Source: Novosphingobium sp. CF614 (lineage in GTDB: Bacteria; Pseudomonadota; Alphaproteobacteria; Sphingomonadales; Sphingomonadaceae). Taken from it: a DNA stretch of 64,000 nt. The position numbers were made by a program, and so were the translations under genes. This document shows, piece after piece, positions 1 to 64,000 of the stretch. The stretch lies in the NCBI RefSeq assembly GCF_900113255.1, contig NZ_FOOR01000008.1, positions 1-64,000 on the forward strand, in the 5' to 3' direction. The notes beneath the pieces were generated by a model, which saw only the letters and a program-made list of their open reading frames with translations, was not told the origin of the DNA and did no database searches. Positions within the stretch are counted from its first letter, which is position 1; the number at the start of each line of letters is the position of its first letter.

Positions 1-96
1 ACCCGCTTGACCCACTGCCCGCACTGCGGGACATACCACCCACCCGGGTCACTTCTCGATGGAAATCCCGGGTCAACTCTCAGCGGAAATCAACAC
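1..96. repeat. IS21-type insertion sequence end
   Basis: Two adjacent 24-bp-spaced direct repeats begin with CCCGGGTCA at 43 and 67. The second one is about 26/30 identical to a single copy at 62183-62212. Tandem terminal repeats with a GGGTCA core are typical of IS21-family ends. The body of the element would lie left of the window. The reading frame of the relaxase continues through this sequence, so its first codons derive from the IS. Family assignment is from memory of the repeat pattern, not from a transposase, because none is visible here. Confidence 0.55.
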
Positions 97-1890
97 CTGG
101 CTCTCAGGGATGCCAGTCCGCTGGCCTCGATTGCGTCGCTCAGGGATTCCGGTCTTGCCCATAATCTGACCCCGGAACAGCGTACGGCATTGCTCCACCT
201 TGGGCGGAGCGAGGACCGGATCATTGGCGTTCACGGTGTCGCCGGATCGGGCAAGTCGACCATCATCGGCGCGTTGCGGGAAGCAGCGGCTGACGACGCG
301 ACCCTCATCGCCCTTGCTCCGACCTCTTCGGCGGCGGCCGAACTGGGCAAAAAGGCAGGTATCGAGTCCCGCACCGTCGCCAGCCTCCTTGCCAGTGGCG
401 GCGCCAGACTTGATGACAGCCATGTCCTTGTTGTCGATGAGGCTGGCCAGCTCGGCAATCGCCAGGCAGTACGTCTCCTGGAAATCAGCAGGACAACCGG
501 CGCACGCCTCCTCCTGCTCGGCGACACCCGGCAGACGGGAGCAATCGAACAGGGCAAGCCCTTCTGGCTGATGCAACGTCTTGGACTGCCCAAGGCTGAA
601 CTCAGGGAGCCTGTCCGGCAGGAAACGGACAATTTGACGCAGGCCGTGCGGTTGGCACGCCTTCAGAACTACGACGGCTCGCTCTCGTCGCTGGACAAGG
701 TGATGAGCGGAGAGAACAGCGAGAGGCTGGCCGTGTCCCTCGTCGCCGACTGGACGCGACTAAGCCCGGAAAACCGTGAGAAGACGAATATCCTCGTCCT
801 GGAGAATGCGACCCGTCTGATCGTCAACACTAAGGTCCGCGAGGCTTTGAAAACGGAAGGTGCGATCGCGGCCGAAGAGACACGGCTGTCGGTCCTGTCG
901 CCGTCAGGCATGACCGATCAGGAGAAGCATTTCGCGCGCTTCTACTCCCGGGGACAGGTCATTGTGTTCTCACGCGATAACGTCGGGCTCGGGATTGCCC
1001 GCGAGGCCGAATACAAGGTTATCGGCGTCGGGCGGGACGCTCGGGGGCGTCAGACCGTCAATCTGGTCGATGAGCATGGCCGCACCATCCAATGGGATCC
1101 CCGCCTTGGACGGGCCTCCCAGCTCAACGTATTCAAGGAAGAGCAACGCGACCTTGCTGCCGGTGACCGTATTCAGTGGCGTCTGGTCAACAAGGAACTG
1201 GATCTCAAAAACGCCGAGCGAGGAACGGTTGAGCGGCTCGAAGGCCCGCTCGCGACGATCCGCTGGGATCGGGACGGCAAAAGCCAAGAGATCGATCTCT
1301 CCCAATATAGGAACTGGGACCACGGCTATGGGGAGACCGTGTACTCGGCCCAGTCCAAGACCTACGACCGGGTCTATGTGCTCGCGCCCGTGAACTCACC
1401 GCTTGTGACCGGACAAAATTATTACACGGCGATCACCCGCGCAAGGTTCGGCGCGAGCCTCTGGACCGAAGACCGAGAGCGCCTAGTCGACAAGCTGATG
1501 CTGCGATCGGGTGAAAAGACATCCTCCCTTCAGGGGCTGGGGCGGATCGAGCAGGACAGCGTGAAAGGGCGCACAGCGCGGCATGGCGAGCGCTGGGATC
1601 GATTGCGTGATGAGCAGCGGATCGATCGAGAGGCACGCAAGGAGTGGCGAGCGGCGGCTCAGACACAAACCGAGGTGGCGCGGCCGGATGGGCTCGCCGC
1701 ATACATCGCCGGGCGCGCGCAATCCATAGCCACCTTCATGGATCGATGGATCGTTTCTCTGCTCGAACGAAGTCCTCCACGGGGCGATGGGCATGGGGAC
1801 GGGAGATCACCCCCGACTGCGCCACAGCAACCTGCCGCTGAGCCCCAGCACGCTCCTGCCCAGGATCATGGAGGTGGCCATGATCGCTGA
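7..1890 (+). CDS. MobF-type conjugative relaxase/helicase, C-terminal part, 5' truncated
   Basis: The 627-residue frame carries a superfamily-1 helicase/AAA_30 domain like the C-terminal half of TraI/TrwC/TraA relaxases, which unwind DNA during conjugative transfer. A Walker A motif GVAGSGKST is near residue 77 and a Walker B motif VLVVDEAGQ near 141. The late motif with AITRARFG (about residue 475) fits helicase motif VI. The N-terminal relaxase domain with its catalytic tyrosine and three histidines is absent. About 30 leading codons come from the IS21-like end, so the gene is a broken remnant unless translation starts inside. The tail beyond residue 580 is Pro/His/Gly rich. It overlaps the downstream transglycosylase gene, as in a transfer operon. 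Confidence 0.75.
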   Translation: MTHCPHCGTYHPPGSLLDGNPGSTLSGNQHLALRDASPLASIASLRDSGLAHNLTPEQRTALLHLGRSEDRIIGVHGVAGSGKSTIIGALREAAADDATLIALAPTSSAAAELGKKAGIESRTVASLLASGGARLDDSHVLVVDEAGQLGNRQAVRLLEISRTTGARLLLLGDTRQTGAIEQGKPFWLMQRLGLPKAELREPVRQETDNLTQAVRLARLQNYDGSLSSLDKVMSGENSERLAVSLVADWTRLSPENREKTNILVLENATRLIVNTKVREALKTEGAIAAEETRLSVLSPSGMTDQEKHFARFYSRGQVIVFSRDNVGLGIAREAEYKVIGVGRDARGRQTVNLVDEHGRTIQWDPRLGRASQLNVFKEEQRDLAAGDRIQWRLVNKELDLKNAERGTVERLEGPLATIRWDRDGKSQEIDLSQYRNWDHGYGETVYSAQSKTYDRVYVLAPVNSPLVTGQNYYTAITRARFGASLWTEDRERLVDKLMLRSGEKTSSLQGLGRIEQDSVKGRTARHGERWDRLRDEQRIDREARKEWRAAAQTQTEVARPDGLAAYIAGRAQSIATFMDRWIVSLLERSPPRGDGHGDGRSPPTAPQQPAAEPQHAPAQDHGGGHDR

Positions 1891-2419
1891 TGCGAAGCAC
1901 GTTCGACGTTGGCTGCCTCTCGCGATATTGCTCGCGTCAACGGGTAGCACCGAAGCTCGTCCCGCAACTTCAATCGACCACGAGGTTCGACTGGGGCAAT
2001 GCATTCGGCAGGCCGCAGGCGGACGCGCCTGGCTTGAGAAGACCCTTTGGGGTTTGCGGGATCAGGAGGCTGGCTGGATCGGTGCCGAGGTCACTAACAC
2101 GAACGGTACGCACGATCTTGGGCCACTCCAGGTGAACAGCTTCTGGGTTTCAAAGCTCGCGGCGCTAACGAGGCGCTCACCACGCGACGTCCGATTCTGG
2201 TTGGTCAACGACGCGTGTTTCAATGTTCGGGCTGCTCGCTGGATATTCCTGAGCGGTCTGAGCGTCACGCGAGACTACTGGACTGCGGTCGGGGTATACC
2301 ACAGCCCGACTGCGTGGCGGCAACGCCACTATGCCCATTCGGTCGCCATGAAAATGCAGCGGCGCTTCGGCCCTGGTGTCTTTGTATCAGGAAAGGAGGC
2401 GAGCGATGCTGCCGAATGA
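1880..2419 (+). CDS. small lytic transglycosylase-like protein of a transfer element
   Basis: This 179-residue protein has an N-terminal hydrophobic segment (about residues 9-25) and a lysozyme-like SLT domain. The text around residues 55-90 (QEAGW, then NGTHDLGPLQVNSFW) matches the catalytic-Glu region and the G.xGPMQ-like motif of VirB1/TrbN-type transglycosylases. Such enzymes open peptidoglycan locally for conjugation machinery. I chose the ATG at 1880 because GGAGG lies 5 nt upstream, and it overlaps the relaxase stop. The pairing with a relaxase supports a transfer role, though the rest of the type IV secretion operon is outside the window. Confidence 0.7.
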   Translation: MIADAKHVRRWLPLAILLASTGSTEARPATSIDHEVRLGQCIRQAAGGRAWLEKTLWGLRDQEAGWIGAEVTNTNGTHDLGPLQVNSFWVSKLAALTRRSPRDVRFWLVNDACFNVRAARWIFLSGLSVTRDYWTAVGVYHSPTAWRQRHYAHSVAMKMQRRFGPGVFVSGKEASDAAE

Positions 2420-2525
2420 CCCGCTTTGGGCAGGTAGCCATATCGCAAACTGGCGTCGCCGACGACGGGCCGGCACGCCGACACCGACGCGAACCACCAA
2501 GAATCACGGATTCCCGCATGTCTAG
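2406..2525 (+). CDS. possible 39-residue basic peptide
   Basis: An ATG at 2406 is preceded by AAAGGAGG at good spacing and opens a 39-codon frame. It overlaps the end of the transglycosylase gene and runs into the AlpA-like start. The peptide starts MLPNDPLWAGSHIANW and has a run of five arginines. I do not recognise it. It may be a real small gene, a translational coupler, or the degraded start of a longer protein. Confidence 0.3.
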   Translation: MLPNDPLWAGSHIANWRRRRRAGTPTPTRTTKNHGFPHV

Positions 2526-2724
2526 CTACCTGGCTTTCCCCGATCTGAAGGCGAAGGGCATTCCCTTTACTCGGCAACATTTGCATCGTTTGATCAGAAA
2601 GGGGCGCTTCCCGCCGCCGCTCAAACTCGGCGAAGGCACAAATCGCTGGATCGAGGACGAGATCGATCAATGGCTGGCCGAGCGTGCGATGGAACGTTCT
2701 TCACGGGCTCCGTGGGGAGGCTGA
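2518..2724 (+). CDS. AlpA/HTH_17-family DNA-binding regulator
   Basis: This 68-residue protein has the winged helix-turn-helix of AlpA/excisionase-like proteins: a FPDLKAKGI start, FTRQHLHRLIRKGRFPPP as the recognition region and NRWIEDEIDQWL at the end. Such proteins control excision or integrase expression of integrative elements. It is the last gene before tRNA-Lys, a common place for this family at element ends. The frame is open further upstream (ATG at 2415), but the family length favours 2518. Confidence 0.75.
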   Translation: MSSYLAFPDLKAKGIPFTRQHLHRLIRKGRFPPPLKLGEGTNRWIEDEIDQWLAERAMERSSRAPWGG

Positions 2725-2889
2725 AACGAGGCGGCGGCTTCTTGTCCAACAACAAACATCTAACGCTTCTGCCCGGGCAGAATGATTCGGTCGATGGGCC
2801 TCGGGGATCTCGCCCGTCTGACGGCGATCAACCGGCAGAATATTTTCGAACCTGATTGAACCTTCCGGAACCTCGCATCACCTCAAATT

Positions 2890-2912
2890 TGTTGCGCAAA
2901 CTGTTGCGCAAA
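2890..2912. repeat. twin TGTTGCGCAAA repeats near the tRNA end
   Basis: TGTTGCGCAAA occurs at 2890-2900 and 2902-2912, each containing the palindrome TTGCGCAA. They sit 66-88 bp from the 3' end of tRNA-Lys in an otherwise empty 253-bp stretch (2725-2977). That is where integrase arm sites or an excisionase binding site of an integrative element would be expected. The function is inferred from position only. Confidence 0.4.
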
Positions 2913-2977
2913 TTCCAAAGCGCGCGAATGCAGGCAATGCTTCTAAGATGATAAGTAATTGATTTTATTGAAGGTTT

Positions 2978-3053
<76 letters not shown>

Positions 3054-3165
3054 ACGCTACCGTGCCTGGATGGCCTTGCAGTGCTGCGTGGCCGTGCCGA
3101 TTCGGCGGCGGAGTGGCTCCTATACCGAATGTTTTTGGCATTGGAAGGGGAAACTTGGAATTGTT

Positions 3166-4278
3166 TCAGAGGCGGGTGCGGTTTGTTTGATTCCAACGGT
3201 TTACGGCCATGATAGTGCCAAGGCAGATCATATTGGTGAGCATCGAGGTGCCTCCGTGGCTCATGAAGGGCAGGGGGATTCCCACCACCGGGGCCAGCCC
3301 CATGACCATCATCAGGTTGATGGCGACATAGAAGAATATCGTTGCCGTCATGCCCGCTGCAAGCAGGCTGGAGAACCGATCGGGTGCCCGCCGCGCGACG
3401 TTCGTGCTCCAGGTCAGGGTCACGGCGAACACGAACAGCACGAACAGGCCGCCCAGCAGGCCCCACTCCTCGGCCATGGTGGCGAAGACGAAGTCGGTGT
3501 GCGGTTCGGGCAGGTATTGCAGGTGGCTCTGCGTGCCGTTGCCGAAGCCCTTGCCGAATATACCGCCCGAACCGATGGCGATCTTCGATTGGGTGATGTG
3601 GTAGCCGGTGCCGAGCGGATCGCTTTCGGGATCCAGAAAGGTCAGCACGCGGTTGCGCTGGTAGTCGTGCAGCAAAGTGAAGAAGGCGATCGGCGCGGCG
3701 ACCGAGGCTGCCGCGCCCACGCCCAGGAACCACGAGAGAGGCAGCCCGGCCAGGAACATGCACACCGCCCCGCCAAAGCAGATCGCGAGCGCGGTGCCGA
3801 GATCGGGCTGGAGGATAACGAGCACGGCGGGGATGCCGATCAGGACGCTGGCCGGCACCAGCCCGCGCCAGCTGGCGGTCATCGGCGCGGGGAGGGATTC
3901 GTAGAACCTGGCGAGCACCAGCACGATCGCCGGCTTCATCAGTTCCGAGGGTTGCAGGGTCATGAAGCCCAGGTTGAGCCAGCGCTGGCTGCCGCCGCCG
4001 ACGGCGCCGATCAGTTCCACCAGCACCAGCAGCGTCACAATGACGCCGTAGACCGGATAGGCGGCCGCGCGGAACAGGTTTCGGTTCAGGCGCGAGATCA
4101 CGGTCGCCATGGCCAGGAAGATCAGGAACCGGATCACGTGGCTGAGCGCATAAGGTTGCAGGTGTCCGCCCGCCGCGGAATAGAGCACCGCCGCGCCGAG
4201 CAGGACGAGACCGAACAGCGGGACCAGCATCTGCCAGGGCTGACGCGAGATCGCCTCCGGCACCACCGAGCGGCTCAC
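3166..4278 (-). CDS. rodA: rod-shape SEDS glycosyltransferase RodA
   Basis: RodA polymerises peptidoglycan glycan strands from lipid II in the elongasome, together with PBP2. The 370-residue protein has the family's usual length and about ten membrane segments. The SEDS signature GTGYHITQSKIAIGSGG lies in the large loop and the HGGTSMLTNMI motif is near the C terminus. It overlaps mrdA by 4 nt (ATGA), so it is the last gene of mreBCD-mrdA-rodA. The following 110 bp lead to tRNA-Lys. Confidence 0.97.
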   Translation of the reverse strand: MSRSVVPEAISRQPWQMLVPLFGLVLLGAAVLYSAAGGHLQPYALSHVIRFLIFLAMATVISRLNRNLFRAAAYPVYGVIVTLLVLVELIGAVGGGSQRWLNLGFMTLQPSELMKPAIVLVLARFYESLPAPMTASWRGLVPASVLIGIPAVLVILQPDLGTALAICFGGAVCMFLAGLPLSWFLGVGAAASVAAPIAFFTLLHDYQRNRVLTFLDPESDPLGTGYHITQSKIAIGSGGIFGKGFGNGTQSHLQYLPEPHTDFVFATMAEEWGLLGGLFVLFVFAVTLTWSTNVARRAPDRFSSLLAAGMTATIFFYVAINLMMVMGLAPVVGIPLPFMSHGGTSMLTNMICLGTIMAVNRWNQTNRTRL

Positions 4279-6398
4279 TGCGTTCCTCCCACTATCGGAC
4301 TGGCACCGGCTGAATCAGAGGCCCCCGCAGGCTCGGTCGGCGAGGCGGCCGGCGCGGGGGCGCCGTCCCCGGGTGCGACCGGCTCGGGCGCGGGCGACTG
4401 TGCGTCGCTGACGATCGGCTGCGGCTCGTTCTGGGTGTCCTCGGCCTCACGCACCTTGGCTCTTTCCTCCTCGGGCGAAATGGCGGGAACGTTGACGCCG
4501 TACTGCGCCGCGTAAGTGCGGTAACGGGTGTCGAGCCGCTGCTTGGGCGTGCCGCCCCACTGTTTCTCGAAATCGAGCAGCGTATCCATCGCCTTCTGCT
4601 TGTCCCACAGATAGGTCATGACATCGCGTGCGATCGGGTAGGCGGCACCCGAACCGCCGCCGTGCTCCACCATTACCGCGCAGGCATAGCGCGGATTGTC
4701 GAAGGGTGCGAAGCAGATGAAGTGACCGTGGTCGCGGTGTTTCCACAGCCCGCCCTTGCCGCTACCGACATTGAGGCCGACCACTTGGGCGGTGCCGGTC
4801 TTGCCCGCCATCTGTACGTTGGCGATCGGCAGCTTGGCCCGCCCCGCCGTGCCGCGGCCGTTGACCACCTCGTTCATCGCCGAATGGACGAGGTCCAGAT
4901 GCTCTTGCGAAATGCCCAGCGAAGGCGCCTGCTCATCGCTGGGGCCGTGGAGCAAGTGCGGTATCAGCTTGCGGCCGCTGGCGATGCGCGAGGCCATGAC
5001 TGCCTGCTGTAGCGGGTTCACCAGGAAATAACCTTGGCCGATGGTGGCGTTGACGGTATCGAAGGTCTGCCATTCCTTGTGGTATTTCCGCAGCTTCCAG
5101 GCCGGATCGGGCACGGTGCCGTAAGACTGGCCGACCACTGGCAATGGAAATTCCTGTCCCAGGCCGAGCCGGCGGGCCATGGCTGCGATCGGGTTCATGC
5201 CGATGCGCTGGGCGAAATGGTAGAAATAGACGTCGCAGCTCTGGTAGATGCCCTTGGCCATATCGACCTGGCCATGTCCGCGCCGGTTCCAGCAGTGGAA
5301 CACGCGGTTGCCCACGCGCAGGCCGCCGCCGCAGAATACCGATTCGCCGGGATCCAGCCCGGCTTCCAGGAACGAGAGCGCCACCATCGGCTTGACCGTC
5401 GAGCCCGGCGGGTAGAGCCCGCGCAAGACCTTGTTGCGCAAGGGCACGTGGTCGTCGTCTGACAGCATCTTCCACTCGAGGCGGCCGATACCGTCGGAGA
5501 AGCTGTTGGGATCGAAGCTGGGCATCGAGGCCATGGCGAGAATGCCGCCGCCATGGCAGTCCATCACCACCACCGCGCCTGATTCCGGGCCGATGCGCCG
5601 GGCGGCGTAGTCTTGCAGACCGGCGTCGATGGTCAGTTTCAGCGTCTTGCCCTGCACGTCGTCACGGGTATCCAGGTCGCGCACGATGCGCCCGGAAGCG
5701 GTCACCTCGACGCGGCGGGCGCCGGGGGTGCCGCGCAGGTCCTGCTCGAAGATCTTCTCCAGGCTGTCCTTGCCGACCTTGTAGCCGGGCGTGACCAGCA
5801 GCGGATCGTGGTCCTTCTCGTAATCCTCCGCCGAGGCGGTTCCGACGTAGCCGATCAGGTGCCCGACCGATGGCCCGGCAGGGTAATAGCGCGAAAAGCC
5901 GCGCTGGGTGACCACGCCGGGCAGGTCGGGCAGGCGCACGCTGACCGCCGCGAAGCGCTCCCAGTCGAGGCCGGAAGCGACTTCGACCGCGGCGAAGCCG
6001 TTCACCTTGTCGAGCTTGTCATGCAAGTCCTGCAGCGCGATCGGCGAGAGCGAGAGAAGCTGGCCCAGGCGGGCGATGGTGCGCGGGGCGTCCTCCATCC
6101 GCTCGGGGATCACGTCGACGCGAAAATCGGCGCGGTTCGAAGCGAGCGGGATGCCGTGGCGGTCGAGAATCCAGCCGCGGCGTGGTGGAATCAGCGACAG
6201 GTTGACGCGGTTGCTTTCGGCTTCGAGCTTGTACTTCTCGTTTTCGAAGATGGCGAGATAGCCCATGCGCGCGGCGAGGATGGTGCCGATGCCGCCTTGC
6301 AGCGCCCCGATCACCAGGCTGCGCCGGTCGAAGCTGTTGCGCAGCGTACCCATGCTCATGTGGCGCTTCGCGAGTGCGCGCCGGAATCGGATCTTCAT
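4275..6398 (-). CDS. mrdA: penicillin-binding protein 2 (elongation transpeptidase)
   Basis: PBP2 cross-links peptidoglycan during lateral growth. The protein has 707 residues: an N-terminal membrane anchor (about 28-50), a pedestal domain, then the transpeptidase with catalytic S333-T-V-K336, S387-C-D389 and K533-T-G. The last 80-90 residues are a Pro/Ala/Glu-rich tail not needed for the fold. The start at 6398 overlaps the mreD stop (ATGA), which argues against the longer open frame upstream. It lies inside the mre/rodA operon. Confidence 0.95.
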   Translation of the reverse strand: MKIRFRRALAKRHMSMGTLRNSFDRRSLVIGALQGGIGTILAARMGYLAIFENEKYKLEAESNRVNLSLIPPRRGWILDRHGIPLASNRADFRVDVIPERMEDAPRTIARLGQLLSLSPIALQDLHDKLDKVNGFAAVEVASGLDWERFAAVSVRLPDLPGVVTQRGFSRYYPAGPSVGHLIGYVGTASAEDYEKDHDPLLVTPGYKVGKDSLEKIFEQDLRGTPGARRVEVTASGRIVRDLDTRDDVQGKTLKLTIDAGLQDYAARRIGPESGAVVVMDCHGGGILAMASMPSFDPNSFSDGIGRLEWKMLSDDDHVPLRNKVLRGLYPPGSTVKPMVALSFLEAGLDPGESVFCGGGLRVGNRVFHCWNRRGHGQVDMAKGIYQSCDVYFYHFAQRIGMNPIAAMARRLGLGQEFPLPVVGQSYGTVPDPAWKLRKYHKEWQTFDTVNATIGQGYFLVNPLQQAVMASRIASGRKLIPHLLHGPSDEQAPSLGISQEHLDLVHSAMNEVVNGRGTAGRAKLPIANVQMAGKTGTAQVVGLNVGSGKGGLWKHRDHGHFICFAPFDNPRYACAVMVEHGGGSGAAYPIARDVMTYLWDKQKAMDTLLDFEKQWGGTPKQRLDTRYRTYAAQYGVNVPAISPEEERAKVREAEDTQNEPQPIVSDAQSPAPEPVAPGDGAPAPAASPTEPAGASDSAGASPIVGGTQ

Positions 6399-6949
6399 CG
6401 CAGGACCATGAAAGGCGTGAGCCGGAAACGGTCCGCCATGGCGACAACGCGTCCGACGAGCGGGTAGGAAAGCACGGAGATCACGATCTGGGGCACTATG
6501 ACGGGCAGGGAGACTGCAGCGCCGGCCATGTTCGCCAGGGCGAGACTCAGCACGATATAAGCCACGATCAGGCCGATCGCCACCAGCCACTCGGTCAGAA
6601 AATTGCGCCAGGGCAAGCGGGCTTCGATAAGGTCCAGGGCAATCGCGGCGATCGACCACAACAGTACCGCGGAGCCGAAGGGTTGGCCGGAATAGAGATC
6701 GTCGAACAGGCCAAGGGGCAGTCCCGACCAGATCGGGAGGAGTCCGGGGCGCAACTGGCGCCAGGCGACGAAGATCAGGAAGCCGAACGGCGGCAGCACC
6801 GGCGCCGAGGCGATCAGCAGCAAGCCAGGCAGCAGCGAGCCGAGCAGGATCGTCAGCCAGGGCAGGCCGCGGGCGAGCAGGGGGGACGGCGCGCGGTTGA
6901 TCCTCTGCCTTGCCGTGCCGTCTCGGCGGGAAAGCCGGGCCATGGTCAT
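6395..6949 (-). CDS. mreD: rod-shape membrane protein MreD
   Basis: The 184-residue protein has five to six hydrophobic segments and the FDDLYSGQPFGSAVLLW region seen in MreD. MreD is an integral membrane part of the elongasome. The start overlaps the mreC stop by ATGA, and its stop overlaps the mrdA start in the same way, so translation is probably coupled. The sequence is weakly conserved, as usual for MreD, and the operon position carries much of the call. Confidence 0.9.
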   Translation of the reverse strand: MTMARLSRRDGTARQRINRAPSPLLARGLPWLTILLGSLLPGLLLIASAPVLPPFGFLIFVAWRQLRPGLLPIWSGLPLGLFDDLYSGQPFGSAVLLWSIAAIALDLIEARLPWRNFLTEWLVAIGLIVAYIVLSLALANMAGAAVSLPVIVPQIVISVLSYPLVGRVVAMADRFRLTPFMVLR

Positions 6950-7830
6950 TCGCGCCCGGTCTTGGGGGAGGCGGGCTGCGGGGGGGCTTCCGGCGCCCAT
7001 GCCTGTTCGACCATTACGAAGTCCGCGTCAGAGGGATTGCTCAGCACCCGGGCGATCGCGCCGTCGCGCAGGATCTCGGTGACGATCGCCGTCGGCGTGC
7101 CCGGCCGATAGAGTCCTCCGGAGCCCGAGGAGACCAGCATGTCACCTTTCTTGAGCGGATTGATGCCCAGGTTTATCAGGCGGACGCGGACGGTGCCGTC
7201 GCCATGGCCTTGCGCGAAGGCGGGCACGCCGTCGCGGGCACGGCGGACCGGCACCAGGCTTTCGCTGTCGGTTATCAGCAGCACGCGCGCGCTGGAAGCG
7301 CCTACTTCCAGGACGCGGCCGATAAGGCCGGTTGCCGAACGTACCGGCATGCCCTCGGCCACACCCTTGTCGCGCCCCGCGCCCAGCGTCGCGAATCGGC
7401 GCGTGCTGGTGCTCGTCGAACTGGTGAGGCGCGCGAAGGCAACCGCGTCGGGCTCGGCTTCCTTGAGATCGAGCAGCCGCTTCAAGCGGCGGTTTTCCGC
7501 CATGGTCGCCTGCGCCTCGACAAGCCGGACCTTGGCTTCGGCAAGCTCACGCTCCAGCCGGGCGTGTTCGCTGCGGGTGGTGAAGAAGCCGCCGATGCCG
7601 GCAAGCGCTTCCTTGCCATAGGCGCGTCCGGTCGCGGTCGCCTGCCCGGCGGGTTCGGTCATGTCGGCCGCCATTCCGCGCACGCCGGAAAAAGCCCCGG
7701 GGCTGGCGATCGAAACGACGACCAGCCCCAGCCCCACCACGGCGCCGATCACGCCCGCAGTGTAGCTGAAAAACGTCGAATACTGCGCCCTGCGGGAAAA
7801 GCCGGAGCGCTTATTTGCAGGCGGTGCCAT
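6946..7830 (-). CDS. mreC: rod-shape periplasmic protein MreC
   Basis: MreC links the cytoplasmic MreB filament to periplasmic wall enzymes. The 294-residue protein has a short cytoplasmic N terminus, one membrane segment (about 25-48), a coiled coil rich in Glu/Arg (about 75-115) and the beta-rich MreC domain, including the typical VRSATGLIGRV and DMLVSSGSGG motifs. It lies 73 bp downstream of mreB and overlaps mreD. Confidence 0.96.
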   Translation of the reverse strand: MAPPANKRSGFSRRAQYSTFFSYTAGVIGAVVGLGLVVVSIASPGAFSGVRGMAADMTEPAGQATATGRAYGKEALAGIGGFFTTRSEHARLERELAEAKVRLVEAQATMAENRRLKRLLDLKEAEPDAVAFARLTSSTSTSTRRFATLGAGRDKGVAEGMPVRSATGLIGRVLEVGASSARVLLITDSESLVPVRRARDGVPAFAQGHGDGTVRVRLINLGINPLKKGDMLVSSGSGGLYRPGTPTAIVTEILRDGAIARVLSNPSDADFVMVEQAWAPEAPPQPASPKTGRE

Positions 7831-7903
7831 GCGCCATGCACTCCTGTGTTCCTGGCGGCGCTTCCCCCTGCGCGGGGCTGACGCCGCCGCCCTTGGCGAC
7901 GTA

Positions 7904-8950
<1,047 letters not shown>

Positions 8951-9212
8951 CTAAAATCCGTTGTTTTTCCAGTCGCTTGCCGATGAGCGTTCGACACCGG
9001 CGACCGGCAGGTTGGCATGGAAGGGCCGCCTTAGCCCATCGATTCCCGAAACGCCAAAATTTTGTGGCGATTTCCGGTGGGATTCGTCCGGAGTCCGTCT
9101 CGAATTCCATGCGGTTCGTCGTTATGGTCGTCCGGTTGCGGTCGGGGCTGGAACCATGACCCACGCGCTGGCGGGGAGCCGGTTCCGCCAGGGAGCGGAA
9201 AAAAGGAATCCA

Positions 9213-11039
9213 ATGCCGACAATTCGCCGTCTTCCGGAACATCTCGTCAATCGCATAGCCGCGGGCGAGGTGGTTGAGCGCCCGGCTTCGGCGCTGAAGG
9301 AACTGGTCGAGAACGCGATCGATGCCGGTTCGACGCAGATCACCGTGCGCATCGCCTCGGGCGGTCTGGACATGATCGAAGTGACCGACGACGGCTGCGG
9401 CATGGGTCCCGGCGAGATCGCGCTCGCGCTGGAACGCCACGCGACTTCCAAGCTGCCGGACGAGCATATCGAACAGGTCGCCACGCTGGGGTTTCGCGGC
9501 GAGGCGCTGCCTTCGATCGGTTCGGTCGCCCTCCTCGCGATCGAGAGCCGCCCGCACGGCGCCGCCGAAGGATGGAAACGCGCGGTCGATCACGGCGAAG
9601 TCGCGGCCGAGGGCCCGGCCGCGCTGCCGCCGGGCACGCGCATCCGGGTCGAGCAGCTGTTCGCCAAAGTGCCTGCCCGGCGCAAGTTCCTGCGCAGCCC
9701 GCGCGCCGAATATGCCGCCTGCCTGGACATCGTGCGCCGCCTGGCCATGGCGCGGCCCGAAGTGGGCTTCGTCATGGAGCATGACGGGCGCCGGGTCCTG
9801 GCGGTGCAGCCGCGCGAGGAACTGGCGGCGCGCGTCGCCCGCCTGGTCGCGCGCGAACTGGCGCAGGACGGCGTGCTGATCGGGGCCGAGCGCGGCGCCG
9901 CGCGGTTGACCGGGGTCGCCGGCTTGCCCACCTTCAATCGCGGCGTCGCCGATCACCAGTACCTGTTCGTCAATGGCCGGCCGGTGAAGGATCGCCTGCT
10001 GGTCGGGGCGGTGCGGGGCGCCTATGCGGACATGCTCGCGCGCGATCGCCATGCGGTGCTGGCGCTGTTCCTCGAAATTCCGTCCGAGGAAGTCGACGTC
10101 AACGTTCATCCCGCCAAGACCGAGGTGCGTTTTCGCGACCCGGCTTTCGTGCGCGGGTTCCTGGTCGGCGCGCTGCGCCATGCGCTGGAGAGTGCGGGCC
10201 AGAAGAGCGCCCAGCAGCCTTCCATGAGCGCGATGGGCAGCTGGCAAGTCGAGCCCGTGGCGGGGGCTTCGACGGGGCCCGCCGCGCGTTCGCTCGGTTC
10301 GCTTTTCGCGCGCGCGTATTCGCCGTCGCCGACACGTTTCGCGGATTCGCGGGTTTCCGAGGCCGGCACCGCGTGGCGGGCCTACGAGGCCGAAGTCATG
10401 GCCCAGCCCGCCGCCCGCGCCGAGCCCGTGACGGAGCGGAGCGAAGAGGGGCTGCGCTATCCGCTCGGCGTCGCGCGGGGGCAGGTGGCGGGCACGTACA
10501 TCGTCGCCGAGGCCGAGGACGGCCTCGTCATCGTCGATCAGCACGCCGCGCACGAACGGCTGACGCTCGAACGGCTCAAGGCGGCGGGGGCCGAGGATGC
10601 CCTGGCCCGCTCGCAGGCGCTGCTGCTGCCGGAAGTCGTCGAGCTGGAGGAAACCGCCTGCGATGCGCTGGAGGACAAGGCGGCGGACCTTGCCGGCTTC
10701 GGCCTTGTCATCGAACGGTTCGGCCCCGGCGCCATGCTGGTGCGCGCGGTGCCCTCGGTGCTGGGCAAGAGCGATGTCCAAGCGCTGGTGCGCGACATTG
10801 CCGACGATCTGGCGAAGAACGGCGACGCGCTGTTGCTGGGCGAGAAGCTCGATCTGGTGCTGGCGACGATGGCCTGCCACGGCTCGGTGCGGGCGGGCCG
10901 CTCGCTATCGGTCGCGGAGATGAACGCCCTGCTGCGCGAAATGGAACGCACGCCGCGCTCGGGCCAATGCAACCACGGCCGGCCCACATGGGTGAAGCTC
11001 GCCCATCAGGATATCGAGAAACTGTTCGGGCGAAAGTAG
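9213..11039 (+). CDS. mutL: DNA mismatch repair endonuclease MutL
   Basis: MutL couples mismatch recognition to strand removal. The 608-residue protein has the GHKL ATPase motifs ELVENAIDAG, DDGCGM and TLGFRGEAL in the first 100 residues, the transducer domain, a Ser/Pro-rich linker (about 345-420) and the C-terminal dimerisation domain. The motif DQHAAHERLTLE matches DQHA-x2-E-x4-E, so it is the nicking type found in bacteria without MutH. The start at 9213 has AAAGGAAT upstream. Confidence 0.97.
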   Translation: MPTIRRLPEHLVNRIAAGEVVERPASALKELVENAIDAGSTQITVRIASGGLDMIEVTDDGCGMGPGEIALALERHATSKLPDEHIEQVATLGFRGEALPSIGSVALLAIESRPHGAAEGWKRAVDHGEVAAEGPAALPPGTRIRVEQLFAKVPARRKFLRSPRAEYAACLDIVRRLAMARPEVGFVMEHDGRRVLAVQPREELAARVARLVARELAQDGVLIGAERGAARLTGVAGLPTFNRGVADHQYLFVNGRPVKDRLLVGAVRGAYADMLARDRHAVLALFLEIPSEEVDVNVHPAKTEVRFRDPAFVRGFLVGALRHALESAGQKSAQQPSMSAMGSWQVEPVAGASTGPAARSLGSLFARAYSPSPTRFADSRVSEAGTAWRAYEAEVMAQPAARAEPVTERSEEGLRYPLGVARGQVAGTYIVAEAEDGLVIVDQHAAHERLTLERLKAAGAEDALARSQALLLPEVVELEETACDALEDKAADLAGFGLVIERFGPGAMLVRAVPSVLGKSDVQALVRDIADDLAKNGDALLLGEKLDLVLATMACHGSVRAGRSLSVAEMNALLREMERTPRSGQCNHGRPTWVKLAHQDIEKLFGRK

Positions 11040-11111
11040 CGCGGGGACCTGAGCGGAGGGCCAACCGCCCCGGCCGACGTCCTGAGCTTGTTTGGCTGCG
11101 CTGGCCTGCGG

Positions 11112-11236
11112 CTCATGCCAAATCTCATGGATCGGAACTCTCGTTTCCCTTCCCTTCGTCCATTGCGAACCGCCTTCGGCGGCTCGCAATGGACGAAGGG
11201 CGGAGATGAGTCTCGCTCAAAGCGACTTGGTATCAG
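11112..11236. repeat. MITE-like element, copy 1
   Basis: A 125-bp element is bounded by imperfect 13-bp inverted repeats, CTCATGCCAAATC at 11112 and GACTTGGTATCAG ending at 11236. The interior shares the blocks GATCGGAACTCT and TTGCGAACCGCC with the copy at 27881-28063. It has no coding capacity. It fills the gap between the convergent mutL and ychF genes, and its right end supplies the ychF stop codon. Confidence 0.7.
11153..11199. terminator. long perfect hairpin between mutL and ychF
   Basis: The arms 11153-11168 and 11184-11199 (CCTTCGTCCATTGCGA and its complement) pair perfectly over 16 bp. An inner CCGCC-TTC-GGCGG stem extends the hairpin. It lies inside MITE copy 1 between two convergent genes, so it can act as a transcription barrier for both. 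There is no strong T-run on either side. Confidence 0.5.
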
Positions 11237-12333
11237 ACGTTGAACTTGAAGTGCATCACGTCGCCGTCGTGGACCAGGTATTCCTTGCCTTCCTGGCGCA
11301 GCTTGCCGGCTTCCTTGGCGCCCGCCTCGCCGCCCAGCGTGATGAAGTCGTCATAGGCGATGGTCTCGGCGCGAATGAAGCCGCGCTGCATGTCGGAATG
11401 GATCTCGCCGGCCGCTTCGGGAGCCTTGGCGCCCTTGTGCACGGTCCACGCGCGCGCTTCCTTGGGGCCGACGGTGAAGAAGGTCAGGAGGTGCAGCAAC
11501 TCGTAGCCGGCGCGGATGATGCGGGTAAGGCCGGTTTCGTGCAGGCCCATCTCTTCAAGGAAGACCATGCGATCCTCTGGCTCCATGCCGACGAGCTCAG
11601 CTTCGATCGCGGCGGAGACGATCACGGCGGTGGCGTTTTCCGCCGCGGCCTTTTCGAAGACGCGCTTTGAGAACGCATTGCCCTCTGCGGCGGACTCCTC
11701 CTCGACGTTGCAGACATAGAGCACCGGCTTGGCGGTAAGGAGCTGGGCCTGGCGGAACACGCGGGCTTCCTCCTCGTCCCGGGGCCGGGTCAGGCGGGCG
11801 GGCTTGCCTTCGCGCAGGAGGTCGAGCGCCTGGCCGAGGACCGAGGCGGCGAGTTTCGATTCCTTGTCGCCGCCGGTGGCGCGCTTCTGTGCGGCGGGCA
11901 CGCGTTTCTCCAGGCTCTCCAGGTCGGCCAGGAGCAGTTCGGTCTCCACCGTCTCGGCATCGGCGATGGGATCGACCTTGTTGTCGACGTGCTGGATATC
12001 GTCGTTCTCGAAGCAGCGCAGCACGTGGATGATCGCGTCGACCTCTCGGATGTTGCCGAGGAACTGGTTGCCCAGGCCTTCGCCCTTGGAGGCGCCGCGC
12101 ACCAGGCCGGCGATGTCCACGAAGGAAAGCTGGGTCGGGATGGTCTTGGCCGAACGCGCTATTTCGGCCAGCTTGTCCAGGCGCGGATCGGGCACGCCGA
12201 CCTGTCCCACGTTGGGCTCGATCGTACAGAACGGATAGTTCGCCGCCTGCGCCGCCTGCGTCTCCGTCAGCGCATTGAACAAGGTGGACTTGCCGACATT
12301 GGGCAGGCCCACGATCCCGCAACGAAAACCCAT
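11233..12333 (-). CDS. ychF: ribosome-associated ATPase YchF (OLA1 family)
   Basis: YchF is an Obg-related P-loop protein that prefers ATP and binds ribosomes; it is linked to stress and translation control. The 366-residue protein has the G1 motif GLPNVGKST near residue 8, DIAGLVRGASKGEGLG (G3) and a NVEE motif in place of the GTP-specific NKxD. A C-terminal TGS domain follows. The open frame continues upstream, but the conserved MGFRCGIVG start is at 12333. The TGA stop lies in the MITE end. Confidence 0.96.
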   Translation of the reverse strand: MGFRCGIVGLPNVGKSTLFNALTETQAAQAANYPFCTIEPNVGQVGVPDPRLDKLAEIARSAKTIPTQLSFVDIAGLVRGASKGEGLGNQFLGNIREVDAIIHVLRCFENDDIQHVDNKVDPIADAETVETELLLADLESLEKRVPAAQKRATGGDKESKLAASVLGQALDLLREGKPARLTRPRDEEEARVFRQAQLLTAKPVLYVCNVEEESAAEGNAFSKRVFEKAAAENATAVIVSAAIEAELVGMEPEDRMVFLEEMGLHETGLTRIIRAGYELLHLLTFFTVGPKEARAWTVHKGAKAPEAAGEIHSDMQRGFIRAETIAYDDFITLGGEAGAKEAGKLRQEGKEYLVHDGDVMHFKFNV

Positions 12334-12454
12334 GTGTAACTCCGGAATGAAAATTTCGCCGCCCATAGCGGCCGGGATCGGTCTTGGCCAGTTCGGCGGC
12401 GGGAACCGCATCGGGTTGACGGAAATTTCAGGCATTGCCCCTAGGTTGCCGGTC

Positions 12455-13978
12455 ATGAACAGGATCATCCGACTGGCTATTCCGCTCGCCGTGCTGGGCG
12501 CGCTGCCCGGTTGCGGCGATAGTCCCGAGACCCTTCTGAACAAGGCGCGCGGCAGTTTCGCCGCGCAGGACTATCAGGCGGCGCGAATGCAGCTTGCCTC
12601 GGCGCTGCTGAAGCAGCCCGACAATCCGGAGATGCTGGCGCTGATGGCGCGGACCCAGCTGCGCCTTGGCGATCCCGATGGGGCCGAGGGCGCGTTGGCG
12701 CGGCTTGCGCAGACGGGGGTCAAGAGCGCCGGCTTGCCGCGCATGAAGGCCGAGATCGCGCTCCTCCGCAAGAAGCCCGAAGACGCGCTGGCGCTGCTGG
12801 GCAACGACGCGAGCATCGAGGGCTGGCGCATCCGCGCCCAGGCGCAGCTTGCCATGGGCGATGACGACAAGGCGGCCCAGTCCTTCGAGAGGGGAATGGC
12901 TGCGGGTGACGACATCCGCCTTGCCGAGGCCTATGCCCGCTACAAGCTGGTTTCGAACGACCTGCCCGGTGCCGCCGCGATCCATGAACGCATGCGCAGG
13001 ATCGCCCCGAAATCCTACGAAACACTGGTCCTGGGGGGCGATCTGGCTGCCGCGCTGGGAAGGACAGACCGCGCGATCGACGCATACCGCCAGGCCATCG
13101 ATGCCTACCCGGACCGCGTGGCGCCGATGCTGGCGCTGGCCAACCAGTACGACGCCAAGGGCAAGCTCGAAGATGCGGCCAGGCTGGTCGAGCAGGCCGG
13201 AAAGATCGCGCCGGACGATCCGGCGGTGGAAGCGCTCAAGTACCAGTTGATGTCCGAGAAGGGTGAATGGGAAAAGATCCGGCTTGGGCTGCAAGGACGC
13301 GAATCGGACCTTGAGCCGGGCTCGGGCCTGCAGATGACTTATGCGGAGGCGCTGCTGCGGCTTGGCTATGCCGAACAGGCGCGCGTGCTGTTCAACCGGG
13401 CGGTGCTGACGCTTCCCGGCAATCCCTATTCGCGCATGATGCTGGGAGAGGCGCAACTCGCCAGCGGCGATGCCGATGGCGCCTGGGCCACGCTTGGACC
13501 GCTGGCGGCCAGCACGCTCGCGCGCCCCGAAATCCTGCAAAGTGCCGAAAAGGCCGCCCGCGCGGTCGGCGCGCCGGAGGCGGGCAGCTTGCGCGCGCGG
13601 CTGGAGCCGGCACGGCTCAAGGCGAACATGGCTCTGATCGGGCAGGGCGAGGCGGCGCTGACGCGTCGGGACTGGCCGCGAGCGCTCGCGGTCTACGGCC
13701 GGCTGCTTCAGCAAGGCCACGATCCGGAAGTGCTCAAGAGAATGGCGCTGGCGGCAAGCGGGTTGGGCCGTGCACCGGAAGCGATCGGGTACGCCGACCA
13801 GGCGCTTGCCGCTTTGCCGGACAATCCGGACTATCTCTATCTCGCCGGGCTGGTGCGTCTCAATGGCGGGCAGGATCTTGCCGCCGCGCTACGCCTGCTG
13901 GAGGCCGCCGCCACGGCGGACCCACGTAATCCCGTGATCGCGCGCGATCTCAAGAAAGCGAAAGCCGCCGCCGGCTGA
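12455..13978 (+). CDS. TPR-repeat lipoprotein
   Basis: This 507-residue protein begins with a lipoprotein signal ending LGALPGC (lipidated Cys20) and is then almost entirely tetratricopeptide repeats, with many A..L...G..D.A characters. It resembles the PrsT-type TPR proteins of PEP-CTERM/exosortase systems but is much shorter. The convergent neighbour is a PEP-CTERM protein, which makes a link plausible. TPR arrays bind other proteins, and no partner can be named. The start at 12455 fits the signal peptide; the longer open frame upstream overlaps ychF. Confidence 0.75.
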   Translation: MNRIIRLAIPLAVLGALPGCGDSPETLLNKARGSFAAQDYQAARMQLASALLKQPDNPEMLALMARTQLRLGDPDGAEGALARLAQTGVKSAGLPRMKAEIALLRKKPEDALALLGNDASIEGWRIRAQAQLAMGDDDKAAQSFERGMAAGDDIRLAEAYARYKLVSNDLPGAAAIHERMRRIAPKSYETLVLGGDLAAALGRTDRAIDAYRQAIDAYPDRVAPMLALANQYDAKGKLEDAARLVEQAGKIAPDDPAVEALKYQLMSEKGEWEKIRLGLQGRESDLEPGSGLQMTYAEALLRLGYAEQARVLFNRAVLTLPGNPYSRMMLGEAQLASGDADGAWATLGPLAASTLARPEILQSAEKAARAVGAPEAGSLRARLEPARLKANMALIGQGEAALTRRDWPRALAVYGRLLQQGHDPEVLKRMALAASGLGRAPEAIGYADQALAALPDNPDYLYLAGLVRLNGGQDLAAALRLLEAAATADPRNPVIARDLKKAKAAAG

Positions 13979-13994
13979 AACCGGCGACGGCTTT
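13961..13994 (+). terminator. hairpin over the end of the TPR gene
   Basis: AAAGCCGCCGCCGG (13961-13974) pairs with CCGGCGACGGCTTT (13981-13994) with one mismatch and a 6-nt loop. The left arm encodes the last codons of the TPR protein and the right arm ends in TTT. This looks like an intrinsic terminator that also shields the convergent PEP-CTERM gene. Confidence 0.6.
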
Positions 13995-14089
13995 GGGCTG
14001 ATTCCAGGTCCGCTCGGGAGCGATCGGCCTGGGGACTCCCCGATGGCCGTTCCCGCGATGGGCGCGATGGAACGGCCGGGAAGCCTGGA

Positions 14090-14461
14090 TCAGGCGCGGG
14101 TCTTGCGGCGGCGGGCATAGCCCAGGCCGAGCAGGCCCAGGCCCATCATGCCGAGCATGCCGGGCTCGGGAACGTCGGTGCCGCCCGAAGTGGTGGTGGT
14201 TCCGCCCGAGGTCGTGGTGGTGCCACCCGAAGTGGTGGTGGTGCCACCCGAGGTCGTAGTGGTGCCACCGGAAGTCGTAGTGGTTCCGCCAGAAGTCGTG
14301 GTGGTGCCGCCCGAGGTGGTGGTGGTGCCGCACGACGCCGAGCCGGCCGAGTGGCCGCAATCGCAGTAGTGCGTGTGGCCGCCCCAGGCGAGGGCGGGCG
14401 TGCTCAGCGCCAGAGTGGAACCGGCAGCGAAGGAAAGAGCAAGAAGCGTCTTGCGGATCAT
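14090..14461 (-). CDS. PEP-CTERM sorted protein with seven Thr/Ser/Gly repeats
   Basis: This 123-residue protein has a cleavable signal peptide (about 1-25), a Cys/His-rich patch (HYCDCGHS), seven exact TTTTSGG repeats (residues 46-94) and a C-terminal sorting signal: VPEPG at 97-101, a hydrophobic segment and an Arg-rich tail. PEP-CTERM proteins are processed by exosortase and often join the exopolysaccharide matrix; Thr/Ser repeats are likely glycosylation targets. The start at 14461 has AAGGGG 7 nt upstream. A sigma-54 promoter precedes it. No exosortase or EPS gene is in the window. Confidence 0.88.
   Translation of the reverse strand: MIRKTLLALSFAAGSTLALSTPALAWGGHTHYCDCGHSAGSASCGTTTTSGGTTTTSGGTTTTSGGTTTTSGGTTTTSGGTTTTSGGTTTTSGGTDVPEPGMLGMMGLGLLGLGYARRRKTRA
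14180..14326. repeat. seven 21-bp coding tandem repeats
   Basis: Seven contiguous 21-bp units encode TTTTSGG on the minus strand. The units differ from each other at synonymous positions while the peptide stays identical, which points to purifying selection on the repeat peptide and not to a very recent expansion. Confidence 0.9.
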
Positions 14462-14502
14462 ATTGAATACCCCTTTTCCCGAATTGGTTGACACCATGCT
14501 TC

Positions 14503-14518
14503 GCAAACTGCGTGCCAA
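14503..14518 (-). promoter_or_regulatory. sigma-54 (RpoN) promoter of the PEP-CTERM gene
   Basis: On the minus strand TTGGCACG, four bases, then TTGC gives an exact match to the -24/-12 consensus of sigma-54 promoters. It lies about 42 bp upstream of the start codon, leaving a short leader. PEP-CTERM systems commonly carry PrsK/PrsR, a histidine kinase and a sigma-54-dependent activator, so this promoter fits known biology. The rest of 14462-14765, about 300 bp, shows no other gene. Confidence 0.8.
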
Positions 14519-14765
14519 TCCCAGTTTCTTGGGGGTTATGATAGTTAACGTGTTTAAGCGGGTGCGTAATCTGTAAGCTAACTCGACACGATTCCGGCGG
14601 AAAGGTGGCCGGAGCATCGAATCGAAAATACGAACCACACGTTCAGGGTGAGCGGGCGTGGAGCAGATTTGGGGCTCCTTGCGCCGATTTCGGCATGTAT
14701 TGATCGAGTCTCCTCTCCCCTCCCCGGAAGGGCGCTCGACGCGTTCCATTCATCGCGGCCCGGCA

Positions 14766-15335
14766 TCAGTCCTGCTGGCGTAGCGCCACGTCGTTCATGA
14801 AGCGCGCGTCGTCGCCGGCCGCCAGGCGGTCCGCCTCGGCGGCGACGGCGCCCAGCATGTCGGCCAACGGATCCATCTCGGCCTTGGCGAAGTTGCCGAG
14901 GACATGGGCCGTGACCCGGTCCTTGTGTCCGGGGTGGCCGATGCCCAGGCGCACGCGGCGAAAATCGGCGCCCAGATGCTGATCGATCGACCGCAGGCCA
15001 TTGTGCCCCGCATGGCCGCCGCCCTGCTTCACCTTGACCTTGAACGGGGGCAGGTCCAACTCGTCATGAAAGACGGTGAGCGCCGACAGCTCCAGCTTGT
15101 AGAAGCGCATCGCCTCGCCCACCGAGCGCCCGCTCTCGTTCATGAAAGTGGCCGGCTTGAGCAGCAGGATCTTGCTGCTGCCGATGCGGCCTTCCTGCAA
15201 CCAGCCCTGGAACTTCTTCTGCACCGGGCCGAAGCCGTACACCTCGGCAATGGCATCCGCCGCCATGAAGCCGACATTGTGCCGGTGCATCGCATATTGC
15301 GGTCCGGGATTTCCAAGGCCGACCCAGATCTGCAT
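14766..15335 (-). CDS. pth: peptidyl-tRNA hydrolase
   Basis: Pth cleaves peptidyl-tRNA released by stalled ribosomes. The 189-residue protein has the motif VGLGNPGPQY, the catalytic His in HRHNVGF (about residue 20), KPATFMNESG, and GGGHAGHNGLRSI. The length is standard. The start at 15335 gives the conserved MQIWVGLGNPG. The ribosomal protein L25 gene that often precedes pth is not present upstream. Confidence 0.97.
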   Translation of the reverse strand: MQIWVGLGNPGPQYAMHRHNVGFMAADAIAEVYGFGPVQKKFQGWLQEGRIGSSKILLLKPATFMNESGRSVGEAMRFYKLELSALTVFHDELDLPPFKVKVKQGGGHAGHNGLRSIDQHLGADFRRVRLGIGHPGHKDRVTAHVLGNFAKAEMDPLADMLGAVAAEADRLAAGDDARFMNDVALRQQD

Positions 15336-15489
15336 CGAATCTCCCTCTCCTTCCGCGGGGCAATCGCACATGGCTTCGCGGTGCAGTGGCGGTCGCCGGG
15401 AGAGACTGTCAACATCGGCTTGCCGGATCGCCGGCGGGGCAAGCCACGGCGATCAAGCCGTGGTGCCTCGATTTCACGGAACGGACGGC

Positions 15490-16704
15490 TCAGGCCGCCA
15501 GCTTCATCTCCATGCGTTCCCAGATCTCGACCAGCGCGGCGGTGAGATTGCGCATCATTTCCTCGGTGTGGGCCGGGCCAGGGGTGAAACGCAGGCGTTC
15601 GGTGCCGCGCGGCACGGTCGGGAAATTGATCGGCTGCACATAGGCGCCGTATTCGGCGAGCAGGATGTCGCTGATCTTCTTGGCGCGCACCGGATCGCCG
15701 ACCATCAGCGGGACGATATGCGTGGTCGAATCCATCACGGGCAGGCCGGCGTCGCGGAACATCTGCTTGAGCAGGCTTGCCGAACGCTGCTGGCCTTCGC
15801 GCTCCACGCTCGAACTCTTGAGGTGCTTGACCGAGGCGAGCACGCCCGCCACCAGCACCGGCGAGAGCGAGGTGGTGAAGATGAAGCCCGGCGCATAGCT
15901 GCGGATGCAGTCTATCACCTTCTGGTCGGCCGCGATGTAGCCGCCCATGACGCCGAAGGCCTTGCCCAGCGTGCCTTCGATGATGTGGATGCGGTGGGCC
16001 GCCTCGTCACGGTCGGTGATGCCGCCGCCGCGCGGACCGTACATGCCTACCGCGTGGACTTCGTCGATGTAGGTGAGCGCGTTGTATTCGTCGGCCAGGT
16101 CGCAGATCGCGTGGACCGGGGCAACGTCGCCGTCCATCGAATAGACCGATTCGAACGCGATCAGCTTGGGCAATTCGGGATCGGTTTCGGCCAGGAGCTG
16201 CTCAAGATGCTCAAGGTCGTTGTGGCGGAAGACTTTCTTCTCGCAGCCCGAATTGCGGATGCCGGCGATCATGCTGGCGTGGTTGAGTTCGTCGGAGAAG
16301 ATCACGCAGCCCGGCAGCAGCTTGGCCAGCGTCGAAAGCGTCGCATCGTTCGAGACGTAGCCCGAGGTGAACAGCAGCGCGCCTTCCTTGCCGTGCAGAT
16401 CGGCCAGTTCGCGCTCCAGCTCGATATGGTAGTGCGTGTTGCCGCCGATGTTGCGGGTGCCGCCCGAACCGGCGCCCACGTCATGCAGCGCTTCTTCCAT
16501 CGCCTCTATCACCTTGGGGTGCTGGCCCATGGCGAGGTAGTCGTTCGAACACCATACGGTGATCGGCTTGGGCCCGTTGTGGCCGGCGAAGCAGCGCGCG
16601 TTCGGATAGGCGCCCTTGTTGCGCAGGATGTCGATGAAGACCCGGTAGCGCCCCTCGGAATGAAGGCGTTCGATCGCCTGGTCGAAAATGTGTTCGTAGT
16701 TCAC
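15490..16704 (-). CDS. hemA: 5-aminolevulinate synthase
   Basis: This PLP enzyme condenses glycine and succinyl-CoA to 5-aminolevulinate, the first haem/tetrapyrrole step in alphaproteobacteria (C4 pathway). The 404-residue protein has [10 protein letters not shown], the [12 protein letters not shown] region, [10 protein letters not shown] and the PLP lysine in [14 protein letters not shown]. The start is GTG at 16704, supported by the usual MNYEHIF beginning. Confidence 0.97.
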
Positions 16705-16816
16705 GAAGCCTCAGTCCTGCGTTTCCCAGCCGTTTCACCCTGGGCGGGCCGGACGGCATTTCCGGCGCCCATTACATGATCGCATCGCCCATGACCAGTC
16801 GGTTGTCCCTTTGAGA

Positions 16817-17620
16817 CTAATCGGAAAACCTCTTGGCCGCGTGCTTCACATCAGCGAAATCGTAAGCGGTGACGATGGTCATATGGGGAGCCGTCCGTTG
16901 GAGGACATTGATCGTCGTCAACCAGGCTTTCGATTCGGTGCGGTAGCCCGGAACCTCGTTGCGCGCGGCCAGCCTTGAAGGCGGGCGCAGGCTGCGCAGG
17001 CTTTCGCCGACGTTCGCCGCCGGGCCCGTGAAAAGGAACTCGTGCCCGCCCCGGAGCCGGACGTAGACCATCTTCGCCCGCGGGCCGAGGCCGGGCGTGG
17101 GGACGACAACGACCCCCGGAGCAAGCGGATAGGGGGCGACGGCTATCGATGCGGTTGCCGCCGCCCATTTCACCTTCCGGCCCCCGTCGCGCAGCGGTCC
17201 CTCCGCGAGAAGCACGACGCGGCCGGCTTTCGACAGGGCGCCGTTCACACGGTCCTGCGCGGATTGATCGAAGTCCTTCACGTCGAATTCGCGGGCCGCC
17301 GCGCGGGTCGTCCCGGCGTCGATCACGATCGGCTTGCCTCCGGGGACGACCAGTTCGTAGCTGCGTATGGCCGTGCGCACCGGGCGCAGGCCCCAGCCGG
17401 CGACGAGCGCGTTGCGGGTGATGTCGCGGTGCCCGATCCGTTCGACGCGAACCTGGCTGGGACGCGGCCCTTCGGCGGTGTCGGCCAACATGCGCAGCTG
17501 CGCCATCGTCACCGGCTTGGGATGCGTACCGTCTGGTCCCGGATCAAGCAGGAACCAGTAGTAGGGAATTCCAATGATGACGATGCATGCGGCCAACCAC
17601 CAATTGAGTCGTCGCGTCAA
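16817..17620 (-). CDS. membrane-anchored MBL-fold-like protein lacking the metal motif
   Basis: The 267-residue protein has one N-terminal membrane segment (about 7-25) followed by a domain that reads like a metallo-beta-lactamase fold: a strand ending in IVIDAG, a helix, then KAGRVVLLAEGPLRDGG where active enzymes carry HxHxDH-GG, then VVVVPTPG and VRLRGGHEFLFTG. The metal-binding His/Asp are replaced, so it is probably not a hydrolase. The likely start is TTG at 17620 overlapping the murI stop, suggesting coupling, although a longer frame reaches into murI. Function unknown; fold assignment is by motif layout only. Confidence 0.5.
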   Translation of the reverse strand: MTRRLNWWLAACIVIIGIPYYWFLLDPGPDGTHPKPVTMAQLRMLADTAEGPRPSQVRVERIGHRDITRNALVAGWGLRPVRTAIRSYELVVPGGKPIVIDAGTTRAAAREFDVKDFDQSAQDRVNGALSKAGRVVLLAEGPLRDGGRKVKWAAATASIAVAPYPLAPGVVVVPTPGLGPRAKMVYVRLRGGHEFLFTGPAANVGESLRSLRPPSRLAARNEVPGYRTESKAWLTTINVLQRTAPHMTIVTAYDFADVKHAAKRFSD

Positions 17621-18465
17621 AACCTTTCGACCCCCCGCAATCCGAAATGCGTCAGCATTGCGCGATACGCATCCGGAATATTCCCCGCCCCGGTGAATAG
17701 CGCGCGGTCGGGCACTTGGCGAGACCATTCCTGTCCCGTTGTAAGACGCTCGATCTGCCGCGCGATCCCTTGCGCGCCATGCACGAAGCGCACGCCCGGG
17801 CCGAAGGCGCGGCCCAGTTCCTCCTCCAGCAGCGGGAAATGGGTGCAGGCAAGCACCACGGTATCGATCCGCTCGCCGCCCGGCATCGCGCGCAGCGCCT
17901 CGGCCGCTCCGGTGATCGCGGAGCCATCCACCGGCTCGCCGCGCAGCTTCGCTTCGGCCGCGTCCACCAGGCCGGGGGCGCCATGGCGCAGCAGCAGCTT
18001 GTCGGCGGCGAATTCATGCTCCAGCCGGTCGACATAGGCCTGGCGGATCGTCGCCTGGGTGCCGAGCAGGCCGATCACGCCGGTTCGCGTCATTGCCGCC
18101 GCCGGCTTGATCGCGGGTACGGTGCCGACGATCGGCACCTCCAGCACTTCGCGCACCATGCCCAGCGCGATGGTGGAGGCGGTGTTGCAGGCGATGCACA
18201 CCAGGCGCGGATGGAAACGCTCGGTCATGCGGCCAAGCAGCCCGGAAACGCGCGCGGCGATCTGCGCCTCGGTCTTGGAACCATAAGGCAGGCCGGCGGT
18301 ATCGGCGGCGTAGATGACCGGCGCCTGGGGCAGGAGCTTTCGCACTTCATCCAGCACCGTCAGCCCACCCACGCCCGAATCGAACAGGAGGATCGGCGCG
18401 GCAGGGCGGGCCCAAGCGGTCGGCTTGGCGTGCGGGGCGCTGAGACTGTCGGAAGCCATCTTCAT
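17617..18465 (-). CDS. murI: glutamate racemase
   Basis: MurI makes D-glutamate for peptidoglycan. The 282-residue protein shows the family motifs FDSGVGGLTVL, CNTAS with the first catalytic Cys and LACTHFPLL with the second. Two ATGs are close together (18465 and 18459); both fit. It is divergent from plsY, with about 100 bp between. Confidence 0.96.
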   Translation of the reverse strand: MKMASDSLSAPHAKPTAWARPAAPILLFDSGVGGLTVLDEVRKLLPQAPVIYAADTAGLPYGSKTEAQIAARVSGLLGRMTERFHPRLVCIACNTASTIALGMVREVLEVPIVGTVPAIKPAAAMTRTGVIGLLGTQATIRQAYVDRLEHEFAADKLLLRHGAPGLVDAAEAKLRGEPVDGSAITGAAEALRAMPGGERIDTVVLACTHFPLLEEELGRAFGPGVRFVHGAQGIARQIERLTTGQEWSRQVPDRALFTGAGNIPDAYRAMLTHFGLRGVERF

Positions 18466-18569
18466 TCCTTGAACCTTGCATCCTGTTAATCGCCGGCGCG
18501 CGCAAAGGGAACGTCGAATGCTGCAACCCGGCTTCTGCTGGGCGTGACAAGTCGCTAAGGCACTGCGCC

Positions 18570-19157
18570 ATGGATTGGATTCTCGCTTCGGCGCTCGGCT
18601 ATGCGCTTGGTTCGGTGCCGTTCGGGCTGATCGTCACGCGTCTGGGCGGGGCGGGGGACTTGCGCAGCATCGGTTCGGGCAACATCGGCGCCACCAACGT
18701 GCTGCGCACCGGGCGCAAGGGCCTGGCCGCCGCGACGCTACTGCTTGACCTTGTGAAGGGGCTGGTTGCGGTTCTGATCGCCGCCCGGCTGTGGCCGGAA
18801 TGGACCGGCCTCGCCGCGCTCGGCGCTTTCATCGGCCACTGCTTTCCCGTCTGGCTGGGTTTCCGGGGCGGCAAGGGAGTGGCGACCGCCGCCGGGGTCG
18901 CGCTCGGCCTCGCCTGGCCGGTCGGGCTGGCCTATGCCGCGACGTGGATCGGCCTGCTGCTGACAGTGCGGATATCCTCGGTCGCCGGGATGACCGCCGC
19001 GGTGGTCGCGCCGCTGGCGGCGCTGGCGCTGGGCGAGCATCGGGCCGCCCCGGTGCTGGCGGTGATCGCCGCCGTGGTGCTGTTCCAGCACCGCGAGAAC
19101 ATCGCCCGCCTGCGCGCCGGCACCGAACCCAGGATCGGGAACAGCGGGAAGGCATGA
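18570..19157 (+). CDS. plsY: acyl-phosphate:glycerol-3-phosphate acyltransferase PlsY
   Basis: PlsY transfers acyl from acyl-phosphate to glycerol-3-phosphate, the first step of phospholipid synthesis. The 195-residue membrane protein has SIGSGNIGATNVLR, the HCFPVWLGFRGGKGVAT loop and about five membrane segments. It overlaps dprA by ATGA. Confidence 0.95.
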   Translation: MDWILASALGYALGSVPFGLIVTRLGGAGDLRSIGSGNIGATNVLRTGRKGLAAATLLLDLVKGLVAVLIAARLWPEWTGLAALGAFIGHCFPVWLGFRGGKGVATAAGVALGLAWPVGLAYAATWIGLLLTVRISSVAGMTAAVVAPLAALALGEHRAAPVLAVIAAVVLFQHRENIARLRAGTEPRIGNSGKA

Positions 19158-20284
19158 GCGGGGCCCTTTCGCGGGAAGAGGCTTTCGCCCGCATCCGCCT
19201 GCTGCGCTCGCCCAACATCGGCCCGGTCACATATGCCCAATTGCTCGCCCGCTTCGGCGACGCGCGCACCGCGCTGGAAGCATTGCCCGATCTTGCCGGG
19301 CGCGCGGGCAAGCCTTACGCGGCCGCTGCCGAACGCCGCGTCCACGATGAGATCGCCGCCGTGCGCAAGGCCGGCGCACGCTATCTGTTCCACGATTCGC
19401 CCGGCTATCCGCCGTTGCTGGCCGCTACCGAGGGCGCGCCGCCGATCCTGACCTTGCGCGGCGATCCGGCGCTGGCCAGGCGCCCCTGCGTGGCGATGGT
19501 CGGCGCGCGCAATGCCTCTGCCGGAGCGGTCAAGCTGGCGCGGGACCTGGCGCACGGCCTTGCCGAGGCCGGGCTGACCGTGGTTTCCGGCCTGGCGCGC
19601 GGGATCGACGGCGCCGCGCACGAGGGTGCTCTGCGGGCCGGGGCCGGGCCCGAGAGCGGCTCGACGATCGGCGTGATCGCCAGCGGCATCGACATCGTCT
19701 ATCCGCCCGAGCACGCGAGCCTGCACGGCCGGATCGCGGCCGAAGCCCTGCTCCTTGCCGAGCAACCGCCTGGCACCGAGCCGCTGGCACGGCACTTCCC
19801 CGCTCGCAACCGGATCATCGCCGGCCTTGCGGCGGGCACGCTGGTGGTGGAAGCGGCGCCCAAGTCCGGCTCGCTCATCACCGCGCGGCTGGCCGGCGAG
19901 ATGGGGCGGGAAGTCATGGCGGTGCCGGGCTCGCCGCTCGATGCCCGCTCGCACGGCTGCAACCAGCTGATCCGCGACGGGGCGATCCTGGTGCAGTCGG
20001 CGCAGGACGTGATCGAGCTGCTTTCCGGCTTCGACGGCAAGGCGCGCTCCACTTTCCGCGATGCCGCCCCGGCATGGATCGCCGCCGAGCCGCTCGCCGC
20101 CAAGCCGCTCGCCGCTGATCGCGTGGAGATCGCCGCGCTGCTCACCACCGCACCGATCGCGGTGGACGAATTGATCCGTCAATCGGGAGCGGGCGCGGCG
20201 GCGGTGCAACTGGCCTTGCTGGAACTGGAGATCGCGGGCAGGTTGGTTCGCCATGCCGGGGGAAGGGTAAGTCTTTCGGGCTGA
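19154..20284 (+). CDS. dprA: DNA-processing protein DprA
   Basis: DprA loads RecA on incoming single-stranded DNA during transformation. The 376-residue protein has an N-terminal SAM-like region, the Rossmann-like core (VAMVGARNAS, VVSGLARGIDGAAH, FPARNRIIAGL, VVEAAPKSGSL) and a C-terminal winged helix (about 315-376). A short repeat (EPLAAKPLAA) sits in the linker. The start overlaps the plsY stop. Confidence 0.95.
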   Translation: MSGALSREEAFARIRLLRSPNIGPVTYAQLLARFGDARTALEALPDLAGRAGKPYAAAAERRVHDEIAAVRKAGARYLFHDSPGYPPLLAATEGAPPILTLRGDPALARRPCVAMVGARNASAGAVKLARDLAHGLAEAGLTVVSGLARGIDGAAHEGALRAGAGPESGSTIGVIASGIDIVYPPEHASLHGRIAAEALLLAEQPPGTEPLARHFPARNRIIAGLAAGTLVVEAAPKSGSLITARLAGEMGREVMAVPGSPLDARSHGCNQLIRDGAILVQSAQDVIELLSGFDGKARSTFRDAAPAWIAAEPLAAKPLAADRVEIAALLTTAPIAVDELIRQSGAGAAAVQLALLELEIAGRLVRHAGGRVSLSG

Positions 20285-20333
20285 TGCAGCGGATCGGAAC
20301 CCTCTTGACGCCAGCCCGGATCGGCAACCACCC

Positions 20334-20363
20334 TACACGTGTATGTATGCGCGTACACGCGTG
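20334..20363. promoter_or_regulatory. 30-nt alternating pyrimidine-purine (Z-DNA-prone) tract upstream of topA
   Basis: From 20334 to 20363 every step alternates pyrimidine and purine without a break (TACACGTGTA, then TGTATGCGCG, then TACACGCGTG). Alternating CG/CA/TG tracts of this length favour Z-DNA under negative supercoiling. A TTGACG hexamer at 20305 could be a -35 box, which would put the -10 region or start site at the left edge of the tract. The tract ends 20 nt before the topA ATG. Confidence 0.6.
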
Positions 20364-20383
20364 AGAGGATTCCGGGAATACCC

Positions 20384-22935
<2,552 letters not shown>

Positions 22936-22939
<4 letters not shown>

Positions 22940-23115
22940 GCGAGAAGATCGCCAAGCACAAGCAGCCCTGGAAGCCCGATGAACTGCAAAAGCTCCAGGT
23001 GCTGGCGGGCAAGGGCAAGGGCCTGAAGGAAATCGCCAGGGCGCTCAACCGCACCGAGGAATCGACCAGGGACGCCGCGCGCCAGCACGGCATGGTGATC
23101 GCCAAGGCGCGCTGA
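22936..23115 (+). CDS. small 59-residue basic protein, probably HTH
   Basis: An ATGA overlap couples this short frame to topA. The protein begins MSEKIAKHKQPWKPDELQKL and continues with a helix-turn-helix-like segment (LKEIARALNRTEESTRDAAR). It resembles small SANT/HTH-like proteins of sphingomonads, but no function is known to me. Codon use matches the neighbours. Its stop lies in a 15-bp tandem duplication. Confidence 0.7.
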
Positions 23116-23140
23116 ACCTAGACCTGCTGAACCTAGACCT
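23111..23140. repeat. 15-bp perfect tandem duplication on a stop codon
   Basis: GCTGAACCTAGACCT occurs twice in direct succession (23111-23125 and 23126-23140). The first copy contains the TGA stop of the 59-residue gene. Similar 14-bp duplications lie at 30707 and 44294. Confidence 0.85.
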
Positions 23141-23145
23141 GGGCC

Positions 23146-24693
23146 TCAGCGGCGCGGGCGGTAGAGCCCGAACTTGCGGGTGCCCAGGGTGATCCCGGCA
23201 TAGCGCTCGTACCCCCGCGCGAGGGTCCGGCGCATGAATGCCCTGGTCCGAAGGTTCGGCAGGTTGGGGCGCCCGCTTTCGGCCATCACCACCACGCCCG
23301 GCCGCGAAGCCATGATCCGGCGTACTTCCGCAACCGGGTCGACGCCGAGCGCGCCGGCCTCGTTCATCGCGTCGAGATGGCTGGGAAACGCGAAGCGGGT
23401 GGGAATGCAGGCTCCGGTCGTGCGATAGAGCGCGCTATCCCCTTCGTAGACGTAGAGGCAGCGATGCGGGGCATGCTTGGGATGTTTGAGCTCGCGTTGG
23501 ACCAAGGCCGTGGCTTGGGAGAATTCGGCGGCGGTGCCGCGTTCGCGGAGCTGGAAGGCCGGCGCGGCCACCGCGCCGATCAGCCCGAAGCCCAGCAGCA
23601 CGTTCGCATGCCAGCGCCCTCCCGGCCTGCCGTGCCCCAGAACCGGGGCGCAAAGCACGCAGAGAGGCACCAGCACCGGACCCAGGTAATGATCGTACCA
23701 GGGCGCTATCAGCAGGAAGCCGCCCAGCGCGAACCCCGCCCAGATTCGCAAGGGCATCAGCGCGTCCGGTACTTCGCCCCCCCGCAGCGACAGTCTTCGC
23801 GGGGCGAGCAGGATCGCCAGCGCGAAAGGCAGCATCGCCAGCGTTTCCTTCGCCAGCTGCGCGAAAGCGTCGGCCCAGTCGGTGCGGCGGCCGAAGATCG
23901 AGAGGAAGTTCGCCTGTACGAAGGCTTCGCCGTGGCCCGCCAGCACGTAACCCGCCAGCACCGCCAGGGTCGGGGCGAGGGCCAGGCCTGCCCACAGCGC
24001 GGCCGTCGCCGCGAGGCGCGGCGGGCTCCAGCCGTCGGCGCGGCCGCGCGCGAGCAGCAGCAGGCCCAGCCCGGCGCCTTCGAACAGTGCGGTGTACTTG
24101 ATCTGCATCGCCAGCCCGATCAGCAGCATCACCCCGCACCCGCGCAGGGCCAGCCGCCGGTCGCGCTGGCGCTGGCCGGCGCGGACGACCGCGAGTGCCG
24201 CCAGCGCGACCGGCAGGTTGTAGAACACCGGCGACTGGCCGAGCGCGACGTTGAAGGTCGGCTGGTACAGCAGGTAGGCCAGGCCGGCGAGGCGCGCGCC
24301 GCGTTCGGGCGCGACCAGGCGCGCGGTCCGGGCGATCACCAGCGCCGTCAGCACCGAGCACGCGGTCCCCAGCGCCTGGTAGACCAGCACCGGGTCCAGG
24401 GGCACCAGGAACACGGCGCGATAGATCAGGAACAACCCGTAGGGCTTGCGGTCCCAGAGATCGACGTAGGGCAGGGCCCCCTGGGCCATGCGCTGCCCGA
24501 CCAGCAGGTAGAACTGCTCGTCGACCTGTACCGCCGGCTTGCCGTACATCGCCAGCCGCACCAGGATCGCGGCGGCCAGGTAGCATGCCGCCAGGCTGCA
24601 CGCCGGCAGCAACCGGGCCGGGCCACGGCCTCCGCGATGCGTCGCGGACGGGCGGGTTATCCGGGCGACCAGACGCCCCGCGGCTGCAATCAT
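23146..24693 (-). CDS. GT-C/ArnT-like membrane glycosyltransferase
   Basis: This 515-residue protein has about ten to twelve hydrophobic segments and the PMT/GT39-like start: a first membrane helix followed by VDEQFYLLVGQRMAQG with the acidic catalytic pair, then YVDLWDRKPYG. Such enzymes transfer sugars from polyprenyl-phosphate donors to lipids or proteins in the periplasm. The substrate is unknown. The start at 24693 was preferred over longer frames. The 244 bp to def holds both promoters, a TCCGGGG/CCCCGGA hairpin (24714) and an 11-bp direct repeat with 14-bp period (24726, 24740). Confidence 0.7.
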   Translation of the reverse strand: MIAAAGRLVARITRPSATHRGGRGPARLLPACSLAACYLAAAILVRLAMYGKPAVQVDEQFYLLVGQRMAQGALPYVDLWDRKPYGLFLIYRAVFLVPLDPVLVYQALGTACSVLTALVIARTARLVAPERGARLAGLAYLLYQPTFNVALGQSPVFYNLPVALAALAVVRAGQRQRDRRLALRGCGVMLLIGLAMQIKYTALFEGAGLGLLLLARGRADGWSPPRLAATAALWAGLALAPTLAVLAGYVLAGHGEAFVQANFLSIFGRRTDWADAFAQLAKETLAMLPFALAILLAPRRLSLRGGEVPDALMPLRIWAGFALGGFLLIAPWYDHYLGPVLVPLCVLCAPVLGHGRPGGRWHANVLLGFGLIGAVAAPAFQLRERGTAAEFSQATALVQRELKHPKHAPHRCLYVYEGDSALYRTTGACIPTRFAFPSHLDAMNEAGALGVDPVAEVRRIMASRPGVVVMAESGRPNLPNLRTRAFMRRTLARGYERYAGITLGTRKFGLYRPRR

Positions 24694-24937
24694 CGCGTCA
24701 AATCCCGATTGTCCGGGGAAATGCCCCGGATAAGGCGCACCGGATAAGGCCCTCCGATCAGGCACTGCCGCCGCGAATGGGCATTATGGCGGGGATGTTA
24801 CCGGATTTTGACGCCGCCGGATGGCCCTGGCCGCAGTTGGCGCCGGGTCGGGGCAACGGCCCGTCCCGAGCGGAAAACCTCTCGCCGCCCGGCGTGACCG
24901 GCTTGCACCGACGACGCGCGATGGTTATCTGGCGTGC

Positions 24938-25507
24938 ATGGCTATTCGTGAAATCCTGGAAGTTCCCGACCCGCGTCTCAAGCAGGTGTCCAAGCCCGTC
25001 GAAAGCTTCGACGATGATCTCAAGACGCTGGTCGAGGATATGTTCGAGACGATGTACGATGCCCCCGGCATCGGCCTTGCCGCCATCCAGGTCGGCGTGC
25101 CGCTGCGCGTGCTGGTGATCGATCTGCAGCCCGAGGATGAGGACGCGGAGCCCGAAGTCTGCACCGCGCATGGCGGCCACCATCACACCCACCGACCGAC
25201 GAAGCGGGAACCGCGGATCTTCGTCAACCCGGAGATCGTCCATCCTTCGGAGGATGTGGCGGTCTATCAGGAAGGTTGCCTTTCGGTTCCCGAGATCTAC
25301 GCCGATGTCGAGCGCCCGGCCGCTATCCGCGCGCGCTGGCAGGATCTGGAAGGCAATGTCCATGAGGAGGAGATGGAGGGCCTGCTGGCCACCTGCCTCC
25401 AGCACGAGATCGACCACCTCGAGGGCATCCTGTTCATCGACCACCTTTCGCGCCTGAAGCGCCAGATGGCGCTCAAAAAGCTGGAGAAGCTGCGCAAGGC
25501 GGCGTGA
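24938..25507 (+). CDS. def: peptide deformylase with His-rich insertion
   Basis: Def removes the N-formyl group from new proteins. The 189-residue protein has all three motifs: GIGLAAIQVG (about 44-53), EGCLSVP with metal ligand C114 and QHEIDH with H156/E157/H160. Compared with the usual length it has an acidic then His-rich insertion at about 65-92 containing HGGHHHTH and an extra Cys. The start at 24938 gives the conserved MAIREILEVPDPRL. Confidence 0.95.
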   Translation: MAIREILEVPDPRLKQVSKPVESFDDDLKTLVEDMFETMYDAPGIGLAAIQVGVPLRVLVIDLQPEDEDAEPEVCTAHGGHHHTHRPTKREPRIFVNPEIVHPSEDVAVYQEGCLSVPEIYADVERPAAIRARWQDLEGNVHEEEMEGLLATCLQHEIDHLEGILFIDHLSRLKRQMALKKLEKLRKAA

Positions 25508-25585
25508 AGCGCGGGTTCGGCATGAGGTGGGGATAAGTTTCCAACAGGGCTGGTGTTCTTGAAACGTTCCGGTTAGACTGCCCGG

Positions 25586-27103
25586 ATGGAAATCGCCGCC
25601 GCTGCCATTGCCGCGCTCGTCATCGGTCTCGCTTTCGGCTGGTTTTTCGGCTCGCGTCCGGCTGTCCAGTGGCGCGAGCAAGCCGAATCCCGCGAACGCG
25701 AGGCGCGCGAACTGGACGCGAAGTACTTGCGCGCCTTCGCCGATCTGGAAGCCTCGCGCGAACGTGCCAGCCGTGCGGATGCCCTGGCGGAATCGCTCGA
25801 ACGCGCGCGGGCCGACCATGGCGAGGCCATGGAGCGGCTGCGGAGCGAAGGCGCGGCGGTGCTGGAACGCCTGCGGACGGAACATGCGCGGCAGGTGGAG
25901 GCGATGCGCGGGGAACAGCGCGAACTCGCGTCCGAACTGGCCACCTTGCGTGAGAAGTCGGCCAATTTCGAGGAGCAGAAGCGCCTGCTGATCGCCGCGC
26001 AGGACATGCTGCGCAAGGAATTCGAGAATGCCGGCGCCAAAGTTCTCGAAGGGGCGCAGGAGGCTTTCCTGCGCCGCGCGGGCGCCCGTTTCGAGGAGAG
26101 CGAGAAGGCCAATGCCGAACGCATCCGCTCGTTGCTCGCGCCGGTGGGAGAACGGCTGAAATGCTACGAGGAGCAAGTGGCCGCGCTGGAGGCCAAGCGA
26201 GTCGATTCGTTCGGCCAGCTCACCGGGCTGATCCAGTCGATGCGGGAAGGGCAGGAGAAAGTGCGGGAGGAAGCCCAGCGGCTCGGCAATTCGCTGCGCA
26301 ATGCCCCCAAGGCGCGCGGCCGCTGGGGCGAACAGCAGCTCAGGAACGTGCTCGAACAGTGCGGCTTGTCCGAACATACCGATTTCGTGACCGAACATTC
26401 GATCGAGACCGAGGACGGGCGGCTCAGGCCCGATGCCGTGGTCAACATTCCCGGCCAGAAGCGGCTGGTGATCGATGCCAAGGTCTCGCTCAACGCCTAT
26501 CAGGAGGCGTTCGAGGCGCAGGACGAGGTCACCCGGGACGCGGCGCTGCGCCAGCACGTCGCCTCGATGCGGAACCACGTCCAGACGCTTGGCGCCAAGA
26601 GCTACCAGAGCCAGTTCGAGGATGCGCCGGACTATGTGGTGATGTTCGTGCCGGGCGAGCATTTCGTCGCCGCCGCGCTCGAACAGGATCCGGAGCTGTG
26701 GGATTTCGCCTTCCGCAACCGGGTGCTGCTGGCAACGCCCACCAATCTGGTCGCGATCGCGCGAACCGTGGCGCAAGTCTGGCGCCAGGACGGCCTTGCC
26801 CGCGAGGCGCGCGAGATCGGCCGGATGGGCGGCGAACTCTATGACCGGCTTGCCGTCGCCGCCGATCACATGAAGCGCGTCGGCGCCGGACTGGAGACGG
26901 CGGTCAGCAATTACAACAAGTTCGTCGGCAGTTTCGAGCGCAACGTGCTCAGTTCCGGACGGCGCCTGCGCGAAAAGCACATCGAGATCGGCAAGCGCGA
27001 GATCGACGAAGTGCCGCGTATCGAGTCCGTCCCCCGCTATGGCACCGAAGCGCTTGGCGAAGCGGACGAGGATGCGAAAGCGCTGCCGGAAGCGGCCGAA
27101 TAG
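25586..27103 (+). CDS. rmuC: DNA recombination protein RmuC homologue
   Basis: RmuC proteins limit DNA inversions and are predicted membrane-anchored nucleases. The 505-residue protein has an N-terminal membrane helix (about 3-20), a long Glu/Arg coiled coil (about 28-200) and the conserved RmuC domain with RGRWGEQQLRNVLE, DAVVNIPGQKRLVIDAKVSL and FVPGEHFVAAALEQD. It is downstream of def with a 78-bp gap and probably its own promoter. Confidence 0.93.
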   Translation: MEIAAAAIAALVIGLAFGWFFGSRPAVQWREQAESREREARELDAKYLRAFADLEASRERASRADALAESLERARADHGEAMERLRSEGAAVLERLRTEHARQVEAMRGEQRELASELATLREKSANFEEQKRLLIAAQDMLRKEFENAGAKVLEGAQEAFLRRAGARFEESEKANAERIRSLLAPVGERLKCYEEQVAALEAKRVDSFGQLTGLIQSMREGQEKVREEAQRLGNSLRNAPKARGRWGEQQLRNVLEQCGLSEHTDFVTEHSIETEDGRLRPDAVVNIPGQKRLVIDAKVSLNAYQEAFEAQDEVTRDAALRQHVASMRNHVQTLGAKSYQSQFEDAPDYVVMFVPGEHFVAAALEQDPELWDFAFRNRVLLATPTNLVAIARTVAQVWRQDGLAREAREIGRMGGELYDRLAVAADHMKRVGAGLETAVSNYNKFVGSFERNVLSSGRRLREKHIEIGKREIDEVPRIESVPRYGTEALGEADEDAKALPEAAE

Positions 27104-27142
27104 GCCGGTTCATGACTGATACCCGATCGACGTGGCTTGGCA

Positions 27143-27562
27143 TCAGCCGCCCTTGCGGCTTTCCTCCACGCCTTCGACGCGCACCAGTTCGGCGGTGTGC
27201 CCGCTCGATTGCAGGGTCATGCGATTGCCTTCGACGCTCATGCGCGGGGTGGCGACCAGCAGCGCGCCGATCGCTCTTTCCTGGTTCCATGCCGATTCGC
27301 TGCAAGCCATCTCGGTCTGCGCCAGGGGGCCGGCGAAAAGGCGGTTCTCATCCATCCGCCAGGGGCCGCCGAGGTGGTTGCAGCCGACCTGCACGCCGAT
27401 CTTTCGCTTGTCGAAGGTAAGTTCGGCGCCGGACGATTGCGGGCGCTCGCCATCGATCCGCTCGAAGCGCCAGCTGGTTTCGGCAAGATGCGATCGATCG
27501 CCTCGATCCGAGCATCCGGCGAGAAGAGCCGGCGCAAAGAGGAGGAGGCAGAGTCGTCGCAT
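27143..27562 (-). CDS. META-domain lipoprotein (HslJ-like)
   Basis: The 139-residue protein starts with a lipoprotein signal ending LLAGC (Cys17) and carries a META/HslJ domain, with a TSWRFERIDG start, GCNHLGGPW and GPLAQTEMACSE with the conserved Met-Ala-Cys turn. HslJ-type proteins are envelope proteins linked to stress and antibiotic tolerance. A longer open frame exists upstream, but only this start gives the signal peptide. Confidence 0.8.
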   Translation of the reverse strand: MRRLCLLLFAPALLAGCSDRGDRSHLAETSWRFERIDGERPQSSGAELTFDKRKIGVQVGCNHLGGPWRMDENRLFAGPLAQTEMACSESAWNQERAIGALLVATPRMSVEGNRMTLQSSGHTAELVRVEGVEESRKGG

Positions 27563-27764
27563 AGCCTCCCGACATTGCCACGCAACGTATGAGAATCCGA
27601 TGAACGGCAGGGTCGGTGTTGGTGGATATAGGTGGCGTATAACTTGGATACTTCGGCGCCAGGCATGGCGTTGACGGAGAGACCCCACCTCCCCTGAAGG
27701 GGAGCGCAGAAGAGTCGCAATCAACGCATGTTAGTATTGGCCGGCCGCCACCGACCTTTCCAGA

Positions 27765-27815
27765 TCCTCCCCGGAACGGGGAGGGGGACCGCCCGCGAAG
27801 CGGGTGGTGGAGGGG
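27765..27815. repeat. REP-like double hairpin
   Basis: CCTCCCC-ggaac-GGGGAGG (27765-27783) is followed by ACCGCCCGC-gaa-GCGGGTGGT (27787-27807) and a G-rich tail. Two adjacent GC palindromes of this kind form a common dispersed repeat in alphaproteobacterial intergenic DNA. With the MITE copy that follows it fills the 538-bp gap between the META gene and the methyltransferase gene. Confidence 0.65.
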
Positions 27816-27880
27816 GCGAAAGCATGCCGACCAACCCTTGGTAGCGAGCGGCCAACTGGCGACTCCTCCGTCAACCTCTT

Positions 27881-28063
27881 GGGTAATGCCAAATCGCATT
27901 GATCGGAACTCTTGTTCCTCTTCCTTTCGTCCTTGCGAACCGCCGCAGGCGGTGCGGCAATCCAGAGTGTTTTTGCACTGCCCTGGATTGCTTCGGCGGC
28001 TTCGCCACCTCGCGGGCGAGGAGGGAGACGACGGGTCTTGCTCCGACAGACTTGGTATAACCC
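27881..28063. repeat. MITE-like element, copy 2
   Basis: This 183-bp element is bounded by imperfect 15-bp inverted repeats (GGGTAATGCCAAATC at 27881; GACTTGGTATAACCC ending at 28063). Its left part matches copy 1 (GATCGGAACTCT, TTGCGAACCGCC), while the middle is longer and diverged. It contains no gene. Confidence 0.7.
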
Positions 28064-28100
28064 CAACCAGGTTCGCCGCCGTGCACCATCCCGCCCGTTT

Positions 28101-28940
28101 TCACGTGCCGGAGCCGCCCGATCCCCCTGCTGCCGCCACGCCGAGATGGGCCAGTGCCTCATAGGCGAGAACCGCCCCGGCGACGGCCGCGTTGAGGCTG
28201 TCGGCGCGGCCGAGCATCGGGATCGTCACGCGCAAGTCGCAGGCCTGCTCGTAGGCGGCGGGAAGGCCCTGCGATTCGTTGCCCACCATCAGGAAGCAGG
28301 GCGCCGCATAGGGGGCGCGGCGGTAGTCGGTGGAATCGCGCAGCGAGGCGGCGACCAGCTGGCCTTCTCCGGCGCGCAGCCAGGCGATGAATTCGTCCCA
28401 GCGCGCCATGGCCAGTTTCTGCGTGAAGATCGCGCCCATGCTGGCGCGCACCGCCTCAACCGAAAAGGGATCGGCGCAATCGTCGATCAGGATCAGTCCG
28501 CCCGCGCCCACCGCGTCGCCGGTGCGCAGCATGGTGCCGAGATTCCCCGGATCGCGCAGCGCCTGCGCCACCAGCCAGATCGGCGCGGCGGCGCGGTCCA
28601 GCGCGGCCAGCCGGGTATCGAATTCGGCGAAGACGCCCGCGACGGCCTGCGGATTGTCCTTGCCGGTGACCTTGGCGAGGATCTCCTCGTCCATTTCGAC
28701 GATCTCGCCGCCGGCCCGCTCCACCGCCTGTTCGAGCGAATCGAGCAGCGGATGCGGCTCGCGGCCTTTCGCCATCACCAGCATCTGCGGCACTTTGCCG
28801 CATTCGCGGGCATCGGTCAGCAGCCGCAGGCCTTCGGCCAGGAAGCGCTTCTCCCGCTTGCGGTGCTTCTTGTCCCGCAGCGAGCGCAGGAACTTGACCA
28901 GCGGATTGGAAAAGCCGGTGATGGTACGGCGTGAAGGCAC
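28101..28940 (-). CDS. TrmH/SpoU-family RNA 2'-O-methyltransferase
   Basis: The 279-residue protein has an N-terminal substrate-binding domain (FSNPLVKFLRSLRDKKHR) and a C-terminal SPOUT domain with the knot motifs ALRDPGNLGTMLRTGDAVG, FLMVGNESQGL and IPMLGRADSLNAAVAGAVL. It should methylate a ribose in rRNA or tRNA using S-adenosylmethionine; the exact site cannot be read from sequence. The start is GTG at 28940. It is followed upstream on the same strand by the PTS genes. Confidence 0.88.
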   Translation of the reverse strand: MPSRRTITGFSNPLVKFLRSLRDKKHRKREKRFLAEGLRLLTDARECGKVPQMLVMAKGREPHPLLDSLEQAVERAGGEIVEMDEEILAKVTGKDNPQAVAGVFAEFDTRLAALDRAAAPIWLVAQALRDPGNLGTMLRTGDAVGAGGLILIDDCADPFSVEAVRASMGAIFTQKLAMARWDEFIAWLRAGEGQLVAASLRDSTDYRRAPYAAPCFLMVGNESQGLPAAYEQACDLRVTIPMLGRADSLNAAVAGAVLAYEALAHLGVAAAGGSGGSGT

Positions 28941-28959
28941 GCTGCTCAGCCCCGCGCCG

Positions 28960-29238
28960 TCACTCTTCGCCGAAACCGTCCCTGACCAGGGTCGCCAGCA
29001 TCGCCAGCGCGGCTTCGGCGCCGTCGCCCGAGCAGCTGATCTCGATGGTATCGCCCTTGGCGGCGCCCAGCATCATCAGGCCCAGGATCGAGCCGCCCGA
29101 GGCGGAGGTGCCGTCCCTGGTCACGGTGACCGAGACGGTCGGCGGCAGTTCGGCGACGTGGTTGACGAACTTGGCGCTGGCGCGTGCGTGAAGCCCGCGC
29201 TTGTTCACGATCTGCATCGAATCGCGGCAATCGATCAT
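28960..29238 (-). CDS. ptsH: phosphocarrier protein HPr
   Basis: HPr relays phosphate in the PTS. The 92-residue protein has the phosphorylated His in NKRGLHARASAKF (about residue 16) and the regulatory serine motif SGGSILGLMML (Ser about 47), the target of HPr kinase encoded nearby. It overlaps the EIIA gene by 4 nt. With no sugar EIIB/EIIC nearby, this is the regulatory PTS typical of alphaproteobacteria. Confidence 0.95.
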   Translation of the reverse strand: MIDCRDSMQIVNKRGLHARASAKFVNHVAELPPTVSVTVTRDGTSASGGSILGLMMLGAAKGDTIEISCSGDGAEAALAMLATLVRDGFGEE

Positions 29239-29639
29239 GCATCCTGTCCCAGGTATTCGCTTGCTATCGTTATGTAATTGCGCCCCGCGTCGCGCGCGGC
29301 GGCCACCGCTTCGCGCACCGGCATGCATTCGCGCGCCTTGGCCAGGCGGATCAGCATGGGCAGGTTGATCCCGGCGATGACTTCCACCTTGCCCGCCTGC
29401 ATCAACGAAATTGCGAGATTGGACGGGGTGCCGCCGAACAGGTCGGTCAGGATGATGACGCCGGCGCCGCTGTCCACCGTGGCGATGGCCTCGGCGATTT
29501 CGCCGCGGCGGCGCTCCATGTCGTCGTTCGGGCCGATGCAGACGGTGGCGACGTCCGCCTGATCGCCGACGACGTGTTCCATCGCGTGGACGAATTCCTC
29601 GGCAAGATTGCCGTGGGTAACCAGGATCATGCCGATCAT
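29235..29639 (-). CDS. PTS EIIA component, mannose-family
   Basis: The 134-residue protein is an EIIA-Man domain with the phosphorylated His in LVTHGNLAEEF (about residue 9) and LTDLFGGTPSNLA. In alphaproteobacteria this orphan EIIA accepts phosphate from HPr and acts in regulation, often linked to ChvGI or metabolic control. It overlaps ptsH downstream and lies 48 bp from rapZ. Confidence 0.93.
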   Translation of the reverse strand: MIGMILVTHGNLAEEFVHAMEHVVGDQADVATVCIGPNDDMERRRGEIAEAIATVDSGAGVIILTDLFGGTPSNLAISLMQAGKVEVIAGINLPMLIRLAKARECMPVREAVAAARDAGRNYITIASEYLGQDA

Positions 29640-29687
29640 GCTGGGAAAGCGCTCCGAATTTCCTGCGACAGCACCCGGGGTTTGTAT

Positions 29688-30632
29688 TCATCGTTCACGC
29701 CGCAGACCTCCTTCCAGAAGATCGGCTGCTCGCGAGCCCAGGTTGCGGTGCAACAATGTGGGCGAAAATCCGCACTCGCGCAAGGCTGCAGCGATCTGTT
29801 CGGCCGTGAAAACCGAGCGGTGCCTGCCTCCGGTACAGCCGAACGCGATGTGGACATAGGCCTTGCCCTGCGCGCGATAACGCGGAAGCAGCAGCAGCAG
29901 CAGATCGCGAATGCGCGCGAACGCCTCCTCGAACGCCGGATCCTTGCGGATATAGTCGCCCACCGCCGGATCCTGTCCGGTCTGCGGGCGCAGTTCGGGA
30001 TCCCAGTGCGGATTGTCGAGGAAGCGCATGTCGAAGACCAGATCGGCGACCGGCGGCATCCCGCGCGAGAAGCCGAAGCTGGAGACGGTGATCGTCATGT
30101 CCTCGCCCGCGCTGGAGGCGAAATTTTCGCGAATCATCCGTTGCAGGTCGTTCGAGGTGAATTCGGTGGTGTCGATCAGCAGGTTGGCCCAGCGCCGCAG
30201 CGGCGCCAGCAGTTCGCGTTCGGCGCGAATACCGGTCGAGACCGGCGCATCCGAGGCGAGCGGGTGGCGGCGCCTGGTCTCGTTGTAGCGGCGCTCCAGT
30301 TCCTTGCTCGAACAGTCGAGGAACAGGGTATTGAGTTCGATGTCGTCGCGATCGTCCAGCGCCTTGACCTGGCCGATGATGCGCGCCGGATCGAAGCCGC
30401 GCGTGCGCGAATCGAACCCGATCGCCAGCGGGGTGCGGGCCTCCCTGCCACTTTCGGGGGCGCTTTCGATAAGGCCGTCGAGCAGGCGGATCGGGAAGTT
30501 GTCGACGATTTCCCAGCCCAGGTCCTCCAGCACGCGCAGCGCCGTCGTCTTGCCGGCGCCGAGCATGCCGGTGACCAGCAATACGCGTTGCTTCCCAGGC
30601 GATCCGCCCTTGTTCCCTGACTCATCCCGCAT
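29688..30632 (-). CDS. rapZ: RNase adapter / P-loop protein RapZ
   Basis: The 314-residue protein has a Walker A motif GMLGAGKTT near residue 22, VDNFP, and the C-terminal RapZ domain (SSFGFSRGMP, DMRFLDNPHW, IAFGCTGGRHRSV). In E. coli RapZ guides RNase E to GlmZ sRNA and senses amino-sugar metabolism. In alphaproteobacteria it sits in this PTS cluster and its target is less clear. Confidence 0.94.
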   Translation of the reverse strand: MRDESGNKGGSPGKQRVLLVTGMLGAGKTTALRVLEDLGWEIVDNFPIRLLDGLIESAPESGREARTPLAIGFDSRTRGFDPARIIGQVKALDDRDDIELNTLFLDCSSKELERRYNETRRRHPLASDAPVSTGIRAERELLAPLRRWANLLIDTTEFTSNDLQRMIRENFASSAGEDMTITVSSFGFSRGMPPVADLVFDMRFLDNPHWDPELRPQTGQDPAVGDYIRKDPAFEEAFARIRDLLLLLLPRYRAQGKAYVHIAFGCTGGRHRSVFTAEQIAAALRECGFSPTLLHRNLGSRAADLLEGGLRRER

Positions 30633-30706
30633 CGCCGGCCTGTTTGCGCCCGCGCGCTTCGAAAGAAAAGAGGGGGGAATGGAAACCGGGGGTTTCAGGA
30701 ACGCCT

Positions 30707-30734
30707 TGTCACTAAGGCAGTGTCACTAAGGCAG
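30707..30734. repeat. 14-bp perfect tandem duplication at the hprK stop
   Basis: TGTCACTAAGGCAG occurs twice without a gap (30707-30720 and 30721-30734). Read on the hprK strand, the first copy contains the TAG stop codon (30728-30726) and the second follows immediately. Confidence 0.85.
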
Positions 30735-31157
30735 GCCGTAATGCCGCAAGGCCAGTTCCGCCTTGATCGCCGGCGGATGATCCTGCGGCCGGATACGCAC
30801 CAGCGGCAGGGCGATGCCGGCGATTTCCACGGTCTCGGCCTGGTCGATATAGCGCGGCGCGTCGGCGTCGAGCGCGATCACCAGCGCGGCGGACACCTGA
30901 TCGCGGCAGGGAAACGGCAGCAGGCCAAGGTTGCGCACTTCCAGCAGGCCGCGGATCCGCGGATGGGGGCGGGCGATCAGATGCCCGTCCCGCGGCGTCA
31001 CGATCACGCCGTCATCCCCCACCAGTTCGGCGCCCCGATCGATCAGGGCCAGTGCCAGGCTGGACTTGCCCGCGCCCGGCGGCCCCTCGATCAGCACCCC
31101 GCGCGAACCGATCGCCACGCAGGTCGCCTGCCGGACGAGGGGGGGCGTCGCGGTCAT
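30726..31157 (-). CDS. hprK: short HPr kinase/phosphorylase
   Basis: HprK phosphorylates the regulatory serine of HPr. The 143-residue protein is the short alphaproteobacterial form lacking the N-terminal domain. It has the Walker A motif EGPPGAGKSS (about 24-33), LVGDDGVIV and ARPHPRIRGLLEVRNLG. Its start overlaps the chvG stop by ATGA, so it is co-translated with the two-component system. Confidence 0.93.
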   Translation of the reverse strand: MTATPPLVRQATCVAIGSRGVLIEGPPGAGKSSLALALIDRGAELVGDDGVIVTPRDGHLIARPHPRIRGLLEVRNLGLLPFPCRDQVSAALVIALDADAPRYIDQAETVEIAGIALPLVRIRPQDHPPAIKAELALRHYGLP

Positions 31158-32767
31158 CGGTCGGATTGCCAGGCCGGCAGCGAGACCATGAGCCGGGCGC
31201 CGGGCGCCCGGTCGGTACGGTCGGTCGCGACCAGCTTGCCGAAGTGCGCCTCGACGATGGTGCGCGTGATCGCAAGGCCGAGCCCGGAATGTTTGCCGAA
31301 CTCCTCGCGCGAAGGGCGCAGCGAGTGGAAGCGCTCGAATATGCGCTCGCGCGCCGCTTCGGGAATGCCCGGTCCATGATCGGAGACGGCGATCTTCACG
31401 CGCTCGTCGGCGCGCGACAGCGTGATCTCGATCGGACTGCCGCCGGGCGAGAACGAGACGGCATTGTCGAGCAGGTTGTGCAGCACCCGTTCCAGGCGGG
31501 CCGCGTCGCCGGGCACCACGAGGTCGCCGCCGTCGTCCTTGCCGCCATCCGGGTTTTCGCGCACGATCACGACCGGGCAGCCGCCGTTGACTCCGCGCTG
31601 GTCGCGCTCGGCGACAAGCGCGTGGACGAGGCGCGCCATGTCGACCGGCTCGAACGTGGTGCGGCTGAGCTGCGCGTCGATGCGGCTGGCGTCGGCGATC
31701 TCGGTGACCAGGAAGTCGATCCGGCGCACGTCGTCCTTGGCGATGCCGATCAGCTGGCGGCGCAAGTCCGGCTCGTCGACGCGATCGAGGCTTTCCAGCG
31801 CGCTGCGCAGGGACGTGAGCGGGTTCTTGAGTTCGTGGGCGACATCGGCGGCGAAGCTTTCCACCGCGTCGATGCGCTGGCGCAAGGCGCCGCTCATGTC
31901 GGAAATGGCGCGGGCCAGCAGGCCGATCTCGTCGCGCCGGTCCGGCAGGCGGGGCACGATCACGCTGCGATCGCGCCCCAGGCGCACCCGCACCGCCGCG
32001 CGCACCAGCTTGCGCAGCGGCTCGACGATGGTGCGCGCCAGGAACAGCGAGAGCAGGATCGAGACGCCCAGCGCGCCGCCGATGACGATCGCCAGGGTCT
32101 GGCGCGCCATCCGCACGTTCTCGGTGATGTCGCGGGCATTGCGCGTCACCAGCAGCGCCGCGCCCTCGCTGCCGACCGGCGTGGCGGCGATGATGATGGG
32201 AGTCCGGTCGGGCGCGGCCTGGTGGCTGATCCAGGTTCGCCTTTCGGCAATCGCCGATGCCAGTTCCGGCCAGGCCTTGGCGGTGGCGTCGGGCGGATCG
32301 CGATAGGCGGGAATTTCCGGCGCGCCGAGCACCAGGTCCATGCCGCGATCGAGTATCCGGGCGGCGTCCTGATACCAGGGCTCCGTCGCGGGATCCACCA
32401 GCGTGTAGGAGGGCGGCCCCAGTTCGAAGCTGTCGGCGACGAGCCGGCCGCGCGGATCGAACAGCCGCAGCCGCAGGTCCTGCTTCGATCCGATGCGGGC
32501 GATCAATTCGCGCCGCCGCTGTCCGCTCTCGCCGGACAGCGCGTCCGCGGTGATCTCGGCCTCCGACTTGGCGAGGCGGTAGCGTTCCGCCAGCAGTTCG
32601 CGGCGGTAGCTGTCGATATAGAACAGGCTTCCCGCTATCAGCGCGAGCGCGATGATGTTGACCGCGAGGATGCGCGCCGTCAGCGAAACCCGCCAGGGCA
32701 GCCCCAGCCTTGTCGTCAGGCGCAGGCCGCGGTCGTCGCGAACGGCGGGCCTTGTGCTTTCAGCCAT
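31154..32767 (-). CDS. chvG: ChvG-type sensor histidine kinase
   Basis: The 537-residue kinase has a membrane segment at about 28-50, a periplasmic sensor domain, a second membrane segment around 220-245, HAMP, then the H box [17 protein letters not shown] and the ATPase motifs [13 protein letters not shown] and SDHGPGIP. ChvG/ExoS sensors respond to acid and envelope conditions and control envelope and carbon genes. It overlaps chvI by 8 nt and hprK by 4 nt. Confidence 0.93.
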
Positions 32768-33485
32768 CGGCGAAGGAATAGCCGGCGCCGTAAAGCGTAT
32801 CGATCGCGCCGAAATCGGGGTCTACCGCGCGGAACTTGCGGCGCAGGCGCTTGATGTGGCTGTCGATCGTGCGATCGTCGACATAGACGTCCTCGCTGTA
32901 GGCTGCGTCCATCAGCTGGTTGCGGCTCTTCACCACGCCGGGGCGCAGCGCCATGGCTTCCAGGATCAGGAACTCGGTCACCGTCAGCGAAACCGGCTCG
33001 CCGTTCCAGGTGACCTGGTGACGCGCCGGATCGAGCCGCAGGCGGCCGCGCACCACCGGTTCGGGCAGTTCGCTGGGCGCGTTGTCCCCGGGAGGAGTCC
33101 TGGCCAGTTCGCTGCGCCGCAGGATCGCCCGGATGCGCGCGACCAGCAGGCGCTGGCTGAACGGCTTGGTGATATAGTCGTCCGCCCCCATCGCCAGTCC
33201 CAGGGCTTCGTCGGGTTCCTCGTCCCTGGAAGTCAGGAAGATGACCGGCAGGCTGCACTGTTCGCGCAGGGCCTGCAGCAGGTGAAGGCCGTCCATGCGG
33301 GGCATCTTGATGTCGAAGATCGCCAGGTCCGGCGGGTTTTCGAGCAGCGCCTTGAGCGCCGTTTCGCCGTCGGCATAGACGCGCGTGGCGAACCCTTCGG
33401 CCTGGAGGCCGATGGAGACGGTGGCCAGGATGTTGCGATCATCGTCGACCAGTGCGATCGATTGCTGCCGCGCCGTGACGGGCAT
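32760..33485 (-). CDS. chvI: ChvI-type response regulator
   Basis: The 241-residue protein has a receiver domain with ALVDDD, the phosphorylated Asp in [12 protein letters not shown] (about residue 58) and a Lys in the [11 protein letters not shown] region, followed by an OmpR-type winged helix ending [14 protein letters not shown] chose the ATG at 33485 because GGAGGGG lies just upstream and the protein then begins close to the family start; a GTG at 33542 is also open. It is divergent from pckA, a conserved arrangement in this class. Confidence 0.93.
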
Positions 33486-33761
33486 CGCGGCCCCTCCGGG
33501 GGAGGTGCTGGGCATCGGGGCATCGGCCATGGGCGCGCGCACATTCTCTTCGCAACTGGAAAGGTTGGTGCCTAGCGCTTGCCGCCCGGCCTGACAATCA
33601 CTCGGAAATCGAGATCAAATCTTTCACGTTCGATCGCAGGACTGTTCCAATTGGTCGTAATTTGACGGAAAAGGGTGTGTCGACTATGCGCGACCCGATT
33701 CTTGCAAGAATTGCACATTCGGCCTCCGGGGGGTTCCCGGCGGCGCGCTCTATTGGAGGAG

Positions 33762-35369
33762 ATGACATTGACCGCTTCCCTTAGCTATTCCCTCGAAGGC
33801 CAGGGCATAGAAACGAAGGCGCAGATCTTCGCCAACCTCGGCACCGCACCGCTGGTCGAGCATGCTGTCAGGAACGGGGAGGGGATGCTTTCGGCGGACG
33901 GTCCTTTCGTCGTGGCCACCGGTAAACACACCGGACGCTCCGCCAAGGACAAGTTCATCGTCCGGGACGCCGAGACCGAAGGCACGGTGTGGTGGGGCAA
34001 GACCAACGTGCCGATGACGCCGGAGCACTTCGCCGCGCTGAAGGAGGATTTCCTCAAGGCCGTGGCGGAAAAGGACAAGCTCTATGTCGCCGACCTGTTC
34101 GGCGGTTCGCAGCCGGAACATCGCGTCAAAGTGCGCGTCATCAACGAGTTCGCGTGGCACAACCTGTTCATCCGCACCCTGCTGGTGCGCCCCACGGCCG
34201 ACGAGCTGGAGGGTTTCGCGCCGGAATACACCATCATCGACCTGCCCAGCTTCCGCGCCGACCCGGCGCGCCACGGCAGCCGCACCGAGACGATCATCGC
34301 CGTCAATTTCACCGAGAAGCTGATCCTGATCGGCGGCACCGCCTATGCCGGTGAAATGAAGAAGTCGGTGTTCGGCATCCTCAACTACCTGCTGCCGCCC
34401 AAGGGCGTGATGCCGATGCACTGTTCGGCCAATATCGGCCCCGATGGCGATACCGCGGTGTTCTTCGGCCTGTCGGGCACCGGCAAGACCACGCTTTCAG
34501 CCGACGCCAGCCGCACCCTGATCGGTGACGACGAGCATGGCTGGTCGGACACCGCCGTCTTCAACTTCGAGGGTGGGTGCTACGCCAAGATGATCCGCCT
34601 TTCGGCGGAAGCCGAGCCGGAGATCTTCGCCACCACCAAGCGCTTCGGCACGGTGCTGGAAAACGTCGTGATCGACGGTGAAACCCGGCAGATCGACCTG
34701 GACGACAACTCTCTGGCCGAGAACAGCCGCGGTTCTTATCCGATCGACTTCATTCCCAACTGCTCGGAAGAGAACCTCGGCCCGGTCCCGCAGAACATCA
34801 TTTTCCTGACCGCCGACGCCTATGGCGTGCTGCCGCCGATCGCGCGGCTCACCCCGGACCAGGCGATGTACCACTTCCTGTCCGGCTATACCGCGCGCGT
34901 CGCGGGCACGGAGATCGGCGTGACGGAGCCGGAAGCGACTTTCTCGACCTGCTTCGGCGCGCCGTTCATGCCGCGCCATCCCTCCGTCTACGGCAACCTG
35001 CTCAAGGAGCGTATCGCCAAGGGCGGCGTGAAGTGCTGGCTGGTCAACACCGGCTGGTCGGGCGGCAAGGCGACGATGGAAGGCATCAAGCGCATGCCGA
35101 TCAAGGCCACCCGCGCGCTGCTCAACGCCGCGCTCGACGGCAGCCTCAACAGCGCCGAATTCAAGGAAGACCCGAACTTCGGCTTCGAGGTTCCGATCGC
35201 TGTTCCCGGCGTCGACAGCAAGCTGCTCGATCCGCGCGGCGCCTGGGCCGATCCGGCCGAGTATGACAAGACCGCGCAGACGCTGGTCAAGGCCTTCATC
35301 GAGAATTTCGAGCAGTTCGAGGATCACGTCGACGACGGCGTCCGCGCCGCGGCGCCCGTCTCGGCCTGA
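33762..35369 (+). CDS. pckA: phosphoenolpyruvate carboxykinase (ATP)
   Basis: PckA converts oxaloacetate and ATP to phosphoenolpyruvate in gluconeogenesis. The 535-residue protein has the kinase-1a motif [22 protein letters not shown] and [15 protein letters not shown] ends only two bases before the ATG at 33762; a TTG at 33768 has better spacing and could be the true start. It is divergent from chvI, whose product often regulates it. Confidence 0.96.
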
Positions 35370-35391
35370 GGCCGCGCCAATCGACGGAAAC

Positions 35392-35423
35392 GGGCTCCGG
35401 GACTTCGGTTCCGGGGCCTTTTT
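35392..35423 (+). terminator. intrinsic terminator of pckA
   Basis: GGCTCCGG (35393-35400) pairs with CCGGGGCC (35411-35418), with an inner GAC/GGTT extension, followed directly by TTTTT. It lies 23 bp after the pckA stop. Confidence 0.8.
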
Positions 35424-35501
35424 CGTGGGACGATACCATTCCATGCCGCCGCGCCTGTGACCGAGCCGGCTCTATCCTCGACCCGAGCTGGCAGCCGCGC
35501 G

Positions 35502-35745
35502 TTCATTTCACCCGGAGACGCGGAGAAGAATGAAGAGAGGATTCGCGCAAAGGCGCAAAGGCGCGAAGATGTCGTGTTCACGGCGAAGCCGCCTTCCCTT
35601 CAACCGGCGGCGATTGGCGCTGCATCGGCATGATGGAAGACGCCTGCGGCGCCAAACGACCTCTTCGAGCCTTTGCGCCTTTGCGCCTTTGCGCGAATCC
35701 TCTTCTTCTTCTTCATTCGAGTTTCCGCGTCTCCGCATGAATTCC
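35502..35745. repeat. large imperfect inverted repeat element
   Basis: Arms of about 70 nt pair across a centre of about 80 nt. Matching blocks, left arm versus complement of the right arm, are GGAGACGCGGA, GAATGAAGA and AGGATTCGCGCAAAGGCGCA; the arms also contain internal AAAGGCGC repeats. The element has no credible gene, fills most of the 467 bp between pckA and the next gene, and could be a MITE-like repeat or a long transcribed hairpin. Confidence 0.7.
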
Positions 35746-35836
35746 CTTCGCCGAGAAGGAGGCACGATGAGGAGACGGGCCTTTGCCTTGTCACGATTCC
35801 GGTGCATGTTCCCGCTTCCTCATAGGAGAACCGGTC

Positions 35837-36190
35837 ATGGGACTTTTCGACGGCATCCTCAGCCAGGTCAGCGGGCACGCGGACGTGGGCAATCTCGCAA
35901 GCCGGCTCGGCATCGATCCGGCGATGGCGGAAAAAGCGATCGCGGCGCTCGGGATGGCGCATCAGCAGCCGGGCGATACCGCGCAGCTCGCCGCGCAGAA
36001 GACCGGCCTGGACATGGGCACGATCCAGCAAGTGATCGCGGCGATCGGCGGGGAAGGCTCGCTGACGGAGTTCGCCAACCAGATCGCCGCCGATCCCGCG
36101 AAGATCTCCGCCTTCTTCGACAAGGACGGTGACGGCAACGCGATCGACGACCTCACCGACATGGCGAAGGGCCTGTTCGGGAAGAGCTGA
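35837..36190 (+). CDS. YidB/DUF937-like small protein
   Basis: The 117-residue protein is mostly helical and begins MGLFDGILSQVSG, like YidB/DUF937 proteins of unknown function. Near the end it has DKDGDGNAIDDLTD, reminiscent of an EF-hand or dockerin calcium loop but with one extra residue. The start at 35837 has AGGAGAA upstream. It has no signal peptide or membrane helix. Confidence 0.65.
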   Translation: MGLFDGILSQVSGHADVGNLASRLGIDPAMAEKAIAALGMAHQQPGDTAQLAAQKTGLDMGTIQQVIAAIGGEGSLTEFANQIAADPAKISAFFDKDGDGNAIDDLTDMAKGLFGKS

Positions 36191-36205
36191 TCCGCCCCGT
36201 ATCGC

Positions 36206-36313
36206 GTTGTCCCGGACTTGATCCGGGACCGCTGGCCCCGTTTACAACCGGCCTCGCGCAGGGCGGGGCTTCCCCGCGCCGAATGGTCGCGCCGAACGCC
36301 TGCCAGCGGTCCC
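36206..36313. repeat. REP-like inverted repeat pair
   Basis: GTCCCGG-acttgat-CCGGGAC near 36209-36229 forms a small hairpin. GGGACCGCTGG (36225-36235) is the exact complement of CCAGCGGTCCC (36303-36313). The whole unit between two convergent genes could form a cruciform and block read-through. Confidence 0.6.
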
Positions 36314-36332
36314 AGGGATGACCGGGCGTTCC

Positions 36333-38228
36333 TCAGGCCTTGCGCGCGCCCTCGATATAAGCGCTGATATTCTCCGCCAGCACGTCCAGCGGCACGTTGC
36401 CGCCGTCGACCACGGCCTGGTCGAAATCGCGCAGGTCATAGGCCGGGCCCAGGGCCTGCCGGGCGCGCGTGCGCTGGCGGTTGATCTGGTTGTGACCCAT
36501 CTTGTAGCCGCAGGCCTGCCCGGGCCATGAGCAGTAGCGGTCCACTTCGTTGGTCACTTCCTCGCGCTTGTTGCCGTTCTTCTCCATGAAGAAGCGCACC
36601 GCGTCGTCGCGGCTCCACCCACGCGCGTGAAGGCCGGTGTCGACCACCATGCGGCAGGCGCGAAAGGCGATCGACTGCAGGTATCCCAGCCGCCCCACCG
36701 GATCGTGGTCGTAGGCGCCCAGCTCGTCGGCGAGCTGCTCGCCGTAGAGCGCCCAGCCTTCGGAATAGGCGTTGAAAGCCAGGATCGAGCGGATCAGCGG
36801 CAGGCGGTTGGCATATTCGCCCTGCCAGACGTGGCCCGGGATCGATTCGTGGTGGACCAGCGTGGGCATGTCGTACTTGCGGTGCAGGTCGGTGGTCCGC
36901 AGGTTGATCCACATCTTGCCCGGGATCGATCCGTCCTTCGATCCGGCGCCGCCATAAGCGGTCGGCGCGCCGGGCTCCTCGGACAGCGGCAGGCGGCGGA
37001 CTTCGACATTGCCGGGCACCAGCGTGCGGAAGGCGCGCGGCATCTGCGCGCGGATCCAGTCGATGCGCTTGCGGATGAAGGCCAGGATCTCGGCGCGTCC
37101 GGGATCGTCGGCGGAGAACATGAAGCGCCGGTCCTTGCCCAGCACCGCCATGCGCTGGCCCACCGTGCCGCGCGTGTAGCCGAGGCTGCGCAGGATCGGG
37201 TCCATGCGGCCATGAAGCTCGGCAAGCTGTTCCAGGCCGAGCTGGTGGATCTCCTCGGCCGGCACCGGCGTGGTGGTGCTGGCGCGCAGGGCCCAGGCGT
37301 AGAACTCGGTGCCGTGCGGGCGCTCGCGCATGCCGGGCGCACCGGTCGCCAGGCCGCGCTGGCGGGTGAGCTCGGCCAGCTGCCGTTCGAGCGCGGGCAC
37401 GATCTTCCCGGAGACGACCTGCTTCGCCTGGCGTCCCCAGTCGCCGGGGATCGCGGCGGTGCGGCTGACCAGCGATTCCACCATGCCGCCGCCTTCGCCC
37501 TGGGCATCGGCAATCGAGCTGGTGATCTGCGCGATCGTGCGGTCCAGCAGGAAATCCGGCGCGATCAGGCCCTTGCCGGCGGCATCGCGCATCCGTTCCA
37601 GCTCGCCGTCAAGCTGCGCGTCCAACTGGCCCAGGCGCGCGAGATAGGCGTCGGCATCTTCGGCGCCGCGCACCGGGTGGTCGGCATCGAGGAACTTGGG
37701 CGTATCGAGATAGGCGCCCACGTTCTGGATCACCACGTAAGGCGTGTTGCGCCAACCGCCCACGGCAACGTCGCCATAAGGCTGCGCGAAGCCGTCCAGC
37801 GCCGTCGTGTAAGCGCTCTTGACGACGGCGAAGCTGGTGCGGGTGGCATGATCGAAGCCGGAAGTGTCAAGCGCCGTGATCCGCGCCAGGTCTTCGCGCA
37901 GCGTCGCGGCAAGCGCGTCGCGGCCGGCCCGCGAGCGGTCCTCCAGCCGATAGCGCAGCCCGGCGTGCTCGCCGGTGTCGACGCCAAGGCCGGTCGCGCC
38001 CTCGGGCGAATGTTCCAGAAGGCGCCAGGCGATTCGATCGAGCGCGGCGGCGCCGTCGGCAGCGACGGACGGCGTTGCCGCGTGGACAGGCGCGGCCCAG
38101 GCCGAGGACCCGGCGAGGGACCGCGACAGGGCGAAGCCCGCGGCTCCCGCGGCCAGGGCATGGATGGCATGGCGCCGGGAAAGGGGGCGGCGCGGGTCGA
38201 AATGGGAGTCCTGGGGCGTGTCCTGCAT
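36333..38228 (-). CDS. exported DUF885-family metallopeptidase-like protein
   Basis: The 631-residue protein has a Tat-type signal (RRPLSRRHAIHALAAG, about 13-28, then a hydrophobic stretch and AWAAP). The DUF885 fold is indicated by HHESIPGH (zinc-binding His with Glu), AYSEGWALYGEQLA and the late GQACGYKMGHNQI. Members are predicted periplasmic carboxypeptidases or dipeptidases; the substrate is unknown. The start at 38228 was chosen for the signal. Confidence 0.85.
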   Translation of the reverse strand: MQDTPQDSHFDPRRPLSRRHAIHALAAGAAGFALSRSLAGSSAWAAPVHAATPSVAADGAAALDRIAWRLLEHSPEGATGLGVDTGEHAGLRYRLEDRSRAGRDALAATLREDLARITALDTSGFDHATRTSFAVVKSAYTTALDGFAQPYGDVAVGGWRNTPYVVIQNVGAYLDTPKFLDADHPVRGAEDADAYLARLGQLDAQLDGELERMRDAAGKGLIAPDFLLDRTIAQITSSIADAQGEGGGMVESLVSRTAAIPGDWGRQAKQVVSGKIVPALERQLAELTRQRGLATGAPGMRERPHGTEFYAWALRASTTTPVPAEEIHQLGLEQLAELHGRMDPILRSLGYTRGTVGQRMAVLGKDRRFMFSADDPGRAEILAFIRKRIDWIRAQMPRAFRTLVPGNVEVRRLPLSEEPGAPTAYGGAGSKDGSIPGKMWINLRTTDLHRKYDMPTLVHHESIPGHVWQGEYANRLPLIRSILAFNAYSEGWALYGEQLADELGAYDHDPVGRLGYLQSIAFRACRMVVDTGLHARGWSRDDAVRFFMEKNGNKREEVTNEVDRYCSWPGQACGYKMGHNQINRQRTRARQALGPAYDLRDFDQAVVDGGNVPLDVLAENISAYIEGARKA

Positions 38229-38347
38229 GTTCCGACGATGGCCGGGCGCGCCGATCAAGTCAAACCGGCTCGCGAAGCCGATATCCGAAGCCGGTATTCG
38301 CGGAAAACCGGTTCCCACTTTCCCCCGCGATGCTCTAGGAGCCGGGC

Positions 38348-38563
38348 ATGGACATCGTGCTTTCACTGCTCGTGCTGACCTCGATCGCCCTCGCCCTGGG
38401 CTCCATCGCGCTTTTCCGGCGCGGCGGCCCCTACCGCAGGCAGGCGGTGCTGATGCTGGTGCTGGCGGCGGTCATGGCGATCAACCTGGTGATCTGGACC
38501 CTGCCGACGCCCGAGGGGAAGTCGCTTTCGAGCGAGGCGCAAAAGCAGCGGGCGCCGCGATAG
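38348..38563 (+). CDS. small membrane protein, two helices
   Basis: The 71-residue protein has two hydrophobic segments (about 3-22 and 34-51) separated by a basic loop RRGGPYRRQ and a polar Lys/Gln tail. It is divergent from the DUF885 gene. I do not recognise a family. Codon use is like that of the neighbours. Confidence 0.55.
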   Translation: MDIVLSLLVLTSIALALGSIALFRRGGPYRRQAVLMLVLAAVMAINLVIWTLPTPEGKSLSSEAQKQRAPR

Positions 38564-38621
38564 GTGGGGACTTGCAAACCGGATCGAGGCTTGGACCGAG
38601 GGTTCGCGCCGGGCCAATGAA

Positions 38622-38650
38622 AACCCCGCCTCCGTGTCGGAAGCGGGGTT
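38622..38650 (-). terminator. intrinsic terminator downstream of sodB
   Basis: AACCCCGC (38622-38629) pairs with GCGGGGTT (38643-38650). Read on the minus strand the hairpin is followed by TTTTC. It lies about 90 bp downstream of the sodB stop. Confidence 0.7.
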
Positions 38651-38741
38651 GCTTCATGCCGGGGCATCCGCCCCGCGAAGGCTCAAGAGCCGTGCGGGCC
38701 CTGCTTGGGGTTCGGCAGGCAAGCTTGCCGGACCCCTGGCA

Positions 38742-39344
38742 TCACGCGGGGTAAGTCCAGCTCGTGCCGCGGTCGAAGTTGTCCGAGGCGAACTTCCAGT
38801 TGATGAGGTTGTCCAGCACCGTCTTCACATAGGCCGGACGCTTGTTCATCTGGTCGATGTAGTAGGCGTGCTCCCACACGTCGATGGTGACCAGCGGGTT
38901 GACGTCGGTGGTGATCGGGGTGCCGGCGTCGTGGGTCGAGATGACCTTGAGCTTGCCGCCGTCGACGACCAGCCAGGCCCAGCCGGAAGCGAAGTGGTTG
39001 ACCGCCTCGTTGCTCAGCGCTTCCAGCAGCGCGTCCATCGAGCCGAAATCGCTCTTGATGGCGGCGGCCAGGCTCTCGCTCGGCTCGGTCTTTTCCGGGC
39101 TCAGCGAGTGCCAGTAGAAACCGTGGTTCCAGGTCTGCGCGGCGTTGTTGAACAGCGGGCCCGAAGCCGACCTGGCGATTTCCTCCACCGACTTGCCGGC
39201 ATTCTCGGTGCCTTCGATCGCGGCGTTCAGCTTGTCGACGTAGGTCTTGTGATGGGCGCCGTGATGGATTTCGAGCGTCTTGCTGGAGACATGCGGTTCA
39301 AGCGCATCCTGCGCGTAAGGCAGCGGCATCAGGGCAATGGTCAT
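38742..39344 (-). CDS. sodB: superoxide dismutase, iron type
   Basis: SOD converts superoxide to hydrogen peroxide. The 200-residue protein has the metal ligands in the HHGAHHKTYVDKLN, NHGFYWHSL and DVWEHAYYID motifs, and AAQTWNH, in which the Gln is typical of iron enzymes. No signal peptide is seen, so it is cytoplasmic. A terminator follows. Confidence 0.95.
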   Translation of the reverse strand: MTIALMPLPYAQDALEPHVSSKTLEIHHGAHHKTYVDKLNAAIEGTENAGKSVEEIARSASGPLFNNAAQTWNHGFYWHSLSPEKTEPSESLAAAIKSDFGSMDALLEALSNEAVNHFASGWAWLVVDGGKLKVISTHDAGTPITTDVNPLVTIDVWEHAYYIDQMNKRPAYVKTVLDNLINWKFASDNFDRGTSWTYPA

Positions 39345-39528
39345 GGCAAGTCTTCCTGTTTCAGGTTATCGAACGCTTGGTGAAAGCGCCGACGCGGCAC
39401 GAAGGCCGTCGGCGCCCCGGGAACACGGGGGCCTATTTCTGTCGTCCCCCGTGACAATTCAAGCGTGTATTAGTGGCATTTCGATTTCGGGGCCGGGTTT
39501 TTCCGGATAGTTCCCTCAAGAACCCGAA

Positions 39529-39552
39529 GGGCCGCTCGATCGAGAGCGGCCC
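39529..39552. terminator. hairpin downstream of the GlsB-like gene
   Basis: GGGCCGCT (39529-39536) pairs with AGCGGCCC (39545-39552), with a CTCGATCGAG palindrome across the loop. It lies in the 294 bp between the GlsB-like gene and sodB, where no other gene is seen. Confidence 0.55.
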
Positions 39553-39638
39553 CCTTGTGGTCAAGGCGTGGTCAACGGGTGGTCTTCGGTCTTCCCGGGC
39601 CAGGTGCCGCGATCCCGTCTGGCATGACGCGATCAGGC

Positions 39639-39908
39639 TCAGCGAATCGAGCCGCGCCGGAACAGATTGACGAGCGCCAGCAGGATGACCGCGCCGAGGA
39701 ACGAAGCCAGCAGCGACAGGATGTCGAACGAGCCGCTGGTGATGGGCGCCCCGCCGATCAGCGGGGTAATGATGAAACCGGCGATCAACGCGCCAACGAT
39801 ACCGACGACGATGTTCAGGAAGATCCCTTGCTGCGCATCGGTGCGCATGAGGATCGAAGCGAGCCAGCCGATGATGCCACCGACGAGCAGGATGAGCAGC
39901 AGTGTCAT
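39639..39908 (-). CDS. GlsB/YeaQ/YmgE stress-response membrane protein
   Basis: The 89-residue protein has three membrane helices with the Gly-rich pattern of transglycosylase-associated (YeaQ/YmgE) proteins: GGIIGWLASILMR, IVVGIVGALIAGFI and a final helix ending NLFRRGSIR. Function is unknown beyond stress association. It is the last core-like gene before the IS-rich region. Confidence 0.85.
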   Translation of the reverse strand: MTLLLILLVGGIIGWLASILMRTDAQQGIFLNIVVGIVGALIAGFIITPLIGGAPITSGSFDILSLLASFLGAVILLALVNLFRRGSIR

Positions 39909-39958
39909 TGTTCCTTCTCCGAAACGTGCATGTTGCCCGAGATAACGGACCACCCACC

Positions 39959-40513
39959 CTATGGTTCCGCATCCCGTCTTGTTTCTCGGAAGGTTGAATG
40001 GTGCGCCCTGCTAGTGGTCGGGCTGGACCTGTCCGGTAGACTCAGGCCGCGATCATCTTTTCCTCTTTGAAGCTGGTGCCGGGGGTAAGATGCGATGAAG
40101 AGCCAGGTGGTGGCGCTTTCGATGGTCCGTTCGAAGTCTTTGGCGAGACGGCGGTTCCTGTTCAGCCATGCGATGGTACGCTCGACGAGCCAGCGGCGCG
40201 GCAGCAGTTTGAAGCCCTTGGCGGCGTCGGATCGTTTGATGATTTCCAACGACGATGTGCCGATTTTGGTGAGTGCGGAGCGGAGCTTGTCCCCAGCGTA
40301 GCCGCCGTCGGCAAAGATGTGGCGCAGCCAGGGGAAGCTGTGGCGAATGCTGGCGAGGACATCGGGAGCGCGGTCGCGATCCTGGATATCGGCAGTATGT
40401 ACGATGGCTCCGACCAGCAGACCTTGCGTGTCGGTGAGGATATGACGTTTGCGGCCTTTGATCTTCTTGCCAGCGTCGAAACCCCGTGGACCGCCGCTTT
40501 CCGTCGTTTTCAC
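39959..40513 (-). CDS. IS5-family transposase, second frame
   Basis: This frame carries the DDE half of the transposase: the first Asp of VIDSQSVK (read slightly upstream in the same frame), FADGGYAG with the second Asp and the Glu of ERTIAWLNRNRR. It joins the first frame only by a one-base shift near 40545-40555. The open frame runs past the probable end of the element near 40020, so the last 20-25 codons are not transposase. Confidence 0.7.
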   Translation of the reverse strand: MKTTESGGPRGFDAGKKIKGRKRHILTDTQGLLVGAIVHTADIQDRDRAPDVLASIRHSFPWLRHIFADGGYAGDKLRSALTKIGTSSLEIIKRSDAAKGFKLLPRRWLVERTIAWLNRNRRLAKDFERTIESATTWLFIASYPRHQLQRGKDDRGLSLPDRSSPTTSRAHHSTFRETRRDAEP

Positions 40514-40935
40514 GCTTTGGCTATCGATGACGCCCGCGCTGGGAGAGCGCCTCCCGACCGATCGCTTCGCGGGCCATCAGCAGCAGGGCGTGGTTGATCG
40601 ATTTCCACAGGCCCATCGCGCTCCAGCGGTAGAAATAATGCTGCACCGTGGTCATGGGCGGGAACAGCCCCGGCGGCAACATCCGCCACGGCAACCCGCC
40701 CCGCAGCAGATACAGGATCGCCTCCACAATCTGGCGGTAATCCCAAACCGGCGGACGGCCAAGTTTCCCGCGCGGCGGCAGCAGCGGTTCCAAAATCGCC
40801 CACTCAGCATCCGTCAAATCGCTGGGCAAAAGCAGCTCGGCTCTGGCATACTGCCGCCGGGTGATATCGGTCCACATGTGTCATTCCGCCGTTGTCTCGC
40901 AAACACGACTGAATCACATATCACTGATATCACCC
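40015..40935 (-). mobile_element. IS5-family (IS427-like) insertion sequence
   Basis: About 0.9 kb covering the two transposase frames. The ends are not exact: GACTCAGGCCG near 40039 and GATTCAGTCGTG (complement, near 40905-40915) may be inner parts of the inverted repeats. It separates the GlsB-like gene from an IS630 tail and marks the start of the accessory region. Confidence 0.75.
40521..40877 (-). CDS. IS5-family transposase, first frame
   Basis: The 118-residue frame begins MWTDITRRQYAR and has the DUF4096-type N-terminal domain of IS5/IS427 transposases (DLTDAEWAILEPLLPP, YRQIVEAILYLLRGG). Compared with one-frame relatives (pattern ASPSAGVIDSQS) it has one extra C near 40549, so the gene is either frameshifted by mutation or relies on recoding. 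No obvious slippery run is present. Confidence 0.8.
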   Translation of the reverse strand: MWTDITRRQYARAELLLPSDLTDAEWAILEPLLPPRGKLGRPPVWDYRQIVEAILYLLRGGLPWRMLPPGLFPPMTTVQHYFYRWSAMGLWKSINHALLLMAREAIGREALSQRGRHR

Positions 40936-40951
40936 AAATTCCTTTTCGGTC

Positions 40952-41065
40952 AGCCTCTCATACGAGGATATCGTCGATCACTGTTGCTACGCTTGGAACA
41001 AGCTCGTCGATCAGCCTTGGCGCATCATGACCTTGGGGCGCCGCAACTGGGCCCACAGGTTCTGA
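40952..41065 (+). pseudogene. C-terminal tail of an IS630-family transposase
   Basis: The plus strand reads LSYEDIVDHCCYAWNKL, then DQPWRIMTLGRRNWAHRF and a stop at 41065. This is the typical end of IS630 transposases (YDDIVDHCCDAW, QPWRIMSIG). Nothing of the body remains; the IS5 element abuts it on the left. The sequence to the TonB receptor stop is 16 bp. Confidence 0.75.
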
Positions 41066-41081
41066 TCAGCAAGTCTTGGTA

Positions 41082-43511
41082 TTAGCGGGCCTCGCTGCCG
41101 AAGCGGACCTTCAACTGCATGCCGTACATGCGCGGCTGGCCGGTGATCTTGGAGAGGAATCCCCGGCTCAGCAGGTCGTTCACGAAGACGTAGTACTTCT
41201 CTTTCGTGACGTTGTTGACGAACAGGCCCAGATCGATCGGCTTTCCACCGATGTCCTTCCAATCGAAATTGAGGTTGAAGGTGTCGAAGCTGTCGACGCC
41301 CGAAGTCTGCCGCGTCGTCGACATGTAGGAATCGGTGTATTGCCATGACACCGCCGCGCTTATCTCGCCGAGTTCTTCGGGGATCGGCAGGGTATAGCGC
41401 GCCGACGCCGCGCCTTTCCACTTGGGCGCGATCGGCGAAGGATCGCCGTTGCCAGCGGTGGGGACGGGGTTCGGGAAGCCGGGAGGGCCCTGCGGCGGCA
41501 CGAAGACGTCCTTGAGCTCGGTATGGAGGTAGGTGACCGCGCCCGACAGGCGCAGGCGGTGGAACAGGTCGATGCCGGTATCGAGCTCGACGCCGTAACC
41601 GACGCTCTTCGCCGAGTTGACGATTCCCGAAAACGTGCGCCCGTTGGCGTCGGCCCAGGTCACCACGAACTGCTGGTTATTGAAATCGTTGTAGAACGCC
41701 GCGGCGTTGACGTAGCCCGGCGCCGATCCGTGCCAGTTCAGCTTGGCGCCGGCCTCATAGCTGTCGAGCTTTTCAGGGCCGAACGACTTGTAGGGGAACA
41801 GCGCCCTGGGGTTGACCAGGCCCTGCCGGTAGCCGCGTGCGTACTTGGCGTAGAGCATCGCGTCGGTGCCCGGCTTGTAGCTGAGGTTGATAAGCCAGGT
41901 CGGCGCGCTGGACTTCGCCTTGGTCAGTCCCGTGCAGGTTGGCAGCGTCGTATCGGCTGATGAACAGGATGTCGAAAGCGCCGGGGTAAGCCGATAGGTG
42001 AAGTTCCTGTCGATCGACGCGGAGCGATCCTCGGTATAGCGGATGCCGGCGGTGACGCTCCACTTGTCGGTGAACTCGTAAGTCGTCTGCGAGAAGATGC
42101 CCAGGCCCTTCAAGGTGAGCTTGCGGACCGACTCGGTGATGGAGCCGGTGGCGCGGTAGGGGCTGACGCAAGTTGAAACCTGATCGCCGCTGCAGGACAC
42201 GAATACCGACGTGAACGCTCCGGTCGGCGCGCCAAGGTTGAAGCTCTTCTCGTAGTAGCCGCCCAGGATCCAATGCAGACGGCCGTCCATGAAATTGCCC
42301 TGCAACTGCAATTCCTCGGTGAAGGTCGCCTGGTTGTTGTTGTCGACGCCATGAGCGGGGTTCACCAGCGCGAAGCCGAGCCGCAGGCCGGTGAAGTTGC
42401 CATTGGTCCCGTTGGCGCCGGCGACCGGATCGTCGGCGCGGATCACCCAGCTTGCGCCCTGCGCGTCGGCGCGGAATCGATTGGCCAACTCACCGTAGGT
42501 CACTATGTTCTTGACCGTCAGGCTGTCGCTGACGTTCCATGTCGTGGTGTTGATCGCCTGCCATTGGCGGGCGTAGCTGAGCGGCTCGGCGGTGGCACTC
42601 TCCACCGCATAGAAATCGCCGGTGGCGTTGAGCCTGTCGACTTGGTCGCACGAGAGCTTGCCGGCCGGGATATTGCCCAGGGTCGCGGTCGAGAGGCAAT
42701 CGGTAACCCGCGCCAGCGTGCCGGCGGTCTTGGAACGCGAGTAGGTGAGCACCGTATAGTTCTCAAGGTTGTCGGTCAGCGGCGCCAGGAAGCTGAGGCG
42801 CGCGGCGACATAGTCGGTATCGGCCAGGCGGCTGGGGCCGACGCCGATGTTCTTCTGGTAGCCGTCGCGCTTCATGCGGTCGAAACCCAGGCGCAGGCCG
42901 CCTTCGCCGACGGGGATGTTGAGCACGGCCTGCAGGCGGGTCATGTCGTAGTTGCCGTAGGATCCCATGACATAGCCGCCGAATTCGGATTCGGGGCGCT
43001 TGGGCACGAGCAGGATCGCACCGCCGGTGGTGTTGCGGCCGAACAGCGTGCCTTGCGGGCCCTTCAGGACCTGAATGTTCTGGAGGTCGAAGAACGAGCC
43101 TGGTCCAGCGCCCTCGCCGGTGGTCTGCGCGGTCGATCCACGCAGTGCGCCCGCCTCTGCGAAATAGACCGCGACCGATGCCGCCGTGAAAGTATCCTGC
43201 GTGAAGCCGCGAATGGAGAACGATGTGTTTTCTGTGCCGAAGCGCGGGTTGGTGCTGAGCGACGGCGTGAACGCCGCGACGTCGTTGATGGTCGTGACGT
43301 TGCGGGCATCGAGCTGTTCCTGGTTGTAGACCGCGATCGAGATCGGAACGTCCTGCAGGCGTTCCTCGACCCGGCGGGCGGTAACGATGATGTCGCCGGT
43401 GTTGTCGATAGAATCCGCATCGGCCTGTGCGACCGCCGCGGGAGCGTAGACCAGGGCCGATAGAATCGCCGAGCCGCAAAAAAGAGTCGATCGGATCGTT
43501 CGTGCGTTCAT
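41082..43511 (-). CDS. TonB-dependent outer-membrane receptor
   Basis: The 809-residue protein has a signal peptide (cleaved after AAVAQA, about residue 29), a TonB box-like DIIVTARRVEERLQDVPISI, the plug domain (VLKGPQGTLFGRNTTGGAI) and a beta-barrel ending in an aromatic-rich C terminus (MYGMQLKVRFGSEAR). It is of the large sphingomonad group that takes up diverse organic substrates; the ligand is unknown. The ATG at 43511 has GGAGGGG upstream. Preceding DNA holds a CoA-transferase remnant, so it may once have been part of a catabolic operon. Confidence 0.9.
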   Translation of the reverse strand: MNARTIRSTLFCGSAILSALVYAPAAVAQADADSIDNTGDIIVTARRVEERLQDVPISIAVYNQEQLDARNVTTINDVAAFTPSLSTNPRFGTENTSFSIRGFTQDTFTAASVAVYFAEAGALRGSTAQTTGEGAGPGSFFDLQNIQVLKGPQGTLFGRNTTGGAILLVPKRPESEFGGYVMGSYGNYDMTRLQAVLNIPVGEGGLRLGFDRMKRDGYQKNIGVGPSRLADTDYVAARLSFLAPLTDNLENYTVLTYSRSKTAGTLARVTDCLSTATLGNIPAGKLSCDQVDRLNATGDFYAVESATAEPLSYARQWQAINTTTWNVSDSLTVKNIVTYGELANRFRADAQGASWVIRADDPVAGANGTNGNFTGLRLGFALVNPAHGVDNNNQATFTEELQLQGNFMDGRLHWILGGYYEKSFNLGAPTGAFTSVFVSCSGDQVSTCVSPYRATGSITESVRKLTLKGLGIFSQTTYEFTDKWSVTAGIRYTEDRSASIDRNFTYRLTPALSTSCSSADTTLPTCTGLTKAKSSAPTWLINLSYKPGTDAMLYAKYARGYRQGLVNPRALFPYKSFGPEKLDSYEAGAKLNWHGSAPGYVNAAAFYNDFNNQQFVVTWADANGRTFSGIVNSAKSVGYGVELDTGIDLFHRLRLSGAVTYLHTELKDVFVPPQGPPGFPNPVPTAGNGDPSPIAPKWKGAASARYTLPIPEELGEISAAVSWQYTDSYMSTTRQTSGVDSFDTFNLNFDWKDIGGKPIDLGLFVNNVTKEKYYVFVNDLLSRGFLSKITGQPRMYGMQLKVRFGSEAR

Positions 43512-43559
43512 TATCCCCTCCACCTTGTGTTTTGCTTTTTTGCTTTTTTGCTTCGTGCC

Positions 43560-43830
43560 AGTCCCCGACTTTCGCCGGCTGGTTCTTCTCGGCTTCCCAC
43601 TTGACGACTTCGTCCGTGGCAGGCTTTTCCATCTCGTCTTCGCCATAACCCAGCTCGGCCAGGATCGAAAGGGTCTGTTCGCCGAATGTGGAACAGGGCG
43701 CCCCACGCGCTGGTGTGACCGGGAACTTCGGCATCGGCGCATGGCGATAGCGCTTGCCGAACGCCGGGTGTCCGCTGGGCATGAAAAGCGCATATACGCC
43801 AATGATCCGCTTGGATGGCTCGGGCTTGGT
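43560..43830 (-). pseudogene. C-terminal remnant of a CaiB/BaiF family CoA-transferase
   Basis: The minus strand reads GHPAFGKRYRHAPMPKFP, then RGAPCSTFGEQTLSILAELGYGEDE, the characteristic C-terminal segment of type III CoA-transferases, where a G.H....L.ELGY pattern ends the protein. No start or catalytic part is present and the frame runs on into the TonB receptor gene without a proper end. It occupies most of the 431 bp between the receptor and arsR. Confidence 0.55.
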
Positions 43831-43942
43831 CCAACAGGGCGCTGGCCAACCGACGCACCTAACGGCGTTCGAGTATTCTATAATTTTCGAAATATGGATT
43901 GACCGTCGCTACGGCTCACTATTATTCGACATCCTTGGAAGG

Positions 43943-44305
43943 ATGGAATCGACCATGAAGGAACCGAATCCGCAAGACTCGGCCATCGAGGCGCTCGGCG
44001 CGCTCGCGCATGACACGCGCCTTTCCGTGTTTCGCATGCTGGTGAAGGCGGGGCCTGACGGCCTTGTCGCCGGCGCAATCGCACAGGCCGCGAATGTGCC
44101 GCCCTCCACGATGTCTCATCACCTGGGCATTCTCGAACGTGCGGGCTTGGTGGAATCCGAGCGGGAAAGCCGGCTTGTCCACTACCGCGCCGATTACGAC
44201 GGCATGCGCCGGTTGCTCACCTTTCTGATGCAGGATTGCTGCCAGGGTGCCCCCGAAATGTGCGGTGAACTCCTTGGCGAGCTCGACTGCAAGGCCTGGA
44301 GCTGA
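43943..44305 (+). CDS. arsR: ArsR-family arsenic-responsive repressor
   Basis: The 120-residue winged-helix protein has ALGALAHDTRLSVFRML, the recognition helix PPSTMSHHLGIL, and a C-terminal cluster DCCQGAPEMC. A paired Cys plus a third Cys near the C terminus resembles the As(III) site of the Acidithiobacillus-type ArsR rather than the classic CVC in the DNA-binding helix. It leads the arsR-arsC-acr3 operon and should repress it until arsenite or antimonite binds. The ATG at 43955 is an alternative start. Confidence 0.9.
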   Translation: MESTMKEPNPQDSAIEALGALAHDTRLSVFRMLVKAGPDGLVAGAIAQAANVPPSTMSHHLGILERAGLVESERESRLVHYRADYDGMRRLLTFLMQDCCQGAPEMCGELLGELDCKAWS

Positions 44306-44321
44306 ACGCCTGGAGCTGAAC
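44294..44321. repeat. 14-bp perfect tandem duplication on the arsR stop
   Basis: GCCTGGAGCTGAAC occurs twice without a gap (44294-44307 and 44308-44321). The first copy contains the arsR TGA stop; the second ends one base before the arsC ATG, so the duplication sets the intergenic distance. Confidence 0.9.
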
Positions 44322-44322
44322 T

Positions 44323-44844
44323 ATGTCCGACAAGATTTACAATGTGCTCTTCCTGTGCACGGGAAACAGTGCCCGCTCGATCCTTGGCGAGGCCATTTTG
44401 AACAACGTCGGTGAAGGCCGCTTCCGGGCCTGGAGCGCGGGCAGCCAGCCCAAGGGCGAGGTCCACCCGATGGCGCTCTCGGTGCTCGATGGCCTTGGTT
44501 TCGACACGGCGGGGATGCGCTCGAAAAGTTGGGAAGAGTTCGCCGAGCCGGGGGCGCCGCAGTTCGATTTCATATTCACCGTCTGCGATAACGCCGCGGG
44601 CGAAACCTGCCCGGTCTGGATCGGTCATCCGATGACCGCGCATTGGGGTATCGAGGATCCGGCGGCAGTGGAAGGCAAGGGCCAGCGCGATGCGTTCATG
44701 CAGGCCTTGCGGTATTTGCAGAACCGGATCTCGCTGTTTGTGGCTCTCCCGCTCGCCAGTCTCGACGAGATGGCGACGCGCCGAAAGCTCCAGGAAATCG
44801 GCCAGCGCGAAGGCGCCAGCGCCAAGGCAAGAGCGGGCGAATGA
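44323..44844 (+). CDS. arsC: arsenate reductase, low-molecular-weight phosphatase type
   Basis: ArsC reduces arsenate to arsenite for export. The 173-residue protein has the P-loop CTGNSARS with C12 and the two relay cysteines C88 and C96 (FTVCDNAAGETCPVW), as in thioredoxin-coupled enzymes. The C-terminal tail is longer and more charged than in the Staphylococcus enzyme. It lies in the ars operon and overlaps the next frame by ATGA. A thioredoxin gene lies just downstream of acr3. Confidence 0.93.
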   Translation: MSDKIYNVLFLCTGNSARSILGEAILNNVGEGRFRAWSAGSQPKGEVHPMALSVLDGLGFDTAGMRSKSWEEFAEPGAPQFDFIFTVCDNAAGETCPVWIGHPMTAHWGIEDPAAVEGKGQRDAFMQALRYLQNRISLFVALPLASLDEMATRRKLQEIGQREGASAKARAGE

Positions 44845-45011
44845 CCAGCTGGAAAGACCTCGGCGATATCGTCATCCATCCCAATCCCGGATGCGGTATG
44901 TCGCGCAACGCGCCGGCCATGTTCCGCGATGCGGGGATCGAGCCACATGCCATGTCTGAAGGCCCCGCCGGCAACCGCGGGAACGCCTGGGCGAAGGAAA
45001 CCGGACGGTGA
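44841..45011 (+). pseudogene. truncated glutaredoxin-type arsenate reductase
   Basis: The 56-residue frame starts like plasmid R773-type ArsC: DIVIHPNPGCGMSRN with the catalytic Cys, then AMFRDAGIEPH. After about 37 residues the family sequence is lost and the frame ends at 45011. The remaining ~100 residues including the Arg triad are missing, so it is an internal deletion remnant. It keeps the ATGA overlap with arsC and a GTGA overlap with acr3, so it may still carry translation across. Confidence 0.75.
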
Positions 45012-46072
45012 CTGCCCTGGTAGCCAAGCGCGAACGCCTGTCGTTCCTCGACCGTTATCTCACCTTGTGGATATTCCTCGCCATGGCACTGGGTGTCGCG
45101 CTGGGGACGAGCTTTGAAGGGCTGCCCAAGGCGATCGACAGCCTGTCCTGGGGCTCGACCAACATTCCTATCGCCATAGGCCTGATCCTGATGATGTATC
45201 CGCCGCTCGCCCGCGTGCGATACGAGGAACTGCCACGCGTGTTCGAGGACAAGCGCGTGCTGGCGATCTCTCTCATCCAGAACTGGATCATCGGCCCGGT
45301 GCTGATGTTTGCGCTGGCCGTCTTATTCCTCAGCGACAAGCCGGAATATATGACCGGCCTCATCCTGATCGGGCTGGCCCGCTGCATCGCCATGGTCGTT
45401 GTCTGGAACCAGCTCGCCAAGGGTGACAACCAGTACGTCGCGGCGCTGGTCGCGTTCAATTCGATCTTCCAGATCCTGTTCTTCAGCGTCTATGCGTGGT
45501 TCTTCCTCGCTTTCTTGCCACCATTGTTCGGGCTTGAAGGAAGCGTGATCCATGTCAGCTTCTGGACCATCGCGGAGGCTGTGCTGATCTATCTCGGTAT
45601 TCCGTTCCTGGCCGGCTTCCTGACCCGCAAATGGCTGGTGAAGGCCATGGGCAACGAATGGTATGAAACCCGCTTCCTGCCGAGGATCGGACCGGTAACG
45701 CTGGTCGCGCTGTTGTTCACCATCGTCGCCATGTTCAGTCTCAAGGGCAATGAGATCGTGACGCTGCCGGGCGATACCATTCGCATCGCCATCCCGCTGA
45801 CGATCTATTTCCTGATCCAGTTCAGCATCAGCTTCTCCATGGGCAAGCTGGTAGAGGCCGATTATCCGCGCACAACGGCGGTGGCGTTCACGGCCGCTGG
45901 CAACAATTTCGAACTGGCGATCGCGGTTGCCATCGCCGCCTTCGGGCTTGCCTCGCCGGTTGCCTTCGCGGCGGTCATCGGTCCGCTGGTCGAAGTGCCG
46001 GTACTGATCCTGCTGGTCAACGTCGCCTTCTGGTTCGGGCGGCGCTGGTTCCCCGGCAGCTTAGCCTCGTAG
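45008..46072 (+). CDS. acr3: arsenite efflux permease, ACR3 family
   Basis: The 354-residue protein has ten membrane helices and the ACR3 signatures: [13 protein letters not shown] with the conserved Cys, [13 protein letters not shown], and [13 protein letters not shown] with the conserved Glu. It exports As(III) using the proton motive force. The start is GTG at 45008, overlapping the previous frame. It is the last gene of the ars operon and converges on trxC with 39 bp between. Confidence 0.95.
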
Positions 46073-46111
46073 AGTTGGCTGCGATGCGTGGGAGAGGCCC
46101 GGCGCCTTCCC

Positions 46112-46567
46112 CTAACCGCGAGACAGATGCTGATCGACCCATCCGATGATGGCGCGCTGGTCGATGGCGCCAGCATTGCGTGCGACTTCCCGGCCGCCTG
46201 AAAACAGGATGAGCGTTGGAATCGACCGGATCGCGAACCGGGCGGCAACAGCCTGCTCCGCTTCAGTATCCACTTTCAGCAAACGCACCCTGGGCTCGAG
46301 ACTTTTGGCGGCGGCGGCAAAGGCCGGGGCCATCGCTTTGCAAGGCCCGCACCAGCTTGCCCAGAAATCGACGAGCACAGGCAGGGAACCGATCTGCACG
46401 TGGCGATCGAAGGCCATGCCATTTACAGCAACGGGTGCATGCTGAAACAGCATCTGACTGCAGCGCCCGCATTTCGGGCTTTCCAAGATGCGGGCGGCAG
46501 GAACGCGATTTGCCGTTGCGCACGAGGGGCAAATGATGACGGCAGGATCAGCCGAGGCTGCATTCAT
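46112..46567 (-). CDS. trxC: thioredoxin 2 with N-terminal zinc finger
   Basis: The 151-residue protein has CPSC (C13, C16) and CGRC (C33, C36) as a zinc site and the thioredoxin active site WCGPC (C73, C76), followed by the cis-Pro segment RSIPTLILF. Trx2 reduces disulfides and persulfides and could recycle ArsC and the peroxiredoxin. The start at 46567 was chosen from the zinc-finger N terminus. It is divergent from the peroxiredoxin gene. Confidence 0.93.
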   Translation of the reverse strand: MNAASADPAVIICPSCATANRVPAARILESPKCGRCSQMLFQHAPVAVNGMAFDRHVQIGSLPVLVDFWASWCGPCKAMAPAFAAAAKSLEPRVRLLKVDTEAEQAVAARFAIRSIPTLILFSGGREVARNAGAIDQRAIIGWVDQHLSRG

Positions 46568-46700
46568 CTCACTATTCCTTGTAATTGACAAGGCTTGCCC
46601 GCTTGCAAGGGAAGACCGGAACTCGTTCCCGCCGGGCACGCCGCAAGCCATGCGATGCGTCGTTGTAAGATTCTCATACTTGCCGCACCCACTTTCTCGC

Positions 46701-46717
46701 TTACATCTGTAATGTAA
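46701..46717. promoter_or_regulatory. dyad operator candidate TTACAT-N5-ATGTAA
   Basis: A perfect 6-bp inverted repeat with a 5-bp spacer lies 22 bp before the GTG of the peroxiredoxin gene. The size and AT-rich arms fit an ArsR-family operator. The arms and spacing match the dyad in the rhodanese/sqr promoter at 59014-59032. Confidence 0.55.
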
Positions 46718-46739
46718 TCGTGTAGGGAATAATGCCAAG

Positions 46740-47423
46740 GTGCGTGAAACGGAATTTCCCGGAATGGACGAAATGTCGGTCGATAGGGGCCATGCCCCGC
46801 AGTTTCTGCAGATCGGCGATCGGGCCCCGAATTTCCAGGCGCGAACGACGATGGGGGTGGTCAATCTCTCCGACTTTCGCGGTCGCTGGCTGATCCTGTT
46901 CTCGCATCCTGCCGATTTTACCCCGGTCTGCACCAGCGAATTCGTCGCCCTGTCGAAGGCGACCGACCGATTCAAGGCGCTCGACTGCGCGCTGCTCGCC
47001 GTCTCGGTCGACAGTCTCTATTCGCATCTGGGTTGGATCCGCGCGATCCGCGAGGGGTTCGGCGTCACGGTGAGTTTCCCGATCGTCGAGGATCCGTCGC
47101 TGATTATCGGCCGTGCCTACGGCATGATCTCGGATCGTTCGCCCGACGCGGCGACGATGCGATCGACCTATTTCATCGATCCCGACGGGATCATCCGCGC
47201 GATGATCTGCTATCCCGCGACGGTCGGACGCTCGGTCGATGAGATGCTCCGGGTGTTGGCCGCCCTGCAGGTTGTCGATGCCGATCATGTCGTGACCCCG
47301 GAAGGCTGGCATCCCGGCGACGCGGTGCTGTTGCCACCCCACCAGGACCAGGCCTCCCTGCTGGCCGAGGCGGATGATCCGGTGTGGTTTCATCGCAGCA
47401 AACCGCAGGCACGGAAGGCGTAG
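46740..47423 (+). CDS. 1-Cys type (Prx6) peroxiredoxin
   Basis: The 227-residue protein has the peroxidatic Cys in HPADFTPVCTSEF (residue 64 from the GTG), Arg in the YPATVGRS motif and the long C-terminal arm of Prx6/archaeal-type enzymes (VVTPEGWHPGDAVLLPP). It reduces peroxides and possibly hydropersulfides. ATGs at 46764 or 46773 may be the real start. It forms an operon with the ArsR gene 3 bp downstream. Confidence 0.88.
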   Translation: MRETEFPGMDEMSVDRGHAPQFLQIGDRAPNFQARTTMGVVNLSDFRGRWLILFSHPADFTPVCTSEFVALSKATDRFKALDCALLAVSVDSLYSHLGWIRAIREGFGVTVSFPIVEDPSLIIGRAYGMISDRSPDAATMRSTYFIDPDGIIRAMICYPATVGRSVDEMLRVLAALQVVDADHVVTPEGWHPGDAVLLPPHQDQASLLAEADDPVWFHRSKPQARKA

Positions 47424-47426
47424 GCG

Positions 47427-47804
47427 ATGGTCGACACGTTGCCCGGCCCCGATCTCGAAGCGCTCGCCGAAGTGATGCGGACGTTGGGCCATGATACCCG
47501 CCTCCGGCTGATCGCCACGCTGCTCGCGCAAGGCGAGAAGTCGGTCGGCGAAATCGAGGCCGTGACTGGCATTGGGCAACCGGGCCTGTCGCAGCAACTC
47601 GGCGTGCTGCGCAAGGCCGAACTGGTTCAGACCCGCCGTGCTGCGAAGCAGGTCTATTACAGCGTGGCGCCGGATGCGTTCATCGCGGCGGCGACTTTTC
47701 TCGCCGCGCTGGCCGGCACCGGGCCTGTCGATAAGCCAGCGCAGGTCGATCGCAAGGCATCGCCGGCCCGCGGATCTGCCGCCATGTTTGCGAAAATTCT
47801 CTAG
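47427..47804 (+). CDS. ArsR-family regulator without cysteines
   Basis: The 125-residue winged-helix protein has MRTLGHDTRLRLIATLL and the recognition helix GQPGLSQQLGVLRKA, followed by a beta-wing and a polar tail. It has no Cys, so it cannot be a dithiol or thiolate metal sensor of the classic kind. It is probably the autoregulator of the prx operon. Its TAG stop shares the palindrome CTAG with the stop of cydC on the other strand. Confidence 0.85.
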   Translation: MVDTLPGPDLEALAEVMRTLGHDTRLRLIATLLAQGEKSVGEIEAVTGIGQPGLSQQLGVLRKAELVQTRRAAKQVYYSVAPDAFIAAATFLAALAGTGPVDKPAQVDRKASPARGSAAMFAKIL

Positions 47805-49396
47805 CCCGGCAGCGCCAGATGCTGGTCGGCCAGGGACAGCATGGCTGTCCTGTGGGTGACGAGGACGAGCCCGGCTCCGGTCTCGTTCAGCCATTCGTCG
47901 AGGTTCGTCCGCATCCGCGCCTCGGTCTGCGGATCGAGCCCCTCGCTCGGCTCGTCGAGGAGCAGCCACGGGCGATCGGCCAATAGTGCCCTTGCCAGCG
48001 AGAGGCGCTTGCGCTGCCCTCCCGACAGACGGATTCCGCCATCTCCGACCCAGGTTGCAAGTCCCTCGGGCAGGGCACGCACGTCGTCCGCCAGGCATGC
48101 CACCTCAAGCGCCTGCCATAGTGCTTCATCCGTCAGGCCGATGCGGGCGATACGCAGATTATCGGCGATCGTTCCGGCAAGCATCTGGGCGTTCTGAGGC
48201 GAGAAGCCGAACAACGCGCGCCGTGTATCGGGAGGCAAGTGCGCGATCGAGTGGCCATCAATCTCGACATTGCCGCCAGTGGTACGTTGGCCTGCGAGGT
48301 ATTCGAGCAGGCTGGTCTTGCCCGAACCCGATCGGCCCGTGATGGACAGGCGATCCCCGCGTTTCAGGGTGGCCATCTGGTTGTTGCCGGTGATCCTGAT
48401 CTGATCCCCGGCAAGCAGCGGGCCGGGGACGCCCGACATGGGCGGCGTGCTGACCAGCGCCGCGAGGCGAGCAAGCCCGGCGGCAATAACAGCTTCGCGC
48501 CCGCTTGAGCGGACGCTGGCACCCAGGGTTTCGATCGCGCCGGCCGCAGCCAGTGCGGCGAGAAGGGTTATCGGCAGCGCCGCCGTGGAGAGACCGAGCA
48601 TCGCCGCCATCGCCAACCCGCCCGCTCCCGTGACGATCGCCGCGAGCACCGCTTCAGCGCGCGCAAACGCCGTTCGTTTGGCATCGAGGCCGGCGGCCCG
48701 TTCCAGCAATTGCGTTTCGACCGAACGCCCAAGCGCATAAGCGGCGATCTCTGGCGACGCGGCGGCATATTCGACGAACAACTGCTTGAGTGCGGCAATA
48801 TCCTGCTGGATGCGCAGCGCGCGCGCCGGCAGCCAGCGGCGGGCAAGCAGCCGCGTCAGGACGAGCACGGCGACGACGATGGCGGCGAGCGCATACATCG
48901 CCATCGGGCCGGCTGGCATGGCCAGTGCCAGCGCCGTGGCCGTGCCAACCAATGCCGCGACGTCGCCGGGTGCGCGCACGAACCTGTCCTCAAGGGCAGC
49001 AACGTCCTCCAGAAGCAGCGCGGCGAGGTCGCCAGCACCACGCTCAACGTTCGCGATCGGCTTGGCGATCAACGTTTCGAACAGCCGAATACGGAAGAGC
49101 GCGAGCGCGGACAGCGCGGCCTTGTGGCCATAAAGCCGCTCACCATAGCGCGTCACGGTGCGCCCGATCGCGAGCAGTCGGATCGCCGCGCTCGGCAACA
49201 GATAGTTGAACGCCTGAACGGCGGCGATCCCTGCTGCGCCGGCGAGTGCGGCGCCGGTGATGAACCAGCCCGCCAATCCCAGCAGCAGAATGCCGGCGAT
49301 CGCAGCGCATGCCGCACAGAGCATCGCCAGTCGCGTCGCGCCGCGATAGGGCCGGGAGACCTCGTCCAGCAGTGCTTCGAGCCTGCGGTCGGTCAT
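47801..49396 (-). CDS. cydC: cysteine/glutathione ABC exporter subunit CydC
   Basis: CydDC exports reduced thiols and haem-related compounds and is needed to assemble cytochrome bd. The 531-residue half-transporter has six membrane helices and an ATPase with Walker A GRSGSGKTS, signature LSGGQRKRL and Walker B LLLDEPSEG. The start overlaps the cydD stop by ATGA. The operon is divergent from cydABX. Confidence 0.93.
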   Translation of the reverse strand: MTDRRLEALLDEVSRPYRGATRLAMLCAACAAIAGILLLGLAGWFITGAALAGAAGIAAVQAFNYLLPSAAIRLLAIGRTVTRYGERLYGHKAALSALALFRIRLFETLIAKPIANVERGAGDLAALLLEDVAALEDRFVRAPGDVAALVGTATALALAMPAGPMAMYALAAIVVAVLVLTRLLARRWLPARALRIQQDIAALKQLFVEYAAASPEIAAYALGRSVETQLLERAAGLDAKRTAFARAEAVLAAIVTGAGGLAMAAMLGLSTAALPITLLAALAAAGAIETLGASVRSSGREAVIAAGLARLAALVSTPPMSGVPGPLLAGDQIRITGNNQMATLKRGDRLSITGRSGSGKTSLLEYLAGQRTTGGNVEIDGHSIAHLPPDTRRALFGFSPQNAQMLAGTIADNLRIARIGLTDEALWQALEVACLADDVRALPEGLATWVGDGGIRLSGGQRKRLSLARALLADRPWLLLDEPSEGLDPQTEARMRTNLDEWLNETGAGLVLVTHRTAMLSLADQHLALPG

Positions 49397-50970
49397 GCGA
49401 TCGCCACATGGTGATCGGCCAATGCCGCGATTTCGGGATCGTGGGTGACCAGCAGGACGGTGCGTCCCCTGGCGGCCGTTTGGACAAGGGCGATCAGGTC
49501 CGATGCCGAGGCTGCATCCAGGTCGGCGGTGGGCTCGTCGAGCAGCCAGAGCGGTGCGTCGCGCAGCACCGCACGCGCCATGCCGACGCGCCTGCGCTCA
49601 CCCCCTGACAGTCCCGAGCCATGCGGGTCGATAAGCATATCCAGGCCGGCGGCACGAGCCGAGAGTAGCGCCGCCAGGCTGACCTTGTGTGCGGCATCTT
49701 CCACCTCGGCGTCGGATGCACCAGGCCGGGCGAGCCGTATGTTGTCGCCAAGTGTCCCGGGCAGGAAGGTCGTCGCCTGGCCTGCCCAGCTCACTTGCCC
49801 TTGCAGCCGCGTTGCCGCCAGCGGCAGGTTGTCTATCAGGATTTCGCCCGTGGTGACGGGGGCCAGTCCGAGTAGCGCGTTGAGCAGGCTCGACTTGCCG
49901 GCCCCTGACGGGCCCGAAAGCACGGTCAGTTCGCCGGCTGGCACGTCGAACGTGAAGGGGCCAAGCTTCCGATCGCCATAATCGATCTCGACGGCGCTGA
50001 AACAGAGTCGCGGGGGACTATCCTGGTTGACGGCCGGAGCCATGTGGGATCCGGGCGAGGGTGCCAGGCATGAGAGCCGATCGAGTGCGGCTTCGCCGAT
50101 CTGCTTGTCATGATAGGCTGCCGCCAAGCGGCGCATCGGCAGATAGAATTCGGGCGCGAGCACGAGGACGAAGAGCGCTCGGCCGAGTGTCAGCGTTTCA
50201 GGTGCGGGAAATGGCAGCAGCCCGAGCAGGCTGAACCCGCAATAGACCGCCACCAGCGCCACCGAGAGCGCGGCGAAGAATTCCACCACGGCGCTCGACA
50301 GGAAGGCGACCCGCAGGACCGCAAGGGTGCGCCGGGCGACCTCCTGGGTGGCCCCGGACAATTGCCGGACCACGCGTTCCTGTGCGCCAAAGCCGATCAC
50401 GATCGGCAGCGCGCGCACGCGGTCGATGAACAATCCCGAGAGCTTGCTCAAGGCGTCAAGCTGGCGCGCCGCGGCGCGTGCGGCGGCGGTGCCCGCCAGT
50501 GCCATGCCGAGCCCGAACGGGACAAGCGTGGCCAGCAGGATCGTGGCCGCGACCCAGCTGGCCAGCGCTGCCGCGGCGGCCACCGCCAGGGGCGTGGCGA
50601 CCGCAGCAAATCGTAGTGGTCGAAAGCGGGCGTGGTAGCCGTCGAGATCCTCGATCCGGTCGGTGGCGTCGGCGGTCCGTTCGCCGAGCATCGCGCGCGA
50701 ACCGGCCGGGGCGCGCAGGACGGCGCCAATGGCGCGCGTGCGCCAGGTGTGTTTTTCGCGCGCCGCGTCTCGCTGGCCAGCGGTGGTCGCCAGCACTTGC
50801 ACTTGGGCCCGGCACAGGCAGGCGGCGACGAGCAGAAGCGGCGCGAGCAGCCTTTCGCCGCCGAACGGGCCTTCGGTGAGGCAGGTGACGGCAAGCGCCA
50901 GGGCTGCCGCCACGGCAATCGCCAGCACGCCGTCGAGCAGCCAAAACAGGAAAGCGCGGTTGGAAGTCAT
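49393..50970 (-). CDS. cydD: cysteine/glutathione ABC exporter subunit CydD
   Basis: The 525-residue half-transporter has an N-terminal six-helix domain and an ATPase with Walker A GPSGAGKSS, signature LSGGERRRV and Walker B LLDEPTADLD. It pairs with CydC, whose gene it overlaps. The start at 50970 gives a sensible N terminus; the longer upstream frame would cover the whole promoter region. Confidence 0.92.
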   Translation of the reverse strand: MTSNRAFLFWLLDGVLAIAVAAALALAVTCLTEGPFGGERLLAPLLLVAACLCRAQVQVLATTAGQRDAAREKHTWRTRAIGAVLRAPAGSRAMLGERTADATDRIEDLDGYHARFRPLRFAAVATPLAVAAAAALASWVAATILLATLVPFGLGMALAGTAAARAAARQLDALSKLSGLFIDRVRALPIVIGFGAQERVVRQLSGATQEVARRTLAVLRVAFLSSAVVEFFAALSVALVAVYCGFSLLGLLPFPAPETLTLGRALFVLVLAPEFYLPMRRLAAAYHDKQIGEAALDRLSCLAPSPGSHMAPAVNQDSPPRLCFSAVEIDYGDRKLGPFTFDVPAGELTVLSGPSGAGKSSLLNALLGLAPVTTGEILIDNLPLAATRLQGQVSWAGQATTFLPGTLGDNIRLARPGASDAEVEDAAHKVSLAALLSARAAGLDMLIDPHGSGLSGGERRRVGMARAVLRDAPLWLLDEPTADLDAASASDLIALVQTAARGRTVLLVTHDPEIAALADHHVAIA

Positions 50971-51086
50971 CGGGTCCGTAGCGAAACTCGCTTGCTCATA
51001 TACATAGTTACGCCTAACGGCTAACCATAATCGCGCGATGATGGACCGAGTCGTCCAACGTACCGACTGAACAGGAGTGCCCACCC
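50971..51086. promoter_or_regulatory. divergent cydDC/cydABX promoter region
   Basis: These 116 bp must hold both promoters. An AT-rich part (CATATACATAG near 50997-51007) is followed by GTTACGCCTAACGGCTAACC, which has two CTAAC steps. I do not see the ATTRCAT-N5-ATGTAAT dyad found in the two other promoters of the region, nor a clear FNR site. Confidence 0.45.
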
Positions 51087-52673
51087 ATGGTGGATATGGC
51101 CGTCATCGAGCTTTCGCGCCTGCAGTTTGCCCTGACGGCGCTCTACCATTTCCTGTTCGTGCCGTTGACCCTTGGCCTGTCGTTCATGCTCGTCATCATG
51201 GAGAGCATCTATGTGATGACCGACCGGCCGATCTGGCGGGTGGTAACACGCTTCTGGGCCAAGCTGTTCGCGATCAACTTCGTGCTGGGCGTCGCGACCG
51301 GCATCACCATGGAATTCGAGTTCGGGACCAATTGGTCCTATTTCTCGCACTACGTCGGCGACATCTTCGGCGCGCCGCTCGCGATCGAAGGGCTGATGGC
51401 CTTCTTCCTCGAGGCCACTTTTGTGGGTCTCATGTTCTTCGGCTGGGACAAGCTGAGCAAGCGCCAGCATCTCTTCACGACATTCATGGTGGCGCTCGGC
51501 TCGAACCTGTCGGCGCTGTGGATTCTCGTCGCCAACGGCTGGATGCAGCATCCCACGGGGTCGCACTTCAATCCCGAGACGATGCGCATGGAAGTCACCG
51601 ATTTCATGGCGGTGCTGTTCAATCCGGTGGCGCAGGCCAAATTCGTTCACACCGTCAGTGCGGGCTATGTTTGCGCCTCGGTGTTCGTGCTCGGCGTCTC
51701 GTCCTGGTATATCCTCAAGGGCAAGTGGGTCGCGGTTGCCAAGCGCTCCTTCACGGTCGCAGCGGCTTTCGGCCTCGCCTCTTCGCTATCGGTCGTCGTG
51801 CTGGGCGATGAATCGGGCTATGCACTTACAGACAACCAGAAAATGAAACTCGCCTCCCTGGAGGCCATGTGGCACACCGAGCCCGCACCCGCCGGCATCG
51901 CCATCTTCGGCATTCCCAGCATGGAAGGGCGCGAGACGCGTTACGAGATCAAGATTCCCTATGTGCTGGGACTGATCTCCACGCGCAGCCTCACCGGCGA
52001 AGTTTCCGGCATCAACGAACTGGTGGTCAAGGCCGAGACCCGGATCGAGAGCGGCATCAAGGCCTATGACGCGGTCGAGAAGCTGAAGGTCGATCGCACC
52101 GACCTGGTCGCGCGCGCGCAGTTCGAGCAGCACAAGCTCGACCTTGGCTATGCCATGCTGCTCAAGCGCTTCATGCCCGACCCGCGCTCGGCGACGCCCG
52201 CCGATATCCAGAAAGCGGCGTGGACGACGGTCCCCAATGTCCCGGTCATGTTCTGGCTGTTCCGCGTGATGGCCGGCCTCGGCTTCTTCTTTATCGCCTT
52301 CTTCGGCGCGGCGTTCTACATTGCCTCGATCCGGCGCTTCGGTTCCAGCGACGGATTTTTCCGGCTGTTCATGCGAACGGCGGTCTGGATCATTCCGCTG
52401 CCCTGGCTGGCCATCGAATTCGGCTGGGTGCTTGCCGAGATCGGCCGCCAGCCCTGGGCTATCGAAGGTGTGCTGCCGACGTTCCTGGGCGCCTCGAGCC
52501 TGACGGTTCCGCAAATTTGGACGACGATCATCGGCTTCACCCTGCTCTACGGCGCGCTTGCGGTGATCGAGGTCCGACTGATGCTGGCAGCGATCCGGCA
52601 TGGTCCGATCGAGCATCATGACGGGCCGGACGCCCCGCTTCACCACGGCTATGCCCCACTGCCCGCCGAATAA
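51087..52673 (+). CDS. cydA: cytochrome bd ubiquinol oxidase subunit I
   Basis: CydA binds the haems and oxidises quinol while reducing oxygen to water; bd oxidases tolerate sulfide, NO and cyanide better than haem-copper oxidases. The 528-residue protein has the haem ligand His21 (LYHFLFVPLT), the second His in AKFVHTVSAGY and GRQPWAI. The region after ALTDNQKMKLA is long and close to the E. coli type, so it is a long-Q-loop CydA. AGGAG lies upstream of the ATG. Confidence 0.96.
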   Translation: MVDMAVIELSRLQFALTALYHFLFVPLTLGLSFMLVIMESIYVMTDRPIWRVVTRFWAKLFAINFVLGVATGITMEFEFGTNWSYFSHYVGDIFGAPLAIEGLMAFFLEATFVGLMFFGWDKLSKRQHLFTTFMVALGSNLSALWILVANGWMQHPTGSHFNPETMRMEVTDFMAVLFNPVAQAKFVHTVSAGYVCASVFVLGVSSWYILKGKWVAVAKRSFTVAAAFGLASSLSVVVLGDESGYALTDNQKMKLASLEAMWHTEPAPAGIAIFGIPSMEGRETRYEIKIPYVLGLISTRSLTGEVSGINELVVKAETRIESGIKAYDAVEKLKVDRTDLVARAQFEQHKLDLGYAMLLKRFMPDPRSATPADIQKAAWTTVPNVPVMFWLFRVMAGLGFFFIAFFGAAFYIASIRRFGSSDGFFRLFMRTAVWIIPLPWLAIEFGWVLAEIGRQPWAIEGVLPTFLGASSLTVPQIWTTIIGFTLLYGALAVIEVRLMLAAIRHGPIEHHDGPDAPLHHGYAPLPAE

Positions 52674-52684
52674 GGAGACCGACC

Positions 52685-53833
52685 GTGGCCCCTCCCATCG
52701 ACTACGAAACCCTGCGCGTGATCTGGTGGGCGCTGATGGGCGTCCTGCTGATCGGCTTTGCCCTGACCGACGGGTTCGATCTCGGCGTCGCCTCGCTGCT
52801 ACCCTTCGTCGCGAAGACTGACGAAGAGCGGCGGATGGTTATAAACTCGGTCGGCGCGACCTGGGAAGGCAACCAGGTCTGGTTCATTCTCGGCGGAGGC
52901 GCGATCTTCGCCGCCTGGCCCTTCGTCTATGCCGTCAGCTTCTCAGGCTTCTACCTTGCGATGTTCCTCGTCCTTGCAGCGCTCATCCTGCGGCCCGTGG
53001 GCTTCAAATACCGCTCCAAGAAGCCCGATCCGGCATGGCGCAGCCGCTGGGACTGGGCGCTGTTCGTCGGCGGTTTCGTGCCGGCGCTGGTGTTCGGCGT
53101 CGCGGTCGGCAATGTCCTGGCCGGCGTTCCCTTCCGGCTCGACGGCGACTTGCGCTCCTTCTACGAGGGCACGCTGCTCGGACTGTTCCATCATTTCTCG
53201 CTGCTCGCAGGTCTGCTGTCGGTAGCCATGCTGGTCCTGCACGGATCGGCCTGGCTCGCGATCAAGATCGAACGCGGCGCGGTCCATGATCGGGCCAAAA
53301 GCTTCGGACAGATCGCGGCGGTTCTGGCGATCCTGCTGTTCGCCGCAGGCGGCGTGATGGTCGCGACCATGAACATGGGTTTCCGAACCGAAGGCGCGGT
53401 AGACCCCATGGGGCCGTCCAATCCGCATTTGTCCACCCTCGTGGCGGCTCGCGGCGCGTGGCTGGCCAACTACGGCGCGCACCCCTGGATGCTACTGGCG
53501 CCGGTGCTGGGCTTCCTTGGTCCGGTCATGGCGCTGATCGGGATTAGGTCGAAGCGTGAAGTGCTGGCCTTTGGCGGCTCGTCGTTCGCCGCCATCGGGA
53601 TCATCTCGACGGTCGGGCTTTCGATGTTCCCGTTCATCCTGCCGAGCTCGATCGACCCGGGCTCCAGCCTCACGGTCTGGAACGCCTCTTCGAGTCACCT
53701 GACGCTGTTCATCATGCTGCTGGTGACGCTGGTGTTCCTGCCGATCGTGCTGCTCTACACGGCCTGGGTCTACAAGGTGCTGTTCGGCCGCGTGACCACG
53801 CAGGACGTGCGCACCAATCCCGATTACTATTGA
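52685..53833 (+). CDS. cydB: cytochrome bd ubiquinol oxidase subunit II
   Basis: The 382-residue membrane protein begins MAPPIDYETLRVIWWALMG and has FALTDGFDLGVASLLPF, the TWEGNQVWFILGGGA motif and eight to nine helices. It forms the heterodimer with CydA. It lies 11 bp after cydA and 16 bp before cydX. Confidence 0.96.
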   Translation: MAPPIDYETLRVIWWALMGVLLIGFALTDGFDLGVASLLPFVAKTDEERRMVINSVGATWEGNQVWFILGGGAIFAAWPFVYAVSFSGFYLAMFLVLAALILRPVGFKYRSKKPDPAWRSRWDWALFVGGFVPALVFGVAVGNVLAGVPFRLDGDLRSFYEGTLLGLFHHFSLLAGLLSVAMLVLHGSAWLAIKIERGAVHDRAKSFGQIAAVLAILLFAAGGVMVATMNMGFRTEGAVDPMGPSNPHLSTLVAARGAWLANYGAHPWMLLAPVLGFLGPVMALIGIRSKREVLAFGGSSFAAIGIISTVGLSMFPFILPSSIDPGSSLTVWNASSSHLTLFIMLLVTLVFLPIVLLYTAWVYKVLFGRVTTQDVRTNPDYY

Positions 53834-53849
53834 ACGAGGTTCTTGACCA

Positions 53850-53960
53850 ATGTGGTATTTCACCTGGGTATTGGGTCTTGGCTTGGCCGTCGGGTTCGGC
53901 ATCCTCAACGGTATCTGGCATGAGTTCCATTCGGATCCCGGCGAAGACCTGACGCAATAG
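53850..53960 (+). CDS. cydX: cytochrome bd small subunit CydX
   Basis: The 36-residue peptide begins MWYFTWVLGLGLAVGFGI, one membrane helix, and ends with an acidic tail. The MWYF.W.LG start is diagnostic for CydX, which stabilises the haems of cytochrome bd. Confidence 0.93.
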   Translation: MWYFTWVLGLGLAVGFGILNGIWHEFHSDPGEDLTQ

Positions 53961-53986
53961 AGGCCAGCTCAAACACCGACGCGCCG

Positions 53987-54349
53987 TCACGACGCCGGGC
54001 CGAGGTCGGGTGACGATGCGCGATCCGCGGCGAGCGGGCCGTCTTCTTTGCCGAACTGACTGCACAGAAAGGTCATCAGCGCTTGCACCCTGGCATCGGC
54101 GAGCCGGTAGAAGATCGTGGTGTTCTCGCGCCGGGTCTGGACGAAGCCGGCTTCACGCATCCGCCCCAGATGCTGCGAAACGCTCGATTGCGACAAACCG
54201 CATAAGCCGACCAGTTCGCCGACCGACGCTTCACCCTCACGCAGGCGGCAGAGCAGCAGCAGGCGCTGCTCGTTGGCGACGACCTTGAGGAATGCGGCGA
54301 CCTCGGTCGCGCGCTCGCACAGAATTTCCGCCGTATCGTCCATCATCAT
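53987..54349 (-). CDS. two-cysteine ArsR-family regulator, SqrR/BigR-like
   Basis: The 120-residue protein has NEQRLLLLCRLREGEASVGEL, the recognition helix SQSSVSQHLGRMRE and a C-terminal helix with MTFLCSQFG. The cysteines C34 and C96 match in place the pair that forms a tetrasulfide or disulfide bridge in the persulfide sensors SqrR and BigR; C11 and C50 are extra. It is the last gene of rhodanese-mfp-rnd-arsR and overlaps the RND stop by ATGA. It probably represses the divergent rhodanese and sqr operons. Confidence 0.82.
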   Translation of the reverse strand: MMMDDTAEILCERATEVAAFLKVVANEQRLLLLCRLREGEASVGELVGLCGLSQSSVSQHLGRMREAGFVQTRRENTTIFYRLADARVQALMTFLCSQFGKEDGPLAADRASSPDLGPAS

Positions 54350-57300
54350 TTGCTTGCAGGTCTCCCGTCATCACGCAGCACCACGTAGATGGCCGGGATA
54401 ACCAGCACGGTGAGCAAGGTCGAGGAGGCAAGACCGAACAGAAGCGAGATGGCGAGGCCCTGGAAGATCGGATCGGTAAGGATCACGGCAGCACCGATCA
54501 TCGCGGCCGCCGCCGTCAGCACGATCGGCTTGAAGCGGATCGTACCCGCTTCGATCAACACGTCGCGCAGCGGCTTGTCGGGCGTGGACGTGTGCCGGAT
54601 GAAATCGACCAGCAGGATCGAGTTGCGCACGATGATGCCGGCCAGCGCGATGAAGCCGATCATCGAGGTGGCGGTGAACGGCGCGCGGAACAGCATATGG
54701 CCGATGACGATGCCGACCAGGGTCAGCGGGACCGGCGTCAGGATGACGAGCGGCAGCCTGAAACTGCGGAACTGGGCGACGACGAGGATATAGATGGCGA
54801 GCAGCGCGACCATGAACGCCGCGCCCATGTCCCGGAAGGTCACCCAGGTGATCTCCCATTCGCCGTCCCAGAGCAGGCTGGTTGCGTTTTCATCGGTGGG
54901 CTGGCCGCTGAGACGGATGACGGGCTTTTGCAGACCCCTGGCGGCCCAGTCATAGCTTTCGATCGCGCGATCGACCGCGAGCATGCCGTAGATCGGCGCC
55001 TCATAATCGCCCGCCAGTTCGGCCGTCACCATATCGGCGAAGTGGCCGTCGCGCCGGAAGATGGCCGGGCTGCTCTGCTCCTGCTGTGCCTCGACGATCG
55101 CGCCCAGTTCGACCAGTTTCGGTCCCGCCGGGGTCTGCGACACCGCTACCGGCGTGCTGGCCAGCGTCTGCGTCCAGCTTCGCGCGGATTGGGGGAGGGC
55201 GATGGTGATGGGCAGCGGCGTGCGCTCGTCCCCGCGCGGGGCGTAGCCGACGGTCTTGCTACCCAGCAGTGCACCGATCGAATCGTTGATGTCGCGCGCT
55301 GAGAGACCGTAATAATCGATCCGGTCGCGCTGCGGGATCAGGCGGAGCTTGGGGCGGGGCTGGCCGAAGCTGTTGTCGACATCGACGATATAGGGGATCG
55401 ACTTGAAGATTTTCTCGAGTTCGGTCGCCGTCGCGCGCCGGCTCTGCGCGTCGGGGCCGTAGATTTCGGCGAGCAGGGTTGCGAGCACCGGCGGTCCCGG
55501 TGGCGTTTCGACGACCTTGATCGAGGTTCCTTCGGGGAGCTTCAGCGCCTTGAGCTTCTGGCGCAAGGCAAGCGCGATCTGGTGGCTCGAGCGGTCGCGG
55601 TCACCCTTGGGCAGCAAGGTCACCATGACATCGCCCATCTCCGGGCGACCGCGCAGGAAATAATGGCGCACGAGGCCGTTGAAGTTGAACGGCGCGGAGG
55701 TGCCGAGATAGGCCTCCATCGCGGTCGCTTCGGGGAGTTCGCGGGTCAGGCGGGTGACGTCTTCGAGGACACGGCCGGTGCCTTCAAGGCTGGTGCCCTC
55801 GGGCATGTCGACCACGACTTGCACCTCGGACTTGTTGTCGAAGGGCAGCAGCTTGACCGTCACCGCCTTGAAGTAGAACATCGAACAGGCAAGCAAGGTG
55901 GCGATGCCGACTGCGATCAAAAAATTCCGCGCCGACTTGCGATCGTCGATGATCCGGTGCGCGACGCGCGCATAGAGGCCGCCGAGCTTGCCGCCGCTCT
56001 CGTCATGGCCGCTCTTGCCATTGTCAGGCGCGGTATCGGCGGACAGCGCCTTGCGCGCGAACCGGATCATCAGCCACGGCGCGATCACGACCGCGACGAA
56101 GAAGGAAAAGACCATCGCGGCCGACGCATTGACCGGGATTGGCGCCATATACGGTCCCATGAGGCCTGACACGAACAGCATCGGCAGCAGCGCCGCGACC
56201 ACGGTAAGCGTGGCGACCACCGTGGGGTTGCCGACCTCGGCGACCGCCTCGATCGCGGCCTGGGTCCGGGTGCGCCCATGACTGCCAACGTCGGGCATCG
56301 CCCAATGGCGGGCGATATTCTCGATCATCACGATCGCGTCATCAACGAGAATGCCGATCGAGAAGATCAGCGCGAACAGGCTGACGCGGTTGATCGTGTA
56401 GCCCATGAGGTTCGAGGCGAACATGGTCAGCAGGATCGTGGTCGGGATCACGACGGCGGTGACGCCGGCCTCGCGCCAGCCGATCGCAAAGCCGATCAGG
56501 ATGACGATCGAGATCGTCGCGAGCGCGAGGTGGTAGAGAAGTTCATTGGCCTTCTCGTTCGCGGTCGCGCCGTAATTGCGCGTGACCGCGACATCGACCC
56601 CATCGGGAACGAGGCTGCCTTTGAGGCTTTCCAGGCGTGCAAGCACCGCCTCGGAGACAACCACGGCATTGGCGCCCGAACGCTTGGCGATCGCGATGCT
56701 GACGGCTGGCGCGTTCGACCAGCGTCCCTCGTTGCGTGCCCAGCGCCATGCCCGCGCCTGATCCTCGCGCGGACCCTGCGTGACCGCGGCGACATCGCGC
56801 AGATAGACCGGTGCCCCGGTCACCGAGCGGACGGTGAGCATGCCGACCTCCTGCGCCGAAGACAGAGTCTGGCCTGCGGTGACCGCAACGGCTCGCCCGC
56901 CCTCGCGGACGCTGCCCGCCGGGAAGCTGCGATTGGCCTGGGCCGCCGCATCGATAACGCCGCCGAGCGGTACGCCATATTGGCTGAGCTTGCCGGGATC
57001 AGGCGCGATACGAATTTCTTCGGGCCGCCCGCCGGTCAGGAAGGTGAGGCCGACATTATCGACCTTGGCGATCTCGGTCCGCAGCCGGGCGGCGAGCGCA
57101 TAGAGCGCTTGGTCGTCATATCGCCCGGCCGCGCCGGGCTTGGGCGACAGCGTCAGGACGATGGCGGGGACATCATTGATCCCGCGCACCGTGACCTTGG
57201 GGTCAGGGATGCCGACCGGTATGCGGTCCCAATTGGCGCGCAGCTTTTCGTCGATCCGGGTCGCGGCGTCCTCGGGGTTCGATCCGACCAGGAAGCGCGC

Positions 57301-57591
57301 GGTCACCATCACGCCATCGTCTTCGGCCTGGGTATAGACATGCTCGACCCCGTCGACGCTTTTGACGATGGTCTCGAGCGGGATGCCGACCAGTTGGACG
57401 GCATCAGGCGCCGACAGGCCCGGCGCCGAGACCTGGATGTCGACCATCGGCACGCTGATCTGCGGCTCTTCCTCGCGCGGGATCGTGAAGAGCGCGAGCA
57501 GGCCGATGGCGATGGCCGCCAGCAGGAACAGCGGGGTCAGCGGCGAGGTGATCGTCGCGCGGGTGAGGCGTCCCGAGAGGCCGAGATTCAC
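54346..57591 (-). CDS. RND efflux pump inner-membrane transporter
   Basis: The 1081-residue protein is an AcrB/HAE-type RND permease with twelve helices, two large periplasmic loops and the helix-4 motif GILVDDAIVMIENIARH with the paired Asp. The second half contains the helix-10 to -12 region with GIIVRNSILLVDFI. The substrate is unknown; the HME motif for heavy metals is not obvious. The start is GTG at 57591, overlapping the MFP stop. Its partner TolC is in the divergent sqr operon. Confidence 0.92.
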   Translation of the reverse strand: MNLGLSGRLTRATITSPLTPLFLLAAIAIGLLALFTIPREEEPQISVPMVDIQVSAPGLSAPDAVQLVGIPLETIVKSVDGVEHVYTQAEDDGVMVTARFLVGSNPEDAATRIDEKLRANWDRIPVGIPDPKVTVRGINDVPAIVLTLSPKPGAAGRYDDQALYALAARLRTEIAKVDNVGLTFLTGGRPEEIRIAPDPGKLSQYGVPLGGVIDAAAQANRSFPAGSVREGGRAVAVTAGQTLSSAQEVGMLTVRSVTGAPVYLRDVAAVTQGPREDQARAWRWARNEGRWSNAPAVSIAIAKRSGANAVVVSEAVLARLESLKGSLVPDGVDVAVTRNYGATANEKANELLYHLALATISIVILIGFAIGWREAGVTAVVIPTTILLTMFASNLMGYTINRVSLFALIFSIGILVDDAIVMIENIARHWAMPDVGSHGRTRTQAAIEAVAEVGNPTVVATLTVVAALLPMLFVSGLMGPYMAPIPVNASAAMVFSFFVAVVIAPWLMIRFARKALSADTAPDNGKSGHDESGGKLGGLYARVAHRIIDDRKSARNFLIAVGIATLLACSMFYFKAVTVKLLPFDNKSEVQVVVDMPEGTSLEGTGRVLEDVTRLTRELPEATAMEAYLGTSAPFNFNGLVRHYFLRGRPEMGDVMVTLLPKGDRDRSSHQIALALRQKLKALKLPEGTSIKVVETPPGPPVLATLLAEIYGPDAQSRRATATELEKIFKSIPYIVDVDNSFGQPRPKLRLIPQRDRIDYYGLSARDINDSIGALLGSKTVGYAPRGDERTPLPITIALPQSARSWTQTLASTPVAVSQTPAGPKLVELGAIVEAQQEQSSPAIFRRDGHFADMVTAELAGDYEAPIYGMLAVDRAIESYDWAARGLQKPVIRLSGQPTDENATSLLWDGEWEITWVTFRDMGAAFMVALLAIYILVVAQFRSFRLPLVILTPVPLTLVGIVIGHMLFRAPFTATSMIGFIALAGIIVRNSILLVDFIRHTSTPDKPLRDVLIEAGTIRFKPIVLTAAAAMIGAAVILTDPIFQGLAISLLFGLASSTLLTVLVIPAIYVVLRDDGRPASK

Positions 57592-58613
57592 TTGCGGCTT
57601 CCCGGAGCGAAGAGGGTGTCGCCCGCGGTTATGCCGCCGAGAATTTCTACCTTGTCGGGCTCGACAGTCGGCGCGGTCTGGACCGCCACCGCGCTGACGC
57701 GCCGATCAGGTGTCACGACATCGACATAGTCGATGCCATAGCGCGTCGAAATGAAGCGGCGCGGGACGATGATGGCGCGTCGCCGGCCAACCTCGATCAT
57801 GACGCCAACCCGGCGTCCGACCAGTTGAGTGGTAAGGCTGGGCACAGTCGCATCGACCTGCATTCGCCCCCCGGCGACTGCAGGATAGATCTGGGTGACC
57901 TCCCCCTGGCGCGACCCGTCGGGCAAATCTTCCTGGGCGACCGCGACATGCGCGCCGACATGCACCGCGTCGGCCAGCGATTCCGGCAGATCAAGCCGAA
58001 GGACCGGCGGGCCAGCGGTCACGGTCGCGATCGACATGCCCGGCGCGACGACCGAGCCTGCGGGGATATCGGCGCGTAAAACACGGCCGGTGGCCGGCGC
58101 GAGGACCGCGCCCTGTCCAGCGACGCTCGCGCGCGCATTCTGCTGGGCGCGGGCAGCCGCGACCTGGGCATCGGCGGCGCGCGCCATGGCGACCGACTGA
58201 TCCAGGCGAGCCTTGGCATAGACATTGTGATTGTAGAGATCCTGGACGCGCGCGAGGTCGCCCCGCGCGCGCGCGGCTTCGGCTTGCGCGGCGGCAACCT
58301 GCGCGCCTGCCGCGCTCGTCTCATAGCCAAGGCGCGTATCGACGATTGACCCGATGCGCTGGCCCTTGGTCACCATGTCGCCGGCGCGGATGCTGAGACT
58401 GACCAAGGTGCCGGGAATGCGGGCAAGCGCCTGGGCCTGGTCGCGCGTCGTTATCTCGGCTCCGACCGCCTTCATGTCGGCGGTCTCTGCGAGCGCGACG
58501 GTCAGCCGTTCGCCGGCGGGCAAGGCCGCCGCCTTTTCCTCGCTCGGCGCGCTGCCGCCGCAGGCCGTCAGCGTCAACGCCGCACCAGCGACCATCCATG
58601 CCCATTTTGTCAT
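57588..58613 (-). CDS. RND efflux periplasmic adaptor (membrane fusion lipoprotein)
   Basis: The 341-residue protein has a lipoprotein signal ending LTAC (Cys18), a lipoyl half-motif (IRAGDMVTKGQRIG), an Ala-rich hairpin (about 100-170), the second lipoyl half (VLAPATGRVLRADIPAGSVV) and beta-barrel and proximal domains. It links the RND pump to TolC. It lies 27 bp downstream of the rhodanese gene. Confidence 0.92.
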   Translation of the reverse strand: MTKWAWMVAGAALTLTACGGSAPSEEKAAALPAGERLTVALAETADMKAVGAEITTRDQAQALARIPGTLVSLSIRAGDMVTKGQRIGSIVDTRLGYETSAAGAQVAAAQAEAARARGDLARVQDLYNHNVYAKARLDQSVAMARAADAQVAAARAQQNARASVAGQGAVLAPATGRVLRADIPAGSVVAPGMSIATVTAGPPVLRLDLPESLADAVHVGAHVAVAQEDLPDGSRQGEVTQIYPAVAGGRMQVDATVPSLTTQLVGRRVGVMIEVGRRRAIIVPRRFISTRYGIDYVDVVTPDRRVSAVAVQTAPTVEPDKVEILGGITAGDTLFAPGSRK

Positions 58614-58640
58614 TGCCGATGGCTCCCCCGTTGCATGGCC

Positions 58641-58979
58641 TTAGCCGCGTTCGACCGGCAGGCCGGCGGCCTTCCAGGCGCCGATACCGCCCGCGAGATG
58701 CGTATCGATGCTCGACTGCGCGCTGGCGCAGCGGTCGAGCGCGAGGCCCGACCGCTTGCCGCCAGCGCATTGGAGCACGATCGTTCGGCCCGCTGCATCC
58801 GGAACATTACGCGGTGCGAATTTCGAAAGCGGGGCGTTTACTGCACCCTTGATATGCTCGGCGGCGAATTCGTCGGGTTCCCGCACGTCGACGAGGAGCG
58901 CCGAACCATCGGCCAGCATTGCTTTGAGGGTCTGCGCATCGATCTCCCGGTGCGCCTTGGCCTTGCCGAATCCGAACAT
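58641..58979 (-). CDS. single-domain rhodanese
   Basis: The 112-residue protein has LLVDVREPDEFAAEHIKGA and the active-site loop QCAGGKRSGLA, with the Cys that carries the persulfide. It can transfer sulfane sulfur to a thiol acceptor, matching the product of the SQR encoded divergently. It has no signal peptide, so it is cytoplasmic. It heads the operon with the RND pump and the ArsR regulator. Confidence 0.9.
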   Translation of the reverse strand: MFGFGKAKAHREIDAQTLKAMLADGSALLVDVREPDEFAAEHIKGAVNAPLSKFAPRNVPDAAGRTIVLQCAGGKRSGLALDRCASAQSSIDTHLAGGIGAWKAAGLPVERG

Positions 58980-59013
58980 GGTGGGTCTCCATCGCTGAGC
59001 TATCAATTTGTAT

Positions 59014-59032
59014 ATTGCATATATCATGTAAT
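59014..59032. promoter_or_regulatory. operator candidate ATTGCAT-N5-ATGTAAT in the rhodanese/sqr divergent promoter
   Basis: A 19-bp dyad with 7-bp arms (one mismatch) lies 35 bp from the rhodanese start and 49 bp from the sqr start, where one repressor could control both operons. It shares the TTRCAT-N5-ATGTAA core with the dyad at 46701-46717. An overlapping TATAT-N3-ATATA repeat (59011) and further AT-rich sequence lie next to it. Confidence 0.6.
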
Positions 59033-59080
59033 CATTATATTCAGTCAAGCGAGATATTCGCGGTGAGAGGAACGAGCATC

Positions 59081-60361
59081 ATGAACAAACCGAAGATCGT
59101 GGTGCTGGGCGCGGGCTTGGGCGGCACCATCGCAGCCTATGAAATCCAGGCGGCTGCCAAGGGCCGGGCCGAGGTGATGATGGTGTCCGAATCGGACACC
59201 TATTCCTTTATACCTTCCAACCCCTGGGTCGCGGTTCGCTGGCGCGAGCCCGAAGCCATCCAGGTGCACCTGCCGCCCATCTTCGCCAGGAAGAAGATCG
59301 GCTTCACCTCGGTTGGCGCGAAGCGCCTGCATGCGACTGAAAAGCGCCTCGAACTCAATGATGGCAGCGATGTCAATTATGATTATCTTGTAATTGCAAC
59401 TGGACCTGATTTGGCATTTGACGAAATCGAAGGGCTTGGGCCGCATGGCGGTCATACCGTTTCGATCTGCCAGACCGCGCATGCCTCGGCCGCAGCCGAA
59501 GCCTTCGACCGCTTCGTTGAAAATCCCGGGCCGATCGTGGTCGGCGCGGTGCAGGGGGCGTCGTGCTACGGCCCGGCCTACGAGTTCGCGCTGATCCTCG
59601 ATACCGAGCTCCGCCGCCGCAAGATCCGCGACAAGGTGCCGATGACTTTCGTCACCGCCGAGCCCTATATCGGTCATCTCGGCCTCGACGGCGTCGGCGA
59701 CACCAAGGGCCTGCTCGAAAGCACGCTGCGCGAGCGGCACATCAAATGGGTCACCAATGCCAGCGTCGCCAGGGTCGAGGCGGGCACGATGCATGTCGAG
59801 GAAATCGCCGAGGGCGGCGCTGTCGCCCGGACCCACGACCTGCCGTTCGCCTTCTCGATGATGCTCCCGGCCTTCCGGGGCGTTCCCGCCGTGCGCGACA
59901 TCGCCGGCCTCACCAATCCGCGCGGCTTCATCCTGATCGACAAGCATCAGCGCAACCCGGCCTTCCCGGAAATCTTTGCGCTCGGTGTCTGCGTCGCGAT
60001 CCCGCCCACCGGGCCGACGCCGGTGCCGGTCGGCGTGCCGAAGACGGGCTTCATGATCGAAAGCATGGTGACCGCGATCGCGGCCAATCTCGATGCGATA
60101 CTCGACGGCAGGGAACCCACGACCGAAGCGACCTGGAACGCGGTTTGCCTGGCTGACTTCGGCGATGGCGGCGTCGCCTTCGTCGCACAGCCGCAAATTC
60201 CGCCGCGCAACGTCAATTGGTCGGCCAGCGGCAAGTGGGTCCATCTCGCGAAGATCGGCTTCGAGAAATACTTCCTCCGCAAGGTGCGCAGGGGCGAGAG
60301 CGAACCCTTCTACGAGAAGCTCGCGCTCCACGTCATGGGCATCAAGAAGCTGCGGATGTGA
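59081..60361 (+). CDS. sqr: sulfide:quinone oxidoreductase
   Basis: SQR oxidises sulfide to sulfane sulfur or polysulfide and passes electrons to quinone. The 426-residue flavoprotein has the FAD motif VVLGAGLGGTIAAYE (about 7-21) and ATGPD, and cysteines C130, C162 and C356 whose spacing matches the three catalytic cysteines of the Aquifex enzyme; C304 is additional. The C-terminal part has the amphipathic membrane anchor with KWVHLAKIGFEKYF. The ATG at 59081 follows GAGAGG. It starts an operon with a DUF2892 gene and tolC. Confidence 0.93.
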   Translation: MNKPKIVVLGAGLGGTIAAYEIQAAAKGRAEVMMVSESDTYSFIPSNPWVAVRWREPEAIQVHLPPIFARKKIGFTSVGAKRLHATEKRLELNDGSDVNYDYLVIATGPDLAFDEIEGLGPHGGHTVSICQTAHASAAAEAFDRFVENPGPIVVGAVQGASCYGPAYEFALILDTELRRRKIRDKVPMTFVTAEPYIGHLGLDGVGDTKGLLESTLRERHIKWVTNASVARVEAGTMHVEEIAEGGAVARTHDLPFAFSMMLPAFRGVPAVRDIAGLTNPRGFILIDKHQRNPAFPEIFALGVCVAIPPTGPTPVPVGVPKTGFMIESMVTAIAANLDAILDGREPTTEATWNAVCLADFGDGGVAFVAQPQIPPRNVNWSASGKWVHLAKIGFEKYFLRKVRRGESEPFYEKLALHVMGIKKLRM

Positions 60362-60393
60362 CCGCCTCGTTCGACACGGAAAGGAAAAACACA

Positions 60394-60597
60394 ATGACTC
60401 TCGATCGCGCCGTCATGATTTTCGCAGGCTGTGTCGTCCTCTTGGGGATCGTGCTGTCCTTCACCGTCCATCCCTGGTGGATCGGCCTCAGTGCCTTTGC
60501 CGGGGTCAATATGATCCAGGCCGGCTTCACTGGCTTCTGTCCGGCAGCGATAGTTTTCAAGGCGATGGGCGTCCGTCCGGGCACCGCGTTCAAATGA
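60394..60597 (+). CDS. DUF2892 membrane protein (YgaP-type anchor)
   Basis: The 67-residue protein has two membrane helices (about 4-22 and 28-47) and the conserved GFCPAAIVFKAMGV motif. In YgaP this part is fused to a rhodanese; here the two domains are separate genes in divergent operons. It may anchor or receive sulfur from the rhodanese. It lies 32 bp after sqr and overlaps tolC by ATGA. Confidence 0.9.
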   Translation: MTLDRAVMIFAGCVVLLGIVLSFTVHPWWIGLSAFAGVNMIQAGFTGFCPAAIVFKAMGVRPGTAFK

Positions 60598-61865
60598 CGA
60601 GCAAGCGCCGCATTGCGCGCCTGATGCTATGGCTTGCCGCTCCGCTGGCGCTGAGCACCGTGGGGCACGCGACGACGCTTGAAGAAGCGCTTGCCGCGGC
60701 CATCGCGCATGCGCCCGAGATTGCCGCGGCCGACGCGGATGCGGATGCGGCCAGAGCGCGGCTCGATCAGGCGAAGGCCGGCCGACTGCCGACCGCGACG
60801 CTCAGCGGTACGATCGGCTATGGCCGCCTCGATCCGCAGGGCTTCTTCGGCCTCGGCGCGGCCAACGTGACGCCCCGCGCCGCCCAGATGACGGTCGAGC
60901 AGCCCCTTTTCACCGGGGGCAGGGTCGGCGCCGGGATCGATCAGGCCCGCGCCGGCATCGCCGGCGCCGAGGCGGGGCAGGCAGGCACGCGCAGCCGGCT
61001 CGTGATGGCGGTGACCCAGGCCTATGGCGACGTGCTGACCACTGCCCGCATGGTCGATCTCTACGGCCGCCTCGTTACCCAGACGACCGAGATCGAGCGT
61101 CAGGCCCGCCTCAAGTTTCGCGTGGGCGAGAGCCCCAGTACCGATGTCTCCCAGGCGGGTGCCCGTCTTGCCGAGGCGCGCGCCGGGCTTGCCCGCGCAC
61201 GGGGCATGCAAGTCTCGGCACAGGCGCATTTTCGGAACCTGACCGGCCTTGAACCGGCAGATCTCCAGCCGCTCCCGTCCAATCCCGTGCTTCCCGCCAC
61301 GCTCGACGAGGCGATGGACGCGGCAACCCGCAACAATCCCGCGCTGGCACAGTCCGAGGCCAGCCTGCGCGCGGCTCAGGCCGCGGCGCGCGGCGCGCGG
61401 GCCGAGCGCCTGCCCACGGTCGGCGCCTTCGCGGAGGGGGCCACCGTCCGCGACCAGTCCTTCCCCGACTACCGGGCGGACAGCGCGACCATTGGCATCC
61501 GTGCACGCTGGGAATTGTTCAGCGGCGGCCGAGCGTCGGGCAAGGTCGCCGAGACGGATAGCAGTGTCCGGGCAGCCGATGCGCGGGTGCGGGCCATGCG
61601 GATGCAGGTCGAAGAGCAGGTCATCTCTGCCTTTCAGGATGTTCGCACGGCGCAACTGGTCGAACAGGCGGCAACCGATCAGGCAAGCGCCGCGGCGCAA
61701 GCGCTCGACAGCGTGCGACACGAGGTTCGGGTCGGCATGAAGCCGCAGCTCGACCTGCTCGATGCCGAGCGCGAATCGATTGCTGCCGAGGCAGGCGCCT
61801 TGCAGGCCGGCACAGATCGCATCGTTGCGGCCTACCGCCTGCTCAGCCTGATGGGCCGTTACTGA
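60594..61865 (+). CDS. TolC-family outer-membrane efflux protein
   Basis: The 423-residue protein has a signal peptide (about 1-26), then two repeats of the OEP domain: coiled-coil helices rich in Ala/Glu with beta segments at EQPLFTGGRV and RWELFSGGRA. It should form the exit duct of the RND-MFP pump encoded in the divergent operon. The ATG overlaps the DUF2892 stop. It is the last gene before the IS fragments. Confidence 0.93.
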   Translation: MTSKRRIARLMLWLAAPLALSTVGHATTLEEALAAAIAHAPEIAAADADADAARARLDQAKAGRLPTATLSGTIGYGRLDPQGFFGLGAANVTPRAAQMTVEQPLFTGGRVGAGIDQARAGIAGAEAGQAGTRSRLVMAVTQAYGDVLTTARMVDLYGRLVTQTTEIERQARLKFRVGESPSTDVSQAGARLAEARAGLARARGMQVSAQAHFRNLTGLEPADLQPLPSNPVLPATLDEAMDAATRNNPALAQSEASLRAAQAAARGARAERLPTVGAFAEGATVRDQSFPDYRADSATIGIRARWELFSGGRASGKVAETDSSVRAADARVRAMRMQVEEQVISAFQDVRTAQLVEQAATDQASAAAQALDSVRHEVRVGMKPQLDLLDAERESIAAEAGALQAGTDRIVAAYRLLSLMGRY

Positions 61866-61887
61866 AGATGGAGGAGACGGCGATGCT

Positions 61888-62110
61888 TTAATCTTCGCCA
61901 CCAAGCCGGCCTTGGCCGTTCAGATGATACAGCGTGCGCTGGCAGCCGAAGTGCCGTTCTCCTGGGTTGCCGCAGACGCGGTGCATGGTGTCGGCGATGT
62001 TGAACAGGCGCTGCGCCGAGCCTGCAGAGGCTATGTTCTCGGTTCCGAGGCGATCGTCGAGGCGCGCGCTGGTCGTCGCGCAGGGCAAAGTGCGTGCGAT
62101 GACATGGGGG
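61888..62110 (+). pseudogene. IS701-family transposase fragment
   Basis: The plus frame reads FATKPALAVQMIQRALAAEVPF, then SWVAADAVHGVGDVEQALR and GYVLGS, which is the core block of IS701 DDE transposases including the second catalytic Asp. The family match ends near 62060. No start, end or inverted repeats remain. With the IS21-like end it fills the 323 bp after tolC. Confidence 0.7.
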
Positions 62111-62182
62111 TTCCCGCTGGCACTCAAGGGCCCCATTTTATCCCCGCGTTGACAGCAATGCTCAGCTCAAATTTGTGCCCCT

Positions 62183-62212
62183 CCCGGGTCACTTCTCAGC
62201 GGCGATCAACAC
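62183..62212. repeat. IS21-type terminal repeat, isolated
   Basis: The 30-bp sequence starting CCCGGGTCACTTCTC is about 26/30 identical to the repeat at 67-96. It stands alone, with an IS701 fragment on its left. It overlaps the end of the transglutaminase-like gene and encodes that gene's last residues and stop. Confidence 0.6.
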
Positions 62213-63010
62213 ACCGGCGTTCTTCATCGCAGGCAGCCCGACCCTTAGCATCCAAGCGGCGGCAAATCCGAGCAAACATAGCACCCAACCAAATTTACTG
62301 ATAAACCGAGTCAAAGAATGAAATGAACGCAAATGGTGTCCAGGTAATCGATCTATATCTTTGATAACAAAATGACCTGAGGTGATCGCACTTAGCCATT
62401 TAGCCGAATATGCGCCAGTGAACCGCGAATTCGCGAGCCCAGACCTGAGAAAACCGAATGATATCGGGCCAAATCTCCTTCGTCCAACACCATCCCACGA
62501 ATCCACATAATACCAAATGCCGTTCAGGCTAGCGATACTCGTAAAATGTTTTGGATCAGACGTGCCAAGTGTTGCAAATCTGAATCCAAATCTTTTCAAA
62601 AGCACCTGAGCCACGATGGCTTGCTGACTACATCCAGCCCAAGGTTGTTTCAAAATGTCATCAGGCTCCACTTTCTGTGCCACATCTGACCGAAGAAACG
62701 AGGCGAGCCATAGAACCCAATCATCAGATACAGAATAGTATGAATAGGAATGATAGAACCGTTTTCGCAGCAGCATCTCAATCGCATATGCAGTCGCGAC
62801 GGGGGTAGCATTATTCCCGGCCCATCGCCTTACCTCCGCTTCTGCGGTGTCAATATTGTCAATGCGGGCCAAAGCCTGATCGAACAATTCCGGGGCAGAC
62901 ATAACCGTATCAGCCGGTTTAGGGACAAACTTCACCGAGACAGATATCGTCGCCAATATTGCCGCTCCAACGAGAAATGCTCGTTCGATAGCTGTGAATG
63001 TCGTCCCCAT
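62189..63010 (-). CDS. membrane-bound transglutaminase-like cysteine protein
   Basis: The 273-residue protein has a membrane helix at about 12-27, a periplasmic transglutaminase-like domain with the triad C127 (WAGCSQQAIVAQ), H155 (PKHFTSIA) and D170 (WYYVDSWDG), and a second helix near 245-262. The ATG at 63010 has GGAGG upstream. Base composition and codon use are clearly AT-richer than the neighbours, suggesting transfer. The final VLIAAEK and stop are encoded by the IS21-type repeat, so the natural C terminus has been replaced. Family members act as peptidases or cross-linkers; the substrate here is unknown. Confidence 0.65.
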   Translation of the reverse strand: MGTTFTAIERAFLVGAAILATISVSVKFVPKPADTVMSAPELFDQALARIDNIDTAEAEVRRWAGNNATPVATAYAIEMLLRKRFYHSYSYYSVSDDWVLWLASFLRSDVAQKVEPDDILKQPWAGCSQQAIVAQVLLKRFGFRFATLGTSDPKHFTSIASLNGIWYYVDSWDGVGRRRFGPISFGFLRSGLANSRFTGAYSAKWLSAITSGHFVIKDIDRLPGHHLRSFHSLTRFISKFGWVLCLLGFAAAWMLRVGLPAMKNAGVLIAAEK

Positions 63011-63252
63011 GTGATTCCTCCACGATCTTTGTTTGCCGACTCCAAAAATCCAAAAAGGGTAATGGATCGGCAATTAAGTCTTTAGCCCATCATATTCACC
63101 GGTGCGGTGCTGAGGGGTTGGCGGGAGTAGCGTAAGCGATTGCTTTGAAGTAGGAAAATGGGTGTCGAAGCCAGTCCTGCAACGAGGCAATAAATGCCAC
63201 AGCCTACACCCGCCGGATGCGAAGATAGCGCGCCCGGTTTTGGTTTCCAGCA

Positions 63253-64000
63253 GTGCAGCGCAAGAAAGTCACAGCCGCCTTCGACGGTGGCCGGCTCACG
63301 TCTGACGGCGGTGTTTTGTTGCTGGCGCAAGCTGAGCGCGAGATGGGAATCTGCCAGCAGCTTGCCGCCTGCATGGCCGATCGGCGTGACCCATCACGGG
63401 TGATCCATGCGCTGGACGACATTCTGCGTGCGCGCATCTTTGCGATCGCCTGCGGCTACGAGGACGCCGATGACCTCGATGCGCCTGCGTGCGCGACGAT
63501 CCGGGGTTTCGCCTGGCGCTGGGCAAGCTGCCGGGATCGGGCGTGGGGCTTGCCAGTCAGCCGACGATGAGCCGGTGGGAGAACGCACCGACCACGCGCG
63601 AGCTGGCGAAGCTGATGGCCGCGATGGTCGACATCTATTGCGCGAGCTATCCGGCCCCGCCCAAGGCAGTGACCCTGGACATCGACGAGCTGAAGGCCAG
63701 CGAAGCTACACCTGTGACGTGGTTCACGGCTACCAGCAGCTCTCCTTCTGGAACGGGCATCACGGCGAGCGCTGCTTCCTGCCGATCCATGTGTACGATA
63801 CGGCAACCGGCCGGCCGGTGGCGATGCTGTTGCGCACCGGCAAGACGCCGTCGGGTGCAGAGGCGACCGGGCATATCCGGCGCCTGGTGCGCCATATCCA
63901 AAGGCACTGGCCAGACACACACATCACGATCCGCGGTGACGGGCACTACGGCCGGCCTGAGGTCATGGCCTGGTGCGAGGCGCACGGCGTCGACTACGTG
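63253..64000 (+). pseudogene. IS1380-family transposase, frameshifted and cut by the window end
   Basis: From a GTG at 63253 the frame reads VTAAFDGGRLTSDGGVLLLA, then REMGICQQLAACMADRRDP, the typical IS1380 start. Family sequence then continues in two other frames: DPGFRLALGKLPGSGVGLA from about 63498 and CDVVHGYQQLSFWNGHHGE from about 63713, up to GDGHYGRPEVMAWCEAHGVD at the window edge. Two frameshifts, the second with about 20 extra bases near 63680-63710, make it non-functional. The left inverted repeat should lie between 63085 and 63250. Confidence 0.85.

Follow-up and report, generated by a model that had tools for sequence, protein, structure and literature searches.

A tripartite RND pump in a candidate sulfide and sulfane-sulfur locus of Novosphingobium sp. 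CF614

How sulfane sulfur made by sulfide:quinone oxidoreductase (SQR) leaves the cell, and how bacteria without a persulfide dioxygenase (PDO) dispose of it, is a question raised by a locus in the first 64,000 nucleotides of contig NZ_FOOR01000008.1 of Novosphingobium sp. CF614, the whole stretch analysed here (the window), in which a tripartite RND pump lies among sulfur genes. A preliminary description had proposed a sulfide tolerance island spanning 46100-61865. Profile matches, open reading frame (ORF) reading and tblastn placed all the genes it named where it had put them, with the pump split over two divergent operons as claimed (mfp-rnd in one, tolC in the other). The observation of a pump-containing sulfur locus is real.

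The core (53987-61865) consists of the divergent operons rhodanese-mfp-rnd-arsR and sqr-DUF2892-tolC. On the minus strand, a single-domain rhodanese (58641-58979, 112 amino acids) is followed by the periplasmic adaptor MFP (57588-58613; above the TIGR01730 cut-off, with a lipobox-type Cys18), the RND permease (54346-57591, 1,081 amino acids) and, as final gene, arsR2 (53987-54349), which overlaps rnd by 4 nucleotides. On the plus strand, sqr (59081-60361, 426 amino acids) is followed by a gene for a DUF2892/YgaP-like transmembrane protein (about 60394-60597) and by tolC (60594-61865), the latter two overlapping by 4 nucleotides. A longer rhodanese ORF that reaches 59048 is an upstream TTG extension, and the ORF from 60093 listed for TolC is an extension of the true gene.

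The residues singled out earlier, C130, C162 and C356 of SQR and C34 and C96 of ArsR2, were confirmed. SQR scored above the Pyr_redox_2 cut-off, and its three cysteines aligned with those of A. ferrooxidans SQR, its closest solved relative (E = 7.4e-143), which we take to be the catalytic ones; SQR also has C304. The protein is thus predicted to be a sulfide:quinone oxidoreductase, and reduction of quinone with sulfide would follow from its family. It is the only SQR in the genome. No close relative of Paracoccus PDO was found there (best E = 8e-10, 31%), and the RTDF string, presumably a mark of PDO, was absent from all four MBL-fold matches in the genome, although one of these, CstB-like by eye (G000:C31), might act as a dioxygenase. 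With one SQR and no close PDO relative, this bacterium would benefit from a non-oxidative route.

The rhodanese matched PF00581 with 56.3 bits (gathering threshold, 22.2), and its active-site Cys71 was kept in 56/56 linked proteins. The DUF2892 protein matched PF11127 with 43.0 bits (gathering threshold, 25.3), and its membrane cysteine, Cys49 (in FTGFCP), was kept in all 117 proteins aligned at that position, the other 14 of 131 being gapped there. TolC, a probable outer-membrane channel of the TolC family, reached 225 bits with TIGR01844, marginally below the cut-off of 225.15, and 205.5 bits with Pfam OEP (threshold, 22). A dedicated TolC was common only in loci of the same genus (14/15, versus 15/60 in the phylum sample described below). 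SQR, rhodanese and DUF2892 may also act without the pump.

In an alignment of ArsR2 with X. fastidiosa BigR (3pqj), C34 and C96 fall on the cysteines of the latter. The BigR equivalog model NF040642 was the best-scoring family for ArsR2 (83.7 bits) but remained below its cut-off of 155, and we therefore call the protein BigR-like and not BigR itself. Among the ArsR proteins linked to RND pumps, both BigR/SqrR cysteines were present in 88 of 105 (84/93 loci) when the second was counted as any Cys in 18 residues from position 90; a one-column count for C96 gave 35/105, many proteins having the second cysteine one turn later. ArsR2 is accordingly a candidate sulfane-sulfur repressor of the BigR/SqrR type.

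The 101-nucleotide divergent promoter region (58980-59080) contains a single conserved, AT-rich, operator-like element of 34 nucleotides, TTGCATATATCATGTAATCATTATATTCAGTCAA (59015-59048), the exact pattern of which matched once in the whole genome. A regular expression for the element, fitted by eye, matched 2/78 SQR upstream regions in its stricter version and 27/78 when loosened. Scored by a matrix built from the remaining 26 sites, the window element reached 34.5, versus 9.5 for the next site and a best of 25.4 (mean, 9.8) in 50 one-strand local shuffles. A variant with two bases ahead of GTCAA had zero matches in the genome, and a sigma-70 scan of the divergent promoter region found no promoter. 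The SqrR motif, quoted as ATTC-N8-GAAT in the excerpted text of PMC9774250, was also considered as operator and rejected: an ATTC-N4..12-GAAT pattern was absent from the SQR upstream region of the window, and it matched in 5/77 such regions. The conserved element is a putative operator common to both operons.

The leftward part of the proposed island fared differently. It comprises trxC (46112-46567, minus strand; 151 amino acids from the likely ATG, with a Zn ribbon), a 1-Cys peroxiredoxin with a 1-cysPrx C-terminal domain (ORF 46740-47423, plus strand) and arsR1 (47427-47804, plus strand), followed by cydC (47801-49396) and cydD (49393 to about 50970) on the minus strand and cydA (51087-52673), cydB (52685-53833) and cydX (about 53850-53960) on the plus strand; cydX was placed by sequence reading, and the other cyd genes by ORF reading and tblastn between loci. 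An arsenic-type cluster adjoins at 43955-46072 (ORF reading). Outside the rhodanese/sqr promoter the element was represented by at most a half-site, TTGCTCATAT, at 50992 upstream of cydA. ArsR1 has no cysteine and is therefore not a thiol-based persulfide sensor. In the wider sample cydA was weakly linked to clade pumps (8/75 loci versus 0/40 controls, P = 0.049); for TrxC the counts were 14/75 versus 0/40 (P = 0.002). The element scan, the cysteine-free ArsR1 and the weak cyd linkage led us to reject a whole-island regulon; trxC, the peroxiredoxin gene, arsR1 and the cyd genes are neighbours, and the earlier inclusion of 46100-53960 in the same regulon is not supported.

Whether the pump belongs to the sulfur genes was assessed from its neighbourhood in other genomes. 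The phylum sample included 171 positive genomes, from which 60 clade RND pumps were taken: 33 places with at least 1,600 bits among the matches listed (the window's own excluded) and 27 hand-picked others (1,115 to 1,544 bits), a group near 1,020 bits being left out. Within 6 kb of these 60 pumps we found DUF2892 in 42 cases, ArsR in 33, SQR in 30 and rhodanese in 20, versus 0, 1, 3 and 1, respectively, at 40 other RND loci (Fisher P = 4e-14, 7e-9, 8e-6 and 1e-4). The neighbour HMMs derive from the very loci retrieved here, so that detection may favour clade neighbours, and distances are approximate, ORFs being start-extended. As matched controls we took, in each of 20 hand-picked genomes, the non-clade RND that headed the list (in G385 and G072 the following one, because the first lay close to the clade member), and these genomes were more linked than the whole sample (DUF2892, 18/20 versus 42/60). 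Orthologues were present in 13 of 36 other genomes of the same genus, at 15 loci, with SQR and DUF2892 at all 15, ArsR and TolC at 14 each and rhodanese at 13.

The linkage had exceptions. Neither DUF2892, SQR, rhodanese nor PDO lay within 6 kb at 7 of 32 tier-1 and 10 of 25 tier-2 loci with full flanks, and the markers were absent near several pump relatives from sulfur oxidisers. Of 20 loci in the family to which a Sulfuritalea MAG belongs, 19 had DUF2892 nearby, 3 had ArsR, 3 had SQR and none had rhodanese. The linkage nevertheless recurs in many genera and across orders; the rnd-rhodanese-sqr synteny is not confined to this genome, and the part of the island proposal that placed the pump in a sulfide/sulfane-sulfur locus stood, with linkage far above controls. 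A stable association of the RND pump with such a locus is supported. These counts also make a coincidental neighbourhood with no functional link very unlikely, even with some clade members lacking sulfur neighbours; the one promoter element common to both operons argues against it as well.

A signature loop, FNG[LM]VR followed by H or Q (F637-N-G-L-V-R642-H in the window), is common to the clade pumps and lies within a distinct stretch at 634-650; the signature is invariant and basic and was absent from 20 control pumps, so that the substrate may be narrowly defined and perhaps anionic. Loop length was discarded as a clade mark: it was 34 in 161/161 clade pumps versus 14 to 32 in controls with insertions counted (a control range of 14 to 27 held for window columns only) and separates little, so that the signature residues are what counts. 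In TM4, D417 was present in 162/162 and D418 in 161/162 clade pumps, which we take to correspond to the AcrB proton-relay pair. Arg989 was present in 162/162, at a position that varies in controls (Lys in 8/20). Support for the clade in the tree was only 0.609, and it takes in three relatives of 35 to 39% identity.

With a probability of roughly 0.55, we read the core as a detoxification locus that is under the control of sulfane sulfur through ArsR2 and has a tripartite pump of its own. The chemistry of SQR, repressor and pump would be that of their families. Bound to the one element in the divergent promoter region, ArsR2 would repress both operons until a persulfide or polysulfide joins C34 to C96 and frees it from DNA. 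At the membrane, SQR would then oxidise sulfide, hand the electrons to quinone and generate sulfane sulfur as persulfide, polysulfide or S8. Holding or relaying this sulfur would fall to the rhodanese and to DUF2892, a two-helix protein with a membrane cysteine. RND-MFP-TolC would pick up a sulfane-sulfur product, or its adduct, in the periplasm or at the outer leaflet and carry it out past the outer membrane. The bacterium appears to switch on a pump together with its sulfide-oxidising enzymes, and the predicted cargo is most likely a sulfane-sulfur compound made by SQR, or an adduct of it. The recurrent linkage to sulfur genes suggests that pumps of this clade expel a product of sulfide detoxification. 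More tentatively, the clade could be a dedicated exporter of zero-valent sulfur, SQR loading the DUF2892 cysteine and RND moving polysulfide, S8 or low-molecular-weight persulfide via TolC; this is possible but doubtful.

The pump might instead resemble AcrB in its cargo and export, in place of sulfur itself, organic or lipid-like molecules that sulfide stress damages or gives rise to, such as persulfidated thiols, quinone adducts or signalling molecules. Its AcrB-type fold, the paired D417/D418 and RND_permease_2 as best NCBIfam model fit this, but that model gave only 410 bits against a cut-off of 1,250 (RND_permease_1, 333 versus 1,250), and the invariant basic loop would favour a narrow substrate; we consider such collateral export unlikely. 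Efflux of heavy metals or metal sulfides, that is, of ions or complexes arising where sulfide meets metals, is the role suggested for the RND proteins of Azospira suillum in the study that described them (excerpted text of PMC5358917) and is in keeping with the adjoining arsenic-type cluster and with CusA among the structural matches. Over 940 to 995 residues the listed matches, CusA included, had Z scores of 43 to 46 (AdeB, 46.3, the best; AcrD, 45.1; CusA, 44.9) at an rmsd of 3.0 to 4.5 and 19 to 23% identity, and this fold comparison cannot tell drug and metal pumps apart. Against metal efflux stand the HME model TIGR00914 (269 bits versus a cut-off of 701), the few cysteines (one in RND, only the lipobox Cys in MFP, none in TolC), the BigR/SqrR-like regulator and the neighbour clusters found in at least 10 loci, among which no metal gene was recognised by eye, without controls; it is unlikely. 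A P-type-ATPase-like cluster, named in the same way, occurred in 4 loci.

Detoxification of cyanide would have the rhodanese make thiocyanate, the YgaP-like protein and pump export it and cytochrome bd serve as cyanide-insensitive oxidase. YgaP has been hypothesised to export SCN- (PMC4730233, in excerpt), and cydABX and cydDC adjoin. Among the neighbours counted, however, the frequent partners of the pump are SQR and DUF2892, the regulator layout is of the persulfide-sensing kind and cyd genes are seldom linked outside the window's own group, making this improbable.

If the clade is a dedicated exporter of zero-valent sulfur, such export would be one route to extracellular sulfur and an alternative to PDO. 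With its recognisable signature, a repressor of the sulfur-sensing type and a membrane thiol protein, this widespread RND clade opens sulfane-sulfur disposal to tests by single deletions, and it cautions against annotating its pumps as multidrug or metal pumps.

The pump-in-sulfur-operon arrangement, described earlier as unusual, proved less unprecedented than thought. In A. suillum PS, the genes for an RND permease and its MFP, for SQR and for a small protein form a single operon, Dsui_3440-3443, that was highly expressed with H2S and marked in Bar-seq, while deletion of the whole operon left the oxidation rate unchanged (2017; excerpted text of PMC5358917), together fitting protection and not catalysis. 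Its authors view the RND as a metal-sulfide or stress pump. RND, MFP, SQR and high expression with H2S are thus found on the A. suillum side, whereas that text names no rhodanese, ArsR or TolC and no divergent layout. We infer from gene order only that this pump would belong to the window's clade: the A. suillum order MFP-SQR-RND-DUF2892 recurs in a genome from the family of the Sulfuritalea MAG (L239, also L233), with 41 to 42% (RND) and 62 to 63% (SQR) identity to the window. The loci of BigR (X. fastidiosa), SqrR (R. capsulatus) and sHdrR (H. denitrificans) likewise have two-cysteine ArsRs near SQR, rhodanese and related genes. E. coli YgaV-YgaP resembles the window in its BigR-type repressor, rhodanese and two-helix membrane domain, with Cys159 of YgaP near the second helix comparable to the DUF2892 membrane cysteine; in YgaP, rhodanese and membrane domain are fused, whereas they are separate in the window, and the excerpted accounts describe the ygaV-ygaP operon without a pump (PMC4730233, PMC9774250). 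AcrB/MexB-type HAE pumps have the fold and paired TM4 aspartates in common with the window RND, which differs in falling under the NCBIfam cut-offs, in its invariant Arg989 and in loop 634-650. RND genes beside sulfane-sulfur ArsRs, and RND pumps among their likely targets, are noted in section 2.1 of PMC12423496 (2025), where neither an RND clade nor counts, a signature or a mechanism are reported; neither that section nor section 10 of PMC5358917 gives the pump substrate.

The RND pump of the core (positions 53987 to 61865) is very probably (about 0.85) under sulfane-sulfur-responsive control. The genes named in the preliminary description were all recovered by open reading frame (ORF) and family searches of the window (source assembly, 66 contigs and 4.21 Mb in total). 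The leftward rhodanese gene, mfp, rnd, and arsR2 were tightly spaced, with 4-nt overlaps at mfp/rnd and rnd/arsR2; the rightward order was sqr, DUF2892, and tolC, with a 4-nt overlap at DUF2892/tolC, and the start codons of the divergent operons were 101 nt apart. ORF reading without a family scan placed an arsenic-type cluster (ArsR, low-molecular-weight phosphatase/ArsC-like protein, and Acr3-like transporter) at 43955 to 46072, just before trxC. The start of an IS1380-type-like transposase was read at 63253 to 64000, within a stretch (62 to 64 kb) of lower G+C content (0.57).

RND matches at E <= 1e-120 were present in 171 of 398 genomes sampled evenly from the phylum. Within 6 kb on either side of 60 fetched loci of the clade of sulfur-linked RND permeases, DUF2892 was found at 42, ArsR at 33, SQR at 30, and rhodanese at 20, compared with 0, 0, 1, and 0, respectively, at 20 other Sphingomonadales RND loci (23 to 30% identity). 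When 20 of the sampled genomes each contributed one further RND locus as a control, these counts were 0, 1, 2, and 1, compared with 18, 18, 15, and 9 at the clade loci of those genomes. With both control sets pooled and set against the 60 clade loci, Fisher tests for the four markers gave P of 4e-14, 7e-9, 8e-6, and 1e-4, respectively. Across 80 named loci, the marker counts were 48, 41, 27, and 19. Counting against linkage, none of DUF2892, SQR, rhodanese, and persulfide dioxygenase (PDO) was present at 7 of 32 tier-1 and 10 of 25 tier-2 loci (the strata of the sample) with full flanks. A clade member was present in 111 of 150 genomes belonging to the family of a Sulfuritalea MAG; among 20 loci fetched from this family, DUF2892 lay near the RND gene at 19 (usually touching it), ArsR at 3, SQR at 3, and rhodanese at 0. 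Loci L113, L114, L119, L124, L125, and L127 carried a clade RND gene, and the stretches examined, some with short flanks, lacked all four markers (DUF2892, ArsR, SQR, and rhodanese); their hosts were Sulfuritalea, a gammaproteobacterium, Thiorhodococcus, Sedimenticola, Thiomargarita, and Chromatiaceae, and several had longer RND frames. Because of these locus counts, DUF2892 is the widest partner of the clade pumps, and the full gene set is typical of sphingomonads.

Other clusters near the pumps, named by eye and without controls, were an ABC-type ATPase (26 loci), a carboxymuconolactone-decarboxylase-like protein (13), and a TauE/SafE-like membrane protein (12). L118, on a contig binned as a Methanoregulaceae MAG (an archaeon), held MFP, TolC, and DUF2892 together with an RND relative at 43% identity, reflecting either transfer or misbinning. 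Several tier-1 RND genes (genomes G334, G444, G391, G337, and G372) had a single in-frame stop, possibly marking decaying copies or sequence errors.

The synteny that the preliminary description had proposed to look for was conserved in the genus and extended to other orders. RND at 73 to 76% identity occurred in 13 of 36 other same-genus genomes, and the 15 same-genus loci had SQR (15/15), DUF2892 (15/15), ArsR (14/15), TolC (14/15), rhodanese (13/15), and PDO near the pump (7/15). No RND match above 39% was found in 24 genomes from other families of the order. Among 72,556 plasmid records, 54 had an RND relative at E <= 1e-100 (18 with at least 60% identity), and gene neighborhoods were inspected in ten. 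A Rhizorhabdus conjugative plasmid carried the entire core (RND, 84% identical), and in plasmids from other orders (Paracoccus, Azospirillum, Methylocella, and Pseudanabaena), RND adjoined ArsR and one or more of SQR, rhodanese, and DUF2892. SQR, DUF2892, and ArsR were detected by tblastn in an unannotated Aeromonas record, DUF2892 alone of the marker genes was at the pump in a Vibrio plasmid, and no such sulfur cluster was at the pump in Shinella, Sulfurovum, and Polaromonas records. On Paracoccus denitrificans plasmid 1 (L051), RND was flanked on one side by a PDO-DUF2892-YeeE-DUF6691-sulfurtransferase-ArsR cluster and on the other by an SQR. Much of the wider island recurred in Novosphingobium arvoryzae (L106) and L041 (probably the same genome), where TrxC, a DUF2202 protein, Prx, ArsR, and cydDC lay past the arsR end of the pump operon, with cydA also in the L106 stretch; their Prx-linked ArsR lacked a Cys34 equivalent, as in the window.

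The element TTGC..ATA...ATAT..(G)TCAA was common to 27 of 78 regions upstream of SQR, including that of the window (element at 59015 to 59048); a matrix built from the remaining 26 regions scored the window site at 34.5 and the next best at 9.5. The exact pattern TTGCNNATAT-N8..14-ATATNNNGTCAA had a single match in the whole genome, at the rhodanese/sqr promoter, and the exact left half-site TTGCTCATAT occurred without the right half at 50992 to 51001, between cydD and cydA. Since the exact pattern is unique to the core promoter, its distribution argues for one switch for the core and against a switch shared with trxC, prx, and the cyd genes (46112 to 53960), which the preliminary description had grouped with it. 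We infer that ArsR2 binds this putative operator. The solved structures nearest to ArsR2 were Xylella fastidiosa BigR, followed by HlyU and further regulators, including YgaV; both BigR cysteines were present in this comparison, and the BigR equivalog cutoff was not reached in the NCBIfam search. Both cysteines were kept in 88 of the 105 ArsRs encoded close to clade pumps (84 of 93 loci).

Judged from its sequence, the window SQR is a clear SQR, in which C130, C162, and C356 match cysteines of the A. ferrooxidans enzyme (kept in 71, 76, and 77 of 80 linked proteins, respectively). Rhodanese Cys71 was kept in 56 of 56 pump-linked proteins, and DUF2892 Cys49 was cysteine in all 117 sequences aligned there, with 14 of 131 gapped. 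In the pump, D417 and R989 were kept in 162 of 162 clade sequences and D418 and T1026 in 161. In the loop at residues 634 to 650, all 161 clade pumps kept F637, N638, G639, V641, and R642, and 160 kept R647; none of the 20 control pumps had this combination. The stretch was constantly 34 residues long in 161 of 161 clade pumps versus 14 to 32 in controls. The AlphaFold model was good (mean pLDDT, 84.5), and the loop may be mobile, since residues 638 to 642 were below 50. The fold matched AcrB-type and CusA pumps alike, and no NCBIfam subfamily cutoff was reached. The basic loop may contact an anionic substrate. A sulfur species or adduct is a slightly favored candidate for what the pump exports.

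The genome had one SQR and no close PDO, so the sulfane sulfur from SQR needs a sink, which export by the pump would supply. An MBL-fold protein resembling CstB-type persulfide dioxygenases by eye lay near an MFS-like frame elsewhere in the genome (G000:C31:14795-15346; L222). RND pumps pick up their substrates in the periplasm or at the outer leaflet; sulfur produced at the cytoplasmic face would therefore need a carrier, for which the DUF2892 thiol is a candidate. In YgaP, a DUF2892 relative, Cys159 lies near the second helix, according to PMC4730233.

According to PMC12423496, the likely targets of two-cysteine ArsRs include RND pumps. Searches on DUF2892 with RND and sulfide, and on the A. 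suillum locus tags, gave PMC5358917 as the sole match, and beyond these two papers further literature searches gave no recognized description of the clade or its substrate. As reported in PMC5358917, an A. suillum PS operon with efflux pump, SQR, and MFP was highly expressed under H2S-oxidizing conditions and was also suggested by Bar-seq, a DUF2892 gene elsewhere was up about 10-fold, deletion of the whole operon left the oxidation rate unchanged, and its authors proposed metal sulfide export. Two loci of our analysis share the gene order of that operon as described there, with DUF2892 as the fourth gene.
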